Below, piece after piece: positions 1 through 64,000 of a stretch of 64,000 nucleotides of DNA. Source of the DNA: Glycomyces tritici (GTDB lineage: Bacteria; Actinomycetota; Actinomycetes; Mycobacteriales; Micromonosporaceae); assembly GCF_030403505.1 (NCBI RefSeq), contig NZ_JAUEMJ010000001.1:888596-952595 (forward strand), read 5' to 3'. A program made the position numbers and the translations under genes. Each line of letters starts with the position of its first letter. Within the stretch, counting starts at the first letter, position 1. The notes beneath the pieces were generated by a model, which did no database searches, was not told where the DNA came from, and worked only from the letters and a program-made list of their open reading frames with translations.

Positions 1-376
1 CGAGGCCCAGCGTCAGGTACCGGGTGTACTGGGTGATCTTGACCTGGCCGGGCTGGCCCTCCTTGCGGAGCTGCTCAAGCCTGGGGATCACCACGGTCAG
101 CAGCTGCATGATGATCGACGCGGTGATGTACGGCATGACGCCGAGCGCGAAGACCGAGAGCTGGAGGAGCGCTCCACCGGTGAACAGGTTCAGGAGCCCG
201 AAGACGCCGGCCTCGTCGGTCGGCCTCATGTTGAGGCAGGACTGCACTGCCGCGTAGTCCACACCGGGACTCGGCACCTGCGCACCCAGACGATACAGTC
301 CGATGATCATCAAGGTGAACAGGATCTTCTTGCGCAGATCGGGGGTCCGAAACGCGCTGATGAAGGCGGAGAGCAA
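1..376 (-). CDS. secY: SecY preprotein translocase channel subunit, N-terminal 125 residues (cut by window edge)
   Basis: Central channel of the SecYEG translocon in the cytoplasmic membrane. The visible part begins MLSAFISAFRTPDLRKKILF, the usual cytoplasmic lead into the first membrane helix (FTLMIIGLYRLGAQVPSPGVD), then the plug region and helix 2 (LQLSVFALGVMPYITASIIM), ending in the conserved loop that runs into PRLEQLRKEG. I place the start at a TTG (374-376) because an AGGAGG sits 7 nt upstream (384-389) and no ATG or GTG fits the frame. It lies 250 nt after rplO, an unusually wide gap that holds a strong hairpin, so secY probably has its own promoter. The C-terminal two thirds are outside the window. 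Confidence 0.95.
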   Translation of the reverse strand, partial: MLSAFISAFRTPDLRKKILFTLMIIGLYRLGAQVPSPGVDYAAVQSCLNMRPTDEAGVFGLLNLFTGGALLQLSVFALGVMPYITASIIMQLLTVVIPRLEQLRKEGQPGQVKITQYTRYLTLGL

Positions 377-415
377 TGCGGTTCCTCCTGAACAAGACCC
401 CCTGGCGGGGCCCAT

Positions 416-434
416 GGTGTTGCGGGGCAACACC
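416..434 (-). promoter_or_regulatory. Perfect hairpin in the secY 5' region
   Basis: GGTGTTGC and GCAACACC form a perfect 8-bp stem with a 3-nt loop about 40 nt upstream of the secY start. It has no U-tract, so a 5'-UTR structure is likelier than a terminator. Function unknown. Confidence 0.35.
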
Positions 435-558
435 TTTCGTTACCAGTGGGCGTGTGTAGTTCGTAGCGAGAGCGTCACACGCCCGAGGCAGACGGTGGTC
501 CTCGCCATGGGAGCCTAGCAGGCGCATTCGGACGCAGAGTATTCGGCATTCATCACGA

Positions 559-592
559 CGAAACGGGCCGGAGTTTCCTCCGACCCGTTTCG
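559..592 (-). terminator. Strong hairpin between rplO and secY
   Basis: Arms CGAAACGGG and CCCGTTTCG extend through one mismatch into CGGAG/CTCCG, a stem of about 14 bp with a 4-nt loop, 35 nt after the rplO stop. No long U-run follows, as is common for high-GC actinobacterial terminators. It probably limits read-through from rplO into secY. Confidence 0.6.
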
Positions 593-626
593 CAGATCTC
601 TTGTTCTAACAGGGAAGACCTGGCGG

Positions 627-1100
627 TTACTCGCCCAGGGCCTCGCCGGTCTTCTTGTCCACCACGGTGGCCGTGCCACCGGCGGCGGTGATCTTGGTGA
701 AGGCGGAGGAGGAGAAGGCGTGGGCCTTCACGTCCAGCTTGACGCCTTCGAGCTCGCCGGAGCCGAGGACCTTGATGAGCTCCTTCTTGTTGAGGACGCC
801 CACCTCGATCAGCTGCTCGGGGCCGACCTGGCCGCCCTCGGGGAAGAGCTCCGCGAGGCGGTCGAGGTTGACCACGGTGTAGACGAGCTTGTTGTGCGGC
901 TTGAAGCCCTTGAGCTTCGGCAGGCGGATCTGGAGCGGCTGCTGGCCACCCTCGAATCCGGCCGGCACGGTCTTGCGGGCCTTGGTGCCCTTGGTGCCGC
1001 GGCCGGCGGTCTTGCCCTTCGAGCCCTCACCGCGACCCACGCGGGTCTTGGCCTTCTTGGCGCCGGGGGCCGGCTGCAGGTCATGAATGCGAATAGCCAT
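627..1100 (-). CDS. rplO: 50S ribosomal protein L15
   Basis: 157-residue L15, a late-assembling large-subunit protein that threads a basic N-terminal extension into 23S rRNA. The N-terminus [16 protein letters not shown] is followed by the Gly/Lys/Arg-rich segment [17 protein letters not shown] (about residues 23-39). The globular part ends with the [13 protein letters not shown] segment typical of L15. Length matches the bacterial norm (144-160). It follows rpmD with 2 nt between them, so the two are translationally coupled, as in a standard spc operon. The start ATG fits the conserved N-terminus. Confidence 0.97.
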
Positions 1101-1102
1101 GA

Positions 1103-1285
1103 CTACTCAACCTCCTCGACGTCGACCAGGTGGCGGACACGGTGGACCATGCCGCGGTACTGCGGGAGGTCCTCTTTGAAGACGGTCTGGCCGATCTTGC
1201 GAAGGCCGAGCGTCTGGATGGTCGCACGGGCCTTCGGCTTCTCGCCGATGACCGACTTGTGCTGGGTGATCTTCAAACGTGCCAT
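1103..1285 (-). CDS. rpmD: 50S ribosomal protein L30
   Basis: 60-residue L30, within the usual bacterial length, with the typical [11 protein letters not shown] start, the IGEKPKAR segment, the [11 protein letters not shown] segment and a [11 protein letters not shown] end. It binds domain II of 23S rRNA on the large subunit. It sits between rpsE (10 nt upstream) and rplO (2 nt downstream), the canonical order. The start was chosen at the ATG of the conserved MARLK sequence; longer readings upstream overlap rpsE in another frame. Confidence 0.97.
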
Positions 1286-1295
1286 GTCGATACCC

Positions 1296-1958
1296 CTACG
1301 CCTTCGCGGCCGCGGCGGCCTCGGCGCGGGCGCGCAGCAGACCCTGGGGAGCGATGTCCTCCAGCGCCATGCCGCGGCGGGCCGCGACGGCCTCCGGGGA
1401 CTCGAGGGCCTTGAGCGCGGCAACCGTCGCGTGGACGATGTTGATCGCGTTCGAGGAGCCCAGGGACTTCGACAGGATGTCGTGAATGCCGGCGCATTCG
1501 AGCACGGCGCGCACGGGACCACCCGCGATGACACCGGTACCCGAGGAGGCGGGCTTCAGGAGCACCTTGCCGGCCGCGTCTTCACCGAAGACCTCGTGCG
1601 GGATGGTGCCGCCGATGCGGGGGACCGTGAAGAAGTTCTTCTTGGCCTCCTCGACGCCCTTGGCGATGGCCGCGGGAACTTCCTTGGCCTTGCCGTAGCC
1701 GACACCGACGTTGCCGTTGCCGTCGCCGACCACCACGAGGGCGGTGAAGGCGAAGCGACGGCCGCCCTTGACGACCTTGGCGACGCGGTTGATGGTGACT
1801 ACGCGCTCGACGTGCGGGGACTTCTCGGCGCGGTCGCGACCGCGACCGCCGTCACGGCCACCGCGTCCGCCTCCGGCGCCACGACCGCCACCGCCGCGGC
1901 GGTCGCCGCCGGCGGCGGCGCCGTCACGGCTGCCGGCCGCTTGCTGTTGATCAGCCAC
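1296..1958 (-). CDS. rpsE: 30S ribosomal protein S5 with Gly/Arg-rich N-terminal tail
   Basis: 220-residue S5, part of the mRNA entry pore and of decoding accuracy. The dsRBD-like core begins near [19 protein letters not shown] (residues 51-69), whose loop is the spectinomycin-resistance region. The S5 C-terminal domain ends in an Ala-rich tail. Residues 11-43 are almost all Gly, Arg, Asp and Ala with RGG-like repeats, longer than in most S5 proteins. I take the GTG at 1956-1958 (VADQQQ) because an AAGGA lies about 9 nt upstream; the longer open frame to 2057 is probably untranslated leader. rplR, normally the neighbour just upstream, is instead 22 kb away. Confidence 0.95.
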
Positions 1959-2092
1959 GAGACTGATTCCTTTCGTTCGCTCAACGCCAGCCCGAAACCG
2001 GGCTGACTCGCATACTGTGCCCTTTGCGGGCCTTCGGCCCTGGGCGTCCAGATTCAAGACCTGGGGACGCTGCGCCTAGGCGCAACCTCTCG

Positions 2093-2122
2093 ATTATGCC
2101 TGGTCAGGGGTGCATCGGCGAA
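2093..2122 (-). promoter_or_regulatory. Candidate rpsE promoter resembling the rpsJ promoter
   Basis: On the minus strand CAGGCATAAT is followed after 4 nt by AGGTTGCG. The same two blocks with identical spacing occur upstream of rpsJ (32499-32504). The -10 is CATAAT (2093-2098). The -35 is weak, TTCGCC (2117-2122), with an 18-nt spacer. This would give a leader of about 130 nt before rpsE and supply transcription to the detached rpsE-rpmD-rplO segment. Confidence 0.5.
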
Positions 2123-2155
2123 CGGCGGGGTCGGGCTGAGGCCGGGGACACAGCC

Positions 2156-2195
2156 GGACCGCCGCCGGCGCTGCGCAGAACGTCGGCGGCGGTCC
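2156..2195 (-). terminator. Hairpin after the GH43 gene
   Basis: GGACCGCCGCC (2156-2166) and GGCGGCGGTCC (2185-2195) form a perfect 11-bp stem about 20 nt past the galactanase stop. It probably insulates rpsE from island transcription. Confidence 0.65.
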
Positions 2196-2213
2196 TTGAG
2201 GTGAGGACGGAAC

Positions 2214-3671
2214 CTAGAGCCCGGTCACGTCCCACTGCTGGTTGGCGGCACCGGTGCAGGCGCTCTGGACGATGGCGGCGTTGTTGGCGGTCGAGGCGGC
2301 CTGGAGGCAGAGCCCGGAGTGCTGGGCGACGATGGCGTAGTTGCCGTTCGCGGAGGCGCGCAGGGAGAAGCGCTGGTTGCCGCCGGCCCAGCAGCCCCAC
2401 TGGCCGACGGGGGCGCCGTTGGCGGTGGCCTCGTCGAGCACGTCCCAGCACTTGCCGGTGGCGGTGTTGGAGACGGCGCCGACCTTGGAGCCGGGGTAGA
2501 CCGGGTCGAAGGTGAAGGCCTGGGGCGCGCCGTTCCAGCAGTCGTACTGGATGAGCCTGGTGCCGTCGGTGCCCGAGCCGCTGGGCACGTCGATGCAGCG
2601 GCCGGAGGCGGCGTTGACGAACTTGGTGCCGTAAGGGCTGCCGTCCTCGCTGCCGACGACGCCCTGGACCGTGCCCGCGGCGGCGTCGATGTTGAGGGTC
2701 GAGTACCAGGTGAGGGTCATGCTGGTGTTGCTGGGGAAGCTGATGGGGAGCCAGACGTACTCGCTGTCCATGGGCTTGCCGCCCCATTGCGGTCCCCAGC
2801 GGTCGCCCATGTAGAGGTAGCTGGTGCCGCTGGTGCCCTGCACGGTGGTGACGAAGGTCGGCTGGGAGCCGTAGGTGGTGCCGTTCCCGGCGTTGGTCCA
2901 GCCCGACCACGTGCCCTCGGGGAAGTTCGTGGTGGTGGCGTACTTGGTCTGGTTGGCGTTCCAGCCGGTGGCGCCGGAGGTCACCAGGAAGTAGACCCCG
3001 TTGCGCTGGAACACGGCCGGGGCCTCGCGGTGGAACCCGTCGAAGACGTGGACGAGCTCGTCGATGGCGAGGTAGTCGGGGGTGAGCCGGTAGACGTTGA
3101 GGTCGTAGTTCACGTCGGCGGCGGAGATGAGGTAGCCGGTGCCGTCGGTGTCGACGAAGAGGGTCATGTCGCGGGAGTCGTAGCCGGCGGGCCGGAAGGA
3201 GCCCTGGTAGTCGTAGTCGCCGTCGACGGTGTCCGAGACGGCCACGGCCACTTCGGCATCGCCGTAGTCGACGCCGTTCTCCTTGTGGGCCCAGAGGACG
3301 TACTTGTCGGTGGCGGCGTTGTAGATGACCTTGGGCCGCTCGATGTTGGCCGGGGAGAGGTCGGGGTCGGACTCGGCGCTGAGGATGTCGTTCTCGAACG
3401 TCCAGTTCACGAGGTCGGTCGAGGAGTACATGCTGACCTGGTCGAAGAGGTAGTCGTCGCGCTGCTCGCCGACGAGGTAGTAGGTGTTGCCGACCTTGAG
3501 CATGCCGCCGCCGTGGGCGTGCATGAGGTTGCCGGAGGTGTCGGTGATGGTCTGGCCGTTGTCGAACGCCACGGGCGCGCCCGCCGCGGGGGCCGGGGCG
3601 GCGAGGCCGATGGCCGTGGTCGCGAGGGCGGTCGCGGCGGCGAGGGCGCCCAGCCGCTTGCTTGCTGACAT
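2214..3671 (-). CDS. Secreted GH43 family exo-beta-1,3-galactanase-like enzyme with CBM13 domain
   Basis: 485-residue secreted glycoside hydrolase. A Sec signal (MSASKRLGALAAATALATTA, cleavage near APAAG-AP) precedes a five-bladed GH43 module starting at MHAHGGGMLKVGNTYYLVGE. The sites NIERPKV, HREAPAVF and GSQPTF match the Glu, Glu and Gln positions known for the galactan 1,3-beta-galactosidase subfamily (GH43_24), which lacks the usual Asp base. The last 125 or so residues are a ricin-type CBM13 with repeated C-D-V and QW-type motifs (ASGRCIDV, ATGKCWDV, ANQQWDV). Start: ATG at 3669-3671 with AAGGAG 6 nt upstream; a GTG seven codons earlier is less likely. The likely substrate is the beta-1,3-galactan of plant arabinogalactan proteins, inferred from family. 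It is monocistronic, with its own promoter and terminator. Confidence 0.85.
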   Translation of the reverse strand: MSASKRLGALAAATALATTAIGLAAPAPAAGAPVAFDNGQTITDTSGNLMHAHGGGMLKVGNTYYLVGEQRDDYLFDQVSMYSSTDLVNWTFENDILSAESDPDLSPANIERPKVIYNAATDKYVLWAHKENGVDYGDAEVAVAVSDTVDGDYDYQGSFRPAGYDSRDMTLFVDTDGTGYLISAADVNYDLNVYRLTPDYLAIDELVHVFDGFHREAPAVFQRNGVYFLVTSGATGWNANQTKYATTTNFPEGTWSGWTNAGNGTTYGSQPTFVTTVQGTSGTSYLYMGDRWGPQWGGKPMDSEYVWLPISFPSNTSMTLTWYSTLNIDAAAGTVQGVVGSEDGSPYGTKFVNAASGRCIDVPSGSGTDGTRLIQYDCWNGAPQAFTFDPVYPGSKVGAVSNTATGKCWDVLDEATANGAPVGQWGCWAGGNQRFSLRASANGNYAIVAQHSGLCLQAASTANNAAIVQSACTGAANQQWDVTGL

Positions 3672-3711
3672 CGTCGTCTCCTTCACGAGCACCCCCGGGG
3701 ATGGAGGTGCG

Positions 3712-3754
3712 ATCGAATCATTTCGATATTTCCACAGATTCGCCCCCTTGTAAA
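3712..3754 (-). promoter_or_regulatory. Candidate promoter and operator of the GH43 gene
   Basis: -35 TTTACA (3749-3754), 17-nt spacer, -10 AAATAT (3726-3731) on the minus strand. An inverted repeat ATCGAA-N4-TTCGAT (3712-3727) overlaps the -10 and expected start site and could be a repressor operator. Confidence 0.45.
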
Positions 3755-4195
3755 GACCCTTTGTATAACCGGCATAAGAACAAGGAATTTCATGTTTCGC
3801 GAGAACTCGATAAAGTTACTCCGCCGTCGTCCCCCGAACGAGTGGGTATTTCTGTCGGCAATTCGACTCCTTGCACACCACATTGTCACCGCGAGTTGCC
3901 CGATTCAATCGGAAACGCACGACCTGCGGCGAATTCCTTATCGCGCAAAAAGGACATTTGACCGCGCGCGATGACTGAACGTAACAGAGACGTAAGCCTG
4001 CGGGACCCCATCACCAGGTGAATCTCCGCTAGCGTAGTGAGTGCAACCCGTTCAGTCACAGCAAGATCCGCAGGCGACGGCGCTCCCGCGGCCCCTTCCC
4101 ATAGCGATCCCCAGACCCGAATTCCATACGCACGACCTCCTCTATTGAGGACGAGTCGGTGCGTCTATCCGTCGTGCCCAATGGAGGCTTATCAA
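3755..4195. other. Divergent intergenic region, relatively AT-rich, no gene seen
   Basis: Together with 3672-3754 this is a gap of about 520 nt between the GH43 gene and the plus-strand glycan operon, visibly richer in A/T than its surroundings. I see a perfect inverted repeat CCGATT-c-AATCGG (3900-3912). A possible plus-strand promoter has TTGACC at 3958-3963 and TAACAG at 3982-3987 with an 18-nt spacer, which would leave a leader of about 200 nt. The short frames here look non-coding. Confidence 0.5.
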
Positions 4196-4696
4196 ATGCA
4201 TCGGCACCGGCCGCCGATAAAGCGGCTCGCCCGATTCTCAGTCGTCGGAGCCACCTGTTTCGCAATACAGGCGGGGATACTCCTCGCCCTCAGCGAGGCC
4301 GGCGTCCCGGACACGGCCGCCAATGCGGCCGGGTTCCTCGCCTCGGCGCAGGTCAACTTCCTGCTGAGTTCCGCCTTCACCTGGGCCGACCGCCGCCTCC
4401 CCGGACCGGGGGCGCGGCCCGTCGCGGCGCGCTGGGCCTCCTTCCAGGTCACCGTCGCGATCAGCCTGGCCTGCAACACCGGCGTGTTCGCGCTCGTCTC
4501 GCGCTTCGCGCCCTCGGTGGCGGCCGCGGCCGTGGCCGTGTGCGCCGGGGCCCTCCTCACCTACCTCGCCAGCGACCACCTCGTCTTCCGCCGCCGCAAG
4601 GCGGCTCCGACCGACCACATTGGAGACTCCCTTGACGATCATCGCCGACCAGCCGCAGCACTCCCCGGTCCGAACGGCCGCACCACCGCCGACTGA
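4196..4696 (+). CDS. GtrA-like membrane protein (putative polyprenyl-phosphate-sugar flippase)
   Basis: 166 residues with four hydrophobic segments: about FSVVGATCFAIQAGILLAL, ANAAGFLASAQVNFLLSSAF, FQVTVAISLACNTGVFALV and AAAAVAVCAGALLTYLAS. The order fits the GtrA family, including the basic N-terminal RLARFSVVG entry and the FTWAD loop after helix 2. GtrA proteins are thought to move lipid-linked sugars across the membrane for a GT-C transferase on the outside. The start is the ATG at 4196 with GGAGG 8 nt upstream; longer readings to 4037 lack a ribosome site. Its 3' end overlaps the next gene by 65 nt, implying translational coupling with the GT2::GT-C protein that probably makes and uses its substrate. 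Confidence 0.8.
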   Translation: MHRHRPPIKRLARFSVVGATCFAIQAGILLALSEAGVPDTAANAAGFLASAQVNFLLSSAFTWADRRLPGPGARPVAARWASFQVTVAISLACNTGVFALVSRFAPSVAAAAVAVCAGALLTYLASDHLVFRRRKAAPTDHIGDSLDDHRRPAAALPGPNGRTTAD

Positions 4697-6971
4697 CGGC
4701 ATCGCCGTCGTCATGCCCGCCTTCCGCGAGGAGGCGAACGTCGCCGGCACAGTGCAGGACTTCCTGTCCACTCTTGTCCGCGAAGGCATCCCGCACGCCG
4801 TCATCGTCGTCGACGACGGCAGCGACGACCGCACCGGAGCGATCATCGACCGGCTCGCCGCGGCCCACCCCGCCCGCGTCATCGCCGTCCACCACGAGCA
4901 CAACCAGGGCTACGGCGCCGCCGTGCGCACCGGACTCGAGACCGCCCTGCGCCGCACCGGGTTCCGCGAGATCCTGCTGACCGACGCCGACCGCCAGTTC
5001 CACGCCGAGGACCTGGTCCGCCTGCGCGAGTTCAAGAGGGAGGAGCGCGCCGACGCGGTCATCGGCTACCGCCGCCAGCGCGCCGACCCGTGGCGCCGCC
5101 GCCTCAACGCCAAGGTGTGGACCCTGCTGTGCAAGACGCTGCTGCAGGTCCCCGGCCGCGACGTCGACTGCGCCTACAAGCTCATCGACCGCTCGCTCCT
5201 CCAGGACCTGCGGCTCAGCGGCGAAGCCGCCGCGATCTCCCCCGAACTCCTGTGCCGCATCAGCGGCGACGGCGCCCGCATCGTCGAGCACCCCGTCGAG
5301 CACTACCCGCGCGAGCACGGCGAGCAGACCGGCGCGCGCCTCTCCGTCGTCGCCAAATCCCTCATCAGCCTCGCGGTCGTCTACGGCCACATGGTCCGCG
5401 ACGCCCGCCGCCTCGGCTGGGTCCGCCGCCTCGCCTCGCCCAAAGACCCCGGCGCGGCCCTCATCGCCCTCGCCGCCTGCGTCGCCGCGGTCGCCGCGTA
5501 CCTCTACTTCGCCGACCACGGGTACCTCCTGGCGTACAAGGACGCCAACTCGCACCTGCTCATCGCCCGGCGCGTCGTCGACAGCCCCACGGCCGGGCTC
5601 GCCCAGCTCGGCGGCGTCTGGCTGCCGCTCCCGCACCTGCTCTCCGCCCCACTCGCGACCTGGGAGGCCCTGTACCTCAACGGGTTCGCCGGGGCGTTCG
5701 TCTCCATGGCCTCCTACGTGGTCGCCGTGCGGTTCCTGTTCGCCCACGCCCGGTCGCTCTCGGGCCACTGGGCCGGCGGCCTCACCGCCGCAGGGCTCTT
5801 CGCGCTCAACCCGAACGTCCTGTACCTCCAGGCCACGGCCATGACCGAGCTGCTGCTGTTCGCATGCGCGATCGTCGCACTGCACTACCTGCACGAGTGG
5901 TGCACCGAAGGCCGCCTGCGGGACCTCTCCCTGGCCTCCGGCGCGGTCTTCGCCGCGACCCTCACCCGCTACGAGGGCTGGATCCTCTGCGCCGTCGCCG
6001 GCGCGATCGTCGCCTACGCCTCGCTGCGCCGCCACCGCCGCTACTCGCACACCGAAGGCTCGGTCGTCGTGTTCGGGTTCATCGCCGGCGCCGGGATCAT
6101 CGGCTGGCTGGCCTGGAACCTCGCGATCTTCGGCGACCCGCTGAACTGGAAGTCCGGCGAGTACGGCGACTCCTCGCTGTGGGTCTCCGAAGGCGAGGCC
6201 AACGTCGGCTCGCTGCCGACCGCCGCCGAGACGTACGGCCTCGCGTCCCTGCACAACCTCGGGATCGCGACGGTCGCCTTGGGCGTCGCCGGGCTCATCC
6301 TCTACGCGGTCCAGAAGCGGCTGCGGTCGCGGGCGCTCGTGCCCTACGCCATGCTCGTGTTCGCGCCGTTCTTCGTGTGGGCGCTCTACAGCGGCGAGCG
6401 GCCCCTCCACGTCAAGGAGGTCATGGGCGCGCTCTACAACGTGCGCTTCGGGCTCATCATGCTCATCCCCGCCGCCGTCTTCGCCGGGTTCCTCATCGGG
6501 ACGCTCGCCAAGCGCCTCCCCGGGCGGCGCCTCGCCGCCGGGACCCTCGCCGCGGCCGCCGTCGCGGGCGCCACGGTGGCCGTCGACGGCGCGGTCACCC
6601 TCGACGAGGCCGTCGAGTACCGCGCCAGCGGCTGGGAGGTCGACAACGCCGCCGTCTCCGCGTGGCTGCGCGAGCACCACGACGGCGGGACCACGCTCAT
6701 GATGTCCTTCGAGAACGAGTCGGTGACCTTCGAGTCCCAGGTCCCCACCGGGTCCCTCGTCTACGAAGGCTCCTACCGGATCTGGGAGGCGTCGCTCGCC
6801 GACCCGCACGCGGCGGGCGTCGAATGGATCTACATGCGCGCGACCCCGGGCAGCGAGGACGACGTCTGGGAGGCCCTGTGGGGCACCGAGGTCCTCGCCG
6901 ACCACTACGAACTGGTCTACGACGAAGGCGACCGCCTCGTGTACCGCGCCGAGGACGGAGGCGCCGCGTGA
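4632..6971 (+). CDS. GT2 polyprenyl-phosphate glycosyltransferase fused to a GT-C membrane glycosyltransferase
   Basis: 779 residues. Residues about 20-240 are a GT-A fold of the dolichyl-phosphate mannose synthase type: VVMPAFREEANV, VIVVDDGSDD, LTDADRQF (DXD) and a late YPREHGEQTGARLS segment. From about residue 275 comes a polytopic region of 8 or more helices with a first outer loop LAYKDANSHLLIARR, recalling the acidic loop-1 of GT-C transferases (ArnT/GT87-like), then a C-terminal soluble domain. One protein would thus charge a polyprenyl phosphate with sugar inside and transfer the sugar outside, with GtrA as flippase. Start: TTG at 4632 with GGAG 6 nt upstream; TTG at 4620 is the alternative. 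The acceptor is unknown. It overlaps the next gene by 4 nt (GTGA). Confidence 0.8.
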   Translation: MTIIADQPQHSPVRTAAPPPTDGIAVVMPAFREEANVAGTVQDFLSTLVREGIPHAVIVVDDGSDDRTGAIIDRLAAAHPARVIAVHHEHNQGYGAAVRTGLETALRRTGFREILLTDADRQFHAEDLVRLREFKREERADAVIGYRRQRADPWRRRLNAKVWTLLCKTLLQVPGRDVDCAYKLIDRSLLQDLRLSGEAAAISPELLCRISGDGARIVEHPVEHYPREHGEQTGARLSVVAKSLISLAVVYGHMVRDARRLGWVRRLASPKDPGAALIALAACVAAVAAYLYFADHGYLLAYKDANSHLLIARRVVDSPTAGLAQLGGVWLPLPHLLSAPLATWEALYLNGFAGAFVSMASYVVAVRFLFAHARSLSGHWAGGLTAAGLFALNPNVLYLQATAMTELLLFACAIVALHYLHEWCTEGRLRDLSLASGAVFAATLTRYEGWILCAVAGAIVAYASLRRHRRYSHTEGSVVVFGFIAGAGIIGWLAWNLAIFGDPLNWKSGEYGDSSLWVSEGEANVGSLPTAAETYGLASLHNLGIATVALGVAGLILYAVQKRLRSRALVPYAMLVFAPFFVWALYSGERPLHVKEVMGALYNVRFGLIMLIPAAVFAGFLIGTLAKRLPGRRLAAGTLAAAAVAGATVAVDGAVTLDEAVEYRASGWEVDNAAVSAWLREHHDGGTTLMMSFENESVTFESQVPTGSLVYEGSYRIWEASLADPHAAGVEWIYMRATPGSEDDVWEALWGTEVLADHYELVYDEGDRLVYRAEDGGAA

Positions 6972-8407
6972 ACCCCGACGCCCCGCCCTCCGGCCTCAGC
7001 GCCCAGCGGCTCCTCTCCCCCGGCCAGGCCGGCCTCGCGATCGGCGTCGTCGGCTTCATCGCCGCCGCGATCGCGCTCGACCTGCTCACCGGCTTCGGTC
7101 CCGGCCCGCTCCAGTGGGCCCAGGGCGGCATGTTCGCCCTCATCCTGCTCTACCTCGCCGTGATCGGGTTCAAGCTCGCGATGGTCCTCGGCTCCGGCCG
7201 GTCCACCGCGATGCGGTTCGAACCCGGTGCGCTGCAGACGTTCCCCGACTCCGAACTGCCCCGGTACACCGTCCTCGTGCCGCTGTACCGCGAAGCGGCC
7301 GTCGTCCCCGGGCTCGTCCGGCGCCTCTCGGCCCTGGACTACCCGGCCGACAAGCTCGAGATCCTGCTCCTGGTCGAAGCCGACGACGGCGAGACCCGGA
7401 CCGCCCTCGCCGCGCAGGGCCTCGGCCCGGCCTTCAGGACGGTGGTCGTGCCCGACACGCTGCCGAAGACGAAGCCCAAGGCGTGCAACGTGGGCCTGGC
7501 CCAGGCCACCGGCGAGCTCTGCGTCATCTTCGACGCCGAGGACCGGCCCGATCCCGATCAGCTGCGCAAGGCGGCGCTGGCGTTCCGGGTGCTGCCCGAC
7601 CGGGTGGTGTGCGTGCAGGCCGAACTCCAGTACTGGAACCCGTGGACGAACTGGCTGACGCGGTGCTTCTCGGCCGAGTACGCCACGAACTTCAGCCTGA
7701 CCCTGCACGGCATGGACCGGCACCGGCTGGCGATCCCGTTGGGCGGCACGTCGAACCACTTCCGGATCGACGCGCTGCGCGACCTCGGCGGCTGGGACCC
7801 GTTCAACGTCACCGAGGACGCCGACCTCGGCATCCGCATCGCCCGCCGCGGCTGGGACGTGCGCATGTTCGTCTCGGTCACCGAGGAGGAGGCGAACTCC
7901 CGCCTGGGCAACTGGATCCGCCAGCGCAGCCGCTGGATCAAGGGGTACATGCAGACGTGGCTGGTGCACTCGAGGGAGCCGGTGAAGCTGTGGCGGGAGC
8001 TGGGGACCCGCAAGACCCTTGCGATCCATCTGACGCTGGGGTTCTCGACGGTGACGACGCTGGTGAACCCGCTGATGTGGGCATTGACGCTGTCGTACTT
8101 CGTCTTCGGGCCGCAGTGGATGGAGCCGCTGTTCCCGCCGGTAGTCCTTTATGGAGGGATGTTCGCGATGATCGCGGGCAACGCCCTCATGTGCTACGCG
8201 CTGATGCTGGGCTGCCTCAAGCGGGGGCTGTACGCGGCGGTGCGGGCGATGCTCACGGTGCCCCTGTACTGGGGGTTGATGAGCGTGGCGGCGTACAAGG
8301 CGCTCGGGCAGCTGCTGCAGCCCAGCAAGCGCCATTTCTGGGAGCTGACCGAACACGGGTTGGACACATCGGACGAGGTGGATGCGGAGGTCGTACGTGC
8401 TCGGTGA
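6968..8407 (+). CDS. Membrane GT2 processive polysaccharide synthase (BcsA/CESA-like)
   Basis: 479 residues. Two N-terminal helices (GLAIGVVGFIAAAIALDLL and MFALILLYLAVIGFKL) precede a cytosolic GT2 domain with the D,D,D,QxxRW set: VEADDGE, FDAEDRPDPD, TEDADLGIRIARRGW and QRSRWIKGYMQTW. At least three C-terminal helices follow. This architecture is typical of processive beta-glycan synthases that polymerise and extrude a chain, but the PilZ domain of bacterial cellulose synthases is absent. GTG start in a GTGA overlap with the upstream stop. The donor sugar cannot be read from sequence. The 3' end overlaps the dehydrogenase gene by 11 nt, so four genes form one coupled operon. Confidence 0.85.
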   Translation: MNPDAPPSGLSAQRLLSPGQAGLAIGVVGFIAAAIALDLLTGFGPGPLQWAQGGMFALILLYLAVIGFKLAMVLGSGRSTAMRFEPGALQTFPDSELPRYTVLVPLYREAAVVPGLVRRLSALDYPADKLEILLLVEADDGETRTALAAQGLGPAFRTVVVPDTLPKTKPKACNVGLAQATGELCVIFDAEDRPDPDQLRKAALAFRVLPDRVVCVQAELQYWNPWTNWLTRCFSAEYATNFSLTLHGMDRHRLAIPLGGTSNHFRIDALRDLGGWDPFNVTEDADLGIRIARRGWDVRMFVSVTEEEANSRLGNWIRQRSRWIKGYMQTWLVHSREPVKLWRELGTRKTLAIHLTLGFSTVTTLVNPLMWALTLSYFVFGPQWMEPLFPPVVLYGGMFAMIAGNALMCYALMLGCLKRGLYAAVRAMLTVPLYWGLMSVAAYKALGQLLQPSKRHFWELTEHGLDTSDEVDAEVVRAR

Positions 8408-11400
8408 ACGCTTGGGCCGCTTGACGGTCGGAGCGCTGGTGGGAGCCGCGCTGCTGGTGGTGCCGGGGGGAGCGCAGGCCGCGCCCCCGGTGGAGTTCGA
8501 GAAGCTGCTCGTCGTCGGCGGGCTGGAGGAGCCGACCGCGTTCCGGTTCACGCCGGACGGGGACGTGCTGATCGCGGAGAAGAACGGGGCGATCCAGCTC
8601 CTGCACGACGGCGTGCTGCACGAGCACCCGCTGATCGAGCTGGCCACGGCCGGCTCTGACGAGCGGGGGCTGCTGGGGATGGAGCTGGACCCGGACTTCG
8701 CGGTCAACGGGTACGTGTACGTGGGGTACACGGCGGCGGACAACCTGGACCGGTTGAGCCGCTTCACGATGACCGGGCACGCGATCGACCCGGGCTCGGA
8801 GCTGGTGCTGCTGCAGTCGCAGCAGGACGCGAACGTGTTCCATCACTCCGGGAGCGTCAAGTTCGGTCCGGACGGGAAGCTGTACTGGACCCTCGGGATG
8901 AACACGAACAACCAGAACCCGCCGAACCTGGGCAACGTGCACGGCAAGATGCACCGGATCAACGCCGACGGCTCGATCCCGCCGGACAACCCGTTCGCGG
9001 ACACGCCGGGGGCGGAGCCTTCGGTGTGGGCGTACGGGCTGCGGAACTCGTTCCGATGGGACTTCGTCCCCAGTGGACCGAACGCGGGGAGCATGCTGGC
9101 CGGCGACGTGGGCGGCTCGGAGTGGGAGGAGCTCAACCTCATCGAGCGCGGCGCGAACTACGGCTGGCCGCACGTGGAGGGGGTGTGCGCGGACTGCCCG
9201 TACGCGCAGCCGGTGTACGCCTACCCGCACACGGCGCCGCCCGCGAGCGCGGGCTCGATCTCGGCGGTGGAGGTGTACGAGGGCGGGCTGCTCGGCGAGG
9301 AGTACGAGCAGGCGGTGTTCTTCGCGGACTACACGCTCGGGTTCGTGAAGTACCTGGTGATGGACGAGGCCTTCGAGTCCGTGGTGTCGGTGCACGACTT
9401 CGACACCGAGGCGGGGACGCCCGTGGAGTTGCAGACCGGGCCGGACGGGGCGCTGTACCAGTTGAACATCTACCCCGGAGAGCTGTACCGGATCGCGCCC
9501 TCGGGCGGGAACCGGACGCCGGTGGCGCAGGCGGCGGCGACCCCGGACAACGGCTACGCGCCCTTGGAGGTCGAGTTCTCCTCGGCGGGCTCCGCGGACG
9601 CGGACGGGGATGCGCTGACCTACGCGTGGGACTTCGGCGACGGGGCGGCCTCAGCTGAGGCGGACCCCGTGCACACCTACACCGAGGACGGGGTCTACCA
9701 GGCGGTGCTCACGGTCTCGGACGGCGAGAAGTCGGCGCAGTCCACCGTGGAGATACAGGTGGGGAACACCCGGCCCGAGGCGGTGGTGCTCACGCCCGAA
9801 GCGGGCCTGACGTACGACGGGGGCGACGTCGTGTCATTCTCGGGCTCGGCCCAGGACCCCGAGGACGGGGCGCTCGACGCGGCCTCGCTGTCGTGGACGG
9901 TGCAGTTCCACCATGCCGACCACGTGCACCCGTTCTACGGACCGGCCGAAGGCGCCTCGGGGCAGATCGAGATCCCGACCGCGCCGCACGGCGGGGACAA
10001 CACGTTCTACCGGATCGCGTTGACCGCCACGGATGCCGGGGGCCTCACCGACACCGCGTACGTCGACGTGCACCCGAACACCGTCGAAGTCGCGATCGCC
10101 ACCGACCCTGCGGGGCTGGAGTTCACGCTCGACGGGCGCCCGCTCGCATCGGCGACGAAGCGGATGGTCGTGGGCACCGAGTACGTGCTGGGCGCGGAGT
10201 CGCCGCAGTACGCGGACGGCTCCAGGTTCCGCTTCTCCGGCTGGTCGACGGGGGCCGAGCAGCAGCACGTGTTCACCGTGCCGGGCGAGGACACGGCGGT
10301 GACGGCCCAGTTCGAGGAGCTGCCGTACCCGCCGGAACCGTGGGAGTCCACCGATGTCGGGGAGCGGACCCAATTGGGGCTCAGCAGCTTCGACGACGGC
10401 GAATTCACGGTGACCGGCGCGGGCTGGGACATCTGGGGCGCGACCGACGAGTTCCACTTCGCGCACCGGCCGCTCACCGGGGACGGGTCGATCACGGCCA
10501 GGCTGACGTCGCAGGGGAACACGAACCCGTGGGCGAAGGCCGGAGTCATGATCAAGGAGTCCACCGATGAGGGCGCCACGTACGCGTCGATCGCGGTGAC
10601 CCCTGAGCACGGCGCGCACTTCCAGGCGGACTTCGGGACCGACGGCGGCGGCTTCGCGTACACCGAAGGCAGCGCCTGGCTGCGGCTGACGCGGGCCGGG
10701 GACGAGTTCACCGCGGAGCTTTCACCCGACGGCGTGGCGTGGACGGTGATCGGCTCGGCCGCGGTGCCCATGTCCGCGAGCGCGCAGGTCGGCCTGTTCG
10801 CGACCGCGCACGACAACACGCAGTTCTCCACGGCGGTCTTCGACTCGGTCGCGGTCGCGGCGGCGGACCCGGAGTTGACGTGTGAGGACGTGGGCGACCC
10901 GGCCATCGCGGGCTCCGCGTCGTTCGACCCCGAAGGCACGCTGACGATGACCGGCGCGGGCGACGACATCTGGGGCGACGCGGACCAGTTCCACTACTGC
11001 CACAAGGAGCTCGCGGGCGACGGCGAGATCATTGCCCGCGTGGCGTCGCTGGAGGACACGAACGACTGGGCCAAGGCCGGCGTGATGATCAAGACCGCGC
11101 CTGAGGAGGGCGCGGACTACGCGGCGGCCATGGCGACCGCCGCGGAAGGGGTCCATTTCCAGACCGGTTTCGATCGCGATGTGAACGGCCCGGTCACCGA
11201 CGCACCGGTGTGGGTCCGACTCGTACGGGAGGGAACGACCGTCACGGCCTACCACTCCGCGGACGGCCTGGCCTGGGAGCCGTTCGCCAGCGCCGCGCTG
11301 GAGGGCCCAGCGACGGTAGGCCTGTTCGTGACCTCCCATGACGGGAGCGAGGCGGCCACGGCCGTGTTCGACTCGATCGCCTTCCGGGACGACGCGCCGG

Positions 11401-11927
11401 CGGTCCCCGAGCCGTGGTCGTGCGCCGACGTCGGGAACCCGAGGATGCCCGGCGACGCCGTGTACGACGGCGGGACCTGGACCGTGGTGGGCGCCGGCGA
11501 CGACATCTGGGGCGATGCGGACCAGTTCCACTACTGCCACCAGCCGCTCGCGGGCGATGGTCAGATCACGGCCCGGGTGGTCTCGCAGGAGGACACGAAC
11601 GACTGGGCCAAGGCCGGGGTGATGATCAAGTCCAGCACTACGGCCGGGTCCGACTACGCCGCGCTGATGGTGACGCCGCAGAACGGGGTGCACCTGCAAT
11701 CGGCCTTCGACACGGATGTCGACGGCCCGGACACAGGCGCACCGATGTGGCTGCGGCTCACCAGAACCGGTGACACGGTCACGGCCGAGTACTCGGCCGA
11801 CGGCGAGGCTTGGACCTTGCTGGGAACCGCCCCGATTGCCGGAGACGCCACGGTGGGGCTCTTCGTGACCTCCCACGACGGATCTGATCCAGGAACGGCG
11901 GTGTTCGACTCGGTCACCGTCACCTAG
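8397..11927 (+). CDS. Large secreted PQQ-dependent sugar dehydrogenase-like protein with PKD domain and three C-terminal beta-sandwich repeats
   Basis: 1176 residues. Sec signal (LTVGALVGAALLVVPGGAQA-AP), then about residues 35-370 a six-bladed propeller of the soluble glucose/aldose sugar dehydrogenase family: LEEPTAFRFTPDGDVLIAEK, NVFHHSGSVKFGPDGKLYW (catalytic His region) and VWAYGLRNSFRWDF (the Arg near PQQ). A PKD domain covers residues about 372-455 (WDFGDG). A linker of about 190 residues precedes three copies of a roughly 175-residue module starting near residues 650, 825 and 1005, each with a GAG-D-IWG-aD-FH and WAKAGVMIK signature. Start: GTG at 8397 with GGAGG 6 nt upstream; the ATG at 8382 has no ribosome site. 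Co-translation with a polysaccharide synthase is unusual. It could oxidise or only bind the exported glycan. Confidence 0.8.
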   Translation: MLGERLGRLTVGALVGAALLVVPGGAQAAPPVEFEKLLVVGGLEEPTAFRFTPDGDVLIAEKNGAIQLLHDGVLHEHPLIELATAGSDERGLLGMELDPDFAVNGYVYVGYTAADNLDRLSRFTMTGHAIDPGSELVLLQSQQDANVFHHSGSVKFGPDGKLYWTLGMNTNNQNPPNLGNVHGKMHRINADGSIPPDNPFADTPGAEPSVWAYGLRNSFRWDFVPSGPNAGSMLAGDVGGSEWEELNLIERGANYGWPHVEGVCADCPYAQPVYAYPHTAPPASAGSISAVEVYEGGLLGEEYEQAVFFADYTLGFVKYLVMDEAFESVVSVHDFDTEAGTPVELQTGPDGALYQLNIYPGELYRIAPSGGNRTPVAQAAATPDNGYAPLEVEFSSAGSADADGDALTYAWDFGDGAASAEADPVHTYTEDGVYQAVLTVSDGEKSAQSTVEIQVGNTRPEAVVLTPEAGLTYDGGDVVSFSGSAQDPEDGALDAASLSWTVQFHHADHVHPFYGPAEGASGQIEIPTAPHGGDNTFYRIALTATDAGGLTDTAYVDVHPNTVEVAIATDPAGLEFTLDGRPLASATKRMVVGTEYVLGAESPQYADGSRFRFSGWSTGAEQQHVFTVPGEDTAVTAQFEELPYPPEPWESTDVGERTQLGLSSFDDGEFTVTGAGWDIWGATDEFHFAHRPLTGDGSITARLTSQGNTNPWAKAGVMIKESTDEGATYASIAVTPEHGAHFQADFGTDGGGFAYTEGSAWLRLTRAGDEFTAELSPDGVAWTVIGSAAVPMSASAQVGLFATAHDNTQFSTAVFDSVAVAAADPELTCEDVGDPAIAGSASFDPEGTLTMTGAGDDIWGDADQFHYCHKELAGDGEIIARVASLEDTNDWAKAGVMIKTAPEEGADYAAAMATAAEGVHFQTGFDRDVNGPVTDAPVWVRLVREGTTVTAYHSADGLAWEPFASAALEGPATVGLFVTSHDGSEAATAVFDSIAFRDDAPAVPEPWSCADVGNPRMPGDAVYDGGTWTVVGAGDDIWGDADQFHYCHQPLAGDGQITARVVSQEDTNDWAKAGVMIKSSTTAGSDYAALMVTPQNGVHLQSAFDTDVDGPDTGAPMWLRLTRTGDTVTAEYSADGEAWTLLGTAPIAGDATVGLFVTSHDGSDPGTAVFDSVTVT
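10345..11924 (+). repeat. Three tandem coding repeats of about 540 nt in the sugar dehydrogenase gene
   Basis: Modules begin near 10345, 10870 and 11410. Copies two and three share long near-identical DNA around GGCGACGACATCTGGGGCGA and the following FHYCH codons. Copy one is more diverged and lacks the paired Cys in that motif (FHFAH). This suggests a recent duplication of the second or third module. Confidence 0.8.
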
Positions 11928-11930
11928 ACC

Positions 11931-12000
11931 GGCACCGGGGGCCCCACTAGGCCTCCGGTGCCTTCCGCCGCCCGGGACGCGAAGGGGGTGTTCCGGGCGG
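11931..12000 (+). terminator. Tandem hairpins ending the glycan operon
   Basis: First stem GGCACCGG (11931-11938) with CCGGTGCC (11955-11962), 4 nt after the dehydrogenase stop. Second stem CCGCCCGG (11968-11975) with CCGGGCGG (11993-12000). Either could act on both strands, separating the operon from the convergent ATPase gene. Confidence 0.6.
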
Positions 12001-12023
12001 CTTTCCGATGCCGAAGCGGTCAG

Positions 12024-12101
12024 GAAGAGAAGAGTATAGATTTTGGTACTCTGCGAGCGGAGAGTACCAAAATTGTGAGTACCAACTTCTATACTCTTCT
12101 C
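12024..12101. repeat. Nested AT-rich inverted repeats at the 3' flank of the ATPase gene
   Basis: Outer arms GAGAAGAGTATAG (12027-12039) and CTATACTCTTCTC (12089-12101) are perfect. Inside them ATTTTGGTACTCT (12040-12052) pairs perfectly with AGAGTACCAAAAT (12061-12073). The left strand can also pair with 12077-12101 at about 23 of 25 positions, so two alternative folds exist. GAGTACCAA occurs twice directly. The run is far more AT-rich than its surroundings. It may be a terminator, operator or element end. Confidence 0.7.
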
Positions 12102-12109
12102 GGCTTGAC

Positions 12110-13585
12110 CTATCCCACTGCTCGGTAGAGATCGGCGGCCCCGATGAGCCGCAAGTCGTTCCGGGACTCGGACGCTTCTCGCAGGTGGTCGTTGAATCCC
12201 GCGCCACTGAAGCAGAGCAGCCGCGTCTCGGTCGTGTCGAAGGAACCCGACTTCCTGAGGATCGTCCGGATGTGTTCGAGCCGTTCCAGATGGGCGCGGC
12301 CCATGGTGTCCTGCCATTTCGCCTCCCCGATGGCGAGCAAGCGCGGCTTGCCTGAACCGGTCGATTCGATGGTGACGACGTCGACCTCGTGCAGCGTGCG
12401 GGCGTCGGGGTCATTGACACCTCCGCTGGCCACCGAGGTCGGCATACCGCCGAAGACTTCCGGATCAGCATGGAACAGCGCCCATTCCCGACACAGTTGC
12501 TCGAAGTGCGGGCCGAGGATCTTGCTGGCGAAGCGGTGGCCGGACGCCTTCCATACCCGCTCAGCCATGCCGGGGCGCTGGAGCTGGTCCCAAACCGGGC
12601 GCATGATGCCGGCGTAGAAGGCGACCAGAGGCTCGGCGATGCGGAAGGCCGAACGGTTCTTTCGGAAGGCGTCACCGTCACGCCGCAGGAGGCCGATGTC
12701 CTCTAGTACCGCGATTGGATGGGCGACATCAATGGCCTTGCGCCCCAGGTATGTCGCAATACCGCCCCGCGTCGTATTGCCGTCCGCGACCGCGGAGAGC
12801 ACCGACAGGTAGATGGCCGGATCGCGCACATCGGCCTCCTCCGCCAGCAGGTAGCGTCCTTCGCGGAACAACGGTGTCTGCGGGTTGAGAACCGTGCGGA
12901 CCACCCATGCATCGAAGTCTTCGGGTCCCCGAGGCACGTCGCCGCGGAGGAATTCATTCGGATACGCGGGGGTACCGCCGACGATCGCGTGGGTTTTGAT
13001 CGCGAGCTCGGGGTCCTCGATGCCCCAGAACTGAGCGGCCATCCGGTATTCGAGCGGCGGAACCACCAGCTCCAGACCTGCGCGGCCTCGCAGAGGCGCA
13101 CTGCCGGACAGGAGCCGGCCCATGAAGGACATGGCCGACCCGCACAGCAGGAGCCGCGCACGGGAGCCGGTGCGTTCCGGCCGCAGCGGACCGAAAGCCT
13201 GCTGAAGGATCGACGGCAGTTCGGGGTTGGCCCTGGCAAGGTACGGGAATTCGTCGATGACGATCGGGATCGGGCGGGCGACTCCGAGCGCAAGGAGTGC
13301 GTCGACCGCTTCGACCCAGTCCTCGAAGTGGTAGGCGGATGGTGGGGACGAGAACCGGGTGAGGGCATCGCTGAACCGCCGCAGCGACTCGGCGTTCGTA
13401 GCTTCGGTCGCGCCGAAGTAGAAGCCGCCCGCCGCCCTGGTGATCGCGTCGAGCAGGAAGGTCTTGCCCTGGCGCCTGCGTCCCGACACCACGCCGAGGG
13501 TTGCTCCAGGCCGATCGTCGGTCACGAAAGCGGACAGAGCAGCCCATTCGCTATCGCGGTCGAACATTTCTTGCGGTTTGTCCAC
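12110..13585 (-). CDS. AAA+ ATPase of the ATPase_2/DUF234 type with C-terminal PD-(D/E)XK nuclease-like domain
   Basis: 491 residues, soluble. Walker A is GRRRQGKT (35-42), Walker B is PIVIDEF (107-113) and a GSAMSFM sensor-like segment sits at 149-155, all as in the archaeal-type ATPase_2 family. After a winged-helix-like middle, the C-terminal DUF234 region has E362/E367, D402 (HEVDVV) and E421-x-K423 (IGEAKW), the spacing of a PD-(D/E)XK nuclease core. Such proteins are widespread but of poorly known role; defence or element maintenance has been suggested. GTG start with GGGAG upstream. Monocistronic, convergent with the glycan operon, and flanked on both sides by AT-rich palindromes sharing ACTTCTATA. 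It looks like an independently acquired unit. Confidence 0.8.
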   Translation of the reverse strand: MDKPQEMFDRDSEWAALSAFVTDDRPGATLGVVSGRRRQGKTFLLDAITRAAGGFYFGATEATNAESLRRFSDALTRFSSPPSAYHFEDWVEAVDALLALGVARPIPIVIDEFPYLARANPELPSILQQAFGPLRPERTGSRARLLLCGSAMSFMGRLLSGSAPLRGRAGLELVVPPLEYRMAAQFWGIEDPELAIKTHAIVGGTPAYPNEFLRGDVPRGPEDFDAWVVRTVLNPQTPLFREGRYLLAEEADVRDPAIYLSVLSAVADGNTTRGGIATYLGRKAIDVAHPIAVLEDIGLLRRDGDAFRKNRSAFRIAEPLVAFYAGIMRPVWDQLQRPGMAERVWKASGHRFASKILGPHFEQLCREWALFHADPEVFGGMPTSVASGGVNDPDARTLHEVDVVTIESTGSGKPRLLAIGEAKWQDTMGRAHLERLEHIRTILRKSGSFDTTETRLLCFSGAGFNDHLREASESRNDLRLIGAADLYRAVG

Positions 13586-13596
13586 GAAAGCTCCCG

Positions 13597-13639
13597 GGTT
13601 TATAGAACTACAGTTTTTATAACTATACTTCTATAAACC
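13597..13639 (-). promoter_or_regulatory. AT-rich palindrome and promoter region of the ATPase gene
   Basis: GGTTTATAGAA (13597-13607) and TTCTATAAACC (13629-13639) are perfect 11-bp arms 12 nt upstream of the GTG. The 21-nt centre is almost all A/T and holds several possible -10 boxes on the minus strand (TATAGT, TATAAA). This is a probable operator, possibly autoregulatory. Confidence 0.6.
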
Positions 13640-13651
13640 TCGGCGCGCCGC

Positions 13652-14563
13652 CTACTTGATGGCGCCCGCGGTCAGGCCGGCCTGGATCTGGCGCTGGAAG
13701 AGGAGGTAGGCGACGAAGATCGGGATCATGGCGAGCACGGTGCCGGCGAAGAGCGCGCCCGAGTCGCCTTCGTAGCCTTGGCGCAGTGCGAGGTTCGCGA
13801 GCCCCTGGGAGATCATCGCGTCCTCGGGGTTGCGGCCCAGGAGCACCAGCGGCAGCAGGAACTGGTTCCACTGCCCGATGATGTTGAAGATCGTGATGGC
13901 GATCAGGCCGGGTTTCGCCATGGGCAGCATCACCTGGAAGAACAACCGGTAGTGCCCGGCGCCGTCCACGACCGCGGCCTCGGCGACCCCGGTCGGGAGC
14001 GTGCGGAAGAACGCCGTCAGGAAGAACACCGTGAACGGCAGCGAGTAGGCGATGTACACGAGCACGAGACCGGTGTAGGTGTTCAGCAGTGCGACGTTCT
14101 GCAACGTCTTGAACAGCGGGAACAGGGCCAGGAACACCGGGAACATCATCCCCGCGGCGAACCCGAGGTAGATGGCGCGGTTCCCGGGGAACTCGTAGCG
14201 CGCCAGCACGTACGCGGCCATCGCGCCCAGCAGCATGGTGCCGGCGACGCTGAAGACCATGACCTGCAGGGTGTTGAGGAAGTAGCCGCCGATGTTCCCG
14301 TTCGTCCAGGCGTTCACGTAGTTCGCCCAGTGCATCGCCTCGGGCAGGCCGAGCGGGTTCGACGCGATCTCCCGGGTGGTCTTGAAGGAGGACATGACGA
14401 TCCAGACCACCGGGATGATGACCATGAGCGCCCACAGCCACAGGAAGCCCTGCGAGAACACGTTGAGCACGTTCCCCTCGGGCCGCGGGGCGCGCTGCGG
14501 GGCCCTGGCGGGACCGGCCTCGGTCGTCTCGGGTGCTGTCTCGGGGGCGGTGTCGGTTGCCAT
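13652..14563 (-). CDS. Carbohydrate ABC transporter permease, MalG type (NgcG-like)
   Basis: 303 residues. An Ala/Pro/Thr-rich cytosolic N-terminus of about 35 residues is followed by six helices. The first is LWLWALMVIIPVVWIVMSSF. The ABC-contact EAA loop reads EAAVVDGAGHYRLFFQVMLP before the last helices. It ends FQRQIQAGLTAGAIK, typical of MalG-type subunits. It is the last gene of a three-gene operon, 8 nt after the MalF-type subunit, with GAGGAG upstream of the ATG. It lies just inside the palindrome of the ATPase gene. The substrate is inferred from neighbours (see the binding protein). No ATP-binding subunit is encoded nearby, so a shared MsiK-type ATPase is probably used. Confidence 0.9.
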   Translation of the reverse strand: MATDTAPETAPETTEAGPARAPQRAPRPEGNVLNVFSQGFLWLWALMVIIPVVWIVMSSFKTTREIASNPLGLPEAMHWANYVNAWTNGNIGGYFLNTLQVMVFSVAGTMLLGAMAAYVLARYEFPGNRAIYLGFAAGMMFPVFLALFPLFKTLQNVALLNTYTGLVLVYIAYSLPFTVFFLTAFFRTLPTGVAEAAVVDGAGHYRLFFQVMLPMAKPGLIAITIFNIIGQWNQFLLPLVLLGRNPEDAMISQGLANLALRQGYEGDSGALFAGTVLAMIPIFVAYLLFQRQIQAGLTAGAIK

Positions 14564-14571
14564 GTCGCTCC

Positions 14572-15495
14572 TCAGAACTCGATCCGCTCGCGGCGGCCGA
14601 ACCGCAGCGACACGACCGCCAAGGACAGGGCGGCGAAGAACAGGACCACGCCCAGCGCCGACGCGAACGCCTGCTCGCCGTGGTTGAACGCGTACTTCCA
14701 GATGACCCCGCCGACCACTTCGCTCGCCGCGTCGGGCCCGCCGCGCTCGGGCGTCATCACATAGATGAGGACGAACACGTCCAGGGCCACGATCGAGAGG
14801 TAGATCCACGCGGTCTGCACCGAGTCCCACAGGAGCGGCAGCGTGATCCGGAAGAACATCGGACCCCGCCCGGCGCCGTCGATGACCGCCGCCTCGTACA
14901 GGTCGCGCGGGATCGAGGCCATCGCCGATGAGAAGAACACCAGGTAGAACCCGACCGCGCTCCACACCAGGACGCCGATCACCGCCGCCAGCACCAACTG
15001 CTTGTCGGCGAGGAACCCGTTGACCGGGGCCGGGAGCCCGACCGCGGTGAGCGCCCCCGTGATGAGGCCGCCGAAGTTCTCGGGCGCGTACACCTGCTTC
15101 CAGAGGATGCCGATGATCGCCACCGAGAGCACCTGCGGGAAGAAGTACACGATCTTGTGGAACCGGGCCCCGCGCACGCCCTCGATGCGGCCCCGGCGGA
15201 CCCGCCCGCCGAGGTTGAGCATGAACGCGAAGAACAGGCCCAGCGTGATCGTCACGACCGGCAGCACCACCAGGATGATCCCGGTGTGCCGCAAGGCGGG
15301 CAGGACGAGCCGCTCGTCCTTGAAGAGGTTCACGTAGTTGTCGAACCCGATGTACTCGAACGAGTTCGACGACCCCGACCAGTCGGTCAGGGAGATCTGG
15401 AAGGCCTGGGCGAACGGCAGGATCACCAGCCAGGCGTACAGCCCCACCGGCAGTGCCAGGAAGCTCAAAATGAACGGGTACTTGCCGTGCTTCAC
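14572..15495 (-). CDS. Carbohydrate ABC transporter permease, MalF type (NgcF-like)
   Basis: 307 residues and six predicted helices, beginning KYPFILSFLALPVGLYAWLV. The EAA loop is YEAAVIDGAGRGPMFFRITLP. It forms the membrane channel with the MalG-type partner encoded 8 nt downstream. The binding-protein gene ends 30 nt upstream, so all three are one transcription unit. The extended VMTPERGGPDAASEVVGGVIWKYAF segment near the C-terminus resembles the actinobacterial N-acetylglucosamine/chitobiose NgcF branch more than maltose permeases, from memory of the family and not from a search. Confidence 0.9.
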   Translation of the reverse strand: MKHGKYPFILSFLALPVGLYAWLVILPFAQAFQISLTDWSGSSNSFEYIGFDNYVNLFKDERLVLPALRHTGIILVVLPVVTITLGLFFAFMLNLGGRVRRGRIEGVRGARFHKIVYFFPQVLSVAIIGILWKQVYAPENFGGLITGALTAVGLPAPVNGFLADKQLVLAAVIGVLVWSAVGFYLVFFSSAMASIPRDLYEAAVIDGAGRGPMFFRITLPLLWDSVQTAWIYLSIVALDVFVLIYVMTPERGGPDAASEVVGGVIWKYAFNHGEQAFASALGVVLFFAALSLAVVSLRFGRRERIEF

Positions 15496-15525
15496 AGCCC
15501 AGGCCCTCCTCTCGGTTCGTCGCGG

Positions 15526-16932
15526 CTAGTCGTCGTGGGTGAACTTCTCCACGGTGTCGTCGGCGGCGGTCTCGTCCGCGACCGTCTGCATCCGCTCGAT
15601 GAACTCCTCGGGCGTCGACTCGGCGTTGATGAGCTGGCCGAGCGCGGGGCGCACCTCCTCGTTCATCTTCGTGTACCAGTACCGGAACTGCGGCTGGAAC
15701 ATGTCGTCCGGGTTGGACACCAGGGCGTCGGTCATCTTCGCGGCCTCGTTGTCGAGCGCCACGCCCTTGACGACGGTGGTGGCCTGCACGGTGTCGCCGA
15801 AGATCTGCGAGCCCTCCTGCGAGAGCATGATCCGCAGGTACTCGTACGCGCCCGCGAGGTTGGTCGCGTTCTTCGGCACCACGAACGGCTCGTCGCCGCC
15901 GGCGCTGATCAGCCCCGGCTGCGCACTGCCCTCGAGGTAGGGCACGCCCATCGGGGCGTACTCGAAGTCGGCCGGGGCGATCGCCTTCTGCTCGTTGGGA
16001 AGCCAGGAGCCGCACGGCAGGAACGCGGCCTCGTTGTTGTTGAAGGCCGTCTGCGACTGGATGTGGTCGATGCCCGCGCTGCCGTCGAGGAGGAACCCGG
16101 ACGCGCCGAGGCTGTGCATCGCCTCGGCCGCCAGCGCCACGGACTCGTGGCCCCAGGCGCCTTCTTTCAGGTTGTCGATGTCCTTGAGGACCTGGACGCC
16201 GCCGTGCCTGCCGGCGAGCATGAGGAACATGTCGTAGAGGTACACCGGGTGCTGCCCGGCGTAGGTCCACGGCGCGATCCCTGCGGCCTTGATGGTCGGG
16301 CAGAGGGCGATCATCTCGTCCCAGGTGGTCGGCGGGGTCCAGCCCTGGTCGCGGAAGAGCTTGGCGTCGTACCAGATCGTCCACGCGTTGAACACGTAGT
16401 TGAGGGCGTAGACCTTGCCGTTGAAGGTGCCGGCCTCGAGCACGCCGTCGCGGAGCGTGTCGCGCACGGTCATCTCGGGGTCGTCGTAGGACGGCGCTTC
16501 GAGCAGCGGGGTGAGCTCGGCGAGCTCGCCGTCGCTCACGAGCGCGTCCATCGGGATCTGCTGCGCGCCGGAGTTGTCGAGGACGTCGGCGGGCTTGCCT
16601 TCGGCGAAGCGCGGCTGCTGCGTCTCCGCGATCGCCTGCGTCGCCGTGTGCTCGACATCGGCCTCGGGGAAGGCCCGCTTGTAGATCTCCTGGTGCGCGA
16701 CGGCGTACTCGTTGCCGAAGCCGCCGTCGAAGATGACGACGTCCAAGGGCGCCTTGGGGTCGACGCCGAAGGGGTTCTCGGCGTCCTCCCCCACGGTGAC
16801 CTCGTCGGCGTCGTCGTCCCCGCCGCTGGTGGCGCAGGCCGCCAGCGAGGAGGCCGCGATGCCGGCAGCGGTGGCGCCGAACAGGTTGCGGCGGTTGAAC
16901 ATCGGATGCTTGTCGGCTGGCGTGTTCGTCAT
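15526..16932 (-). CDS. ngcE: Tat-exported lipoprotein, N-acetylglucosamine/chitobiose-type solute-binding protein (NgcE-like)
   Basis: 468 residues. The N-terminus holds a twin-arginine motif and a lipobox (NRRNLFGATAAGIAASSLAAC), so it is probably exported folded and lipid-anchored outside the membrane. The mature part is a family-1 carbohydrate-binding protein. The segment VVIFDGGFGNEYAVAHQEIY near the mature N-terminus and the SGAQQIPMDALV region fit the NgcE group that binds GlcNAc and diacetylchitobiose. ATG start with AAGGAG 5 nt upstream. The gene heads an operon with two permeases and lies beside amino-sugar genes (kinase, MurQ, NagZ-type hexosaminidase), which supports an amino-sugar ligand, perhaps including MurNAc. 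The exact ligand is inference. Confidence 0.75.
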   Translation of the reverse strand: MTNTPADKHPMFNRRNLFGATAAGIAASSLAACATSGGDDDADEVTVGEDAENPFGVDPKAPLDVVIFDGGFGNEYAVAHQEIYKRAFPEADVEHTATQAIAETQQPRFAEGKPADVLDNSGAQQIPMDALVSDGELAELTPLLEAPSYDDPEMTVRDTLRDGVLEAGTFNGKVYALNYVFNAWTIWYDAKLFRDQGWTPPTTWDEMIALCPTIKAAGIAPWTYAGQHPVYLYDMFLMLAGRHGGVQVLKDIDNLKEGAWGHESVALAAEAMHSLGASGFLLDGSAGIDHIQSQTAFNNNEAAFLPCGSWLPNEQKAIAPADFEYAPMGVPYLEGSAQPGLISAGGDEPFVVPKNATNLAGAYEYLRIMLSQEGSQIFGDTVQATTVVKGVALDNEAAKMTDALVSNPDDMFQPQFRYWYTKMNEEVRPALGQLINAESTPEEFIERMQTVADETAADDTVEKFTHDD

Positions 16933-16990
16933 GGTCGCTCCTTCAAGGGGGTTTGCAGGTTGGGCAAGACCGCTGTGGACGGCGGGCGGG

Positions 16991-17920
16991 TCAGCCCGCT
17001 CCGTCGCGTTGGCGCGCCGGCCGGTGGCCGACCACGGCTCGGGCCCGGGACTCCAGGGCCTCGAGGGCTGCGGGGAAGCGCTGCTGCGCGACCGCGATGT
17101 GGACGAGGTCGGCGACGAGCAGCGCCGAGTGCCGGGACGCGAGCAGGTCGGCGCGGTGGCCGGTGCGGGTGGTGGCCGAGGTCAGGCAGATGTCCGCGAT
17201 GTCCGCGAGCGCCGAGTCGGCGTCGCCGGTGAGGGCCACGGTGAGCGCGCCGCGGCTGTCGGCCTCGGAGAGCATCTCGATGACCTCGGCGGTGGACCCG
17301 GAGAGGGAGACGGCGAACGCGACGTCCCCGGCGCCGAGGAGGGCGGCGCTGGCGAGGGCGTCGTGGACCTCGGTCCAGACCCAGGCGGCGACGCCGGTGC
17401 GGTAGAAGCCCATCTGGAGTTCGCGGGCGACGGTGGCACTCGTGCCGACGCCGTAGACGTCGACGCGGCGGGCGTCGCAGACGCGGGCGGCGACGCGCTC
17501 GACGGCGGCGAGGTCGAGGGTGTCGACGGTGTCGCGGAGCATCGCGGCGTCGATGGTGATGAGCTGCTTGAGGACCCGGTCGAGGGGGTCGGAGGGGGCG
17601 ATCTCCTGGCCGATGTTGACGTCCCAGCCGGTCTCGCGGCGGGCGGAGGCGCGTCCCGTTTCGGTTGCGATTGCAACCCTGAGGGCTGCGTAACCGTCAT
17701 ATCCGAGATGACGGCAGAATCGGGTGATGGTTCCTGGGGAGGTGCCCGAGATTTCAGCGAGGTCCATGATCGTGGCCCGAGCCGCGGCTTCGGGGTCGGC
17801 GAGCACTTGTTCGGCCACTTTGGACATGGCTTCGGACAGTTCACTGGCGCCGTGCCGGATCCGTTCGAGGACTCCGGCCGCGGCGGGTGCGATGGGCGCA
17901 TCTGGGCTGGTTCGCTCCAT
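16991..17920 (-). CDS. RpiR/MurR-type transcriptional regulator (HTH_6 + SIS)
   Basis: 309 residues. Residues about 10-85 are the N-terminal HTH_6 domain (EAMSKVAEQVLADPEAA, SGTSPGTITRFCRHLGYDGY). Residues about 125-260 form a SIS sugar-phosphate-binding domain (RVDVYGVGTSATVARELQ, GDVAFAVSLSGSTAEVIEML). Regulators of this type sense amino-sugar phosphates such as MurNAc-6P or GlcNAc-6P. The start is taken at the second ATG (17918-17920) because AAGGGG lies 6 nt before it and would abut the first ATG. It sits 58 nt upstream of the transporter operon on the same strand and divergent from the kinase gene. It probably controls both through the palindrome at 17965-17980. Confidence 0.88.
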   Translation of the reverse strand: MERTSPDAPIAPAAAGVLERIRHGASELSEAMSKVAEQVLADPEAAARATIMDLAEISGTSPGTITRFCRHLGYDGYAALRVAIATETGRASARRETGWDVNIGQEIAPSDPLDRVLKQLITIDAAMLRDTVDTLDLAAVERVAARVCDARRVDVYGVGTSATVARELQMGFYRTGVAAWVWTEVHDALASAALLGAGDVAFAVSLSGSTAEVIEMLSEADSRGALTVALTGDADSALADIADICLTSATTRTGHRADLLASRHSALLVADLVHIAVAQQRFPAALEALESRARAVVGHRPARQRDGAG

Positions 17921-17964
17921 TGGCATCCCCTTCGGGAGGTGGATGCAAGAAAAACTATTACCTG

Positions 17965-17980
17965 TGACACACTCGTGTCA
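17965..17980. promoter_or_regulatory. Operator-like palindrome in the regulator/kinase divergent promoter
   Basis: TGACAC-N4-GTGTCA is a perfect inverted repeat. It overlaps the minus-strand -35 TTGACA (17976-17981), whose -10 may be TAGTTT 18 nt on, toward the regulator. Placement suggests repression or autoregulation. Confidence 0.55.
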
Positions 17981-18056
17981 AGTTCATGAGAATTATTTTT
18001 ACTGATTTGCACCGAAGGCGGATACTGCTGGTATCGCAAGGAGCGGGGACCCCAAC

Positions 18057-19010
18057 ATGCACGCAAGACTCGCCGTCGGCCTCGACGCCGGCGGGACCAG
18101 CAGCCGCGCCGTCCTCATCGACGAGACCGGCGCACTGCTCGGCACCGGCGCCTCAGGACCGGCCAATCCGGTCGGCGGCGACCGGGAGATCGCGCTGTCC
18201 AACATGGCCCTCGCGTTCCAGCGGGCCCTCGGCGGCATCGACCCTACCGAGGTCGGCTCGGTCTGCATCGGCACGGCCGGAGCGCTCTCGCTCACCGAGG
18301 AAGTGCGCGAACTCTCCGCGGACCTCAAGCGGCGCTTCGCGACCCAGTGCGACGTCCGGGTCGTCTCCGACGCGGTGATCGCCTTCGCGGCCGGATCGTC
18401 CGCACCGGACGGCACCGTCGTGGTCTCGGGCACCGGCGCGGTGGCGTTCGCGATCCGCGACCGCACCCCCGCCCTGCGCTCCGACGGCTACGGCTGGCTC
18501 TTCGGCGACGCCGGCTCGGGCTTCTGGCTCGGCCGCGAGGCCGTGCGCGCCACACTGCGGCACATCGACGGCAACGGCCCCGGCGGGCGGCTCGTCGAGG
18601 CCATCATCGCCGCGATCTCACCGGACAAGCGGCGCTCGGGCGCGCTCGTCGCCAAGTGCATGGCGGACCCGCCGGTGCGGCTCTCGCGCTTCTCCGCGCT
18701 CGTATGCGAGGCGGCCGACGGCGGCGACCCGGTCGCCGAGTCGATCGTCGCCAGGGCGGTCGGGCACCTCGCCGAATCCGTCTCGTACGTGGTCGACCGC
18801 GAACTGCCGATCGTCATGGCCGGAAGCCTCCTGACGCGCCCGACCCCGATCGCCGCACTGCTCCAGGAGCGGTTCCGGCTCGTGTACCCGAAGGCCGGCA
18901 TCAGCAAGGCCACCGACCCCGCGATCGGCGCGGCCTGGATGGCCGCCAGCGCCTTCGTCACCGACCCCGAAGCCCGCGTCCGCCTCCACCGCCAACTCGC
19001 CTGGCGCTAG
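18057..19010 (+). CDS. N-acetylglucosamine/N-acetylmuramate kinase-like protein (BadF/BcrA ATPase family)
   Basis: 317 residues of the ASKHA fold. It has a phosphate-1 loop LAVGLDAGGTSSRAVLID (about residues 5-22), a central VVSGTGAVAFAI and DGYGWLFGDAGSGFWLG segment, and an adenosine-site segment PIVMAGSLLTRPTP. This is the N-acetylglucosamine kinase/MurK-like branch of the BadF family, which phosphorylates GlcNAc and in some members MurNAc at O6. An AAGGAG lies 13 nt before the ATG, a long spacing. Divergent from an RpiR regulator and convergent with murQ. Kinase plus MurQ plus a non-PTS importer is what a bacterium without a MurNAc PTS would need. Substrate preference is not readable from sequence. 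Confidence 0.8.
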   Translation: MHARLAVGLDAGGTSSRAVLIDETGALLGTGASGPANPVGGDREIALSNMALAFQRALGGIDPTEVGSVCIGTAGALSLTEEVRELSADLKRRFATQCDVRVVSDAVIAFAAGSSAPDGTVVVSGTGAVAFAIRDRTPALRSDGYGWLFGDAGSGFWLGREAVRATLRHIDGNGPGGRLVEAIIAAISPDKRRSGALVAKCMADPPVRLSRFSALVCEAADGGDPVAESIVARAVGHLAESVSYVVDRELPIVMAGSLLTRPTPIAALLQERFRLVYPKAGISKATDPAIGAAWMAASAFVTDPEARVRLHRQLAWR

Positions 19011-19217
19011 CCGCTGAGCGGCTCCAGCGGGGCGCGCGGCAACCGGGCGCTGGCCTGTCGGAGGGGCGGGCCGTCGGCGGCCGGGAGGGCCGTCTGGCGG
19101 CAGGCGTAGGGCATGCCCCTTCCCACCCGCATCCACCTCCGACCAACCGAATAAATGCGATGACGCTCCCACACGGGTCCGACATCGAACAGCACGCGAG
19201 TCAGGCTCACCCTGCGC

Positions 19218-20147
19218 TCAGGCCGCCTTGAGCGCCCCCGAGAGGCGGCCTTCGGCCGCCTCCAGCCGCGCCTTCGCCTCGGCCGCTTCGACACCGAGCT
19301 CGAGCATGACCACCGCGGTCTTCACATGCTCGCCGGAGGCGGCCAGCGCCGCCTCTGCGGCCTCGGCGTCGGCGCCGGTGATCTCGCGGATCATCCGCAC
19401 CGCCCGCGCCGCGAGCTTCGAGTTGGCGACCCGCATGTCCACCATGTAGTTCCGGTAGACCTTCCCCAAGCGCACCATCGTGATCGTCGAGATCATGTTG
19501 AGCACGAACTTCTGCGCCGTGCCCGATTTCAGACGCGTCGAACCGGCCACGACCTCGGGCCCGACCTCGACCTCGATGCGGTGCTCGGCCGCAGCCGACA
19601 GGAGCGTGCCGGCGTTGCACGACAGGCCCACGGTCAGCGCCCCGCGCCGCCGGGCCTCCTCGACCGCCGCGACCACGAACGGGGTGCGGCCGCTCGCGGC
19701 CAGGCCGACCACCGCGTCGGCGGGGCCGATGTCCTCGGCGGCCATGGCCGCCGCCCCGGCCGCCGCGTCGTCCTCGGTGCCTTCCACCGCGCCGCCTTCG
19801 GCGGCCCTGCCGCCCGCGAGGATCGCCTTCACCAGTTCGGGGTCGGTCGAGAACGTGGGCGGGCACTCGGCGGCGTCCATGACCGCCATGCGCCCGGCCG
19901 TCCCGGCCCCCACGTACCGCAGTCGCCCGCCTTTGGCGAGCCGCTCGGCCACGGCGTCGATCGCGGCGGCCACGTCCGGGAGCACCGCGGCGACGGCGGC
20001 CGCGACGCTCGCGTCGGCCTCGTTCATGGTGCGCGCCAAGTCGAGGGTCGCGAGCGCCTCGATCCCGGCGTAGCGGGGGTCGGCCTGCTCGGTTGCCAAG
20101 GTGGCCAGCTGCGTGCGCGCCCGCAGGCGCTCGGTCGTCTCACTCAC
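19218..20147 (-). CDS. murQ: N-acetylmuramic acid 6-phosphate etherase
   Basis: 309 residues, cytoplasmic SIS-domain lyase that cleaves the lactyl ether of MurNAc-6P to give GlcNAc-6P and D-lactate. It has the family signature GAGTAGRMAVMDAAECPPTF (about residues 76-95), a second SIS signature GLAASGRTPFV with SCNAGT downstream, and the C-terminal GSTRLKSGTAQKFVLNMIST segment; the length is normal (about 300). Start: GTG at 20145-20147 matches the usual N-terminus (SETTERLRARTQ). No ribosome site precedes it, and a TAGGCT lies 7 nt upstream, so the mRNA may be leaderless. Convergent with the kinase gene and divergent from the second RpiR regulator. Confidence 0.95.
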   Translation of the reverse strand: MSETTERLRARTQLATLATEQADPRYAGIEALATLDLARTMNEADASVAAAVAAVLPDVAAAIDAVAERLAKGGRLRYVGAGTAGRMAVMDAAECPPTFSTDPELVKAILAGGRAAEGGAVEGTEDDAAAGAAAMAAEDIGPADAVVGLAASGRTPFVVAAVEEARRRGALTVGLSCNAGTLLSAAAEHRIEVEVGPEVVAGSTRLKSGTAQKFVLNMISTITMVRLGKVYRNYMVDMRVANSKLAARAVRMIREITGADAEAAEAALAASGEHVKTAVVMLELGVEAAEAKARLEAAEGRLSGALKAA

Positions 20148-20166
20148 AGTTGCGAGCCTAGCGCAA

Positions 20167-20181
20167 TGAAATGAATTTTCA
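20167..20181. promoter_or_regulatory. Operator-like inverted repeat between murQ and its divergent regulator
   Basis: TGAAA-N5-TTTCA lies upstream of the murQ -10, at the place of its -35, within an A/T-rich patch. This fits a MurR-type regulator site controlling murQ. Confidence 0.5.
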
Positions 20182-20249
20182 TCCCACCGACTGGACATGA
20201 AGAATCACGCCGTACCGTGGGGGCGCCCGCGCAGGTGTACGGTGACGTC

Positions 20250-21131
20250 ATGCCTGCCAGCCGCACCGACACGCCCAACCTCCTGGTGCTCATCAAGTCC
20301 GTCCTGCCTTCGCTGTCGAAGGCGGAGACCAAGGTCGCCCAAGAGATCATCCGCGAGCCCGAGGCCGCCTCGACCCGGACGATCACCGAGCTCGCCCGCG
20401 CCGCGGGCACCTCCGAGGCCACCGTGGTGCGGTTCTGCCGCTCCCTCGGCCTCGCCGGGCACCGAGAGCTTCGCATGCGCGCCGCGCAGGCCGTCATCGG
20501 CACCGGCGAGGGCCCGGACCGCGAGATCGCGGGCGGCGACATCCCCACGGGCGCCGACATGTCCCGCATCATCGCCACCGTCTCCTACGCGGACGTCGGC
20601 GCGATCACCGACACCGCGAACGCCCTCGACACGGCCGCCTGCGAAGCCGCCGTCGCCGCCCTCGCGGCCGCGGGCCGCATCGACGTCTTCGGCGTCGAGG
20701 CCTCGGGGATCGTCGCCTCGGACCTCGTCAAGAAGCTCCACCGCATCGGCTGCACCGCGTTCTCCTGGCCGGACGTGCACGCCGCGCTCGTGGCGACCGC
20801 GCTCGCGAGCCCGAAGGACGTGGCGGTCGCGATCTCCCACTCCGGGGCGACCACCGAGACCGTCGAGTTCCTGGAGTCCGCGCGCGACCGCGAGGCGACC
20901 ACGATCGCCATCACCAACCACGCGCGCTCGCCGCTCGCGAAGGCGGCGGACCTCGTCTTGACCACCGCCGCAAGGGAAACGACGTTCCGCTCCGGTGCCA
21001 CGGTCAGCCGCATCGCGCAGCTCATGGTCGTCGACTGCCTCTTCGTCGGCGTGGCGGCCAAGCAGCGCAAGCGAACCGCCAAAGCCCTCGCCGCCACGGC
21101 GGCGGCGGTCTCAGGCCGCCAGCGCGCCTGA
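20250..21131 (+). CDS. RpiR/MurR-type transcriptional regulator (second copy)
   Basis: 293 residues. An HTH_6 domain (PSLSKAETKVAQEIIREPEA, GTSEATVVRFCRSLGLAGHREL) occupies about residues 13-85. A SIS domain (IDVFGVEASGIVASDLVKKL, DVAVAISHSGATTETVEFL) covers about 130-250. It is clearly related to, but distinct from, the regulator at 16991. It is divergent from murQ, the arrangement of murR-murQ in E. coli, so MurNAc-6P is the likely effector by analogy. The ATG at 20250 has no ribosome site, and TACGGT sits 6 nt upstream, suggesting a leaderless transcript. A longer reading from 20217 is unlikely. Confidence 0.88.
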   Translation: MPASRTDTPNLLVLIKSVLPSLSKAETKVAQEIIREPEAASTRTITELARAAGTSEATVVRFCRSLGLAGHRELRMRAAQAVIGTGEGPDREIAGGDIPTGADMSRIIATVSYADVGAITDTANALDTAACEAAVAALAAAGRIDVFGVEASGIVASDLVKKLHRIGCTAFSWPDVHAALVATALASPKDVAVAISHSGATTETVEFLESARDREATTIAITNHARSPLAKAADLVLTTAARETTFRSGATVSRIAQLMVVDCLFVGVAAKQRKRTAKALAATAAAVSGRQRA

Positions 21132-21140
21132 GCACGACGA

Positions 21141-21167
21141 AGGCGGGGACCGCAAGGGCCCCCGCCT
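21141..21167. terminator. Bidirectional hairpin between convergent regulator and GH25 genes
   Basis: AGGCGGGG (21141-21148) pairs with CCCCGCCT (21160-21167), extended inward by partial pairing. It lies between two convergent stops (21131 and 21182). Confidence 0.65.
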
Positions 21168-21181
21168 CTCCGTGACCCGCG

Positions 21182-21979
21182 TCAGGTGTTGTTGGCGAGG
21201 GCCAGGAGGCGGTCCCTCGATCCGTTGAAGTGGTCGCGGTCGACGTTGCCGGCGATGCCGGAGACCGATCCGGTGGCGGTGTACTGCCAGAACGTCCAGG
21301 TCGTGCTGCTCCAGCCCGCCGGGAGGGCCGGGCTCGCCGCGCCCCAGTGCGCGATCCACAAGGGGCTCTTGGAGGCCATGCCGGTCCACGAGCCGGTGCA
21401 GGAGTTCCACCAGGAGGCGGTCGTGTAGATGACCACGTCGCGGCCGGTGCGCGTCTTGTACCGGTTGTAGAAGTCGGTGATCCACGTGCGCATCTGGGTG
21501 GTGCTCAGGCCGTAGCAGGCCGCGCCCGAGGGCGGGGCCTCCAGGTCGACCGCGCCGGGGAGGGTCAGGTTGTCGGCCGACCAGCCGCCGCCGTTGCTGG
21601 CGAAGTAGTCCGCCTGCGCGGTGCCGCTGGAGCTGCCGGGCCGGGCGAAGTGGTACGCCCCGCGGATGACGCCCGCGTTGTAGGCCGCCACGTAGTTGGT
21701 GTTGAACCGGGGGTCCTTGTAGGTGGTGCCCTCGGTGGCCTTGATGTAGGCCCACTGGACGCCGGAGTTCCTGACGGAGGTCCAGTTGATCGAGCCCTGG
21801 TAGTTGGAGACGTCGATGCCGGCGACGCGGGTCTGCGCCTGGGCCGGGCTCGCGAGGGTCAGCCCGGCGACGGTGAGGACGGTGGCCGCGAGGAGCACGA
21901 CGGCCGCCCTCAGGCTCCGGCGGGGGTTTCGGAGGCCTGCTCGGCCGGTGGGGACATTGAGGGTTGAGAGACGCAGCAC
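21182..21979 (-). CDS. Secreted GH25 lysozyme (N-acetylmuramidase)
   Basis: 265 residues. A Tat/Sec-like signal of about 48 residues (RNPRRSLRAAVVLLAATVL to SPAQAQ) precedes a full GH25 barrel. Catalytic landmarks are GIDVSNYQG (first Asp), KATEGTTYKDPRF, the AVDLEAP pair (Asp and Glu) and a terminal DRDHFNG, as in Chalaropsis-type lysozymes. It cleaves MurNAc-GlcNAc bonds of peptidoglycan outside the cell. No separate wall-binding domain is seen. GTG start with GGGAG 5 nt upstream. A good promoter lies at 22046-22075. It sits between amino-sugar recycling genes and the exported NagZ-type enzyme, which fits muropeptide supply. Confidence 0.93.
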   Translation of the reverse strand: MLRLSTLNVPTGRAGLRNPRRSLRAAVVLLAATVLTVAGLTLASPAQAQTRVAGIDVSNYQGSINWTSVRNSGVQWAYIKATEGTTYKDPRFNTNYVAAYNAGVIRGAYHFARPGSSSGTAQADYFASNGGGWSADNLTLPGAVDLEAPPSGAACYGLSTTQMRTWITDFYNRYKTRTGRDVVIYTTASWWNSCTGSWTGMASKSPLWIAHWGAASPALPAGWSSTTWTFWQYTATGSVSGIAGNVDRDHFNGSRDRLLALANNT

Positions 21980-22045
21980 TATTACTCCCTGCTTGTGAGG
22001 AGATCAGTGGAATGGGAGGAGTGCACGGTTTTGCACCCGGAACCC

Positions 22046-22075
22046 AGTATGAAGAGAAGTTCCACAGGGAGTCAA
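22046..22075 (-). promoter_or_regulatory. Promoter of the GH25 gene
   Basis: -35 TTGACT (22070-22075), 18-nt spacer, -10 CATACT (22046-22051). Transcription would start about 60 nt before the GTG. Confidence 0.65.
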
Positions 22076-22116
22076 GCGTGTGAAAATAACTTTCTGCTAC
22101 GCGCAGGTGAACGGCC

Positions 22117-23913
22117 CTACGGGTAGCGCAGGCCGTGGCCGAACGCGAAGGCGACCGCGCCGTCCGCTCCGGGCACGTCCACCGGGAGCGTCCCGCTCGG
22201 GTCGACCGCGCCGGTGATCACCTTCGCCAGGGACGCCAGGGAGGCGGCCGTGTACGAGTAGGTCGCCAGGCTCGCGTTGACCGAGCCGAGGTGCGCGGCG
22301 TCGTAGGGCGTGCCGACCGCTGCGTGGACGACCGGGACCCCGGCGTTCAGCAGTTCGGCGACCAGGTCGGCCTGGGCCCCGCCGGCCTGCACGCCGTACG
22401 TCGTGACGACCACGAGGTCGCGGCCCGCGGCGGCGGCGACGGCGGCCTTGATCTGGTCCGCGCTCGGCTCCTCGCCGGTGACGAGCGCTTCCGCCTGCAG
22501 CCCTTCGGCACCCAGGGATTCGGCCAGGCGGGCGGTGGTGTTCTCGCCCCAGCCGGTGACCAGTACGCTCCCGGCCGCGAACGGCAGGGTGCCGTCGTTG
22601 GCGAGCAGCGTGATCGAGCGGTCGGCGATGTCGGCGGCGACCTGCCGGTGCTCCTCCGAGCCGACCACGTCCGTGCCGGCGGGGTCGGTCGAGGGCTCCG
22701 CGATGATGCCGCGGGCGGCCTTGAGGGCGAGCAGGCGCCGCACGGAGGCGTCGATGCGCTCCTCGGTCAGCTCCCCCGATTCGACGGCCGCCAGCACCGC
22801 CTCGAAGGCCAGCTGGAAGTCCGGCGGCATGAGCAGCATGTCGACCCCGGCCTGCAGCGCCATCACCGGCACCCGCTCGTCCCCGTACTCGGCGCGGACC
22901 CCCTCCATCTCGAGGGAGTCGGTGACGACCACGCCGTCGAAGCCGAGCCGCTCGCGCAGCAGGCCGGTGAGGATCGGCGCCGAGAGCGTGGCGGGCTTCA
23001 ACGAGTCGTCGAGCGCCGGAAACTGGAGGTGGCCTGACATGACCATGTCGGTCCCGGCGTCGATCGCGGCCGTGAACGGCGGGGCGTCGATCCGCTCCCA
23101 CTCCTCGGCGGTGTGCGTGATGACGGGCAGGCCCACGTGGCTGTCCGTGCCCGTGTCGCCATGCCCGGGGAAGTGCTTGGCGGCGACCGCCACGCCCCCG
23201 GCCTGGTAGCCGCCCGTCTGCGCGGCCGTGAACTCGGCGACGAGCGCCGGGTCCGAGCTGAAGGACCGCACCCCGATGACCGGGTTCCGCGGGTCCACGT
23301 TCACGTCCGAGTCCGGCGCGAAGTTGAGGTTGAGGCCCATCGCGCGCAGCTCCGCGCCGGCGGCCTCGGCCGCCCGGCGCGCGGCCTCGGTGTCCCGGGT
23401 CGCCCCCAGCGGCATCGCCCCGGGGAACTGCGTGGCCGGCTCGCCGATCCGCACGACCGAGCCGTACTCCTGGTCGGTGGCGATGAACAGCGGGATCTCG
23501 GAGGCCTCCTGGAGGCCGTTCGAGAGCGCCGCGACCTGGTCAGGATCGGACAGTCCGTTGGACCAGTCGAAGTAGATGATCCCGCCGGGCTTGAAGGCGG
23601 CGATGAACGCGGCGCCGTTGGCCGCGCCGAGCCGCTCCATGTTCGAGGCGACCGCATCGGCCTGGCCGGTGTCAGCCGACTCGCCGTGCACGTAGACCAT
23701 GAACAGCTGGCCGACCTTGTCCTCCAGGGACATCTCGGCGAGCTGCGTCTCGACCCGCTCCGGGGTCGGGGCCGCCGGCTCGTCGCCCTGCGGCTGCTCC
23801 TCGCCGCGCCGCGAAGCGGCCTCGATGAGCACTGCACCGCCGCCGACGACCGCGAAGGCCCCGGCGACGCTCGAGACGAGCACGGTCTTGCGGGAGAGCT
23901 TCGGCGAACGCAC
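22117..23913 (-). CDS. Exported GH3 beta-N-acetylhexosaminidase (NagZ type)
   Basis: 598 residues. An uncleaved or late-cleaved N-terminal hydrophobic segment (TVLVSSVAGAFAVVGGGAVL) and a Pro/Glu linker put the enzyme outside the membrane. The GH3 barrel has IPLFIATDQEYGSVVRIG, the NagZ signature KHFPGHGDT with the following DSHVGLP (Asp-His acid/base loop) and the nucleophile region VVVTDSLEM. A second, alpha/beta-sandwich domain follows (about residues 430-598). It removes terminal GlcNAc from muropeptides or wall glycans. Two-domain exported NagZ is the Gram-positive form, unlike the one-domain cytosolic E. coli enzyme. GTG start chosen; only a weak GGGCGG precedes it. It is the last island gene before rplR. 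Confidence 0.9.
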   Translation of the reverse strand: MRSPKLSRKTVLVSSVAGAFAVVGGGAVLIEAASRRGEEQPQGDEPAAPTPERVETQLAEMSLEDKVGQLFMVYVHGESADTGQADAVASNMERLGAANGAAFIAAFKPGGIIYFDWSNGLSDPDQVAALSNGLQEASEIPLFIATDQEYGSVVRIGEPATQFPGAMPLGATRDTEAARRAAEAAGAELRAMGLNLNFAPDSDVNVDPRNPVIGVRSFSSDPALVAEFTAAQTGGYQAGGVAVAAKHFPGHGDTGTDSHVGLPVITHTAEEWERIDAPPFTAAIDAGTDMVMSGHLQFPALDDSLKPATLSAPILTGLLRERLGFDGVVVTDSLEMEGVRAEYGDERVPVMALQAGVDMLLMPPDFQLAFEAVLAAVESGELTEERIDASVRRLLALKAARGIIAEPSTDPAGTDVVGSEEHRQVAADIADRSITLLANDGTLPFAAGSVLVTGWGENTTARLAESLGAEGLQAEALVTGEEPSADQIKAAVAAAAGRDLVVVTTYGVQAGGAQADLVAELLNAGVPVVHAAVGTPYDAAHLGSVNASLATYSYTAASLASLAKVITGAVDPSGTLPVDVPGADGAVAFAFGHGLRYP

Positions 23914-23993
23914 CCGCCCATCCTGACCCAGACCCGCGACCGCCGCCGACGCGACCCGCGGCGGTCCCGTCGCAAATCACACCGAATACGACG

Positions 23994-24028
23994 AAAGCCG
24001 GGAAGGAGCAGATGCTCCTTCCCGGCTT
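23994..24028 (-). terminator. Intrinsic terminator directly after rplR
   Basis: GCCGGGAAGGAGC (23997-24009) and GCTCCTTCCCGGC (24014-24026) give a perfect 13-bp stem, flanked by AAA/TT that adds two pairs, with a 4-nt loop. TTTCGT follows on the minus strand. It starts about 20 nt past the rplR stop, so the spc transcript probably ends here rather than reading through the island. Confidence 0.8.
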
Positions 24029-24046
24029 CGAAACCGTTCTGAAGTC

Positions 24047-24442
24047 CTAGAACTTCAGGCCGTTGTCACGGGCGGCGTCGGCCAGGGCCGCAACGCGGCC
24101 GTGGTACTTGACACCACCGCGGTCGAACACGACCGCTTCGACGCCGGCTTCCTTGGCGCGCTCGGCGACCAGCTTGCCGACTTCCTTGGCCTTGGCGGTC
24201 TTGTCGCCCTCGAACGCACGGAGGCCGGCTTCCACCGTCGACGCGGCGGCCAGCGTGTGGCCGGTGACGTCGTCGATGACCTGGGCCACGATGTGCTTCG
24301 AGGACCGGAAGACCGCGAGGCGCGGCTGCGAGGCCGTACCCGTGATCTTCTTGCGGCCACGGAAGTGGCGCCGGTTCTTGCCGATCCGGCGACGCTCGGA
24401 GACCGAGCCGGACGGGCGGCGGTTTTCGAGTTTGCTCGCCAT
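24047..24442 (-). CDS. rplR: 50S ribosomal protein L18
   Basis: 131-residue L18, which with L5 and L25 anchors 5S rRNA to the large subunit. It has the basic N-terminus [20 protein letters not shown], the [19 protein letters not shown] strand and the C-terminal [22 protein letters not shown], all diagnostic. The start codon overlaps the rplF stop by one base (TAATG), so it is translationally coupled. In nearly all bacteria rpsE follows at once; here a terminator and a 22-kb island follow instead. Confidence 0.97.
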
Positions 24443-24981
24443 TACTTACCAGCCTTTCCGGCCTTGCGGCGGATGCGCTCGTCGACGTACTTGACGCCCT
24501 TGCCCTTGTAGGGCTCCGGCGGACGCAGACGGCGAATGTTCGACGCGACCTGACCGACGAGCTGCTTGTCGATGCCCTCGACGTGCAGCAGGGTCGGCTT
24601 CTCGACCTTGAACGAGATGCCTTCCGGAGCGTCGACCTGGATGGTGTGGGAGAAGCCGAGGCTCATCTCCACGCCCTTGCCCTTGGCGACGGCCCGGTAA
24701 CCGGTGCCGTTGATCTCGAGGGACTTCTTGTAGCCCTCCGAGACGCCGACGACCATGTTGTTGACGAGGCTGCGGGCCAGGCCGTGCAGGGCCCGGGACT
24801 TGCGCTCGTCGTTGGGGCGGGTGACCGCGAAGGTCCCGTCCTCGTTCTTCTCGATGGTGATCGGCTCGGGCAGCTCAGTGCTGAGCTGGCCCTTGGGGCC
24901 CTTCACGGTCACCGTCGCGCCATCGATCTTGAGCTCGACGCCGGAGGGCACCAGAATCGGCTGCTTCCCAATGCGGGACAT
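24442..24981 (-). CDS. rplF: 50S ribosomal protein L6
   Basis: 179-residue L6 with its two duplicated domains: [17 protein letters not shown] at the start, VKGPKGQLS in domain one, and the C-terminal rRNA-binding end [19 protein letters not shown]. It lies near the sarcin-ricin loop and the factor-binding site. It follows rpsH by 15 nt and overlaps rplR by one base. Length and start match the family. Confidence 0.98.
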
Positions 24982-24996
24982 GCTTATACCCTCCTG

Positions 24997-25404
24997 CTAC
25001 CAGACGTAGGCGATGACTTCGCCGCCAACGCCGCGCTTGCGAGCCTGGCGGTCCGTCAGCAGGCCCTGGGAGGTGGACACGATGGCCACACCCAGGCCGC
25101 CGAGGACGCGCGGCAGCTCAGTGGACTTGGCGTAGACCCGCAGGCCCGGCTTGGAGACGCGGCGCAGGCCCGCAAGGGACCGCTCGCGGCGCTCGCCGAA
25201 CTTCAGGTCGATCACCAAGGTCTTGCCGACTTTGCCCTCTTCAGGGTCCACGACCTTCCACTCGGCGATGTAGCCCTCCTGCTTGAGGACCTCCGCGATG
25301 GAGGCCTTCATCTTGGAGTGCGGCATCTTGAGCTCGTCGTGGTACGCCTGGTTGGCGTTCCGCAGACGGGTCAGCATGTCTGCGATCGGGTCGGTCATTG
25401 TCAT
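24997..25404 (-). CDS. rpsH: 30S ribosomal protein S8
   Basis: 135-residue S8, primary binder of helix 21 of 16S rRNA and, in E. coli, the translational repressor of the spc operon. It starts [20 protein letters not shown], and the C-terminal RNA-binding segment [20 protein letters not shown] is intact. It lies 85 nt downstream of rpsN, a wider gap than the rest of the operon. I could not identify an S8-binding mimic there by eye. Confidence 0.98.
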
Positions 25405-25489
25405 TAGCGTTGTTTACCTTTCTCACCCCGGTTCCCCGCCTTATGAAGACTGGCGGGGCCTGTGGCGATCGGAGCTATGGGCCCTGGAG

Positions 25490-25675
25490 TTACCAGGAAG
25501 CCTTGTGGACGCCCGGGAGTTCACCCGCGTGGGCCATGTCGCGCACGCAGACGCGGCACAGGCCGAACTTGCGGTAGACGGCCTTCGGCCGGCCGCACTT
25601 CTGGCAGCGGGTGTAGGCGCGCACGGCGAACTTCGGCTTCCGCTTGGCCTTCGCGATGAGGGCTTTCTTAGCCAT
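25490..25675 (-). CDS. rpsN: 30S ribosomal protein S14, zinc-binding (type Z)
   Basis: 61 residues, the short zinc-binding form with the four-cysteine site CQKCGRP and CRVCVRD (about residues 24-43). Organisms with this form often carry a second, zinc-free S14 elsewhere under Zur control; none is in this window. It overlaps the end of rplE by 8 nt, giving tight coupling. It binds 16S rRNA in the head of the small subunit. Confidence 0.98.
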
Positions 25676-26243
25676 TGTCGTTCTCCTTGAACGGGAAGCC
25701 GAGCAGCTTCAGGAACGCCCGGCCTTCGTCGTCGGTCTTCGCAGTGGTCACCAGCGTGATGTCCATACCGCGAACCCGGTCGATCTTGTCCTGGTCGATC
25801 TCGGGGAACACGCTCTGCTCGGTGAGACCGAAGGTGTAGTTCCCGTTGCCGTCGAACTGCTGGTCCGAAAGACCGCGGAAGTCGCGGATGCGCGGCAGCG
25901 CGATCGCCAGAAGGCGGTCGAGGAACTCCCACATGCGGTCGCCGCGAAGGGTCACCTTCGCGCCGATCGCCTGGCCCTCGCGCAGCTTGAACTGCGCGAT
26001 CGACTTCTTGGCCCGACGGACGAGAGGCTTCTGACCGGTGATGGTGGTCAGGTCCTCCAGCGCACCGTTGATGAGCTTCGAGTCGCGAGCGGCCTCGCCG
26101 ACACCCATGTTGACCACGATCTTCGTCAGACCGGGGATCTGGTGGATGTTCACGTACTTGAACTGGTCCTGCAGCGCGGGCCTGATCTCGGAGCGGTAAG
26201 TCTCCTTCAGGCGCGGCTGGACCTTCTCTGCAACGTCAGTCAT
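25668..26243 (-). CDS. rplE: 50S ribosomal protein L5
   Basis: 191-residue L5, 5S rRNA binder that contacts the P-site tRNA and the small subunit. It shows the conserved [20 protein letters not shown] stretch (about residues 34-53), the [20 protein letters not shown] segment and the C-terminal [20 protein letters not shown]. The gene abuts rplX (shared base) and overlaps rpsN by 8 nt, as in standard actinobacterial spc operons. Confidence 0.98.
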
Positions 26244-26557
26244 TACAGGTCCTTACCCGTCCGCTTCGAAACGCGGACCTTGCGGCCGTCGTCGCCGAAC
26301 CGGTAGCCCACGCGGGTGGGCTGGTTGTCGGCGTCCAGGACCTGCACGTTCGAGATGTGGATCGCGGATTCCTGCACCACGATGCCACCGGTCTTCGAAC
26401 CGCGCGCGGTCTGCCCGGCCTTGGTGTGCTTGGTGATGCGGTTGACGCCCTCGACGAGCACGCGCTCGCGGTCGGGGTACGACTCCAGCACCAGGCCCTC
26501 GGCTCCCTTGTCCTTGCCCGCGATGACGCGGACTCGGTCGCCCTTCTTGATCTTCAT
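26243..26557 (-). CDS. rplX: 50S ribosomal protein L24
   Basis: 104 residues with an N-terminal KOW motif ([20 protein letters not shown]) and the [10 protein letters not shown] segment. L24 is an assembly initiator that binds the 5' end of 23S rRNA. Its start lies 3 nt after the rplN stop, and its stop overlaps the rplE start by one base. Confidence 0.98.
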
Positions 26558-26560
26558 CTC

Positions 26561-26926
26561 TTACAGCACCTCCGGTGCGAGGGAGATGATCTTCATGAAC
26601 TGCTTGTCGCGCAGTTCGCGGGCGACCGGCCCGAAGATACGGGTCCCTCGCGGTTCGCCGTCCTTGACGAGGACGGCGGCGTTCTCGTCGAACTTGATGT
26701 ACGTGCCGTCGGGACGGCGCGTCTCCTTGACCGTCCGAACGATGACCGCCTTGACGACGTCACCCTTCTTCACCCCGGCTCCGGGGTTGGCGTCCTTGAC
26801 GGTCGCCACGATCGTGTCGCCGATACCGGCGTAGCGTCGGCCGGAGCCGCCGAGGACACGGATGCACAGGATCTCCCGCGCACCGGTGTTGTCGGCGACC
26901 TTGAGCCGCGACTCTTGCTGAATCAC
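26561..26926 (-). CDS. rplN: 50S ribosomal protein L14
   Basis: 121-residue L14 beginning [19 protein letters not shown] (GTG start) and ending [22 protein letters not shown], one residue shorter than most homologues. It forms part of an intersubunit bridge. It is the first gene of the classical spc operon, but only 12 nt separate it from rpsQ, so S10 and spc genes are probably co-transcribed here. Confidence 0.98.
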
Positions 26927-26938
26927 GTCCCGATCCCC

Positions 26939-27208
26939 CTACTTCGCCTTCTCGAGGATCTCGACGATGCGCCAACGCTTGGTCTTCGACAGCGGACGGG
27001 TCTCCATGATGGAGACGCGGTCGCCGATGCCGGCCTCGTTGTTCTCGTCGTGAGCCTTGTACTTCTTGTTGGACCGAATGACCTTGCCGTACAGCGGGTG
27101 CTTCTTGCGGTCTTCGACCTCGACGACAGCGGTCTTGTCCATCTTGTCGCCGGTCACGAAGCCCTCAAGGACCTTGCGCCGACCGCGAGTCTGAGTTTCC
27201 TCGCTCAC
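26939..27208 (-). CDS. rpsQ: 30S ribosomal protein S17
   Basis: 89 residues with the OB-fold signature [19 protein letters not shown] and the [22 protein letters not shown] segment typical of S17, an early 16S rRNA binder in the body of the small subunit. It overlaps rpmC by 4 nt (start inside the previous stop). Last gene of the S10 group. Confidence 0.98.
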
Positions 27209-27438
27209 TTCTCAACCTCCTCCGGCGCGGCGCTGAGGCCCAACCGGCGCTCGTTCATCACGGTGTAGATCCGCGCGATCTCCTTGCGGACCAGACCGAG
27301 CTCGTGGTTGTTCTCCAGCTGGCCCGTAGCGTTACGGACCCGCAGGTTGAACAGCTCTTCCTTCTTCTCCACGAGCTTCGCCTGGAGTTCCTTGTCGTTG
27401 AGCTCGCGCAGCTCACCGGTGTCGATACCAGTAGCCAT
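27205..27438 (-). CDS. rpmC: 50S ribosomal protein L29
   Basis: 77 residues of helical hairpin ([35 protein letters not shown]) with the usual C-terminal [15 protein letters not shown]29 sits at the exit-tunnel opening near L23, where SRP and trigger factor dock. It begins 2 nt after the rplP stop and overlaps rpsQ by 4 nt. Confidence 0.98.
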
Positions 27439-27440
27439 TG

Positions 27441-27866
27441 CTACTCACCTGCCCCTTCACGAGAGACGATGCGGCACTTCATCGGCAGCTTGTGGATCGC
27501 CCGCTGGAGCGCCTCGTGGGCGATCTCCTCGGTCGGATACGAAAGCTCGAACATGACGCGGCCGGGCTTGACGTTCGCCACCCAGAACTCGGGCGAACCC
27601 TTACCGGAACCCTGACGGGTCTCGGCGGGCTTCTTCGTGATCGCACGGTCCGGGAAGATCGTGATCCAGACCTTGCCGCCACGCTTGATGTGGCGGGTCA
27701 TGGCGATACGAGCGGACTCGATCTGGCGGTTGGTCACATAGCTGTGCTCCAGCGCCTGGATGCCGTACTCGCCGAAGGAGACCTTCGTGCCGCGAGTGGC
27801 CTTGCCCTTGCGCTTCGGAGCGTGAGGCTTCCGGTAACCGCGCGGCGGTTTCCGTGGCATGAGCAT
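27441..27866 (-). CDS. rplP: 50S ribosomal protein L16
   Basis: 141 residues, starting [20 protein letters not shown] and carrying the conserved [19 protein letters not shown] and [19 protein letters not shown] segments. L16 organises the A-site tRNA-binding region of the peptidyl transferase centre. The first ATG (MLMPRK) was preferred over the internal ATG because bacterial L16 normally starts ML-P. Five nt separate it from rpsC. Confidence 0.97.
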
Positions 27867-27871
27867 GTCGC

Positions 27872-28681
27872 TTAGCCCTCCTGCTTCTCAGACTCGGCGG
27901 GCGCGGCGGCAACGGCCTCCGCAGGCTGAGCGGCGGTGCCACGGCCACCACGGCCGCGTCCGCCACGGGCGGCGCCGGCTCCGCCGCGGCCACCACGGCC
28001 GCCGCGGTCGGGACCGGAGTCCCGGCGACGCTGCACCTGCTCGGCCTGCTCCTTGAGCGTGGCCTCACCCTTGTAGATCCAGACCTTCACGCCGATGCGG
28101 CCGAAGGTCGTGGCGGCCTCGAACAGGCCGTAGTCGATGTTCGCGCGCAGCGTGTGCAGAGGGACCTGGCCCTCGCGGTACTGCTCGGAACGGCTCATCT
28201 CGGCACCGCCGAGGCGGCCGGAGCACTGGACCTTGATGCCCTTCACGGTCGGGTTGCGCATGGCCGACTGAATGGCCTTGCGCATCGCGCGACGGAAGTT
28301 GACACGGCTGGACAGCTGCTCCGCGACGCCCTGGGCGACGAGCTGCGCATCGATGTCGGGGTTCTTGACCTCGATGATGTTCAGCTGGACCTGCTTGCCC
28401 GTCAGCTTCTCCAGGTTGCCGCGCAGACGATCGGCCTCGGCGCCTTTGCGGCCGATGACGATGCCCGGGCGGGCGGTGTGGATGTCGACGCGGACCCGCT
28501 CGCGGGTGCGTTCGATCTCCACCTTGGAGATGCCGGCGCGCTCGAGACCCTTGGTCATGAGCTGGCGGATCTTGACGTCCTCGCCGATGTAGTCGGCGTA
28601 CTCCTTGTCGGCGTACCAACGCGAGGTCCAGTCGGCGCTGATGCCGAGGCGGTACCCGTGCGGGTGGATTTTCTGACCCAT
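27872..28681 (-). CDS. rpsC: 30S ribosomal protein S3 with RGG-rich C-terminal tail
   Basis: 269 residues. The N-terminal KH domain ([20 protein letters not shown], with the GxxG loop) and the C-terminal S3 domain ([19 protein letters not shown]) are intact up to about residue 215. They are followed by some 50 residues of Arg/Gly/Ala repeats ([20 protein letters not shown]) and an acidic end. S3 lines the mRNA entry channel together with S4 and S5. S5 in this genome also carries a Gly/Arg tail. The start overlaps the rplV stop (TAATG). Confidence 0.97.
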
Positions 28682-29145
28682 TAGGCGGTCTCCTCCTTCT
28701 CAGCGTTCTCGGACTTCACGTCAGCCTCGACCGGCTTCGGGGCGGCGGCCTTGGGCCGGCGAACCGAGGGAGCGGCGGACTGCTTGGCCTGGACCGACTC
28801 GACCACCACGGTGATGTGGCTGGTGCGCTTGTTGATCCGGTAGGCGCGACCGTGGGCGCGCGGGCGGTACCGACGCATGGTCGGGCCCTCGTCGACCTTG
28901 ATCTCGGACACCAGAAGCGATTCCGGGTCGAGACCGAGGTTGTTCTCGGCGTTCGCCTGAGCCGACGCGATGACCTTGTACACGATCTCGGCCGCGCTGA
29001 AAGGCGCGAACTCGAGAGTCGTCAAGGCCTCGTCCACGGGCAGACCACGCACGAGGTCGACGACGCGGCGCGCCTTGCGAGGTGCTACGCGGACGTACCG
29101 CGCCACCGCGCGCGCCTTCGGAGCCTCCTGCTCCACTGTTGCCAT
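28681..29145 (-). CDS. rplV: 50S ribosomal protein L22
   Basis: 154 residues. The core ([20 protein letters not shown] to [11 protein letters not shown]) contains the beta-hairpin that reaches the exit-tunnel constriction ([21 protein letters not shown]), a macrolide-related site that looks wild type. A C-terminal Ala/Lys/Glu-rich extension of about 35 residues is common in actinobacteria. It lies 38 nt after rpsS, with good ribosome sites, and overlaps rpsC by one base. Confidence 0.97.
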
Positions 29146-29183
29146 CGTTTTAAATCCTTCGTTCGTTTCTCATAGCCCGTGGC

Positions 29184-29465
29184 CTAGCGGCGACGGCTCT
29201 TCCGGTCGTCCTTCTCGTGCCCGCGGAACGTGCGGGTGGGAGCGAACTCGCCGAGCTTGTGCCCGACCATGTTCTCCGTGACGTAGACCGGAACGTGCTT
29301 GCGACCGTCGTGCACGCCGAAGGTCAACCCGATGAAGTCCGGGGTGATCGTCGAGCGGCGCGACCACGTCTTGATGACGTTCTTGCTCTTGGTCTCGATC
29401 GCAACGTCCACCTTCTTCTGCAGGTGGTCGTCGATGAACGGGCCCTTCTTGAGGCTGCGAGCCAT
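29184..29465 (-). CDS. rpsS: 30S ribosomal protein S19
   Basis: 93 residues beginning [19 protein letters not shown] and carrying the [20 protein letters not shown] segment and the [10 protein letters not shown] end. It forms a complex with S13 in the head of the small subunit. It follows rplB by 3 nt. Confidence 0.98.
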
Positions 29466-29468
29466 GGA

Positions 29469-30311
29469 CTACTTCCCTCGCTTCCGGTTGACGTTGCGAC
29501 GACGGACGATGAGCCGGTCGTTCGGGTGGTTGCGCTTGCGGGTGCGGCCCTCGGGCTTGCCCTGCGGGTTCACCGGGTGGCGACCACCGGACGTACGGCC
29601 TTCACCACCACCGTGCGGGTGGTCGACCGGGTTCATGACGACACCGCGGACGGTCGGGCGCCAGCCCTTCCAACGCATGCGGCCGGCCTTGCCCCAGTTG
29701 ATGTTGCCCTGCTCGGCGTTGCCGACTTCACCGACGGTGCCGCGGCAGGTGACCTGGACCAGGCGGATCTCACCGGAAGGCATGCGCAGGTGCGCGTACT
29801 TGCCTTCACGGGCGAGGAGCTGGATCGAGGCGCCGGCGGAACGGCCCAGAGCGGCGCCGCCGCCGGGCTTGAGCTCCACCGCGTGGATCGTGGTACCGAC
29901 CGGAATGTGACGCAGCTCCAGCGAGTTGCCGGGCTTGATGTCGGCCTCCGGGCCGTTCTCGATCACGTCACCCTGCTTGATGCCCTTGGGGGCCAGGATG
30001 TAGCGCTTCTCGCCGTCCGCGTAGTGCAGCAGCGCGATGTTGGCGGTGCGGTTGGGGTCGTACTCGATGTGAGCGACCTTCGCCGGCACGCCGTCCTTGT
30101 CGTGACGACGGAAGTCGATCACGCGGTAACGGCGCTTGTGGCCGCCGCCGCGGTGACGGGTCGAGATCTTGCCCGAGTTGTTGCGTCCACCGGTCTTGGA
30201 GATCGGACGGAGCAGCGACTTCTCAGGAGTCGAGCGGGTGATCTCGGCGAAGTCGGAGACGCTCGAACCGCGACGACCCGGGGTCGTCGGCTTGTACTTG
30301 CGAATAGCCAT
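29469..30311 (-). CDS. rplB: 50S ribosomal protein L2
   Basis: 280 residues, the normal length. [20 protein letters not shown], the OB-fold strands, the SH3-like domain and the catalytic-centre loop [18 protein letters not shown] with its conserved His are all present. L2 is needed for subunit association and peptidyl transfer. It follows rplW by 12 nt. Confidence 0.98.
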
Positions 30312-30323
30312 CTCTTCTAGCTC

Positions 30324-30638
30324 CTACGAGATCTGTCCGCCGAAGATCTCACCCAGGCGACCGGGGTCGCCTTCCACGGTGACGATCGCGTGCTTGACAC
30401 TCTTGCGCTGTCCCCAGCCCGTGCGGGTGCGCTTGCGCTTGCCCGACCGGTTCAGGGTGTTGACGCTCTTGACGTCCACGTTGAAGATCTGCTTGATAGC
30501 GATCTTGATGTGGCTCTTGTTGGCGCGCGGGTCGACCTCGAAGGTGTACTTGCCCTCGCCGAGGAGGGTGTAGGTCTTCTCCGAGATGACCGGCTTGATG
30601 ATGATGTCGCGCGGGTCGGCGACGGTCACTTCGCTCAC
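30324..30638 (-). CDS. rplW: 50S ribosomal protein L23
   Basis: 104 residues: [19 protein letters not shown] at the N-terminus, [19 protein letters not shown], then the basic loop [21 protein letters not shown]23 is the docking site for trigger factor and SRP at the tunnel exit. Overlaps rplD by 4 nt. Confidence 0.98.
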
Positions 30639-31285
30639 GCCGCGACCTCCTGCTCAGTCCGGTCAGCGATGAACGCCTCGATGGCGGCCTCGCTGAACAC
30701 GATGTCCTCGTTGTTGAGCACGTCGTAGGTGTTGACCTGGCCCCAGTCGAGGAGGTGCACCTCGGGCAGGTTCCGCAGGCTCAGGGCCGCGGTCTGCTCG
30801 TCGCGCGTGAGGACCACCAGGACCTTGGAGGACTCGGTGATCGTGGCCAGAGCGGCCTGCGCGGACTTCGTCTTGGGCGACTCGCCCTCGACGAAGGCGT
30901 CGATGACGTGCACGTTCTCGCCGCGCACCCGGTCGGTGAGGGCGCCCGCGAGAGCGGCCGCCTTCATCTTCTTGGGGGTCCGCTCGGCGTACGACCGCGG
31001 CTGCGGGCCGTGGACGACGCCACCGCCGTTGAACTGCGGCGCGCGGATCGAGCCCTGACGGGCGCGACCGGTGCCCTTCTGGCGGTACGGCTTCTTGCCA
31101 CCGCCGCGGACTTCGCCGCGGGTCTTGGTCTTCGCCGAACCGGTGCGGGCGGCGGCCAGTTGCGCGGTGACGACCTGGTGCATGAGCGGGATGTTCGGCT
31201 CGACGTCGAAGATCGACGCCGGGAGCTCGATGGTCTTACCCGTCGCCTCACCAGAGGCGTTCTTCACGTTGATTTCGAGGCTCAT
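30635..31285 (-). CDS. rplD: 50S ribosomal protein L4
   Basis: 216 residues. The extended tunnel loop is present ([34 protein letters not shown]), followed by the Rossmann-like globular part. Macrolide-resistance positions in the loop look normal. In E. coli L4 represses its own operon; no leader evidence for that was identified here. The start is the ATG of MSLEINVKN (31283-31285), 2 nt after the rplC stop. Longer readings are frame artefacts. Confidence 0.97.
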
Positions 31286-31287
31286 GG

Positions 31288-31935
31288 TTATGCCACCTGC
31301 TTGACTGCCGTGCGGACGAGCACCAGGCCGTTCTTCGGCCCGGGGATGGCGCCCACGATGAGCAGCAGACCGCGCTCGGCGTCGACCGCCTGAATGCGCA
31401 GGTTCTGCGTCGTGTGTCGGGAGTGACCCATCCGGCCGGCCATGCGCATGCCCTTGAAGACGCGGCCCGGGGTGGCGCAGCCACCGATCGAGCCGGGCGC
31501 GCGGTGGACCTTGTGAGCACCGTGGCTGGCGGGGAGACCCCCGAAGCCGTGGCGCTTCATCACACCGGCGAAGCCCTTGCCCTTGGTCGTGCCGGTGACG
31601 TCCACGAGCTGACCGGTTTCGAAGATGGTGGCTTCGACGGTCTGTCCGAGGTCGTAGTCGGCGGCGTCCGCAGTGCGCAGTTCGACGAGGTGGCGACGCG
31701 GAGCGACACCGGCCTTCTCGAAGTGGCCCTGAAGCGGCTTGGTCACGTTCTTGAGTTTGATGTCGCCGAAGCCCAGCTGGACGGCCGAGTAGCCGTCGAC
31801 GTCGGGCTTGCGAACCTGGGTGACCACGTTCGGGCCGGCCTGCACCACAGTGACGGGAACGGCGCGGCCGTTCTCGTCCCAAACCTGGGTCATGCCGAGC
31901 TTGGTGCCCAGGATTCCCTTGATCTGCCTGTCCAT
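31288..31935 (-). CDS. rplC: 50S ribosomal protein L3
   Basis: 215 residues, beginning [20 protein letters not shown] and holding the long loop near the peptidyl transferase centre ([20 protein letters not shown]) and the HTTQNLRI segment. L3 is an assembly initiator. The start was set at the ATG of MDRQIKG (31933-31935), 7 nt after the rpsJ stop; a reading from 31983 would overlap rpsJ. Confidence 0.97.
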
Positions 31936-31942
31936 TGGTCCC

Positions 31943-32251
31943 CTACAGCTTGATCTCGATGTCGACGCCGGCCGGGAGGTCAAGGCGCATCAACGAGTCG
32001 ACCGTCTTCGGGGTCGGGTCGAGAATGTCGATGAGGCGCTTGTGCGTGCGCATCTCGAAGTGCTCGCGCGAGTCCTTGTACTTGTGCGGCGACCGGATCA
32101 CGCAGAAGCGGTTGATCTCAGTCGGCAGCGGCACCGGCCCGGAGATGGCAGCACCGGTACGGGTGACCGTCTCCACGATCTTGCGGGCCGAGGAGTCTAC
32201 GACCTCGTGGTCGTAGGCTTTCAGCCTGATGCGGATCTTCTGTCCCGCCAT
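31943..32251 (-). CDS. rpsJ: 30S ribosomal protein S10 / NusE
   Basis: 102 residues starting [19 protein letters not shown], with the exposed loop [20 protein letters not shown] and an end DIEIKL. Besides its ribosomal role, S10 (NusE) binds NusB/NusG in antitermination and transcription-translation coupling. First gene of the S10 group, preceded by a leader of about 240 nt and the promoter-like motif at 32499. The start was set at the ATG of the conserved MAGQKI (32249-32251). Confidence 0.98.
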
Positions 32252-32498
32252 GATTCCTAACCTAACGTAAATTGGCTGTTCAGACCGCTCCACGCGGTCG
32301 GGCGTGTCGCGAGTTTAAGACTTGCCTGGGGGCACAGCTGTCCCCCTTGCCGGTCTCTTTGGCTCGCCCGCCTGCCCGTCATGAAACGGTCCCTCTCAGC
32401 ACGGCTAAGTGCCTACTCGGGCCCGCGGGCCGGGCGTGAGCACCGGTGTCCTTCGCAGTGCACAGCACTGGGAACGCCGGAGCGTACGCAACCTGAAT

Positions 32499-32528
32499 AT
32501 TATGCCTGCTCCCCCATTCGCCCAGCAA
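32499..32528 (-). promoter_or_regulatory. Candidate S10-operon promoter
   Basis: -10 CATAAT (32499-32504) within CAGGCATAAT, an 18-nt spacer and -35 TTGCTG (32523-32528). AGGTTGCG follows 4 nt after the -10, the same layout as upstream of rpsE. The leader to rpsJ is about 240 nt and contains several GC-rich inverted repeats. No gene is seen in 32252-32714. Confidence 0.6.
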
Positions 32529-32641
32529 GCTGGGGTCGGGCAACAGTGGGACAGGTTACGCGTATGCGCTTCGTGCACGTCTCATGCGCCGGACCGGAGG
32601 ATGCCCCCGGTCACCATGCGTTCGGTATGAGACGCAAGTGA

Positions 32642-32706
32642 ACCGGGGTGGCCCTTGGCTTCGGCTCGGCTCGTGAGCGTCGCCTAGGGCGTCGGGCCAC
32701 CCCGGT
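32642..32706 (-). terminator. Large hairpin ending the tuf transcript
   Basis: ACCGGGGTGGCCC (32642-32654) and GGGCCACCCCGGT (32694-32706) are perfect 13-bp arms, 9 nt after the tuf stop. The 39-nt loop can fold further. Confidence 0.75.
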
Positions 32707-32714
32707 GTGCGGTC

Positions 32715-33908
32715 TTACTTGAGGACCTTGGTGACGCGGCCGGAACCGACCGTGCGGCCACCCTCGCGGATCGCGAAGAGCAGGCCTTCGTCCATGGCGA
32801 TGGGCTGGATGAGCTCCACCTTCATGTCGGTGTTGTCACCCGGCATGACCATCTCGGTGCCCTCGGGGAGGGTCACGACGCCGGTCACGTCGGTGGTCCG
32901 GAAGTAGAACTGCGGACGGTAGTTGTTGAAGAACGGCGTGTGACGGCCGCCTTCGTCCTTGGACAGGATGTAGACCGCGGCCTCGAAGTCCGTGTGCGGG
33001 GTGGTCGTCTTCGGCTTGACGACGACCATGCCGCGCTCGACCTCTTCGCGCTTGGTGCCGCGGAGCAGGAGCCCCACGTTCTCACCGGCGCGCGCGTCGT
33101 CGAGGGTCTTGCGGAACATCTCGATGGCGGTGACCTTGGTCTGGATCGCGCCCTCGCGGATGCCGACGATCTCGACTTCCTCGTTGGGGAGGAGCACACC
33201 GCGCTCCACACGACCGGTGACCACGGTGCCGCGGCCGGTGATGGTGAAGACGTCCTCGATCGGCATGAGGAACGGCAGGTCGGTCGCGCGCTCCGGCTCC
33301 GGGACCGAGTCGTCGACGGCCTGCATGAGCTCGGCGACGGCGTCGACCCACTTCTGCTCGCCCTCGAGGGCGCCCAGAGCGGAGACCTGGACCACCGGAG
33401 CGTCGTCGCCCGGGAAGCCCTGGTCGGACAGCAGCTCGCGGACCTCCATCTCGACGAGCTCGAGGATCTCCTCGTCGTCGACCATGTCGGACTTGTTGAG
33501 CGCCACGACGACGTAAGGAACGCCGACCTGGCGGGCGAGCAGGACGTGCTCGCGGGTCTGCGGCATGGGGCCGTCAGCGGCGGACACGACCAGGATCGCG
33601 CCGTCCATCTGCGCCGCACCGGTGATCATGTTCTTGATGTAGTCGGCGTGGCCGGGGCAGTCGACGTGCGCGTAGTGACGAGCCTCGGTCTGGTACTCGA
33701 CGTGCGAGATCGAGATCGTGATACCGCGCTGGCGCTCCTCGGGAGCGTTGTCGATCTCGTCGAACGGCGTGTACGGGTTCAGGTCCGGGAACTTGTCGTG
33801 CAGGACCTTGGTGATCGCCGCGGTGAGCGTGGTCTTGCCGTGGTCGACGTGACCCAGCGTGCCGATGTTGACGTGCGGCTTGGTCCGCTCGAACTTTGCC
33901 TTTGCCAC
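32715..33908 (-). CDS. tuf: Translation elongation factor Tu
   Basis: 397 residues, full-length EF-Tu that delivers aminoacyl-tRNA to the ribosome. G1 is GHVDHGKTT (18-26), G3 is DCPGHADY, G4 is NKSDM. Domains 2 and 3 are complete, ending [10 protein letters not shown]. No obvious elfamycin-resistance change is seen in the domain 3 segment [13 protein letters not shown], though I checked only by eye. GTG start with AGGAGG 5 nt upstream. A hairpin at 34007-34030 separates it from fusA, so tuf may also have its own promoter. Last gene of the str group. Confidence 0.98.
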
Positions 33909-34006
33909 TTCGTCCTCCTGTGGACTGGTTAAATCTGGTTTGACTTATCTGACCTATTGCGTCGCTTTGGAACTCAGCGCCTCTGCTGGCAACAGGTGGT
34001 CAGCGC

Positions 34007-34030
34007 CGGGCGCCCAGGCTTGGGCGCCCG
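34007..34030 (-). terminator. Hairpin between fusA and tuf
   Basis: CGGGCGCCCA (34007-34016) and TGGGCGCCCG (34021-34030) form a perfect 10-bp stem with a GGCT loop, 6 nt beyond the fusA stop. It may attenuate fusA-tuf read-through. Confidence 0.65.
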
Positions 34031-34036
34031 AAACGC

Positions 34037-36142
<2,106 letters not shown>

Positions 36143-36163
36143 GATCTCTCAGTCTCTCTGCGA

Positions 36164-36634
36164 CTACCAGCGGTAGTGCGCGAATGCCTTGTTGGAATCG
36201 GCCATCTTGTGCGTGTCTTCACGCTTCTTGACCGCGGCACCGAGGCCGTTCGAAGCGTCCAGGATCTCGTTCGTGAGGCGCTCGACCATGCTCTTCTCGC
36301 GGCGGTCGCGGGAGTAGCCCACGAGCCAGCGGAGACCGAGGGTGGTGGCGCGCTGCGGACGAACGTCGACCGGGACCTGGTACGTCGCACCGCCGACGCG
36401 GCGGGAGCGGACCTCGAGGGTGGGCTTGACGTTGTCGAGCGCACGCTTGAGGATCACCACGGGGTCCGAGTCGGCCTTCTTGCGGCAGTTCTCGAGGGCT
36501 TCGTAGACGATGCGCTCGGCGAGGCGGCGCTTGCCGTCCTTGAGGACCTTGTTGATCAGCTGGGTGACGAGCACCGAGTTGTAGACCGGGTCGGCGGTAA
36601 GCGGCCGGCGCGGCGCGGGACCTTTACGCGGCAT
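36164..36634 (-). CDS. rpsG: 30S ribosomal protein S7
   Basis: 156 residues, the usual length, starting [20 protein letters not shown] and ending [10 protein letters not shown]7 nucleates assembly of the small-subunit head and contacts the E-site tRNA. It sits 3 nt downstream of rpsL. In E. coli S7 represses the str operon; no matching site was sought here. Confidence 0.98.
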
Positions 36635-36637
36635 GGC

Positions 36638-37009
36638 TTACTTCTCCTTCTTCGCGCCGTAGCGGCTGCGGGCCTGCTTGCGGTCGCGCACACCCTGGGT
36701 GTCGAGCGCGCCGCGGATGATCTTGTAACGGACACCGGGGAGGTCGCGGACACGACCGCCGCGGACGAGCACGATGGAGTGCTCCTGCAGGTTGTGGCCC
36801 ACACCCGGGATGTAGGCGGTGACCTCGGTGCCGTTCATGAGGCGCACACGGGCGACCTTGCGCATGGCCGAGTTCGGCTTCTTCGGCGTCGTGGTGTACA
36901 CACGCGTGCACACACCGCGAGCCTGCGGGCTGCCCTTCAGCGCGGGCGTCTTGGTTTTGCTGGTCTTGGCCTTGCGGCCGTTTCGGACCAGCTGCTGGAT
37001 GGTTGGCAC
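36638..37009 (-). CDS. rpsL: 30S ribosomal protein S12, carrying Arg88
   Basis: 123 residues, the decoding-centre protein controlling translational accuracy. The N-terminus [20 protein letters not shown] and loop [11 protein letters not shown] (Lys43 intact) are standard. The second streptomycin loop reads [12 protein letters not shown]: residue 88 is Arg (codon CGC at 36746-36748) where nearly all bacteria have Lys. K88R in this numbering is a classical streptomycin-resistance substitution in mycobacteria and E. coli. It may be native to this lineage or a selected mutation. First gene of the str operon, behind a leader of about 420 nt. Confidence 0.97.
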
Positions 37010-37431
37010 TGAGGCGAACCCCTCTCAACAGTCGACGGTTGCGTATTCCTGACTCTGCGGCGTCACCTGTTCACCCGCGCGCCTCTCCGGAGCCGTATAA
37101 CGGCCCAGGTCAGCGGCGTGGGTTCCCGTCCCCCGCGTTCGGGCGTGTCGCGTCTCTCCGGACCCATATCCGCCCAACCGGCAGGCCAGGGCCGAAACCC
37201 GGGTCGTACCGTCGTGCAGATTCAGACGCGTTCGCGAACGGACCCGTCAGGGCCGGCCATCACGACCGTGTTCACGAAGCCCCCAGTGCGAGGGATGCGT
37301 GCCGGTGACGCCAGCCGGCGGGATCAGATCCCGCCGTCTTGCAGGCACGCAACCTGGCCTGGCTCTCACGGGGACCGAGCTGCCGGAGTTGACAGGGCCA
37401 CCATGCCGCTCAAAGCGGTGTCCAGGCGCAA
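37010..37431 (-). other. Long 5' leader of the rpsL-rpsG-fusA transcript
   Basis: From the predicted start (about 37431) to rpsL is about 420 nt with no supportable gene. It contains the inverted repeat GGCGGGATC/GATCCCGCC (37317-37335, stem about 7 bp) and further GC-rich repeats, so the leader RNA should be highly structured. Upstream of the promoter, 37467-37708 also shows no gene. Function of the leader is unknown. Confidence 0.5.
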
Positions 37432-37437
37432 GGGAGA

Positions 37438-37466
37438 AGCCTACCTAGCCTAACGAACAAGGTCAA
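37438..37466 (-). promoter_or_regulatory. Promoter of the str operon
   Basis: -35 TTGACC (37461-37466), 17-nt spacer, -10 TAGGCT (37438-37443) on the minus strand. This is a close match to actinobacterial housekeeping promoters. Confidence 0.7.
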
Positions 37467-37708
37467 AGCCGTTTTCGCCCCGCAAGGCATCCGTGTTCAG
37501 TGTCACGGAGCCTGAGGGCGGCCAGTTGTTCGGCTTGGAAGCTTCACCGCTGTGCACGAGTGCGGCTCGCAAGCTTCGCCGCGTTCGGACCCTGACCAGT
37601 TCGTTCGGTGCGGTAGACACACCGTGGCCTATATTAGCTCGCTATGCGGGACGGGCCCGCGCGGGATGCCCTACTGGAGGCGCTGTTCACCAGCAGTTCC
37701 CCGAGGTG

Positions 37709-38071
37709 TCAAACCGAAACCGCGACGCCCCCGTCGTAGCCCGGGCCTCCGGCGGCGCGCGCGAGCGAGACGATCCAGATCAGCAGGCCCGCCACGACGA
37801 CCGCCGAGGCGATCCCGATGGCGATCCAGGAGAGCCGCCGCACCAGGGGCAGCCGCGAGGCGCCGAGCAGGAACCCTTCGGACGCACGGATATCGGCCTC
37901 GGCCTGCCGCGCCAGCATCAGGGCGATCAGTGCGGGGATCGCACCGCCCACAAAGGGCGACAAGGCGACCCCGACGGCCGCGAGCAGCCGTGCCGCCACG
38001 ATCTTCGTCGACTCCACCGGCTCCGGATCATCCGGATGCCGAACCCCGAACACCCGCTGCACCTCAACCAC
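37709..38071 (-). CDS. Small two-helix membrane protein of unknown function
   Basis: 120 residues. A soluble N-terminus of about 25 residues is followed by a hydrophobic segment (LLAAVGVALSPFVGGAIPALIALMLA), a short amphipathic stretch with EADIRASEGFLLGASRLPLVRRL, and a second helix (SWIAIGIASAVVVAGLLIWIV). This layout recalls small DUF4190-like actinobacterial membrane proteins, but I do not recognise it firmly. GTG start with weak upstream signals. It stands alone between the rpoC terminator region and the str promoter, on the same strand. Confidence 0.6.
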   Translation of the reverse strand: MVEVQRVFGVRHPDDPEPVESTKIVAARLLAAVGVALSPFVGGAIPALIALMLARQAEADIRASEGFLLGASRLPLVRRLSWIAIGIASAVVVAGLLIWIVSLARAAGGPGYDGGVAVSV

Positions 38072-38292
38072 CCGCCCATCCTATTGGCCGTCGGGCTCCA
38101 TCGCGCGGCGCGCTACCCGCCGGTTCAGGACCAACGGCATTCGCCGCCGCCCCGATCCGCCGCCCACCCGCGACACACCCTCGGATATCCCTTTCGAGCC
38201 TCACCTTGAGGTAGGTTCCTCCACCGGATCGGCGGGCTGAACGCCGAACTGCTCGCTCATGTCGATGAAGGCCTGCGGATGCACCTCGACCT

Positions 38293-38460
38293 CTACTGAG
38301 CGTCCCGCCGCTCCCGCTTCGTCCCGCTCCGTGTGCGCTGCGCCTCCTCCACCAAGATTCCGAGGAGGTGGTCCTGCATGGAAAGCCCGCGCGCCTCGGC
38401 ATCTGCCACGAGGACATCCCAGACTTCCTGCGGCACATCACGAATCTCGATGTTCACCAT
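38293..38460 (-). CDS. Orphan ribbon-helix-helix (FitA/VapB-like) antitoxin
   Basis: 55 residues: MVNIEIRDVPQEVWDVLVAD at the N-terminus, then ARGLSMQDHLLGILVEEAQR and a basic tail. One short strand followed by two helices is the ribbon-helix-helix DNA-binding fold, and the IRDVP strand start is typical of FitA/VapB antitoxins. The expected PIN-domain toxin gene is not found downstream; the next 220 nt holds only a short frame with no recognisable PIN motif. Either the toxin was lost or this is a stand-alone regulator. No clear ribosome site is visible upstream. Confidence 0.55.
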   Translation of the reverse strand: MVNIEIRDVPQEVWDVLVADAEARGLSMQDHLLGILVEEAQRTRSGTKRERRDAQ

Positions 38461-38513
38461 GCCCGAGTTCTACATGCTTCCGCAGCTGAACATCGTGTTG
38501 GGAAACGCCGGTG

Positions 38514-38541
38514 GGCCGGTGGCGCGAAAGCGCCACCGGCC
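38514..38541. terminator. Hairpin with GAAA tetraloop downstream of rpoC
   Basis: GGCCGGTGGCGC (38514-38525) and GCGCCACCGGCC (38530-38541) are perfect 12-bp arms around GAAA. CGTTTTCT follows on the plus strand and GTTTCC on the minus strand. It lies between rpoC and the small genes beyond. Confidence 0.65.
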
Positions 38542-38580
38542 CCGTTTTCTCATTGCTCCGTCAGCTAAAATGGGTTTTGT

Positions 38581-38627
38581 AAACCGGGGGGGGGGGGGGG
38601 CCCCCACCCCCCCCCCGCCCCACCGGT
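38581..38627. other. Poly-G/poly-C tract inside a palindrome: suspect sequence
   Basis: AAACCGG is followed by a run of 15 G (38586-38600), then almost pure C to about 38620, then CCGGTTT. The flanking AAACCGG/CCGGTTT arms suggest the real sequence is a stable rpoC terminator hairpin whose centre was misread as homopolymer. A similar tract ends the window. Confidence 0.6.
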
Positions 38628-38660
38628 TTCTTCATGCCGTCGGGAATCGGCAGGTTGTAG

Positions 38661-42551
<3,891 letters not shown>

Positions 42552-42646
42552 TGAACTCTTCCCCTTGATGGTTCTTAAGGATTGGATGAGACGTTGGGGA
42601 GAGCGGGCAGCTCTTGCAGATCTATGCCGCCCGCTCCCTCTCGACG

Positions 42647-46081
<3,435 letters not shown>

Positions 46082-46295
46082 GATTCGTCCTTCCGAGGAC
46101 CTGATTGTTACGACGGCCGGCGCATGCCGCAGTCTCCGCACCGATGCGGGATAGACGAGGACAGCCGGAGTCGGGCATCAGATCGAGGCGGAGCAGCCGA
46201 AAAGCGGCGTCCAACGTCGGTCGATTGCCTGGAATCCCCACCGTCCACGACCCTCACCGCGTCAAGAAGGCGTGAAGGAGGCAGCGCAAATTAAT

Positions 46296-46345
46296 AGCTT
46301 AATGTACGCTCCGGCAACTGTCAACTTCCCCACCGGGTGGTGGGG
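46296..46345 (-). promoter_or_regulatory. rpoB promoter with upstream palindrome
   Basis: -35 TTGACA (46319-46324), 17-nt spacer, -10 TAAGCT (46296-46301): near-consensus, giving a leader of about 200 nt. Just upstream of the -35 lies CCCCACC-GGGT-GGTGGGG (46328-46345), a perfect inverted repeat that could bind a regulator. Confidence 0.75.
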
Positions 46346-47329
46346 TAAGGGGTGACGACAATCTCTCCCGCTGCCGAAGTTCCTTCCGTACATCGCTCCG
46401 AGTCCGGTTCGCACGCTCGCCGGTTCAGTCCTGCCTCCGGGCCGCCCCGCGGCGGCCCTGGCGCTCCGTCCGCGGTGCCGGGACCGGCCCGGTGGGGGCG
46501 AACGTTGCGCGCGCCACGCAGTGGCGCTTGAGGAACTAGTTTGCAGGATCAAGTCACAGTTCGTCAAGTCAGGCGTCTAATTCGCCCGGATGCGCCCCTT
46601 CGGCCCCAGCGCCTGAACCGGTGCTCCGGCAGGCCGCGGCGGGCGTTCGAATCCCAGCGCAGCAGGGGCGCGGCGGCGGACACGGGGCGGGGCGCGGCGG
46701 GGTCGCGCGGCCGTTGCGAAGGGCCGCACAAGCTTCGGAGCCCGGGCGTGTCGCGCCGAGGCCGGGGTGACGGCGATGGCCGTCGTACTCGCGGCAGCGG
46801 ACGCGGCGTCGCGTCTGCGGAGCCGAATCCGGTGCGGCTTCCGCGCGGCGCGGGCCCGGCGGGCGGTGCCGGCGGAGCGCCCGGTGTCCGAGCGCCGCGG
46901 CGAGCGCGGGGCGATTCGGATTCGGTGCGGGCACGGGACGCCTTTGCGTCGCCTGCCGCCGGTGCCGGATCGCTCGCGCGTCCCGGCGCCCGGCCGCAAT
47001 GCGGCGTCCCGGCCTCGCACCTTCGGGGCGGCAGGTCCGCGAACGGGCCGACCGCCTCGACGTGTACAACGAGCCCGCGCCCCGAAGGTGACGCGGGCTC
47101 ATCGCGATGGTGGACCGAGAGGCCTCCCAGGGGTCCCCGATGGCGGCGGGCAGGTCGTCCTGGCAGGCGTACCGCTCCTCGTTCAGGGAGGGCAAGAAGC
47201 CGGACCCGGCGGTCGGCGGCCGCGACCGAGGCGAGGAGGGCCGGCAGACCCGTTGGGGGCGTGGGCAACAGGGTGCCCCACTGCCGTGCCGGCCGGTAGT
47301 GCGCCCGTGAAGGCGAGCGGATACAGGGC
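46346..47329. other. About 1 kb of very GC-rich sequence without a supportable gene
   Basis: Long open frames exist on both strands but are Arg/Pro/Gly-rich and recognisable as no family, as expected of chance frames at this GC content. A hairpin GAGCCCGCG/CGCGGGCTC (47071-47100) is present. After it, a plus-strand frame from 47107 (DREASQGSPMAAGRSSWQAY) faintly recalls the C-terminal part of DUF397 proteins. It has a stop shortly before it and no N-terminal half, so at best it is a remnant. Confidence 0.5.
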
Positions 47330-47364
47330 GGCCCGGGCTGCGCCCCATCTGCGCGGCCCGGGCC
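47330..47364 (-). terminator. Hairpin after the acidic lipoprotein gene
   Basis: GGCCCGGGC (47330-47338) and GCCCGGGCC (47356-47364), extended inside by GCGC/GCGC, begin 28 nt past the stop at 47392. Confidence 0.6.
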
Positions 47365-47391
47365 TTTCTTCCCCGATAGAGAGGTGGCTTG

Positions 47392-48675
47392 TTACTTGTC
47401 GAGCATCTCCTGGGCCTTGGTCAGCGCGTCCTGCATTTCCTGCTGCCAGCCGTAGAGGTCCTCTTCAACGGCGACGTAGGCCTTGACGGTCGCCTCGTCG
47501 TAGGCCTTCTCGGAGGCCTCGGCGAACCCGGTCTCCTCGCCGCATTCGGCGAATTCGACCGCGGTCTGGATCTCGAAGGCCTTCTTGGCCTCGTAGTCGG
47601 CGGGCATGTCGTCGGGGAGCGGCGGGAGGTCCATGTCCTCGTCGCCGTAGGAGACCATGCGCTCCTCTTCGGGAACGCCGTCGTAGTAGATCTCGTACAG
47701 CCAGGCGCGCACCTGCACGCTGTTGTACTCGTCGAACGAGAAGTCGGGGTAGCCGCGCTCGGTGAGGCAGTCGAGGTACTTGCCCTGGAGGTCTCCGATG
47801 GCGGCGGCGTAGTCGGCCGAGATGGCGTCCCACATCGTGTCCTCTTCACCGGAGCCGTACGTGGGGTTCTCGGGGCGGTACGTCCAGTAGGAGTAGTCGC
47901 CGCCCTCGTCCTCCTCGTAGTGCTCCTCGACCAGGGTGGGCTCGCCGTAGAGGGCCTCGATCATCTCGAGCTGGCAGCCGCCGGGCTTGGGCTCGACGTA
48001 CGCCTCCTCGTCGACGTTGATCTCGCCTTCGTCGACGATCTCCTCTTCGGCGCCCTCTTCGCCTTCGAGGGCTTCCCACTCCTCTTCGGTGAGCTCCTCC
48101 TCGGACATCGACGAGATGTACTGGTCGCGCGTGCCGTTCATGTTCTCGGTGTACTCGGCGCCCTGGTAGGCGACGTACCAGTCGTACTGCTCACCGGGCT
48201 CGAGGGCATCCCAGTCGGTGGTGTCGGGCTCGACCCACTCGTCGTCGCCGCCCTCTTCCTCTTCCCACTTCTCCTCTTGGGCGGCCCAGTAGTCCTCGGC
48301 TTCGCCGTTCTCCTGGGCCTCGGGGCTGTCCGCCCAGGCGCCGAAGCCGTACTCCTTGGCCTCTTCAGGGTCGATCAGGAATTCCTCGTGGGGGTAGCCT
48401 CCCGCGAGCGTGTCCTGCTCGTACACCCCCCAGTCCTGGAAGGAGTAGGGCTCGTGGACGGTGAACCCGGCCTCCTCCAGGCAGTTCTGGACGATGCGGT
48501 TCTCGGCAGTGACGAGCTCGGACTCGATGCGGCTGCTCTCGTTGAGGATCGTGAGCAGGCGGTCCTCATCGGACTTCTCGTCCTCGCCGCCGCCGATACC
48601 GAGCATCCCGCAGCCGGCGGTCAGCGCGAGCACTGTCGCTCCGCCGAGCCCGGCAGCCCATCTCCTTGCGGACAT
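47392..48675 (-). CDS. Strongly acidic secreted lipoprotein of unknown function
   Basis: 427 residues. An N-terminal signal with lipobox (WAAGLGGATVLALTAGC) predicts a lipid-anchored surface protein. The mature chain is dominated by Glu, Asp, Tyr and Trp, with long acidic runs (about residues 135-150 and 190-225), and has about five Cys spaced as possible disulfides (NCLEEAGF, GGCQLEM, DCLTERGY, AECGEETG). The C-terminal 120 residues look helical. I recognise no domain. The CLxExGF motif recurs in actinobacterial hypothetical lipoproteins. AAGGAG lies 7 nt before the ATG. It sits alone between rplL and rpoB and has an 18-bp palindrome upstream. Confidence 0.75.
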   Translation of the reverse strand: MSARRWAAGLGGATVLALTAGCGMLGIGGGEDEKSDEDRLLTILNESSRIESELVTAENRIVQNCLEEAGFTVHEPYSFQDWGVYEQDTLAGGYPHEEFLIDPEEAKEYGFGAWADSPEAQENGEAEDYWAAQEEKWEEEEGGDDEWVEPDTTDWDALEPGEQYDWYVAYQGAEYTENMNGTRDQYISSMSEEELTEEEWEALEGEEGAEEEIVDEGEINVDEEAYVEPKPGGCQLEMIEALYGEPTLVEEHYEEDEGGDYSYWTYRPENPTYGSGEEDTMWDAISADYAAAIGDLQGKYLDCLTERGYPDFSFDEYNSVQVRAWLYEIYYDGVPEEERMVSYGDEDMDLPPLPDDMPADYEAKKAFEIQTAVEFAECGEETGFAEASEKAYDEATVKAYVAVEEDLYGWQQEMQDALTKAQEMLDK

Positions 48676-48752
48676 CGTCCATCTCCTTGAGTGCGTGGGG
48701 TGTGTCTACTCGCAAAGACGCGGGCGTGGGCGGATTTCGTTGCGCCCGGTGC

Positions 48753-48770
48753 GAATTCTTCCAAGAATTC
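48753..48770. promoter_or_regulatory. Perfect 18-bp palindrome upstream of the acidic lipoprotein gene
   Basis: GAATTCTT-CC-AAGAATTC lies 78 nt upstream of the lipoprotein start, between it and the rplL terminator. It is AT-rich against a GC-rich background, so an operator is likely. The cognate regulator is unknown. Confidence 0.5.
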
Positions 48771-48787
48771 TCCGGAAAAGCAGAAGA

Positions 48788-48822
48788 CCGGGCCCGCACC
48801 GCCTGACGGCGTGCGGACCCGG
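48788..48822 (-). terminator. Terminator of the rplJ-rplL transcript
   Basis: CCGGG-c-CCGCAC (48788-48799) pairs with GTGCGG-a-CCCGG (48811-48822), 51 nt after the rplL stop. Confidence 0.65.
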
Positions 48823-48872
48823 TCCACGTACAAGGGCTGGGAGGCCCCTCTTTCAAATCACGGCAGTCGCGA

Positions 48873-49250
48873 TTACTTCAGGGTGACGGTGGCGCCGGCG
48901 CCCTCGAGGGCCTCCTTGGCCTTCTCCGCGTCTTCCTTCTTCGCGCCTTCAACGACAGCCTTGGGGGCGCTCTCGACGAGCTCCTTGGCTTCCTTGAGGC
49001 CGAGGCCGGTGAGGCCGCGAACTTCCTTGATGACCTTGATCTTCGACTCGCCTGCAGACTCGAGAACGACGTCGAACGTGTCCTTCTCGACAGCGGCTTC
49101 GGCGGCCGGGCCGGCAGCGGCGGCAACGGCGACCGGAGCGGCGGCGGTGACGTCGAACTCTTCCTCGAACGCCTTGACGAACTCGGAGACCTCGAGGAGG
49201 GTCATCTCCTTGAACGCGTCGAGCAGTTCAGTGGTGGAAAGCTTAGCCAT
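48873..49250 (-). CDS. rplL: 50S ribosomal protein L7/L12
   Basis: 125 residues. The N-terminal dimerisation helices ([20 protein letters not shown]), an Ala-rich hinge (about 38-52) and the C-terminal domain with [20 protein letters not shown], which binds translation factors, are all standard. It is the multicopy stalk protein that recruits EF-Tu and EF-G. It follows rplJ by 36 nt with a good ribosome site and ends the operon. Confidence 0.98.
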
Positions 49251-49286
49251 GGTGTGTCCTTTCTTTAAAGTCTCGGGCTAGTGGGG

Positions 49287-49823
49287 TTACTCCCCACTGG
49301 CCGCCTTCTTGTCCTGCAGCGCTGCACCGAGCCGGGCCACCTGCGAGGCAGGGGCGGCGAGCACGGAGGCGGTCTTCTGCGCGGTGGCCTTCATCGCGCC
49401 GGCCAGCTTGGCCAGCAGCACTTCGCGCGACTCGAGGTCGGCGAGCTTGGTGATCTCTTCGACGGTGAGGGGCTTGCCCTCCATGTAACCGCCCTTGATC
49501 ACCAGGGCTTCGTGCGTCTTGGCGAAGGCGCGGAGGCTCTTCGCGGCTTCCACCGGGTCGCCTTCGATGAAGGTGATCGCGGTGGGGCCGACGAACAGCT
49601 CGTCCAGGCCGTTGACGCCGGCCTGGTTGGCAGCGCGCTTGGCAAGGGTGTTCTTCGCGACGCGGTAGTGCGTCCCCTCGCCGAGGGAACGCCGCAGCTC
49701 GCGCATTTCCGCAACAGTGAGGCCGCGGTACTCGGTGAGCACCGTGGCGTTCGCGTTGGAGAAGTCCTGGGCGAGTTCGGCGATGGCGGTCTGCTTACCC
49801 GCCGGGTATTCCCGTTCAGCCAT
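49287..49823 (-). CDS. rplJ: 50S ribosomal protein L10
   Basis: 178 residues, stalk base that anchors L7/L12 dimers. [18 protein letters not shown] and the [13 protein letters not shown] rRNA-binding segment are conserved, and the C-terminal helix for L12 binding is present. The start was set at the ATG of [11 protein letters not shown] (49821-49823) with AGGAGG 5 nt upstream. The frame stays open to 49925 but that part belongs to the structured leader. Expression is probably controlled by the leader and attenuator just upstream. Confidence 0.97.
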
Positions 49824-49877
49824 AATTCCCTCCTTTCTCGGCTGATCAATCCTCAACCGTTCGCGGAGGCGACAAAC

Positions 49878-49902
49878 AAAAAAGGCGCCCCTGCGGGACG
49901 CC
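49878..49902 (-). terminator. Attenuator hairpin with U-run in the rplJ leader
   Basis: GGCGTCC (minus strand, 49896-49902) pairs with GGGCGCC (49884-49890) around CGCAG, followed at once by six T (49878-49883). This is a canonical intrinsic terminator, about 55 nt before the rplJ start codon. It implies conditional termination between promoter and rplJ. Confidence 0.75.
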
Positions 49903-50030
49903 TCATCACTGGGACCTGAGGCCAACTGAGTTGGCCCACACCATGGTCGCTTCGAGTAGTCGCCCTACGTCGGTTCCGGGTGGTTTACAACCGCACAAGG
50001 CGGTAACCGAACGGTCTTTGGGTTGTGGCC
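49903..50030 (-). promoter_or_regulatory. Ribosomal protein L10 leader (predicted)
   Basis: Between the promoter and the attenuator is a structured stretch including GGCCAAC-TCA-GTTGGCC (49921-49937). By position and layout it matches the L10(L12)4-binding leader that controls rplJ-rplL in many bacteria. The assignment is by context; I did not fit the Rfam model. Confidence 0.6.
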
Positions 50031-50033
50031 TCT

Positions 50034-50039
50034 AAATTA
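50034..50039 (-). promoter_or_regulatory. Extended -10 promoter of rplJ-rplL
   Basis: TGC-TAATTT on the minus strand is an extended -10. No clear -35 is seen. Transcription would start about 200 nt before rplJ, just after the rplA terminator. Confidence 0.5.
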
Positions 50040-50054
50040 GCACGGGGCATGAGC

Positions 50055-50088
50055 GTGGCCCCAGCGCAGGAGTCCGCACTGGGGCCAC
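50055..50088 (-). terminator. Terminator of rplK-rplA
   Basis: GTGGCCCCAG (50055-50064) and CTGGGGCCAC (50079-50088) are perfect arms, 17 nt after the rplA stop. Confidence 0.7.
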
Positions 50089-50105
50089 GTCACACCTTGC
50101 GGTGA

Positions 50106-50801
50106 TTACTTGATCTTGACCGCCGACGGGTCGACCGGGATACCGGGGCCCATCGTGGTGGAGATGACCGTCTTCTTGAGGTACACGCCCTTGGAGCTGG
50201 CGGGCTTCAAGCGCTGCACCTCTTCGAGGGCGGCGTTGTAGTTCTCGGTGAGCTGCTCAGCGGTGAAGCTGGTCTTGCCGATCGGCAGGTTCAGGTTCGC
50301 GTGCTTGTCGACGCGGAACGAGATCTTGCCGGCCTTGATCTCCGTGACGGCCTTGGCGACGTCCGGCGTGACGGTGCCGGTCTTCGGGTTCGGCATGAGA
50401 CCGCGCGGGCCCAGGATGCGCGCGATCCGGCCGATCTTGGCCATCTGGTCGGGCGTGGCGACGGCGGCGTCGAAGTCGAGCCAGCCTTCGGAGATGCGCT
50501 TGACGAGCTCGTCGGAGCCGACCTCGTCGGCGCCGGCGTTGACGGCGGCCTCGGCCTTGTCACCCTCGGCGAAGACGATGACACGGACGGTCTTGCCCGT
50601 GCCGTGGGGCAGGGCGACGGTGCCGCGGACCAGCTGGTCGGCCTGGCGCGGGTCGACGCCGAGTCGGATCGACAGCTCGACGGTGGCGTCGAACGTGGTC
50701 GGCGAGGTCTCCTTCGCCAGCCCGGTCGCCTCGGAGGGCGCGTAGAGCTGGTTGCGGTCGACCTTCTTGGCGAGGTCGGTGTACTTCTTGCTGCGCTTCA
50801 T
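50106..50801 (-). CDS. rplA: 50S ribosomal protein L1
   Basis: 231 residues, starting [20 protein letters not shown] and carrying the [21 protein letters not shown] segment and the C-terminal [17 protein letters not shown]1 forms the mobile stalk at the E site and is a translational repressor of rplK-rplA in E. coli. The start was set at the ATG of MKRSKK (50799-50801), preceded by AAGGA; the reading from 50849 has no support. It is 104 nt after rplK. Confidence 0.97.
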
Positions 50802-50905
50802 GTTCCATCCTTCGGATGTCGTGGTGAGGGCGGGCGCGCGCCCTTCCACTGGGTTGGTCTGGTGACTGCCGAGTGCTCGGCGGCCCGACGATTACTCGAC
50901 GGTGC

Positions 50906-51334
50906 CTATTCGACCGTGATGCCCATGGAGCGGGCGGTGCCCGCGACGATGAGCGACGCGGCGTCGAGGTCGTTGGCGTTGAGGTCGGGGAGCTTCTTCT
51001 CCGCGATCTCGCGCACCTGGGCCTGGGTCACCTTGCCGACCTTGACGCGGTGGGGCTCGCCAGAGCCCTTCGCGACACCGGCGGCCTTGAGCAGGAGCTT
51101 GGCGGCCGGCGGGGTCTTGAGGACGAACGTGAACGAACGGTCCTCGTACACCGTGATCTCAGCGGGGAGGACTTCGCCGCGCTGGGATTCGGTGGCCGCG
51201 TTGTAGGCCTTGCAGAACTCCATGATGTTGACGCCGTGCTGGCCGAGGGCGGGACCCACCGGCGGGGCCGGGGTGGCCTGGCCACCCGCGAGCTCCAGCT
51301 TGAACGTCACAACGGCCTTCTTGTTGGGAGCCAT
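50906..51334 (-). CDS. rplK: 50S ribosomal protein L11
   Basis: 142 residues. The N-terminal Pro-rich loop ([20 protein letters not shown]), where thiostrepton resistance mutations occur, looks wild type. The C-terminal rRNA-binding domain has [21 protein letters not shown]11 forms the GTPase-associated centre and is needed for RelA activation. The start is the ATG of MAPNKKAVV (51332-51334). It lies 147 nt after nusG. Confidence 0.97.
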
Positions 51335-51481
51335 CGTGTCCTTCTCTTGATCCTGGGCTATGCGGAGGCTTGCGCCCCCGCCTTCCATGCGCGCGCACGC
51401 CAGCGGCCTGCGCGCAACTCATCCAGGGTACTCGCCCAGGTGGCGGGCACTCTGAAGGAGGTATGTGAGCTGTAGCTCGTG

Positions 51482-52210
51482 CTACAGCTTCGAGACCTGG
51501 TTGAAGTTGAGCTCCACCGGGGTCTCGCGGCCGAAGATCGAGACGAGCACCTTGAGCTTCTGCTGCTCGGCGTTGATCTCGGCGATGGTGGCCGGCATGG
51601 AGGCGAACGCGCCGTCCACGACGGTGACGGACTCGCCCTCGGTGAAGTCGACCTTGATGTCGATGTCGCCGCCGCCGGAGTCGGCCTGGCCCTCTTCCTT
51701 GGGCTTCTGCTCCGGAGGGAGCAGCCACTGGATGACCTCGTCGAGCGGGAGCGGGCTCGGGCGGTCGGTGCGGTCGACCACGCCCACGAAGCCGGTCACG
51801 CCGGGCGTGTTGCGCACGACCGAGTACGACTCGGGGGTCATCTCCATGCGGACGAGCACGTAGCTGGGGAAGACCTTGGCCTCCACCTTCGAGCGCTTGC
51901 CGTTCTTGATCTCCACCTCGGTGTGGGTGGGGACCTCGATCTGGTAGATGTAGTCCTCCATGTCGAAGGACTGGATCCGGTTCTCCAGGTTGGAGCGCAC
52001 GCGGTTCTCGAAGCCGGCGTAGGAGTGCAGCACGTACCACTCGCCCGGCGCGAAGCGCAGCTTGGCGCGGAGCGCCTCTGCCGGGTCGACCTCGGGCTCG
52101 CCGGGAACGGCGTCCTCGTCGATCTCCGGCTCCGCTTCGACGTCCGCGACCTGCGCCGCAGCAGCCTGCGCCGCGACCTCGACCTTCAGGGCCTCGTCGA
52201 ACTCAGACAC
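51482..52210 (-). CDS. nusG: Transcription termination/antitermination factor NusG
   Basis: 242 residues. An acidic, Ala-rich N-terminal extension of about 50 residues, common in actinobacteria, precedes the NGN domain ([41 protein letters not shown]). The KOW domain follows ([20 protein letters not shown], then [19 protein letters not shown]). It binds RNA polymerase and couples it to S10 or Rho. GTG start at 52208-52210 was chosen; a TTG two codons earlier is possible. Separated from secE by 266 nt with a strong hairpin, unlike the tight secE-nusG pairs of most bacteria. Confidence 0.96.
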
Positions 52211-52336
52211 GCTCAACTCTCATTCCGGCTCGACCTCGCAACGGCGAGGTACTGCGACTGATTCTCTGCGATGGTGCACGCTCCGGACCGGTTTCGCGAC
52301 CGGCTTCTCGGATGCGGCGATCCCCGCCTGTGAAGT

Positions 52337-52361
52337 CGCGCGCCGGCGGAACCGGCGCGCG
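52337..52361. terminator. GC-rich hairpin between secE and nusG
   Basis: CGCGCGCCGG (52337-52346) and CCGGCGCGCG (52352-52361) form a perfect 10-bp stem with a 5-nt loop. It may be a secE terminator or a nusG leader structure. Nothing else was recognised in 52211-52476. Confidence 0.5.
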
Positions 52362-52476
52362 TCATACCCCCTAGGGTAGCCGCTCGGGACGGCGGCGCGC
52401 CTCAGGCACCGGCGAACCGGCGCAGGTCACGCAATCCGCCCGCGGGCCCGGTGGGCGGGGCGAATGGAACGGGGGG

Positions 52477-52764
52477 CTAGGAGCCGGCGCCGAAGGCCCG
52501 GCGGACGAGGTCGCCGAAGAGCAGGTCGAGGCCGCCGATGTAGGCCATCATGATGCCGACGAAGACCAGGACGACGACGGAGTAGGTGATGAGCTGGCGC
52601 CGGGTCGGGTAGACCACCTTGCGCAGCTGCTCGACGACCTCTTTGAGGAAGCGGCCGAGCCGCTTCACGGGGTTGCGCGACGCGGTCTTCTCGCCCTGCT
52701 TGCGAGTGGGACGACCCTTTTCAGCGGTCGCATCCGCATCGGAGCTGCTGGTGTCGTCGGCCAC
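52477..52764 (-). CDS. secE: SecE preprotein translocase subunit
   Basis: 95 residues. A charged, disordered N-terminus (about 1-35), an amphipathic helix (GRFLKEVVEQLRKVVYPTRR) lying on the membrane, and one transmembrane helix (YSVVVLVFVGIMMAYIGGLD). The KVVYPTRRQL segment is the SecE signature. It clamps SecY in the translocon. GTG start with GGAGG 8 nt upstream. The tRNA-Trp gene often found just upstream of actinobacterial secE is absent; a regulator gene lies there instead. Confidence 0.95.
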   Translation of the reverse strand: MADDTSSSDADATAEKGRPTRKQGEKTASRNPVKRLGRFLKEVVEQLRKVVYPTRRQLITYSVVVLVFVGIMMAYIGGLDLLFGDLVRRAFGAGS

Positions 52765-52811
52765 GTCGGCTTCCTCCAGGGTTCTTCTGATCGGGGCGGT
52801 CAGGCTAGCAG

Positions 52812-52828
52812 CATACCGGAACGGTATG
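52812..52828. promoter_or_regulatory. Small palindrome between the GbsR-type gene and secE
   Basis: CATACCG-GAA-CGGTATG is a perfect 7-bp inverted repeat in the 72-nt gap. It could terminate the regulator gene or act as an operator for secE. Confidence 0.35.
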
Positions 52829-52836
52829 GCTCGTCA

Positions 52837-53355
52837 CTATCGCGGCGGCATGGTTCGGCGTCGCTCGGCGTACGCGGCGACGAGTTCGCCGCGGCACTCG
52901 TTCCAGCGTGCGCGCATGGCGGCCATCTCGTGGTCGACGAACTCCATGAACGCGGCGGTCTGGATGAGCCGGTCGCGGCCGGGGCCCTCCGGCATCGTGT
53001 CGATGCCGACGATCGCGAGCTCGCGGTAGCGGTCGATGATCGGGCCGCGGTCGAGCATGATCGAGCCCCAGATGTCGTCGTCGTTGAGGCGGTACACGTC
53101 GGCGCGGGTGGAGGTGCGGCGGCCCTTGATGAGGAGTCCGGCCGTGGTCAGTTCGCGGACGGCGCCGGAGACGGCGGCGAGGCTGATGCCGAGTCCTTCG
53201 GCGACCTCCGCGGCGGTGTACGTGTCGGCGTCGTCGACCAGGATGTACGAGAAGATCCGCGCCGACATGCGCTGGAGGCCGCTGGCGATGAGGAGCCCGG
53301 CGAACCGCTCCACGTACTCCAGCAGGGCCTTGCACTGTTCGGTGTGCTCTTCCAT
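52837..53355 (-). CDS. GbsR/MarR-family transcriptional regulator
   Basis: 172 residues. A winged helix occupies about residues 25-95: SARIFSYILVDDADTYTAAE, EVAEGLGISLAAVSGAVREL as recognition region, then the wing RTSTRADVYRLND. A helical C-terminal part of about 70 residues follows, as in GbsR-like MarR proteins rather than classical MarR. Divergent from an ABC exporter pair with 93 nt between them, which contains an inverted repeat. It probably represses both genes and responds to an exported compound. ATG start; the purine-rich GGGGAACGATG is a plausible ribosome site. Confidence 0.85.
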   Translation of the reverse strand: MEEHTEQCKALLEYVERFAGLLIASGLQRMSARIFSYILVDDADTYTAAEVAEGLGISLAAVSGAVRELTTAGLLIKGRRTSTRADVYRLNDDDIWGSIMLDRGPIIDRYRELAIVGIDTMPEGPGRDRLIQTAAFMEFVDHEMAAMRARWNECRGELVAAYAERRRTMPPR

Positions 53356-53396
53356 CGTTCCCCTTCGCGGTCCGCCGATCAGGTCTTGATGTTATC

Positions 53397-53438
53397 TTGA
53401 CACGCTATAGATTTCACAAATTCATGAAAACTATGATA
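53397..53438. promoter_or_regulatory. Divergent promoter/operator of the regulator and ABC exporter
   Basis: An inverted repeat TTTCA-N8-TGAAA (53412-53429) lies between TTGACA (53397-53402) and TATGAT (53432-53437). TATGAT ends 11 nt before the ABC start codon, which also lacks a ribosome site, so that transcript may be nearly leaderless. The region is strikingly AT-rich. Confidence 0.55.
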
Positions 53439-53448
53439 GCTTGAGCGC

Positions 53449-54369
53449 ATGAACGCAGTGATCCGCACTGAAGGACTGGTCAAGCGCTTCGGCCACGTGA
53501 CCGCCCTCGACCGCCTCGACCTCGAAGTGGCCCAAGGGGAGACGCACGGCTTCCTCGGCCCGAACGGCGCAGGCAAGTCCACCGCCATCCGCGTCCTCCT
53601 CGGGATGCTCCGCTCCGACGAGGGCCGCGCCGAACTCTTCGGCGCCGACCCCTGGAAGGACGCCGCCACCCTCCACAAGCGCCTCGCCTACGTCCCCGGC
53701 GACGTCGCCCTCTGGCCCGGCCTCACCGGCGGCGAGACCATCGACCTCCTCGGCCGCCTGCGCGGCGGCGTCGACAAGGCCAAACGCGACGAGCTGCTCG
53801 AGCGCTTCGACCTCGACCCGCGCAAGAAGGGCCGCTCCTACTCCAAGGGCAACCGGCAGAAGGTCGCGCTCGTCGCCGCGTTCGCCGCCGACGTCGACCT
53901 GCTCCTGCTCGACGAGCCCACCTCCGGACTCGACCCGCTCATGGGCGCCGTCTTCAACGAATGCGTCAAGGAGGCCTCGGCCGCCGGGCGCACCGTGCTC
54001 CTCTCCAGCCACATCATGAGCGAGGTCGAGGCATTGTGCGAGCGGGTGAGCATCATCCGCAAGGGCGTCATCGTCGAGACCGGCACCCTCGCCGAGATGC
54101 GCCACTTCTCGCGCTCCCGCCTGCGCGCCACCCTCAAGAACCCCGTGCGCGGCCTCGAAGACCACGAAGGCGTTCACGACCTCAAGACCGACGGCCTCGA
54201 CATCGAGTGCAGCATCGACACCGCCGCCCTCGACGACGTGCTGGCCCAGCTCGCCGTCGCCGGCGTCGCCGGCCTCACCTGCGAGCCGCCGTCGCTCGAG
54301 GAGATCTTCCTGCGCTTCTACGGCGACGAGCTCGCCGCCAAGGGCGTCGCCAACGGGGAGTCGAAATGA
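53449..54369 (+). CDS. ABC transporter ATP-binding protein (antibiotic-exporter type)
   Basis: 306 residues. Walker A is GPNGAGKST (38-46), the signature is the variant YSKGNRQKV, Walker B is LLLLDEP with the D-loop SGLDP, and the switch His is in SSHIMSEVE. The C-terminal 80 or so residues form the extra domain seen in DrrA/NodI-type exporters. The SKGNRQK signature is characteristic of ATPases paired with the large 'polyketide antibiotic exporter' permeases. It overlaps the permease gene by 4 nt (ATGA). Substrate unknown; regulation by the divergent GbsR-type protein is likely. Confidence 0.93.
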   Translation: MNAVIRTEGLVKRFGHVTALDRLDLEVAQGETHGFLGPNGAGKSTAIRVLLGMLRSDEGRAELFGADPWKDAATLHKRLAYVPGDVALWPGLTGGETIDLLGRLRGGVDKAKRDELLERFDLDPRKKGRSYSKGNRQKVALVAAFAADVDLLLLDEPTSGLDPLMGAVFNECVKEASAAGRTVLLSSHIMSEVEALCERVSIIRKGVIVETGTLAEMRHFSRSRLRATLKNPVRGLEDHEGVHDLKTDGLDIECSIDTAALDDVLAQLAVAGVAGLTCEPPSLEEIFLRFYGDELAAKGVANGESK

Positions 54370-56003
54370 CCACCGCGGTCGCCGAGCTCGAAGACGGCCT
54401 GGGCACGCTCGCCGGCACCGGCAAACTCCTGCGCTTCCAGGCCCGCCGCTCGCGCCTGTACCTCCTGGGCTGGCTCGCCGGCCTCGCCGGGGGCACCTGG
54501 ATGGTCGCCGCCTCCTTCCCCGGCCTCTACCCGGACGCCGAGGGCCGCGTCGCCTACGGCGTCACCGTGAACACGCCCGCGATGCGCTCCATGACCGGGC
54601 CCGTCGAGTACATCCAGGCCTACGGCGAGAGCACCGGCGCGATGTTCGCCCACCAGATGATCCTGTGGACCGGGGCGCTCACCGCCGTCATGTTCCTGCT
54701 GCTCATCGTGCGGCTCACCCGCGCCGACGAGGAGACCTCCCGCTCGGAGGTGTTCCGCTCCAACCCGATCGGCCGCCGCGCCGACCTCGCCGCGGCGCTG
54801 TCGCTCGCCGGGATCGCGGCCGTGGTGCTCGGCGCGCTCATGGCGGCCGCGGTCGCCGCGCTCCCGGGCGACCAGGGCGCGAGCGCGCTCCTCTTCGGAC
54901 TCGCGCACACCGCGATCGCCATGGTCTTCGCCGCCGTCGCGGCGGTGACGGCCCAGCTCGCCGGCTTCGCTTCGAGCGCGAACGGGCTCGCGTTCATGGT
55001 CCTGGGCTGGTCGGCCCTGACCGCCGGCATCGGCAACGCCCAGGAGAACTGGGCGACCTGGCTCTCGCCGATCGGCTGGTCGCAGCTGACCTTCGTGTAC
55101 ACCCCCGAGCAGCGGTGGTGGCCGCTCGTCATGAGCGCGGGGGTCGCGGTCCTCGCGGTCGGGCTGGCGTTCGCGCTGGTCACTCGGCGCGACTTCGGGA
55201 TCGGGATGCTCGCCGGGCGGCTCGGGCGCGGCGAGGCGAAGCCGGGCCTCGACAGCGCCACCGCCCTGACGTTCCGGTTGACGCGCGGCATGACCCTGGC
55301 CGGGGTCATCACGATGCTGCTGCTCGGCGCCGCGTACGGCTCGCTCATGGGCGGAGCCGACGAGATGCTCGAAGGCCTCTCGGAGACCGAGCGGGCCGTG
55401 CTCGACCAAGGCGGCGCGAGCATCGAGGAGAACATCACCGCGACGTTCGTGGCGCTGAACGGCCTGTTCGCGGGCCTGTTCGGGCTGCTGGTCGTGGGCC
55501 GTGCCGGCAAGGAGGAGACCCAGGGCCGCGGCGAACTCATCGCCGCCTCCGCGGTCTCCCGCTCGGGCTGGCCGGGCTCGTACCTGCCCGCGGCCCTGTG
55601 GACCGTGACGATCGCGACCGTGACGGCCGGGGTGTTCCTGGCCCTGTCCGGTTCGGCCTCGCTCGACGACTGGTCGTACTTCCGGACGGCACTGTGGGCC
55701 TCGCTCCTGCAGCTGCCGGCGGTGTGGGCGCTCACGGCGTTCGCGTTCGCGGCGTACACGTGGCTGCCGCGGCTGGGCTGGCTGCGCTGGCTCGCGTGGG
55801 TGTGGCTGTTCGTGGTGCTGTACTTCGCGAACCTCCTGGACCTACCGGAGTGGGCGCGGGCGGTCTCGCCGTTCGAGCACCTGGCGAAGTACCCGGCGAA
55901 CGACGTCGACTGGCTCGCGGCGGCCCTGGTGACCGCGGCGGCCGGGGCCTTGACGGCGCTCGGCTACGCGGGAGCGCGCCGCCGGGACCTGCATTTCAGT
56001 TAG
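54366..56003 (+). CDS. ABC transporter permease, large polyketide-antibiotic-exporter type
   Basis: 545 residues with about 12 hydrophobic segments, roughly two six-helix halves, consistent with a fused ABC-2-like permease. Features include YGVTVNTPAMRSMTGP in the first outer loop, DEETSRSEVFRSNPIGRRAD after helix 3, and GKEETQGRGELIAASAVSR in the matching position of the second half. These repeated R-E-L-x-A-x-x-x-x-R motifs are seen in exporter permeases annotated for antibiotics. The start ATG overlaps the upstream stop. A 34-bp palindrome follows the gene. Confidence 0.9.
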   Translation: MTTAVAELEDGLGTLAGTGKLLRFQARRSRLYLLGWLAGLAGGTWMVAASFPGLYPDAEGRVAYGVTVNTPAMRSMTGPVEYIQAYGESTGAMFAHQMILWTGALTAVMFLLLIVRLTRADEETSRSEVFRSNPIGRRADLAAALSLAGIAAVVLGALMAAAVAALPGDQGASALLFGLAHTAIAMVFAAVAAVTAQLAGFASSANGLAFMVLGWSALTAGIGNAQENWATWLSPIGWSQLTFVYTPEQRWWPLVMSAGVAVLAVGLAFALVTRRDFGIGMLAGRLGRGEAKPGLDSATALTFRLTRGMTLAGVITMLLLGAAYGSLMGGADEMLEGLSETERAVLDQGGASIEENITATFVALNGLFAGLFGLLVVGRAGKEETQGRGELIAASAVSRSGWPGSYLPAALWTVTIATVTAGVFLALSGSASLDDWSYFRTALWASLLQLPAVWALTAFAFAAYTWLPRLGWLRWLAWVWLFVVLYFANLLDLPEWARAVSPFEHLAKYPANDVDWLAAALVTAAAGALTALGYAGARRRDLHFS

Positions 56004-56023
56004 CTTCGACACCAAGGAAACCG

Positions 56024-56057
56024 AGCGCCGCCGGGCCCGATCGGGCCCGGCGGCGCT
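56024..56057. terminator. Perfect 34-bp palindrome after the ABC exporter operon
   Basis: AGCGCCGCCGGGCCCGA (56024-56040) is followed directly by its exact reverse complement (56041-56057). It lies 20 nt past the permease stop and will fold as an extremely stable hairpin, probably a terminator. Confidence 0.75.
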
Positions 56058-56151
56058 GCGCGCGAGTCCGCGAAGACCATCGGAAACCTCGATGTTGTCC
56101 GGGTCGGCCGGCGGCGCGCGCGAGTCCGCGGGGGCCTGGGGCCCACACGCG

Positions 56152-56187
56152 CTGAACTCACTGATCTCGCTGAACTCACTGAACCCA
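56152..56187. repeat. Four tandem 9-bp repeats
   Basis: CTGAACTCA, CTGATCTCG, CTGAACTCA and CTGAACCCA follow each other without gaps. They lie in the 460-nt non-coding stretch before adnA, followed by C-rich sequence. Apart from this and the palindrome I see nothing in 56004-56463. Confidence 0.65.
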
Positions 56188-56463
56188 CCCCACCCACCCT
56201 GGGGGCCGACCAGCCTGCCTCAATCGTCGCCGCGGGGTCCGACAAGAAATCGGGTTACGAGTCGTCACGGCGCCCGAGTTCACTCGAAAGCGTGAACGCC
56301 GGGCACGGTCGACCGGCGGCGCACCGCGGTGGCGCAATCGGCGCCGCTCAGACCGCCGGCGGGCCGGGCGCGGGACGGCGCCGCGGGGCGCGGCGAACCG
56401 CCGAGGGCGCCCGACTCGCCGTGCCGATTCGAATTGTCGTGGGGCCGTGGTTCCATAGGGTGC

Positions 56464-59400
56464 GTGTCCGACCTTCGGTATGAGCTCACGGATCCGCCCG
56501 CCGCGGCCGAGCCGGGTTTCGACCTCGACGCCCGGCAGCGGGCGGTGGTCGAGCACGCCTCCGGACCGCTGCTCGTGCGCGGCGGCCCCGGCACCGGCAA
56601 GACCGAGGCGCTGCTGCGCGCGGTCACCGCGAAAGTCGAGGCCGGGGTCGACCCGGCCTCGATCCTCGTGTTCGGCCTGCGCCGCCAGGACACCGCCCAC
56701 CTCCGCTCGCGACTGAACACGGCCACCGCCGGGTTCTCGTCCGCCGAGGTCGGCGTCTACACGTTCGCGGCGTTCGCGTTCGCGCTGCTGCGCGCCTCGG
56801 CGGTGGCCGCGGGCCGCGACGAGCCGCGCCTGCTCACCGGCCCCGAAGCGGACGCGCTCATCCGTTCCATGCTCGAAGGCGAGGACTTCGCCTGGCCCCC
56901 CGGCTTCGACGAGGCCGTGCGCACCTACGCGTTCGCGCAGCAGCTGCGCGACCTCGTGCTCCGCTGCGGCGAGCGGGGCCTGTCCGCGCCCGAGCTGACC
57001 CGCCTCGGCCGCGAGCACGACCGTCCCGAGTGGATCTCGGCGGCGCGGTTCTACGACCGGTACGTGACCACCCTCGCGCTCCAGTCGATGTCGAGCGCCC
57101 TGTACGACTCGGCCGAGATCGTCCGCGCCGCCGGTGCCGCGCTGCGCCGCGACCCCACGCTGTTCCCCAGGCCCGCCTGGGTGTTCGTGGACGACCTCCA
57201 GGACGCCACGCCCGCGCACCTGCGGCTCCTCGACCTGCTCGCCGGGGACGGCGCGAACCTCGTCGCCGCCGGCACGCCGGACGCGGCCGTGTTCGGCTAC
57301 CAGGGCGGCGACCCCGAATCGGTGCGGGACTTCCCGTTCCGCTTCACCGGGCGCGGCGGCGCCGAAGCGCCCGTGGTGCAGCTGGACGACACGCACGACG
57401 TCGCGCTCGCACCGCTCAACGCCACCACCGCGCTCTCGCGGCGGCTGCGCGGGCACGACCGCGACCGCAAGCGCGGCACCGCCTCCGAGGAGCAGGGCCG
57501 CGTCGACGTGGTCTACCTGCCGTCGCCGACCCGCGAGGCCGTGTACCTCGCCGACGTCGCGCGCCGCGCGCACCTGCTCGACGGGATTCCCTACGGGGAC
57601 ATGGCGGTCGTGGTCAAATCGGCTTCGGAGATCCCGCGCCTGCGCCGGGCCATGCAGCACGCGGGCGTCCCGACCCGCCAGGCCGCCGACGACGTGCCGC
57701 TGCCCGCGCACCCCACCGTGCGCAACCTCCTGCACCTCGTCCTGGTCGGGCGCGGGCGCGAACGGCTCGACGAGTCGAACGCGGCCGGGCTCCTGCACTC
57801 GGCGTACGGCGGCGCGGACCCGTTCGAGGAGCGCCGCCTGCGCCAGGAGCTGCGGCGGCTCGCGGTCGCCGCCGACAACTTCTCCCCCGGCGCGGACCTC
57901 CTCGTGGAGACCCTGCGCGACCCCGAGCGCACCGCCGCGCTGCCCGACGAGGACTGGGCCGAGCCCGCGCGGCGTCTCGGCGCGCTCTTCAAGGCCGCCA
58001 AGGAGGGCACCGGCCTGAGCGGCACCCTGTGGGCGGTCTGGGAGGCCTCCTCGATGAGCGAGCGGCTGCGGCGGCGCGCGCTCTCGGGCGACCGGCGGGC
58101 GCAGCGCGCCGACGCCGAGCTGGACGCGGTGATCGCCCTGTTCGACCTGGCCGCCGACTACGAGAAGAAGCAGCCCGGCGCGGGCGTCGAGGTCTTCTGC
58201 GAGCACGTGCTCCACCAGCAGCTCCCCGGCGACTTCCTCTCCGCGCGTGCGGAACTGGGCGACGCGGTCACCCTCGCGACCGCGCACGCCGCGCACGGGC
58301 GCCGCTGGGAGTTCGTGGTCGTCGCGGGCGCGCAGGAGGGTGCCTGGCCGAACCTGCGGCCGCGCGGGTCCCTCCTCGGGGCCGAAGCGCTCGTCGACGT
58401 GATCGACGGGCGCGCCGACGTTGACCAGGTGGCGCAGCTCCTCGACGAGGAGCGGCGCCTGTTCTACAGCGCGTGCACCCGCGCGCGGGTGCGGCTGCTC
58501 GTGACCGCCGTGGACTCCGAAGAGGCGCAACCGAGCCGGTTCAGCGCCGAACTCGGCGTCGAACCGGTCACCGCGCCCCGCCGCGGGCGGCCGCTGAGCC
58601 TCGCCGCGCTCACTGCGCGCCTGCGCGAGGCCGTGGTCGACTCCGGCCATGCCGAACGCGACGCCGCCGCCGCGGCCCTGCGGCGCCTGGCCGCCTCCGA
58701 CGTGCCGGGCGCCGACCCGGCGAAGTGGTGGGGGCTCGCGGAGGTCTCCGACGAACGGGCCCTCGCGCTCGCCGGTGAGACGATCCGCATCTCACCGTCC
58801 CAAGTGGAGAAGACGCAGCAGTGCGGGCTGCGGTGGGTCCTCGAGGCCCACGGCGGCGACTCCGGCGACCTCCTCCCCCGCCACCTCGGCACCCTCCTGC
58901 ACGCCGCCGCCGAAGCCGTCACCGTCGACCCCGCCGCCGACCCGAAGACGGTGATGGAGCAGGTCGTGGGCGAGCACTTCGACCGGCTCCCGTTCGAAGC
59001 GCCGTGGCACGCCGAGCAGCAGCGCCAGCGCGTCTCCGGCGCTGTCGAGCGGTTCGCGAAGTGGCTCAGCGCCAACCGCAGGGAGCTCATCGGCGCCGAG
59101 CGGTCGTTCCGGATCAAGCTCGAGGTCGGCCCGCCCGGCGTCGAAGTGGTCATGTCCGGCCAGATCGACCGGCTCGAACGCGACGGCGACGGCCGCCTCT
59201 ACGTGGTCGACCTCAAGACCGGGAAGAGCGCGGTCACCAAGGCCGAGGCGCAGACCAACCCGCAGCTGGGCATCTACCAGCTCGCGATCGCCGAGGGGGC
59301 GTTCGAGGAGGGCTCGGAGCCGGGCGGGGCCGAGCTCGTGTACCCGAACGCGAAGGGCGCCACGGCGGTCGCCCGCGAGCAGGGCCCGCTCGGCGAGCAC

Positions 59401-59556
59401 GAGAACCCGGACTGGGCGCGCGAGATGGCCGAGGACACGGCCCTGCGCATGGCCGGGTCGGTGTTCGAGGCCCGCAACACCAGCAGATGCGAGACCTGCT
59501 CGGTCAAGCGGTGCTGCCCGATCGCCGACGAGGGACGACAGGTGACCGATGAGTGA
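56464..59556 (+). CDS. adnA: AdnA-like ATP-dependent DNA helicase/nuclease subunit with Fe-S motif
   Basis: 1030 residues. UvrD/Rep-type motor: Walker A is RGGPGTGKTE, motif II is VDDLQD rather than DExx, and motif III is GYQGGDPESV rather than Q-x-WRGA, suggesting a weakened ATPase as in mycobacterial AdnA. The C-terminal RecB-like nuclease has GQIDRLERDGDGRLYVVDLKTGK (D, then D-x-K). It is framed by KTQQCGLRW and CETCSVKRCC, which together supply the four Cys of an Fe-S staple. With AdnB it resects double-strand breaks for recombination. Start: GTG at 56464 gives a normal N-terminus; no good ribosome site is visible. It overlaps adnB by 8 nt. Confidence 0.9.
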   Translation: MSDLRYELTDPPAAAEPGFDLDARQRAVVEHASGPLLVRGGPGTGKTEALLRAVTAKVEAGVDPASILVFGLRRQDTAHLRSRLNTATAGFSSAEVGVYTFAAFAFALLRASAVAAGRDEPRLLTGPEADALIRSMLEGEDFAWPPGFDEAVRTYAFAQQLRDLVLRCGERGLSAPELTRLGREHDRPEWISAARFYDRYVTTLALQSMSSALYDSAEIVRAAGAALRRDPTLFPRPAWVFVDDLQDATPAHLRLLDLLAGDGANLVAAGTPDAAVFGYQGGDPESVRDFPFRFTGRGGAEAPVVQLDDTHDVALAPLNATTALSRRLRGHDRDRKRGTASEEQGRVDVVYLPSPTREAVYLADVARRAHLLDGIPYGDMAVVVKSASEIPRLRRAMQHAGVPTRQAADDVPLPAHPTVRNLLHLVLVGRGRERLDESNAAGLLHSAYGGADPFEERRLRQELRRLAVAADNFSPGADLLVETLRDPERTAALPDEDWAEPARRLGALFKAAKEGTGLSGTLWAVWEASSMSERLRRRALSGDRRAQRADAELDAVIALFDLAADYEKKQPGAGVEVFCEHVLHQQLPGDFLSARAELGDAVTLATAHAAHGRRWEFVVVAGAQEGAWPNLRPRGSLLGAEALVDVIDGRADVDQVAQLLDEERRLFYSACTRARVRLLVTAVDSEEAQPSRFSAELGVEPVTAPRRGRPLSLAALTARLREAVVDSGHAERDAAAAALRRLAASDVPGADPAKWWGLAEVSDERALALAGETIRISPSQVEKTQQCGLRWVLEAHGGDSGDLLPRHLGTLLHAAAEAVTVDPAADPKTVMEQVVGEHFDRLPFEAPWHAEQQRQRVSGAVERFAKWLSANRRELIGAERSFRIKLEVGPPGVEVVMSGQIDRLERDGDGRLYVVDLKTGKSAVTKAEAQTNPQLGIYQLAIAEGAFEEGSEPGGAELVYPNAKGATAVAREQGPLGEHENPDWAREMAEDTALRMAGSVFEARNTSRCETCSVKRCCPIADEGRQVTDE

Positions 59557-62500
59557 GCGCCCCGCACCCCGCTACACCGCGGTGGGTCTGGCCAACCGGC
59601 TCGGCACCCCCACTCCGACCCCGGAGCAGGCCACCGTGATCGAGGCCGGGCCGGACCCGATGCTCGTCGTCGCGGGCGCCGGCTCGGGCAAGACCACGAC
59701 CATGGCCGACCGGGTCGTGTGGCTCATCGCCAACCGGGTCGCCCGGCCCGAGCACATCCTCGGCCTCACCTTCACGCGCAAGGCCGCGGCCGAACTCGCC
59801 GCCCGCGTGCGCGACAAGCTGCGGCGGCTCACCGAGTCGATCCCCGAACTCGCCGACCTCCACGGCGAACCCACGGTGTCGACGTACAACGCGTACGCCG
59901 GGGGCCTGGTCGCCGAGCACGGCCTCCGGATCGGCATCGAGCCGGGGACGCGGGTCATCACCGACACGGGCCGCTGGCAGATCGCGCGGGACCTGGTGTG
60001 CGCGTGGGACGGGCCGATGAGCGAGTTCGACGTGGGCGTCGACAAGGTCACCGAGCAGGTGCTGCAGCTCGCGGGGCAGCTCGCCGAGCACCTGCGCGAC
60101 GGCGACGACCTGCGCGCGTTCGACCGCGAGCTCGCCGAGATGCTCGGCGAGCGCCAGGGCTCGCGGCAGTCGAACGACCAGTTCCGGGCGCTGATGTCCT
60201 TGCGGCGCAAGCGGGAGCAGCTCCTGCCGCTCGTGGAGTCCTGGGACCGGCGCAAGCGCGAGCTCGGCGTCATGGACTTCGCGGACCAGCTCTCGCTCGC
60301 CGCGCAGCTCGTCGCGGGCGCGCCCGAGATCATCAGGAGCGAGCGCGAGCGCTGGCGCGTCGTCCTCCTCGACGAGTACCAGGACACCTCGTACTCGCAG
60401 GTGTCGCTGCTGCGGGACCTGTTCGGCGGCGGCCATCCCGTGACGGCCGTGGGCGACCCGAACCAGTCGATCTACTCCTGGCGCGGCGCCTCGGCCGGGA
60501 CGCTCCTGCGGTTCCCCACCGACTTCCCCACGCCCGCAGGGCTGCCCGCGTCGCGGGTCGAGCTGACGAAGTCGTGGCGCAACCGGGCCGAGATCCTCGC
60601 CGTCGCCAACCAGGTGTCCGAGCCGCTGCGTGCGGGCGACATCCGGCCCCTCGAGGCGGGCGTCGACGGCCGGGGCCTGGTGCGGGCCGCCATGCACGTC
60701 ACCGTCGCGGACGAAGCGGACTGGCTCGCCGCGAACCTCGCCGTGATCCGTTCCTCCATTGAGGAGCAGCGGCGGGCCGAGCTGGGGGACGCCGCCAAGC
60801 CCGTCGAGGCCGCCGTCCTCGTGCGCAAGCGCCGCCAGATCCCGGCCCTGCATCGGGCCCTGACGGCGGCCGGGCTGCCGGTGGAAGTGGTGGGCTCGCT
60901 GGGCCTGCTGTTTCATCCCGAAGTGGCCGAAGCGGTCGCGATGCTCAGGGCCGCGGCCGACCCGACCGACGGGCCCTCGCTCATGCGGCTCCTGGCCGGG
61001 AACCGGTGGCGGATCGGGCCGCGCGACATCGCCGGCCTGTGGGCCCGCGCCCGCGAGCTCGCGCCCGACACGCGCGGCTTCGAACCGGACGCGGGGCGCG
61101 AGGCCGAGGCGTCGCTGGCGGACGCACTGGCCGATCCGGGCCCGGCCGAGCGGTACTCGGCGCTGGGGTACCTGCGGTTCGGGCAGCTGCACGAGGAGTT
61201 GGCGTGGGTGCGCGGGCGGCTGGGGCAGAGCCTGCCGGACGTGGTGGGCGATGTGATCGCGCATTCGGGGCTGGACGTCGAGGTGATGCTGCACCACGGG
61301 GACCTCTCGAACCTGGACGAGTTCGTCGACATCGCGGCGGCGTACGAGAACGACACGAGCGGGGCGAGCATCCCGGGGTTCCTGTCCTATCTGGAGACTG
61401 CGGCCGAGCGGGAGCGGGGCCTGACGGTGGAGGGCGCTTCGCCGGCGGGCGGGGTGGTGCAGCTGCTCACGGTGCACGCCGCGAAGGGCCTGGAGTGGGA
61501 CGTGGTGGCGGTGCCGGGCCTGTGCGAGGGCATCCTGCCGGGCAAGGTGAAGGGCGACCAGACGTGGGTGAGCGATGCGGCGCGGCTGCCGTACCCGCTG
61601 CGCGGGGACGCCGCGAACCTGCCGTCCCTGTACTTGGACGACGCGACGGTGCCGTCCGAAGTCAAAGGGGCCGTTGAGGAGTTCAAGCGCGATGACGAGG
61701 AGGCGCGCCTGGAGGAGGAGCGGCGCCTCGCGTACGTGGCGCTGACCCGCGCGCGGCAGGCGCTGCTGGCGAGCGGCTACTGGTGGGAGGCCGAGCGGCG
61801 CCAGCCCCGCAAGCCGGCCCCGTATTTGACCGAGGCCGTGGCGGCGGGTGCCGAAGCGACGGTGTGGGCCGATCCGGGCCCGTCGAACCCGCTCGAGGAG
61901 GACGCGCGCACGGTGGAGTGGCCGAGCAAGGCGCCCTTGGGTTCCCGGCAGGAGGCCTTCGCCGACGCGGCGGACCTGGTGCTGGCGGTCGCCGACGGGG
62001 CCGGTGCGGAGGGCCCGCAGGCGCAGGCTTGGCGCGACGAGGCCGAACTGCTGCTCGCCGAGCGCGCGGAGCGCGAATCGGGGGTAGTGAAGCTGCCGCG
62101 CCCGAAGCGGCTCTCGACGTCGCAGCTCATGGCGATGCGGGAGGACGAGGAGCGGTTCGCGGCCGAGCGGCGCCGCCCGATGCCGGTCCCGCCGCGCCCG
62201 GCGACCCAGCGCGGCACGGAGTTCCACTCGTGGGTGGAGGAGTTCTTCGGCGGCGGCACGCTCTTCGACCCGGCCGACCTGCCGGGGGCGGCCGACCCGG
62301 TCGGCCCTGACGCCGACCTCGAACGGCTCAAGCAGGCGTTCCGGAACTCGGCCTGGTCGAAGCGGCGCATCGCGGCGCAGGAGGTCCCGTTCGTCATCGA
62401 CTACGAGGGCACGATCGTGCGCGGCCGCATCGACGCGGTGTTCCATGGAGAGTCCGGCGGCTACGACATCGTCGACTGGAAGACCGGCCGCCCTCCGCAG

Positions 62501-62644
62501 GGCGAGGCCGCCCGCCATGCGGCCCTCCAGCTCAAGGTGTATCGAAAAGCCTGGGCCCGCCTCAAGGGCATCGACGAATCCGAGGTCCGCACGGCCTTCC
62601 ACTACATCGCCGCCGACCACACCTGGTGGCCCGACCTCGGTTAA
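59549..62644 (+). CDS. adnB: AdnB-like ATP-dependent DNA helicase/nuclease subunit
   Basis: 1031 residues. Complete UvrD-type motor: Q-motif TPEQATVIEAG, Walker A VVAGAGSGKTTTM, motif Ia GLTFTRKAA, motif II LLDEYQDTS, motif III GDPNQSIYSWRGA, motif V LLTVHAAKGLEWD, motif VI YVALTRARQ. The C-terminal RecB nuclease has RIDAVFHGESGGYDIVDWKT (D, then D-x-K) and QLKVYR. It is the dominant motor of the AdnAB heterodimer, the actinobacterial functional counterpart of RecBCD/AddAB. Its ATG lies inside the adnA coding end, giving obligate co-expression. Ends 143 nt before a lipoprotein gene. Confidence 0.93.
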   Translation: MSERPAPRYTAVGLANRLGTPTPTPEQATVIEAGPDPMLVVAGAGSGKTTTMADRVVWLIANRVARPEHILGLTFTRKAAAELAARVRDKLRRLTESIPELADLHGEPTVSTYNAYAGGLVAEHGLRIGIEPGTRVITDTGRWQIARDLVCAWDGPMSEFDVGVDKVTEQVLQLAGQLAEHLRDGDDLRAFDRELAEMLGERQGSRQSNDQFRALMSLRRKREQLLPLVESWDRRKRELGVMDFADQLSLAAQLVAGAPEIIRSERERWRVVLLDEYQDTSYSQVSLLRDLFGGGHPVTAVGDPNQSIYSWRGASAGTLLRFPTDFPTPAGLPASRVELTKSWRNRAEILAVANQVSEPLRAGDIRPLEAGVDGRGLVRAAMHVTVADEADWLAANLAVIRSSIEEQRRAELGDAAKPVEAAVLVRKRRQIPALHRALTAAGLPVEVVGSLGLLFHPEVAEAVAMLRAAADPTDGPSLMRLLAGNRWRIGPRDIAGLWARARELAPDTRGFEPDAGREAEASLADALADPGPAERYSALGYLRFGQLHEELAWVRGRLGQSLPDVVGDVIAHSGLDVEVMLHHGDLSNLDEFVDIAAAYENDTSGASIPGFLSYLETAAERERGLTVEGASPAGGVVQLLTVHAAKGLEWDVVAVPGLCEGILPGKVKGDQTWVSDAARLPYPLRGDAANLPSLYLDDATVPSEVKGAVEEFKRDDEEARLEEERRLAYVALTRARQALLASGYWWEAERRQPRKPAPYLTEAVAAGAEATVWADPGPSNPLEEDARTVEWPSKAPLGSRQEAFADAADLVLAVADGAGAEGPQAQAWRDEAELLLAERAERESGVVKLPRPKRLSTSQLMAMREDEERFAAERRRPMPVPPRPATQRGTEFHSWVEEFFGGGTLFDPADLPGAADPVGPDADLERLKQAFRNSAWSKRRIAAQEVPFVIDYEGTIVRGRIDAVFHGESGGYDIVDWKTGRPPQGEAARHAALQLKVYRKAWARLKGIDESEVRTAFHYIAADHTWWPDLG

Positions 62645-62787
62645 CGTGCCGTCCCTCCGGCATCCACGGCGACGACGCCGCCGGTTTGCAGTGCATCGCT
62701 AATGTGGACCCCGTTCCCGGGGCCGGGCCCATACCGGCCTCCGGTCCTGCCCGGGGCCGCAACGGAACCCCTTTTTGATTGGAACCC

Positions 62788-63267
62788 ATGAACACTGAGA
62801 TGACGCCCCGCCGCGCCCGCCGCACCGCCGCGCTCCTCGGCGGCACGTTCGCCACGGTCCTCGCCCTCGCCGCCTGCGGCGGCAACTCCGACACGCCTGA
62901 CGGCGCGGTCGAGAACTTCCTCGACAACGGCATCGAGGACCTCGTCGGCGCGATGGTGGACGGCGACGCCGACAAGGCCGGTGAAGTCGCCGAAGAGTAC
63001 TTCTGCGACGACGACGTCGCCAGCGTCAAGGAGGCCGCGGGCATGTTCGCGGAGCTCTCCGAGGAGGAGCGCAAGGAGGCCCTTGAAGGGGCCGATGACG
63101 CGTTCGCCGATGTCGACGACATGAAGTACGAGATCGGCGAGGTCAACGAAGACGGCGACACCGCGACGGTCGAAGTCTCCATCACCGCCGGTGGCGAGAC
63201 CAGCGACGAGACCCTCGACATGGTCAAGGAAGACGACGCCTGGAAGATCTGCGGCTGGATGGGCTAA
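62788..63267 (+). CDS. Small secreted lipoprotein (DUF4878-like)
   Basis: 159 residues. A basic N-terminus and signal end in a lipobox (LLGGTFATVLALAAC), so the protein is probably lipid-anchored outside. The mature part is acidic with one alpha+beta unit: helical DGAVENFLDNGIEDLVGAMV, a DADKAGEVAEEYFC segment, then strands ending ETLDMVKEDDAWKICGW. This matches the cone-shaped lumazine-binding/DUF4878 fold often seen in such lipoproteins, with two Cys that could pair. The start is the ATG at 62788; a TTG at 62779 is less likely. Function unknown. Confidence 0.75.
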   Translation: MNTEMTPRRARRTAALLGGTFATVLALAACGGNSDTPDGAVENFLDNGIEDLVGAMVDGDADKAGEVAEEYFCDDDVASVKEAAGMFAELSEEERKEALEGADDAFADVDDMKYEIGEVNEDGDTATVEVSITAGGETSDETLDMVKEDDAWKICGWMG

Positions 63268-63433
63268 ACGGTCCGACGACGGGGTCCGGCGAGCGATGCT
63301 CGCCGGGCCCCGCTGTTCGATCTTCGGCTTCCGCTATACCGACGGTCACACCCGGCGGCCCGACCTCGAAGGGCGCCAGGTCCGAGCCGCGTATTGCGGT
63401 TGCTCGCCCGTGCTCCGGACTGATCATCTCCGA

Positions 63434-63751
63434 ATGGTGAAACTGACAGTCGAACTCCCGGATGATCTCGCCGCATGGCTCGCCAACGCCGCGGTGACAC
63501 GGCGGTGCTCCCGCCAGGATCTCGTGGTCGAAATGATGCGCGACGCATTCGAGCAAGCGGTCGCGTCGGAGGCGCTCGCGGCGAAAGCGGTACGCGAACA
63601 CCAGGAGCTGTTGCGGCGCCCTGCATCAGGGCCGGGCGATCCGAACCTCGAGTTAGTCGGGCCGATACTCCGAAAGCGACGGCGAACTGCAGTTTCACGG
63701 GTTATCCACAGTCTCAAAACTTCTCCTTGGCAACTCTGGACCAACCTGTGA
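63434..63751 (+). CDS. Ribbon-helix-helix (CopG/Arc-like) DNA-binding protein
   Basis: 105 residues. The N-terminus MVKLTVELPDDLAAWLANAA followed by CSRQDLVVEMMRDAFEQAVA is a typical beta-helix-helix unit. A helical linker rich in Ala, Glu and Arg and a basic tail complete it. Such proteins are often antitoxins or small repressors. No toxin gene can be recognised in the remaining 249 nt, which end in poor-quality homopolymers, so a partner could lie beyond the window. The C-terminal 20 residues are of uncertain authenticity. Start chosen at the ATG of MVKLTV; no strong ribosome site is visible. Confidence 0.6.
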   Translation: MVKLTVELPDDLAAWLANAAVTRRCSRQDLVVEMMRDAFEQAVASEALAAKAVREHQELLRRPASGPGDPNLELVGPILRKRRRTAVSRVIHSLKTSPWQLWTNL

Positions 63752-63768
63752 GAGTTAGTAGATAAAAA

Positions 63769-63891
63769 CACCTTCCTCCGGAGGCAGTGGAGGAGCGAGG
63801 AAGGTGGAGCTGGTTCTGGCAGGACTGGCGGCGAATGTGGGAACCCCGGGGGCCGCCCCCGAAGACCGCGCGGGGGTGCACTCCCGCGCGG
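63769..63891 (+). terminator. Two hairpins after the RHH gene
   Basis: CACCTTCCTC (63769-63778) pairs with GAGGAAGGTG (63797-63806), and CCGCGCGGG (63866-63874) pairs with CCCGCGCGG (63883-63891). Either could terminate the RHH transcript. Confidence 0.5.
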
Positions 63892-63929
63892 CTCCTGTCA
63901 GCACATCTCGCGAGAAAAGAGAAAGAGCG

Positions 63930-63975
63930 GGGGGGGGGGGCCCCCCCCCCCCCGCCCCCCCCCCCCCCCCCCCCC
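63930..63975. other. Poly-G/poly-C run near the window end: probable assembly edge
   Basis: A run of 11 G (63930-63940) is followed by about 35 bases of nearly uninterrupted C, then C-rich sequence to 64000. This resembles low-quality read ends more than genome, and the tract at 38586 is similar. Nothing should be annotated from here on. Confidence 0.65.
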
Positions 63976-64000
63976 ACCAAGCCCCCCCACCAATCCGCCC

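Follow-up and report, generated by a model that had tools for sequence, protein, structure and literature searches.

The spc ribosomal protein operon is split between rplR and rpsE throughout Glycomyces, with a candidate leader RNA at its new 5' end

In Glycomyces, a genus of soil bacteria in the Actinomycetota, the spc operon of ribosomal protein genes is broken between rplR and rpsE, and the break-up is genus-wide and old. Few bacterial gene orders are as conserved as that of this operon, and co-transcription together with feedback control is the usual explanation for that conservation. From gene orders, conserved promoter and hairpin sequences and a covarying RNA element, we consider it probable that spc in Glycomyces now consists of two transcription units under separate control, between which lies an insertion site, and that it reached this state through the series of events set out below.

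The break and its distribution

The window analysed here is a stretch of 64,000 nucleotides from Glycomyces tritici. In it, rplR (uL18; 24047-24442, minus strand; Pfam PF00861) closes the proximal half of the operon, and rpsE (uS5; 1296-1958, minus; PF00333/PF03719) opens the distal half, followed by rpmD (uL30; 1103-1285, minus; PF00327) and rplO (uL15; 627-1100, minus; PF00828). Both genes at the break were confirmed by Pfam and lie on the same strand in normal operon order, and the initial annotation had correctly described the order as otherwise canonical. That annotation had also placed 13 accessory genes in both orientations between them. Accessory genes are indeed present, and two of them (RpiR a and the kinase described below) are on the strand opposite to rplR; a codon-usage gene caller, however, gave their number as 14.

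When the spc locus was compared in relatives, rplR and rpsE were non-adjacent in all 22 Glycomyces genomes. In 12 of these, the two genes were found on one contig and the same strand, 10.9-64.8 kb apart, with strand and order kept by both operon halves in every case; in the other 10, they were on separate contigs. The latter observation is what an assembly or binning artefact of one genome might predict, but such an artefact is exceedingly improbable, given that the nearest genome, G001, has both junctions (window 22553-25891 and 120-3297) at ~96% identity, that 12 genomes have both genes 11-65 kb apart on a single contig, and that rpsE has a conserved promoter and RNA element at its new 5' end. 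The split proposed from the window is thus genuine and no chimera of one assembly; it is not, however, private to that genome.

Outside the genus, rplR and rpsE were adjacent in 59 of 59 actinobacterial loci (gap of -31 to 81 nt). As a family baseline, 58 non-Glycomyces genomes of the GTDB family were drawn, of which 3 yielded one of the two genes or neither. Both genes were found in 55, on a single contig each time, and the domain-to-domain gap was 119-317 nt in 52 of them and 997, 1100 and 1393 nt in the remaining three, where no genes were called in the ~1-kb gaps. The break-up had been called rare, and among actinobacteria this is borne out by its absence from the other genomes examined, where gaps reached at most ~1.4 kb.

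Ribosomal protein operon clusters disconnected by inserted genes have been described, with 77 of 115 rearrangement events traced to insertions (Brandis 2021, PMC8046335). The Glycomyces locus shows the corresponding features, namely adjacency in relatives and new genes between. In the portions of that study available to us, the insertions are from Gammaproteobacteria and Bacilli and fall between operons or at operon edges, whereas the Glycomyces break lies inside spc, in Actinomycetota, and is accompanied by a promoter copy and a putative structured leader. It is, in this respect, a new form of a known kind of break-up. No earlier report of the Glycomyces split or of the rpsE leader was found in searches of the open-licence PMC literature.

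The inserted genes and their origin

The intervening DNA, initially annotated as a 22-kb island, is real but is not one insertion; it is layered, with a conserved ~10-kb amino-sugar/peptidoglycan-recycling core and a variable accessory part. The core is common to the genus, single genes being absent in two species. From rplR onwards, it consists in the window of a NagZ-like GH3 beta-N-acetylhexosaminidase (22117-23913, minus; PF00933/PF01915; NCBIfam PRK05337 at 177.6 bits, under its 207 cut-off), a GH25 lysozyme-like protein (21182-21898, minus; PF01183), RpiR/MurR-family regulator a (20235-21131, plus; PF01418 + PF01380), the N-acetylmuramic acid 6-phosphate etherase MurQ (19218-20147, minus; TIGR00274 equivalog above cut-off; a single match each in G001 and G015), a BadF/NagK-like amino-sugar kinase (18057-19010, plus; PF01869, with NCBIfam NagK below cut-off), RpiR/MurR-family regulator b (16991-17806, minus; PF01418 + PF01380), an NgcE-type GlcNAc/diacetylchitobiose-binding protein (15526-16932, minus; TIGR03851 equivalog above cut-off), and ABC permeases A (14572-15495, minus; PF00528) and B (13652-14470, minus; PF00528). 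Permease B, whose family was present in 14 of 14 gene sets compared, marks the boundary of the genus-wide core. The nagZ start lies <1 kb from rplR in 21 of the 22 genomes, and 129-169 nt past it in 15; the 22nd, G022, has no nagZ beside rplR, yet GH25, amidase, RpiR and murQ are found there.

MurQ (TIGR00274), the transporter (TIGR03851) and the RpiR regulators (Pfam) together identify the core as a MurNAc/GlcNAc recycling cluster. The Bacillus MurNAc recycling cluster is murQ-murR-nagZ-namZ. The Glycomyces cluster resembles it in bringing together MurQ, RpiR/MurR regulators, a NagZ-like GH3, a kinase and an importer, but differs in having an NgcE-type ABC importer in place of a PTS, in containing GH25 and, in many species, an amidase, and in being sited within a ribosomal operon.

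The variable part holds glycosyltransferases and GH43 and, in one species, an integrative conjugative element (ICE). In the window, it comprises an ORF (12110-13492, minus) without a Pfam match, which is a singleton of the window among the sets compared and whose longer form has an ATPase_2 match below cut-off (E 1.1e-4); a cassette identified by Pfam, consisting of a GSDH/PKD/DUF1349 protein (8439-11927, plus; a family of 6 in the gene-set comparison), a GT2 glycosyltransferase (6968-8407, plus) and a GT2 + PMT-like membrane glycosyltransferase (4632-6971, plus); and a GH43 protein with ricin-type lectin domains (2214-3692, minus; Pfam). The ICE lies in the rplR-rpsE region of G006, the sole relative whose extra genes were Pfam-scanned for mobility. 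A recent horizontal island was rejected as an account of the inserted DNA: no integrase, relaxase or other mobility gene was found among the Pfam matches of the window's 14 intervening genes, the GC content of 69.7% (vs 66.0-67.2% in two ribosomal flank stretches) is not foreign-looking, and the core is genus-wide.

In the tree, the lineages sister to Glycomyces were G034 and then G035, each at support 100, the monophyly of Glycomyces itself having 75% support. The sister genus G035 carries the same recycling cluster in the same gene order, there also including NamZ, ~192 kb from spc and beside a wrbA block. This block is kept without the cluster in G005, G015 and G034, and of the two sides of this putative donor site, only that of wrbA is conserved, not that of the ABC transporter. 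These arrangements are consistent with a move of the cluster from the wrbA site into spc. The cluster may instead have entered the gap in an ancestor shared with G034 and G035, to be lost from G034 and moved to wrbA in G035, so that ~1-kb gaps would be scars. The rplR-rpsE gaps of G034 (~1.0 kb) and G035 (~1.3 kb), at the same place and without called genes, are what this earlier entry predicts. However, no convincing cluster remnants were found in the sister gaps: the best matches to Glycomyces proteins (E 0.002-0.004) were to assorted genes, the G047 gap gave one weak match to MurQ (E 0.003), and Pfam gave nothing for one of the two ORFs of the G035 gap and, for the other, a LuxR-type match below cut-off (E 0.061). 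Earlier entry also costs an extra event compared with a single move and a loss in G034, and we regard it as unlikely.

Predicted promoters, hairpin and RNA element at the break

Ahead of rpsE, the window contains a putative promoter (2093-2122, minus) consisting of TTCGCC (2122-2117), an 18-nt spacer and CATAAT (2098-2093), followed by CGAGAGGTTGCG. The -35 hexamer (TTCGCC) is weak, and CATAAT with GTTG[CT]G downstream was found ahead of rpsE in 23 of 23 Glycomyces. The core of this promoter is that of the predicted S10-operon promoter upstream of rpsJ (32499-32528, minus), which reads TTGCTG, 18 nt, CATAAT, then ATTCAGGTTGCG. When the 22 genomes were searched with the pattern GCATAATNNNNRGGTTGCG, 39 matches of only two sequence types were obtained, 19 at rpsE and 20 of the S10 type; 19 of the latter were located ~8 kb upstream of rplR, the G007 match being unplaced. 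The reversed-pattern control gave 0 matches. In each genome, this core was thus found essentially nowhere but at these two sites. S10 promoters with the same core were present in 8 of 8 relatives examined, and a search for the CATAAT-type pattern before rpsE found no S10-type promoter in G026, G029, G047, G067 or G115.

On the other side of the break, a terminator-like 16-bp hairpin ending in TTT (23994-24029, minus; ViennaRNA scan, dG -32) begins 20 nt past the first base of the rplR stop. Hairpins of -29.1 to -41.7 kcal/mol were found at +14 to +30 nt of this stop in all 23 Glycomyces (the window plus 22). Of 7 sister genomes, 5 had hairpins of -22.6 to -41.5 kcal/mol within 35 nt past rplR, whereas the best hairpins of this interval reached only -6.5 to -19.1 kcal/mol in 15 outgroups. 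G067 has no strong hairpin after rplR, and in G034 the best within 35 nt is -15.4, its -23.0 hairpin beginning at +42. The hairpins are GC-rich in 23 of 23, the T tracts following them are short, and a consensus terminator scan requiring 5 T in 8 did not call the window hairpin. Since the S10-type promoter pattern is missing before rpsE in five sister genomes, the hairpin there may be an attenuator or processing signal.

Judged by these sequences, each half of the operon appears to be transcribed on its own. Alternatively, read-through from rplR could drive nagZ, GH25 and the transporter, such that the split operon would still be one long transcript and the recycling cluster would have been co-opted, coupling wall recycling to growth rate. 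Most core genes, nagZ included, are oriented like rplR, nagZ follows rplR closely in the 15 genomes noted above, and a scan of window 23700-24200 listed no site resembling a promoter. Set against these points, the strong hairpin after rplR in 23 of 23, the opposite orientation of RpiR a and the kinase, and the conserved promoter of rpsE itself make read-through quite improbable.

Between the rpsE promoter and the gene, directly 5' of the ribosome-binding region, lies an RNA element of the form GCGAGUC-stem-GGCGUUGAGC (1979-2011, minus; 33 nt in the window), identified by covariance model R1 and by covariation. The window element scored 64.7 bits with R1, the window itself being in the training set. 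The element was present upstream of rpsE in 30 of 30 sequences, seven sister genomes included. In a covariation test on alignment A3, which had been fitted to the structure, paired cells amounted to 97.6% (vs 89.7% in shuffles) and double-changed cells to 17 (vs 4.9), values reached by 0 of 500 shuffles in each case; by a weaker measure, 4 of 8 pairs had a double change (vs 1.8), which 6 of 500 shuffles reached. Invariant bases, among them a U.G wobble of the RNAalifold structure, flank a variable stem that itself covaries, and this is the pattern of a protein-binding site.

A family scan of 150 genomes found the element in 25. In 23 of these, all Glycomyces or sister genomes, it lies before rpsE; the other two (G070 and G131) had no rpsE within the ~3 kb examined around it. 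A class scan found it in 3 of 394 genomes (G001, G332 and G210), with no rpsE within the 2.2-3.0 kb examined in the latter two. Both scans used stricter filters, by which weak matches may be lost. A whole-genome search of 8 genomes gave 34 matches to the element pattern, one before rpsE per genome and 26 elsewhere, which, judged by eye only, had no matching stem. An Rfam search of window 1-33000 up to E 1 returned two miRNA-family matches far below gathering score, and none at rpsE. In the sister genome G067, the element lies within a contiguous operon (rplR-rpsE spacer of 72 nt), and it therefore predates the split. As the tree did not unite the sister genera and Glycomyces in one clade (72% against), that the element arose only once is an inference.

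The top R1 match in the Glycomyces and E. coli rRNA operons was 23S nt 635-656, although weak (E 0.12 and 0.47); the sequence likeness is borderline, with 54 of 1000 shuffles reaching the score, and in G005 the leader has UUUUA where its own 23S has UUGA. For the sister genera, six small contigs of G029 and G047 were examined for the same comparison and contained no rRNA. This resemblance to a hairpin of 23S rRNA domain II (E. coli nt 635-656) suggests a ribosomal protein feedback leader. Our best guess at its ligand is uL15, encoded by rplO in the same operon half. The consulted part of one paper groups uL15 with central-protuberance proteins, which counts against this choice, and no uL15 contacts with nt 635-656 were found in the literature searched. 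The hairpin is denoted here by nucleotide numbers only; an assignment to H35a was dropped, as a paper locates H35 near nt 749 and describes H35a as packing against it. The element could also be only a processing signal, a terminator-like hairpin or a translation enhancer, for it is short, clade-restricted and directly before the ribosome-binding region, and its likeness to 23S is borderline. This is a serious contender, although not the reading that we favour, because exceptionless bases flank a stem that varies and covaries, as in a protein-binding site. The element before rpsE is accordingly described here as a candidate new ribosomal protein leader.

Known leaders, order of events and implications

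The E. coli S8-spc operator lies at rplE, mimics 16S h21 and controls translation by this rRNA mimicry (PMC4176348, PMC10931766). The Glycomyces element is likewise a hairpin of spc mRNA with an asymmetric internal loop, but it lies at rpsE, has no A642 arrangement and is similar instead to 23S domain II. An S8-spc operator was rejected by inspection of A2, which did not show the core resembling h21, in which the (G597-C643)-U641 triple is combined with A642 (PMC4176348). The element shares with the leaders of Eckert & Weinberg 2020 (PMC7247131) a covarying structure 5' of ribosomal protein genes and a narrow lineage, and some of those candidates imitate rRNA; in Table 1 of that paper, as available to us, 0 of 20 regulate rpsE or rplO, and the actinobacterial ones are for L17 and L31.

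In the probable series of events, a contiguous operon would have gained the RNA element in its short rplR-rpsE spacer, before rpsE, in the ancestor of Glycomyces and the sister genera. On the line to Glycomyces, G034 and G035, an S10-type promoter would then have arisen upstream of the element, with a terminator-like hairpin after rplR and growth of the spacer to ~1 kb, so that inserted DNA would no longer interrupt a shared transcript. On the Glycomyces stem, the resident amino-sugar/muropeptide-recycling cluster would have moved into the spacer, and individual species would have added further genes, including the ICE in one. The halves would stay coordinated because both would start from one promoter type, essentially absent elsewhere in the genome. 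In addition, a ribosomal protein that would bind the leader as a mimic of the 23S hairpin may exert feedback control over the distal half. More tentatively, the operon may have been pre-wired: a leader mimicking 23S nt 635-656 and binding uL15 would already have been at the rplR-rpsE joint, so that the operon could be broken without losing coordination; a second S10 promoter copy would have made the distal half autonomous, and wall-recycling genes and the ICE would have docked only later. We put this fuller version forward as a possibility rather than as our expectation.

Living intermediates exist for this series, from a contiguous operon with the element, through a ~1-kb spacer with promoter and hairpin, to the full insertion. 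The element supplies a concrete candidate for a new ribosomal protein leader, and the regulation of spc in B. subtilis or other species was called unknown in the part seen of a 2024 review (PMC10931766). Taken together, Glycomyces makes it testable what holds ribosomal protein operons together, and the present results suggest that what must be kept is the type of promoter and the feedback by RNA, rather than physical contiguity.

Separation of rplR and rpsE in Glycomyces

In the window (GC content 68.7%), rplR (24047-24442) and rpsE (1296-1958) both lie on the minus strand, and rpsE is followed by rpmD and rplO in the normal operon order. The initial annotation had proposed that 13 accessory genes separate rplR from rpsE. 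The separation was borne out: the two genes were non-adjacent in 22 of 22 Glycomyces genomes, and both junctions were matched in G001, the nearest genome examined (∼96% nucleotide identity to the window at both). Accessory genes were indeed present between them, but gene calling gave 14 rather than 13. The two genes were located on one contig and the same strand, 10.9-64.8 kb apart, in 12 of the 22 genomes, and on separate contigs in the other 10.

When the best 80 rplR matches listed were examined, the top 21 in named genomes (79-99% identical) comprised 20 Glycomyces and one Actinomycetes MAG; the remaining 59, from other actinobacterial loci, were 60-76% identical to the window's rplR, and in all 59 the rplR-to-rpsE distance was -31 to 81 nt. 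A locus titled Glycomyces fuscus TRM 49117 (L115) has an rplR only 66% identical to that of the window and a contiguous operon; its rplR-rpsE gap is that of Nocardiopsis records, and its genus label looks wrong. A sample of the GTDB family was also drawn (61 genomes, 3 of them Glycomyces), leaving 58 genomes for comparison. Both genes were found on one contig in 55, and one or neither was found in 3. The domain-to-domain gap was 119-317 nt in 52 of the 55, and no gap exceeded 1393 nt, the widest being 997 (G047), 1100 (G034), and 1393 nt (G035). The split of the spc operon in Glycomyces is established. To our knowledge, such a break-up is rare across all bacteria, the present comparison being one of actinobacterial loci.

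In a tree of eight concatenated r-proteins, G034 was sister to Glycomyces, followed by G035 (support 100 each; Glycomyces clade, 75). A second group, comprising G026, G067, G115, G029, and G047 (support 72), joined other Micromonosporaceae at 72%, so the tree did not recover all seven genomes and Glycomyces as a single clade. We infer that these seven sister genomes belong in Glycomycetaceae. No genes were called in the ∼0.9-1.3 kb rplR-rpsE gaps of G034, G035, and G047. The G035 gap (locus L149) holds an ORF fragment at 8034-8246 (+) with a LuxR-type HTH match below the cut-off (E 0.061), perhaps a decayed earlier insertion.

The spc-alpha joint in Glycomyces also looks disconnected: in G001 (L005-L006; G001:C15 1-40000), the ∼25 kb that follow map yielded no homologs of infA, rpsM, rpsK, or rpsD. 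In G067, infA, rpsM, and rpsK still adjoin spc. Elsewhere in the window, a 413-aa gene without a Pfam match (47392-48633, minus strand) lies between what are, by position, presumably rplJ/rplL and rpoB.

Genes within the gap and their origin

Gene layouts were compared by using gene calls on the window, 12 one-contig species, and the two G001 halves. The common layout, read from rplR, was a NagZ-like GH3, a GH25, an amidase in some species, an RpiR regulator, MurQ, a kinase, a second RpiR, a solute-binding protein, two permeases, and a variable tail ending at rpsE, with the first RpiR and the kinase on the opposite strand. In G006, a short unclustered ORF was called at the kinase position. All 21 loci L068-L088, largely the same genomes as the 22 Glycomyces, carry the RpiR/MurR regulator (20235..21131, plus strand, in the window) and MurQ downstream of rplR; among these loci, GH25 was not found in L077, nor nagZ in L088. 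The variable tail included GH43 genes and, in the window, G001, G002, G005, G014, and G021, a three-gene glycosyltransferase/GSDH cassette. In G006 (L064-L067), a ∼45-kb block lies between GH43 and rpsE, inside the split operon; because it carries a serine recombinase, TraG/TrwB-like (T4SS-type) ATPases, and a Replic_Relax relaxase protein, this block is an integrative conjugative element. A gene for a MazE-like antitoxin with a small partner lacking a Pfam match was seen in seven loci (L069, L071, L074, L079, L082, L085, and L086). Its position differs among species (in the rplR-nagZ interval or after GH25), as if a toxin-antitoxin-like pair had moved about inside the island.

MurQ (TIGR00274) and the NgcE-type GlcNAc/diacetylchitobiose binding protein (TIGR03851) scored above their curated cut-offs, and the GH3 enzyme and kinase below theirs. 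The most likely role of the cluster is the scavenging or recycling of amino sugars from peptidoglycan, and we need not invoke a functional tie to ribosomes.

G001 and G015 each contained a single MurQ match, located in the spc gap. A MurQ 62-68% identical is kept elsewhere in the sister genomes G035, G026, G067, G029, and G047; in G034 the match was weak and partial only. Moreover, G035 carries the entire cluster (NagZ, NamZ, amidase, RpiR, MurQ, kinase, RpiR, binding protein, and two permeases) ∼192 kb from its spc operon, with order and strands as in Glycomyces, and the wrbA block neighbouring that cluster is conserved without it in G005, G015, and G034. The simplest reading has the cluster moving as a block into the rplR-rpsE gap in the stem lineage of Glycomyces and being lost from G034; less simply, G035 could have undergone the reverse move.

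A structured RNA element ahead of rpsE

Between the promoter and the start of rpsE, the element GCGAGUC-stem-GGCGUUnAGC was present in 30 of 30 sequences (the window, 22 Glycomyces, and the seven sister genomes), 26 of which were the training set of the covariance model; the G007 element was found via the family scan, its rpsE being interrupted by a contig end. The flanks are invariant or almost so, and the stem covaries. Counted on an alignment that had been fitted to the structure, 17 cells were changed on both sides, against 4.9 in shuffles, none of the 500 doing as well, and four pairs showed a double change (1.8 in shuffles; 6 of 500 reached four). When the structure was slid, pairing dropped to 22-47%. 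The RNAalifold fold has a longer stem that includes an invariant U.G pair. The family scan matched 25 of 150 genomes, 23 being Glycomyces or sisters with the element ahead of rpsE, and the class scan matched 3 of 394, one being G001; for the four other matches (two per scan), no rpsE was found within the surrounding stretch examined. In G067, whose operon is contiguous, the element sits within the 72-nt rplR-rpsE spacer and is therefore older than the split. It is a good candidate for a regulatory leader.

The leader may also mimic a hairpin of 23S rRNA domain II. The 23S gene of the G005 rRNA operon (L306, Rfam-confirmed) contains GCGAGUCUGAAUAGGGCGUUGAGU, homologous to E. coli 23S nt 634-657, and in the Rfam consensus this region forms a hairpin with the leader's G-C, U.G, and C-G pairs, the following UUGA being unpaired. 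The two share these pairs and the unpaired bases after them, but the leader stem is extended and its outer 2-bp helix is another one. This hairpin was the leader model's best match in Glycomyces and E. coli rRNA operons (E 0.12 and 0.47), and the sequence score of the resemblance was reached in 54 of 1000 shuffled rRNA sets. The leader of G005 itself has UUUUA instead of UUGA, and among the sister genera there are leaders with GUUAUA or GUUUA. The resemblance is suggestive, and we offer both mimicry and ligand identity as hypotheses. The distal half encodes the 50S proteins uL30 and uL15; uL15 is our guess for the ligand, from its presumed domain II contacts. A literature search gave no confirmation that uL15 contacts the domain II hairpin; one paper groups uL15 with the central-protuberance proteins.

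Putative transcription signals on either side of the gap

Downstream of rplR, 23 of 23 Glycomyces sequences (the window plus 22) had a hairpin that started 14-30 nt from the stop codon, with folding energies of -29.1 to -41.7 kcal/mol; most of these hairpins end in a few T or have them directly after. A hairpin of at most -22.6 kcal/mol lay within 35 nt of the stop in five of the seven sister genomes; that of G034 (-23.0) started at +42, and G067 had no such hairpin after rplR. The best hairpins within 35 nt in 15 outgroups reached only -6.5 to -19.1. The window's hairpin was absent from the output of a consensus terminator scan.

Ahead of rpsE, CATAAT followed downstream by GTTG[CT]G was present in 23 of 23 Glycomyces sequences. 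The promoter upstream of rpsJ (S10 operon) shares this core, as CATAAT or, in L086, CATACT, in 20 of the 21 loci L068-L088; the 9-kb contig of L087 starts too late to include it. The strict pattern GCATAATNNNNRGGTTGCG gave 39 matches in the 22 Glycomyces genomes (19 rpsE and 20 S10), and the reversed pattern gave none there; 19 of the 20 S10-type matches lay ∼8 kb upstream of rplR, and the other was on a G007 contig without an assigned place. The core, CATAAT or CATACT, was also found at S10 in all eight relatives G034, G035, G047, G026, G029, G067, G023, and G025, and the S10 promoter is therefore the older one. G034 and G035 have similar promoters ahead of rpsE, and the rpsE pattern had no match in the other five sisters (G026, G067, G115, G029, and G047). 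By this distribution, the rpsE promoter appears to have arisen alongside the wide gap on the line of Glycomyces, G034, and G035. That the spc operon now forms two transcription units is well supported at the sequence level.
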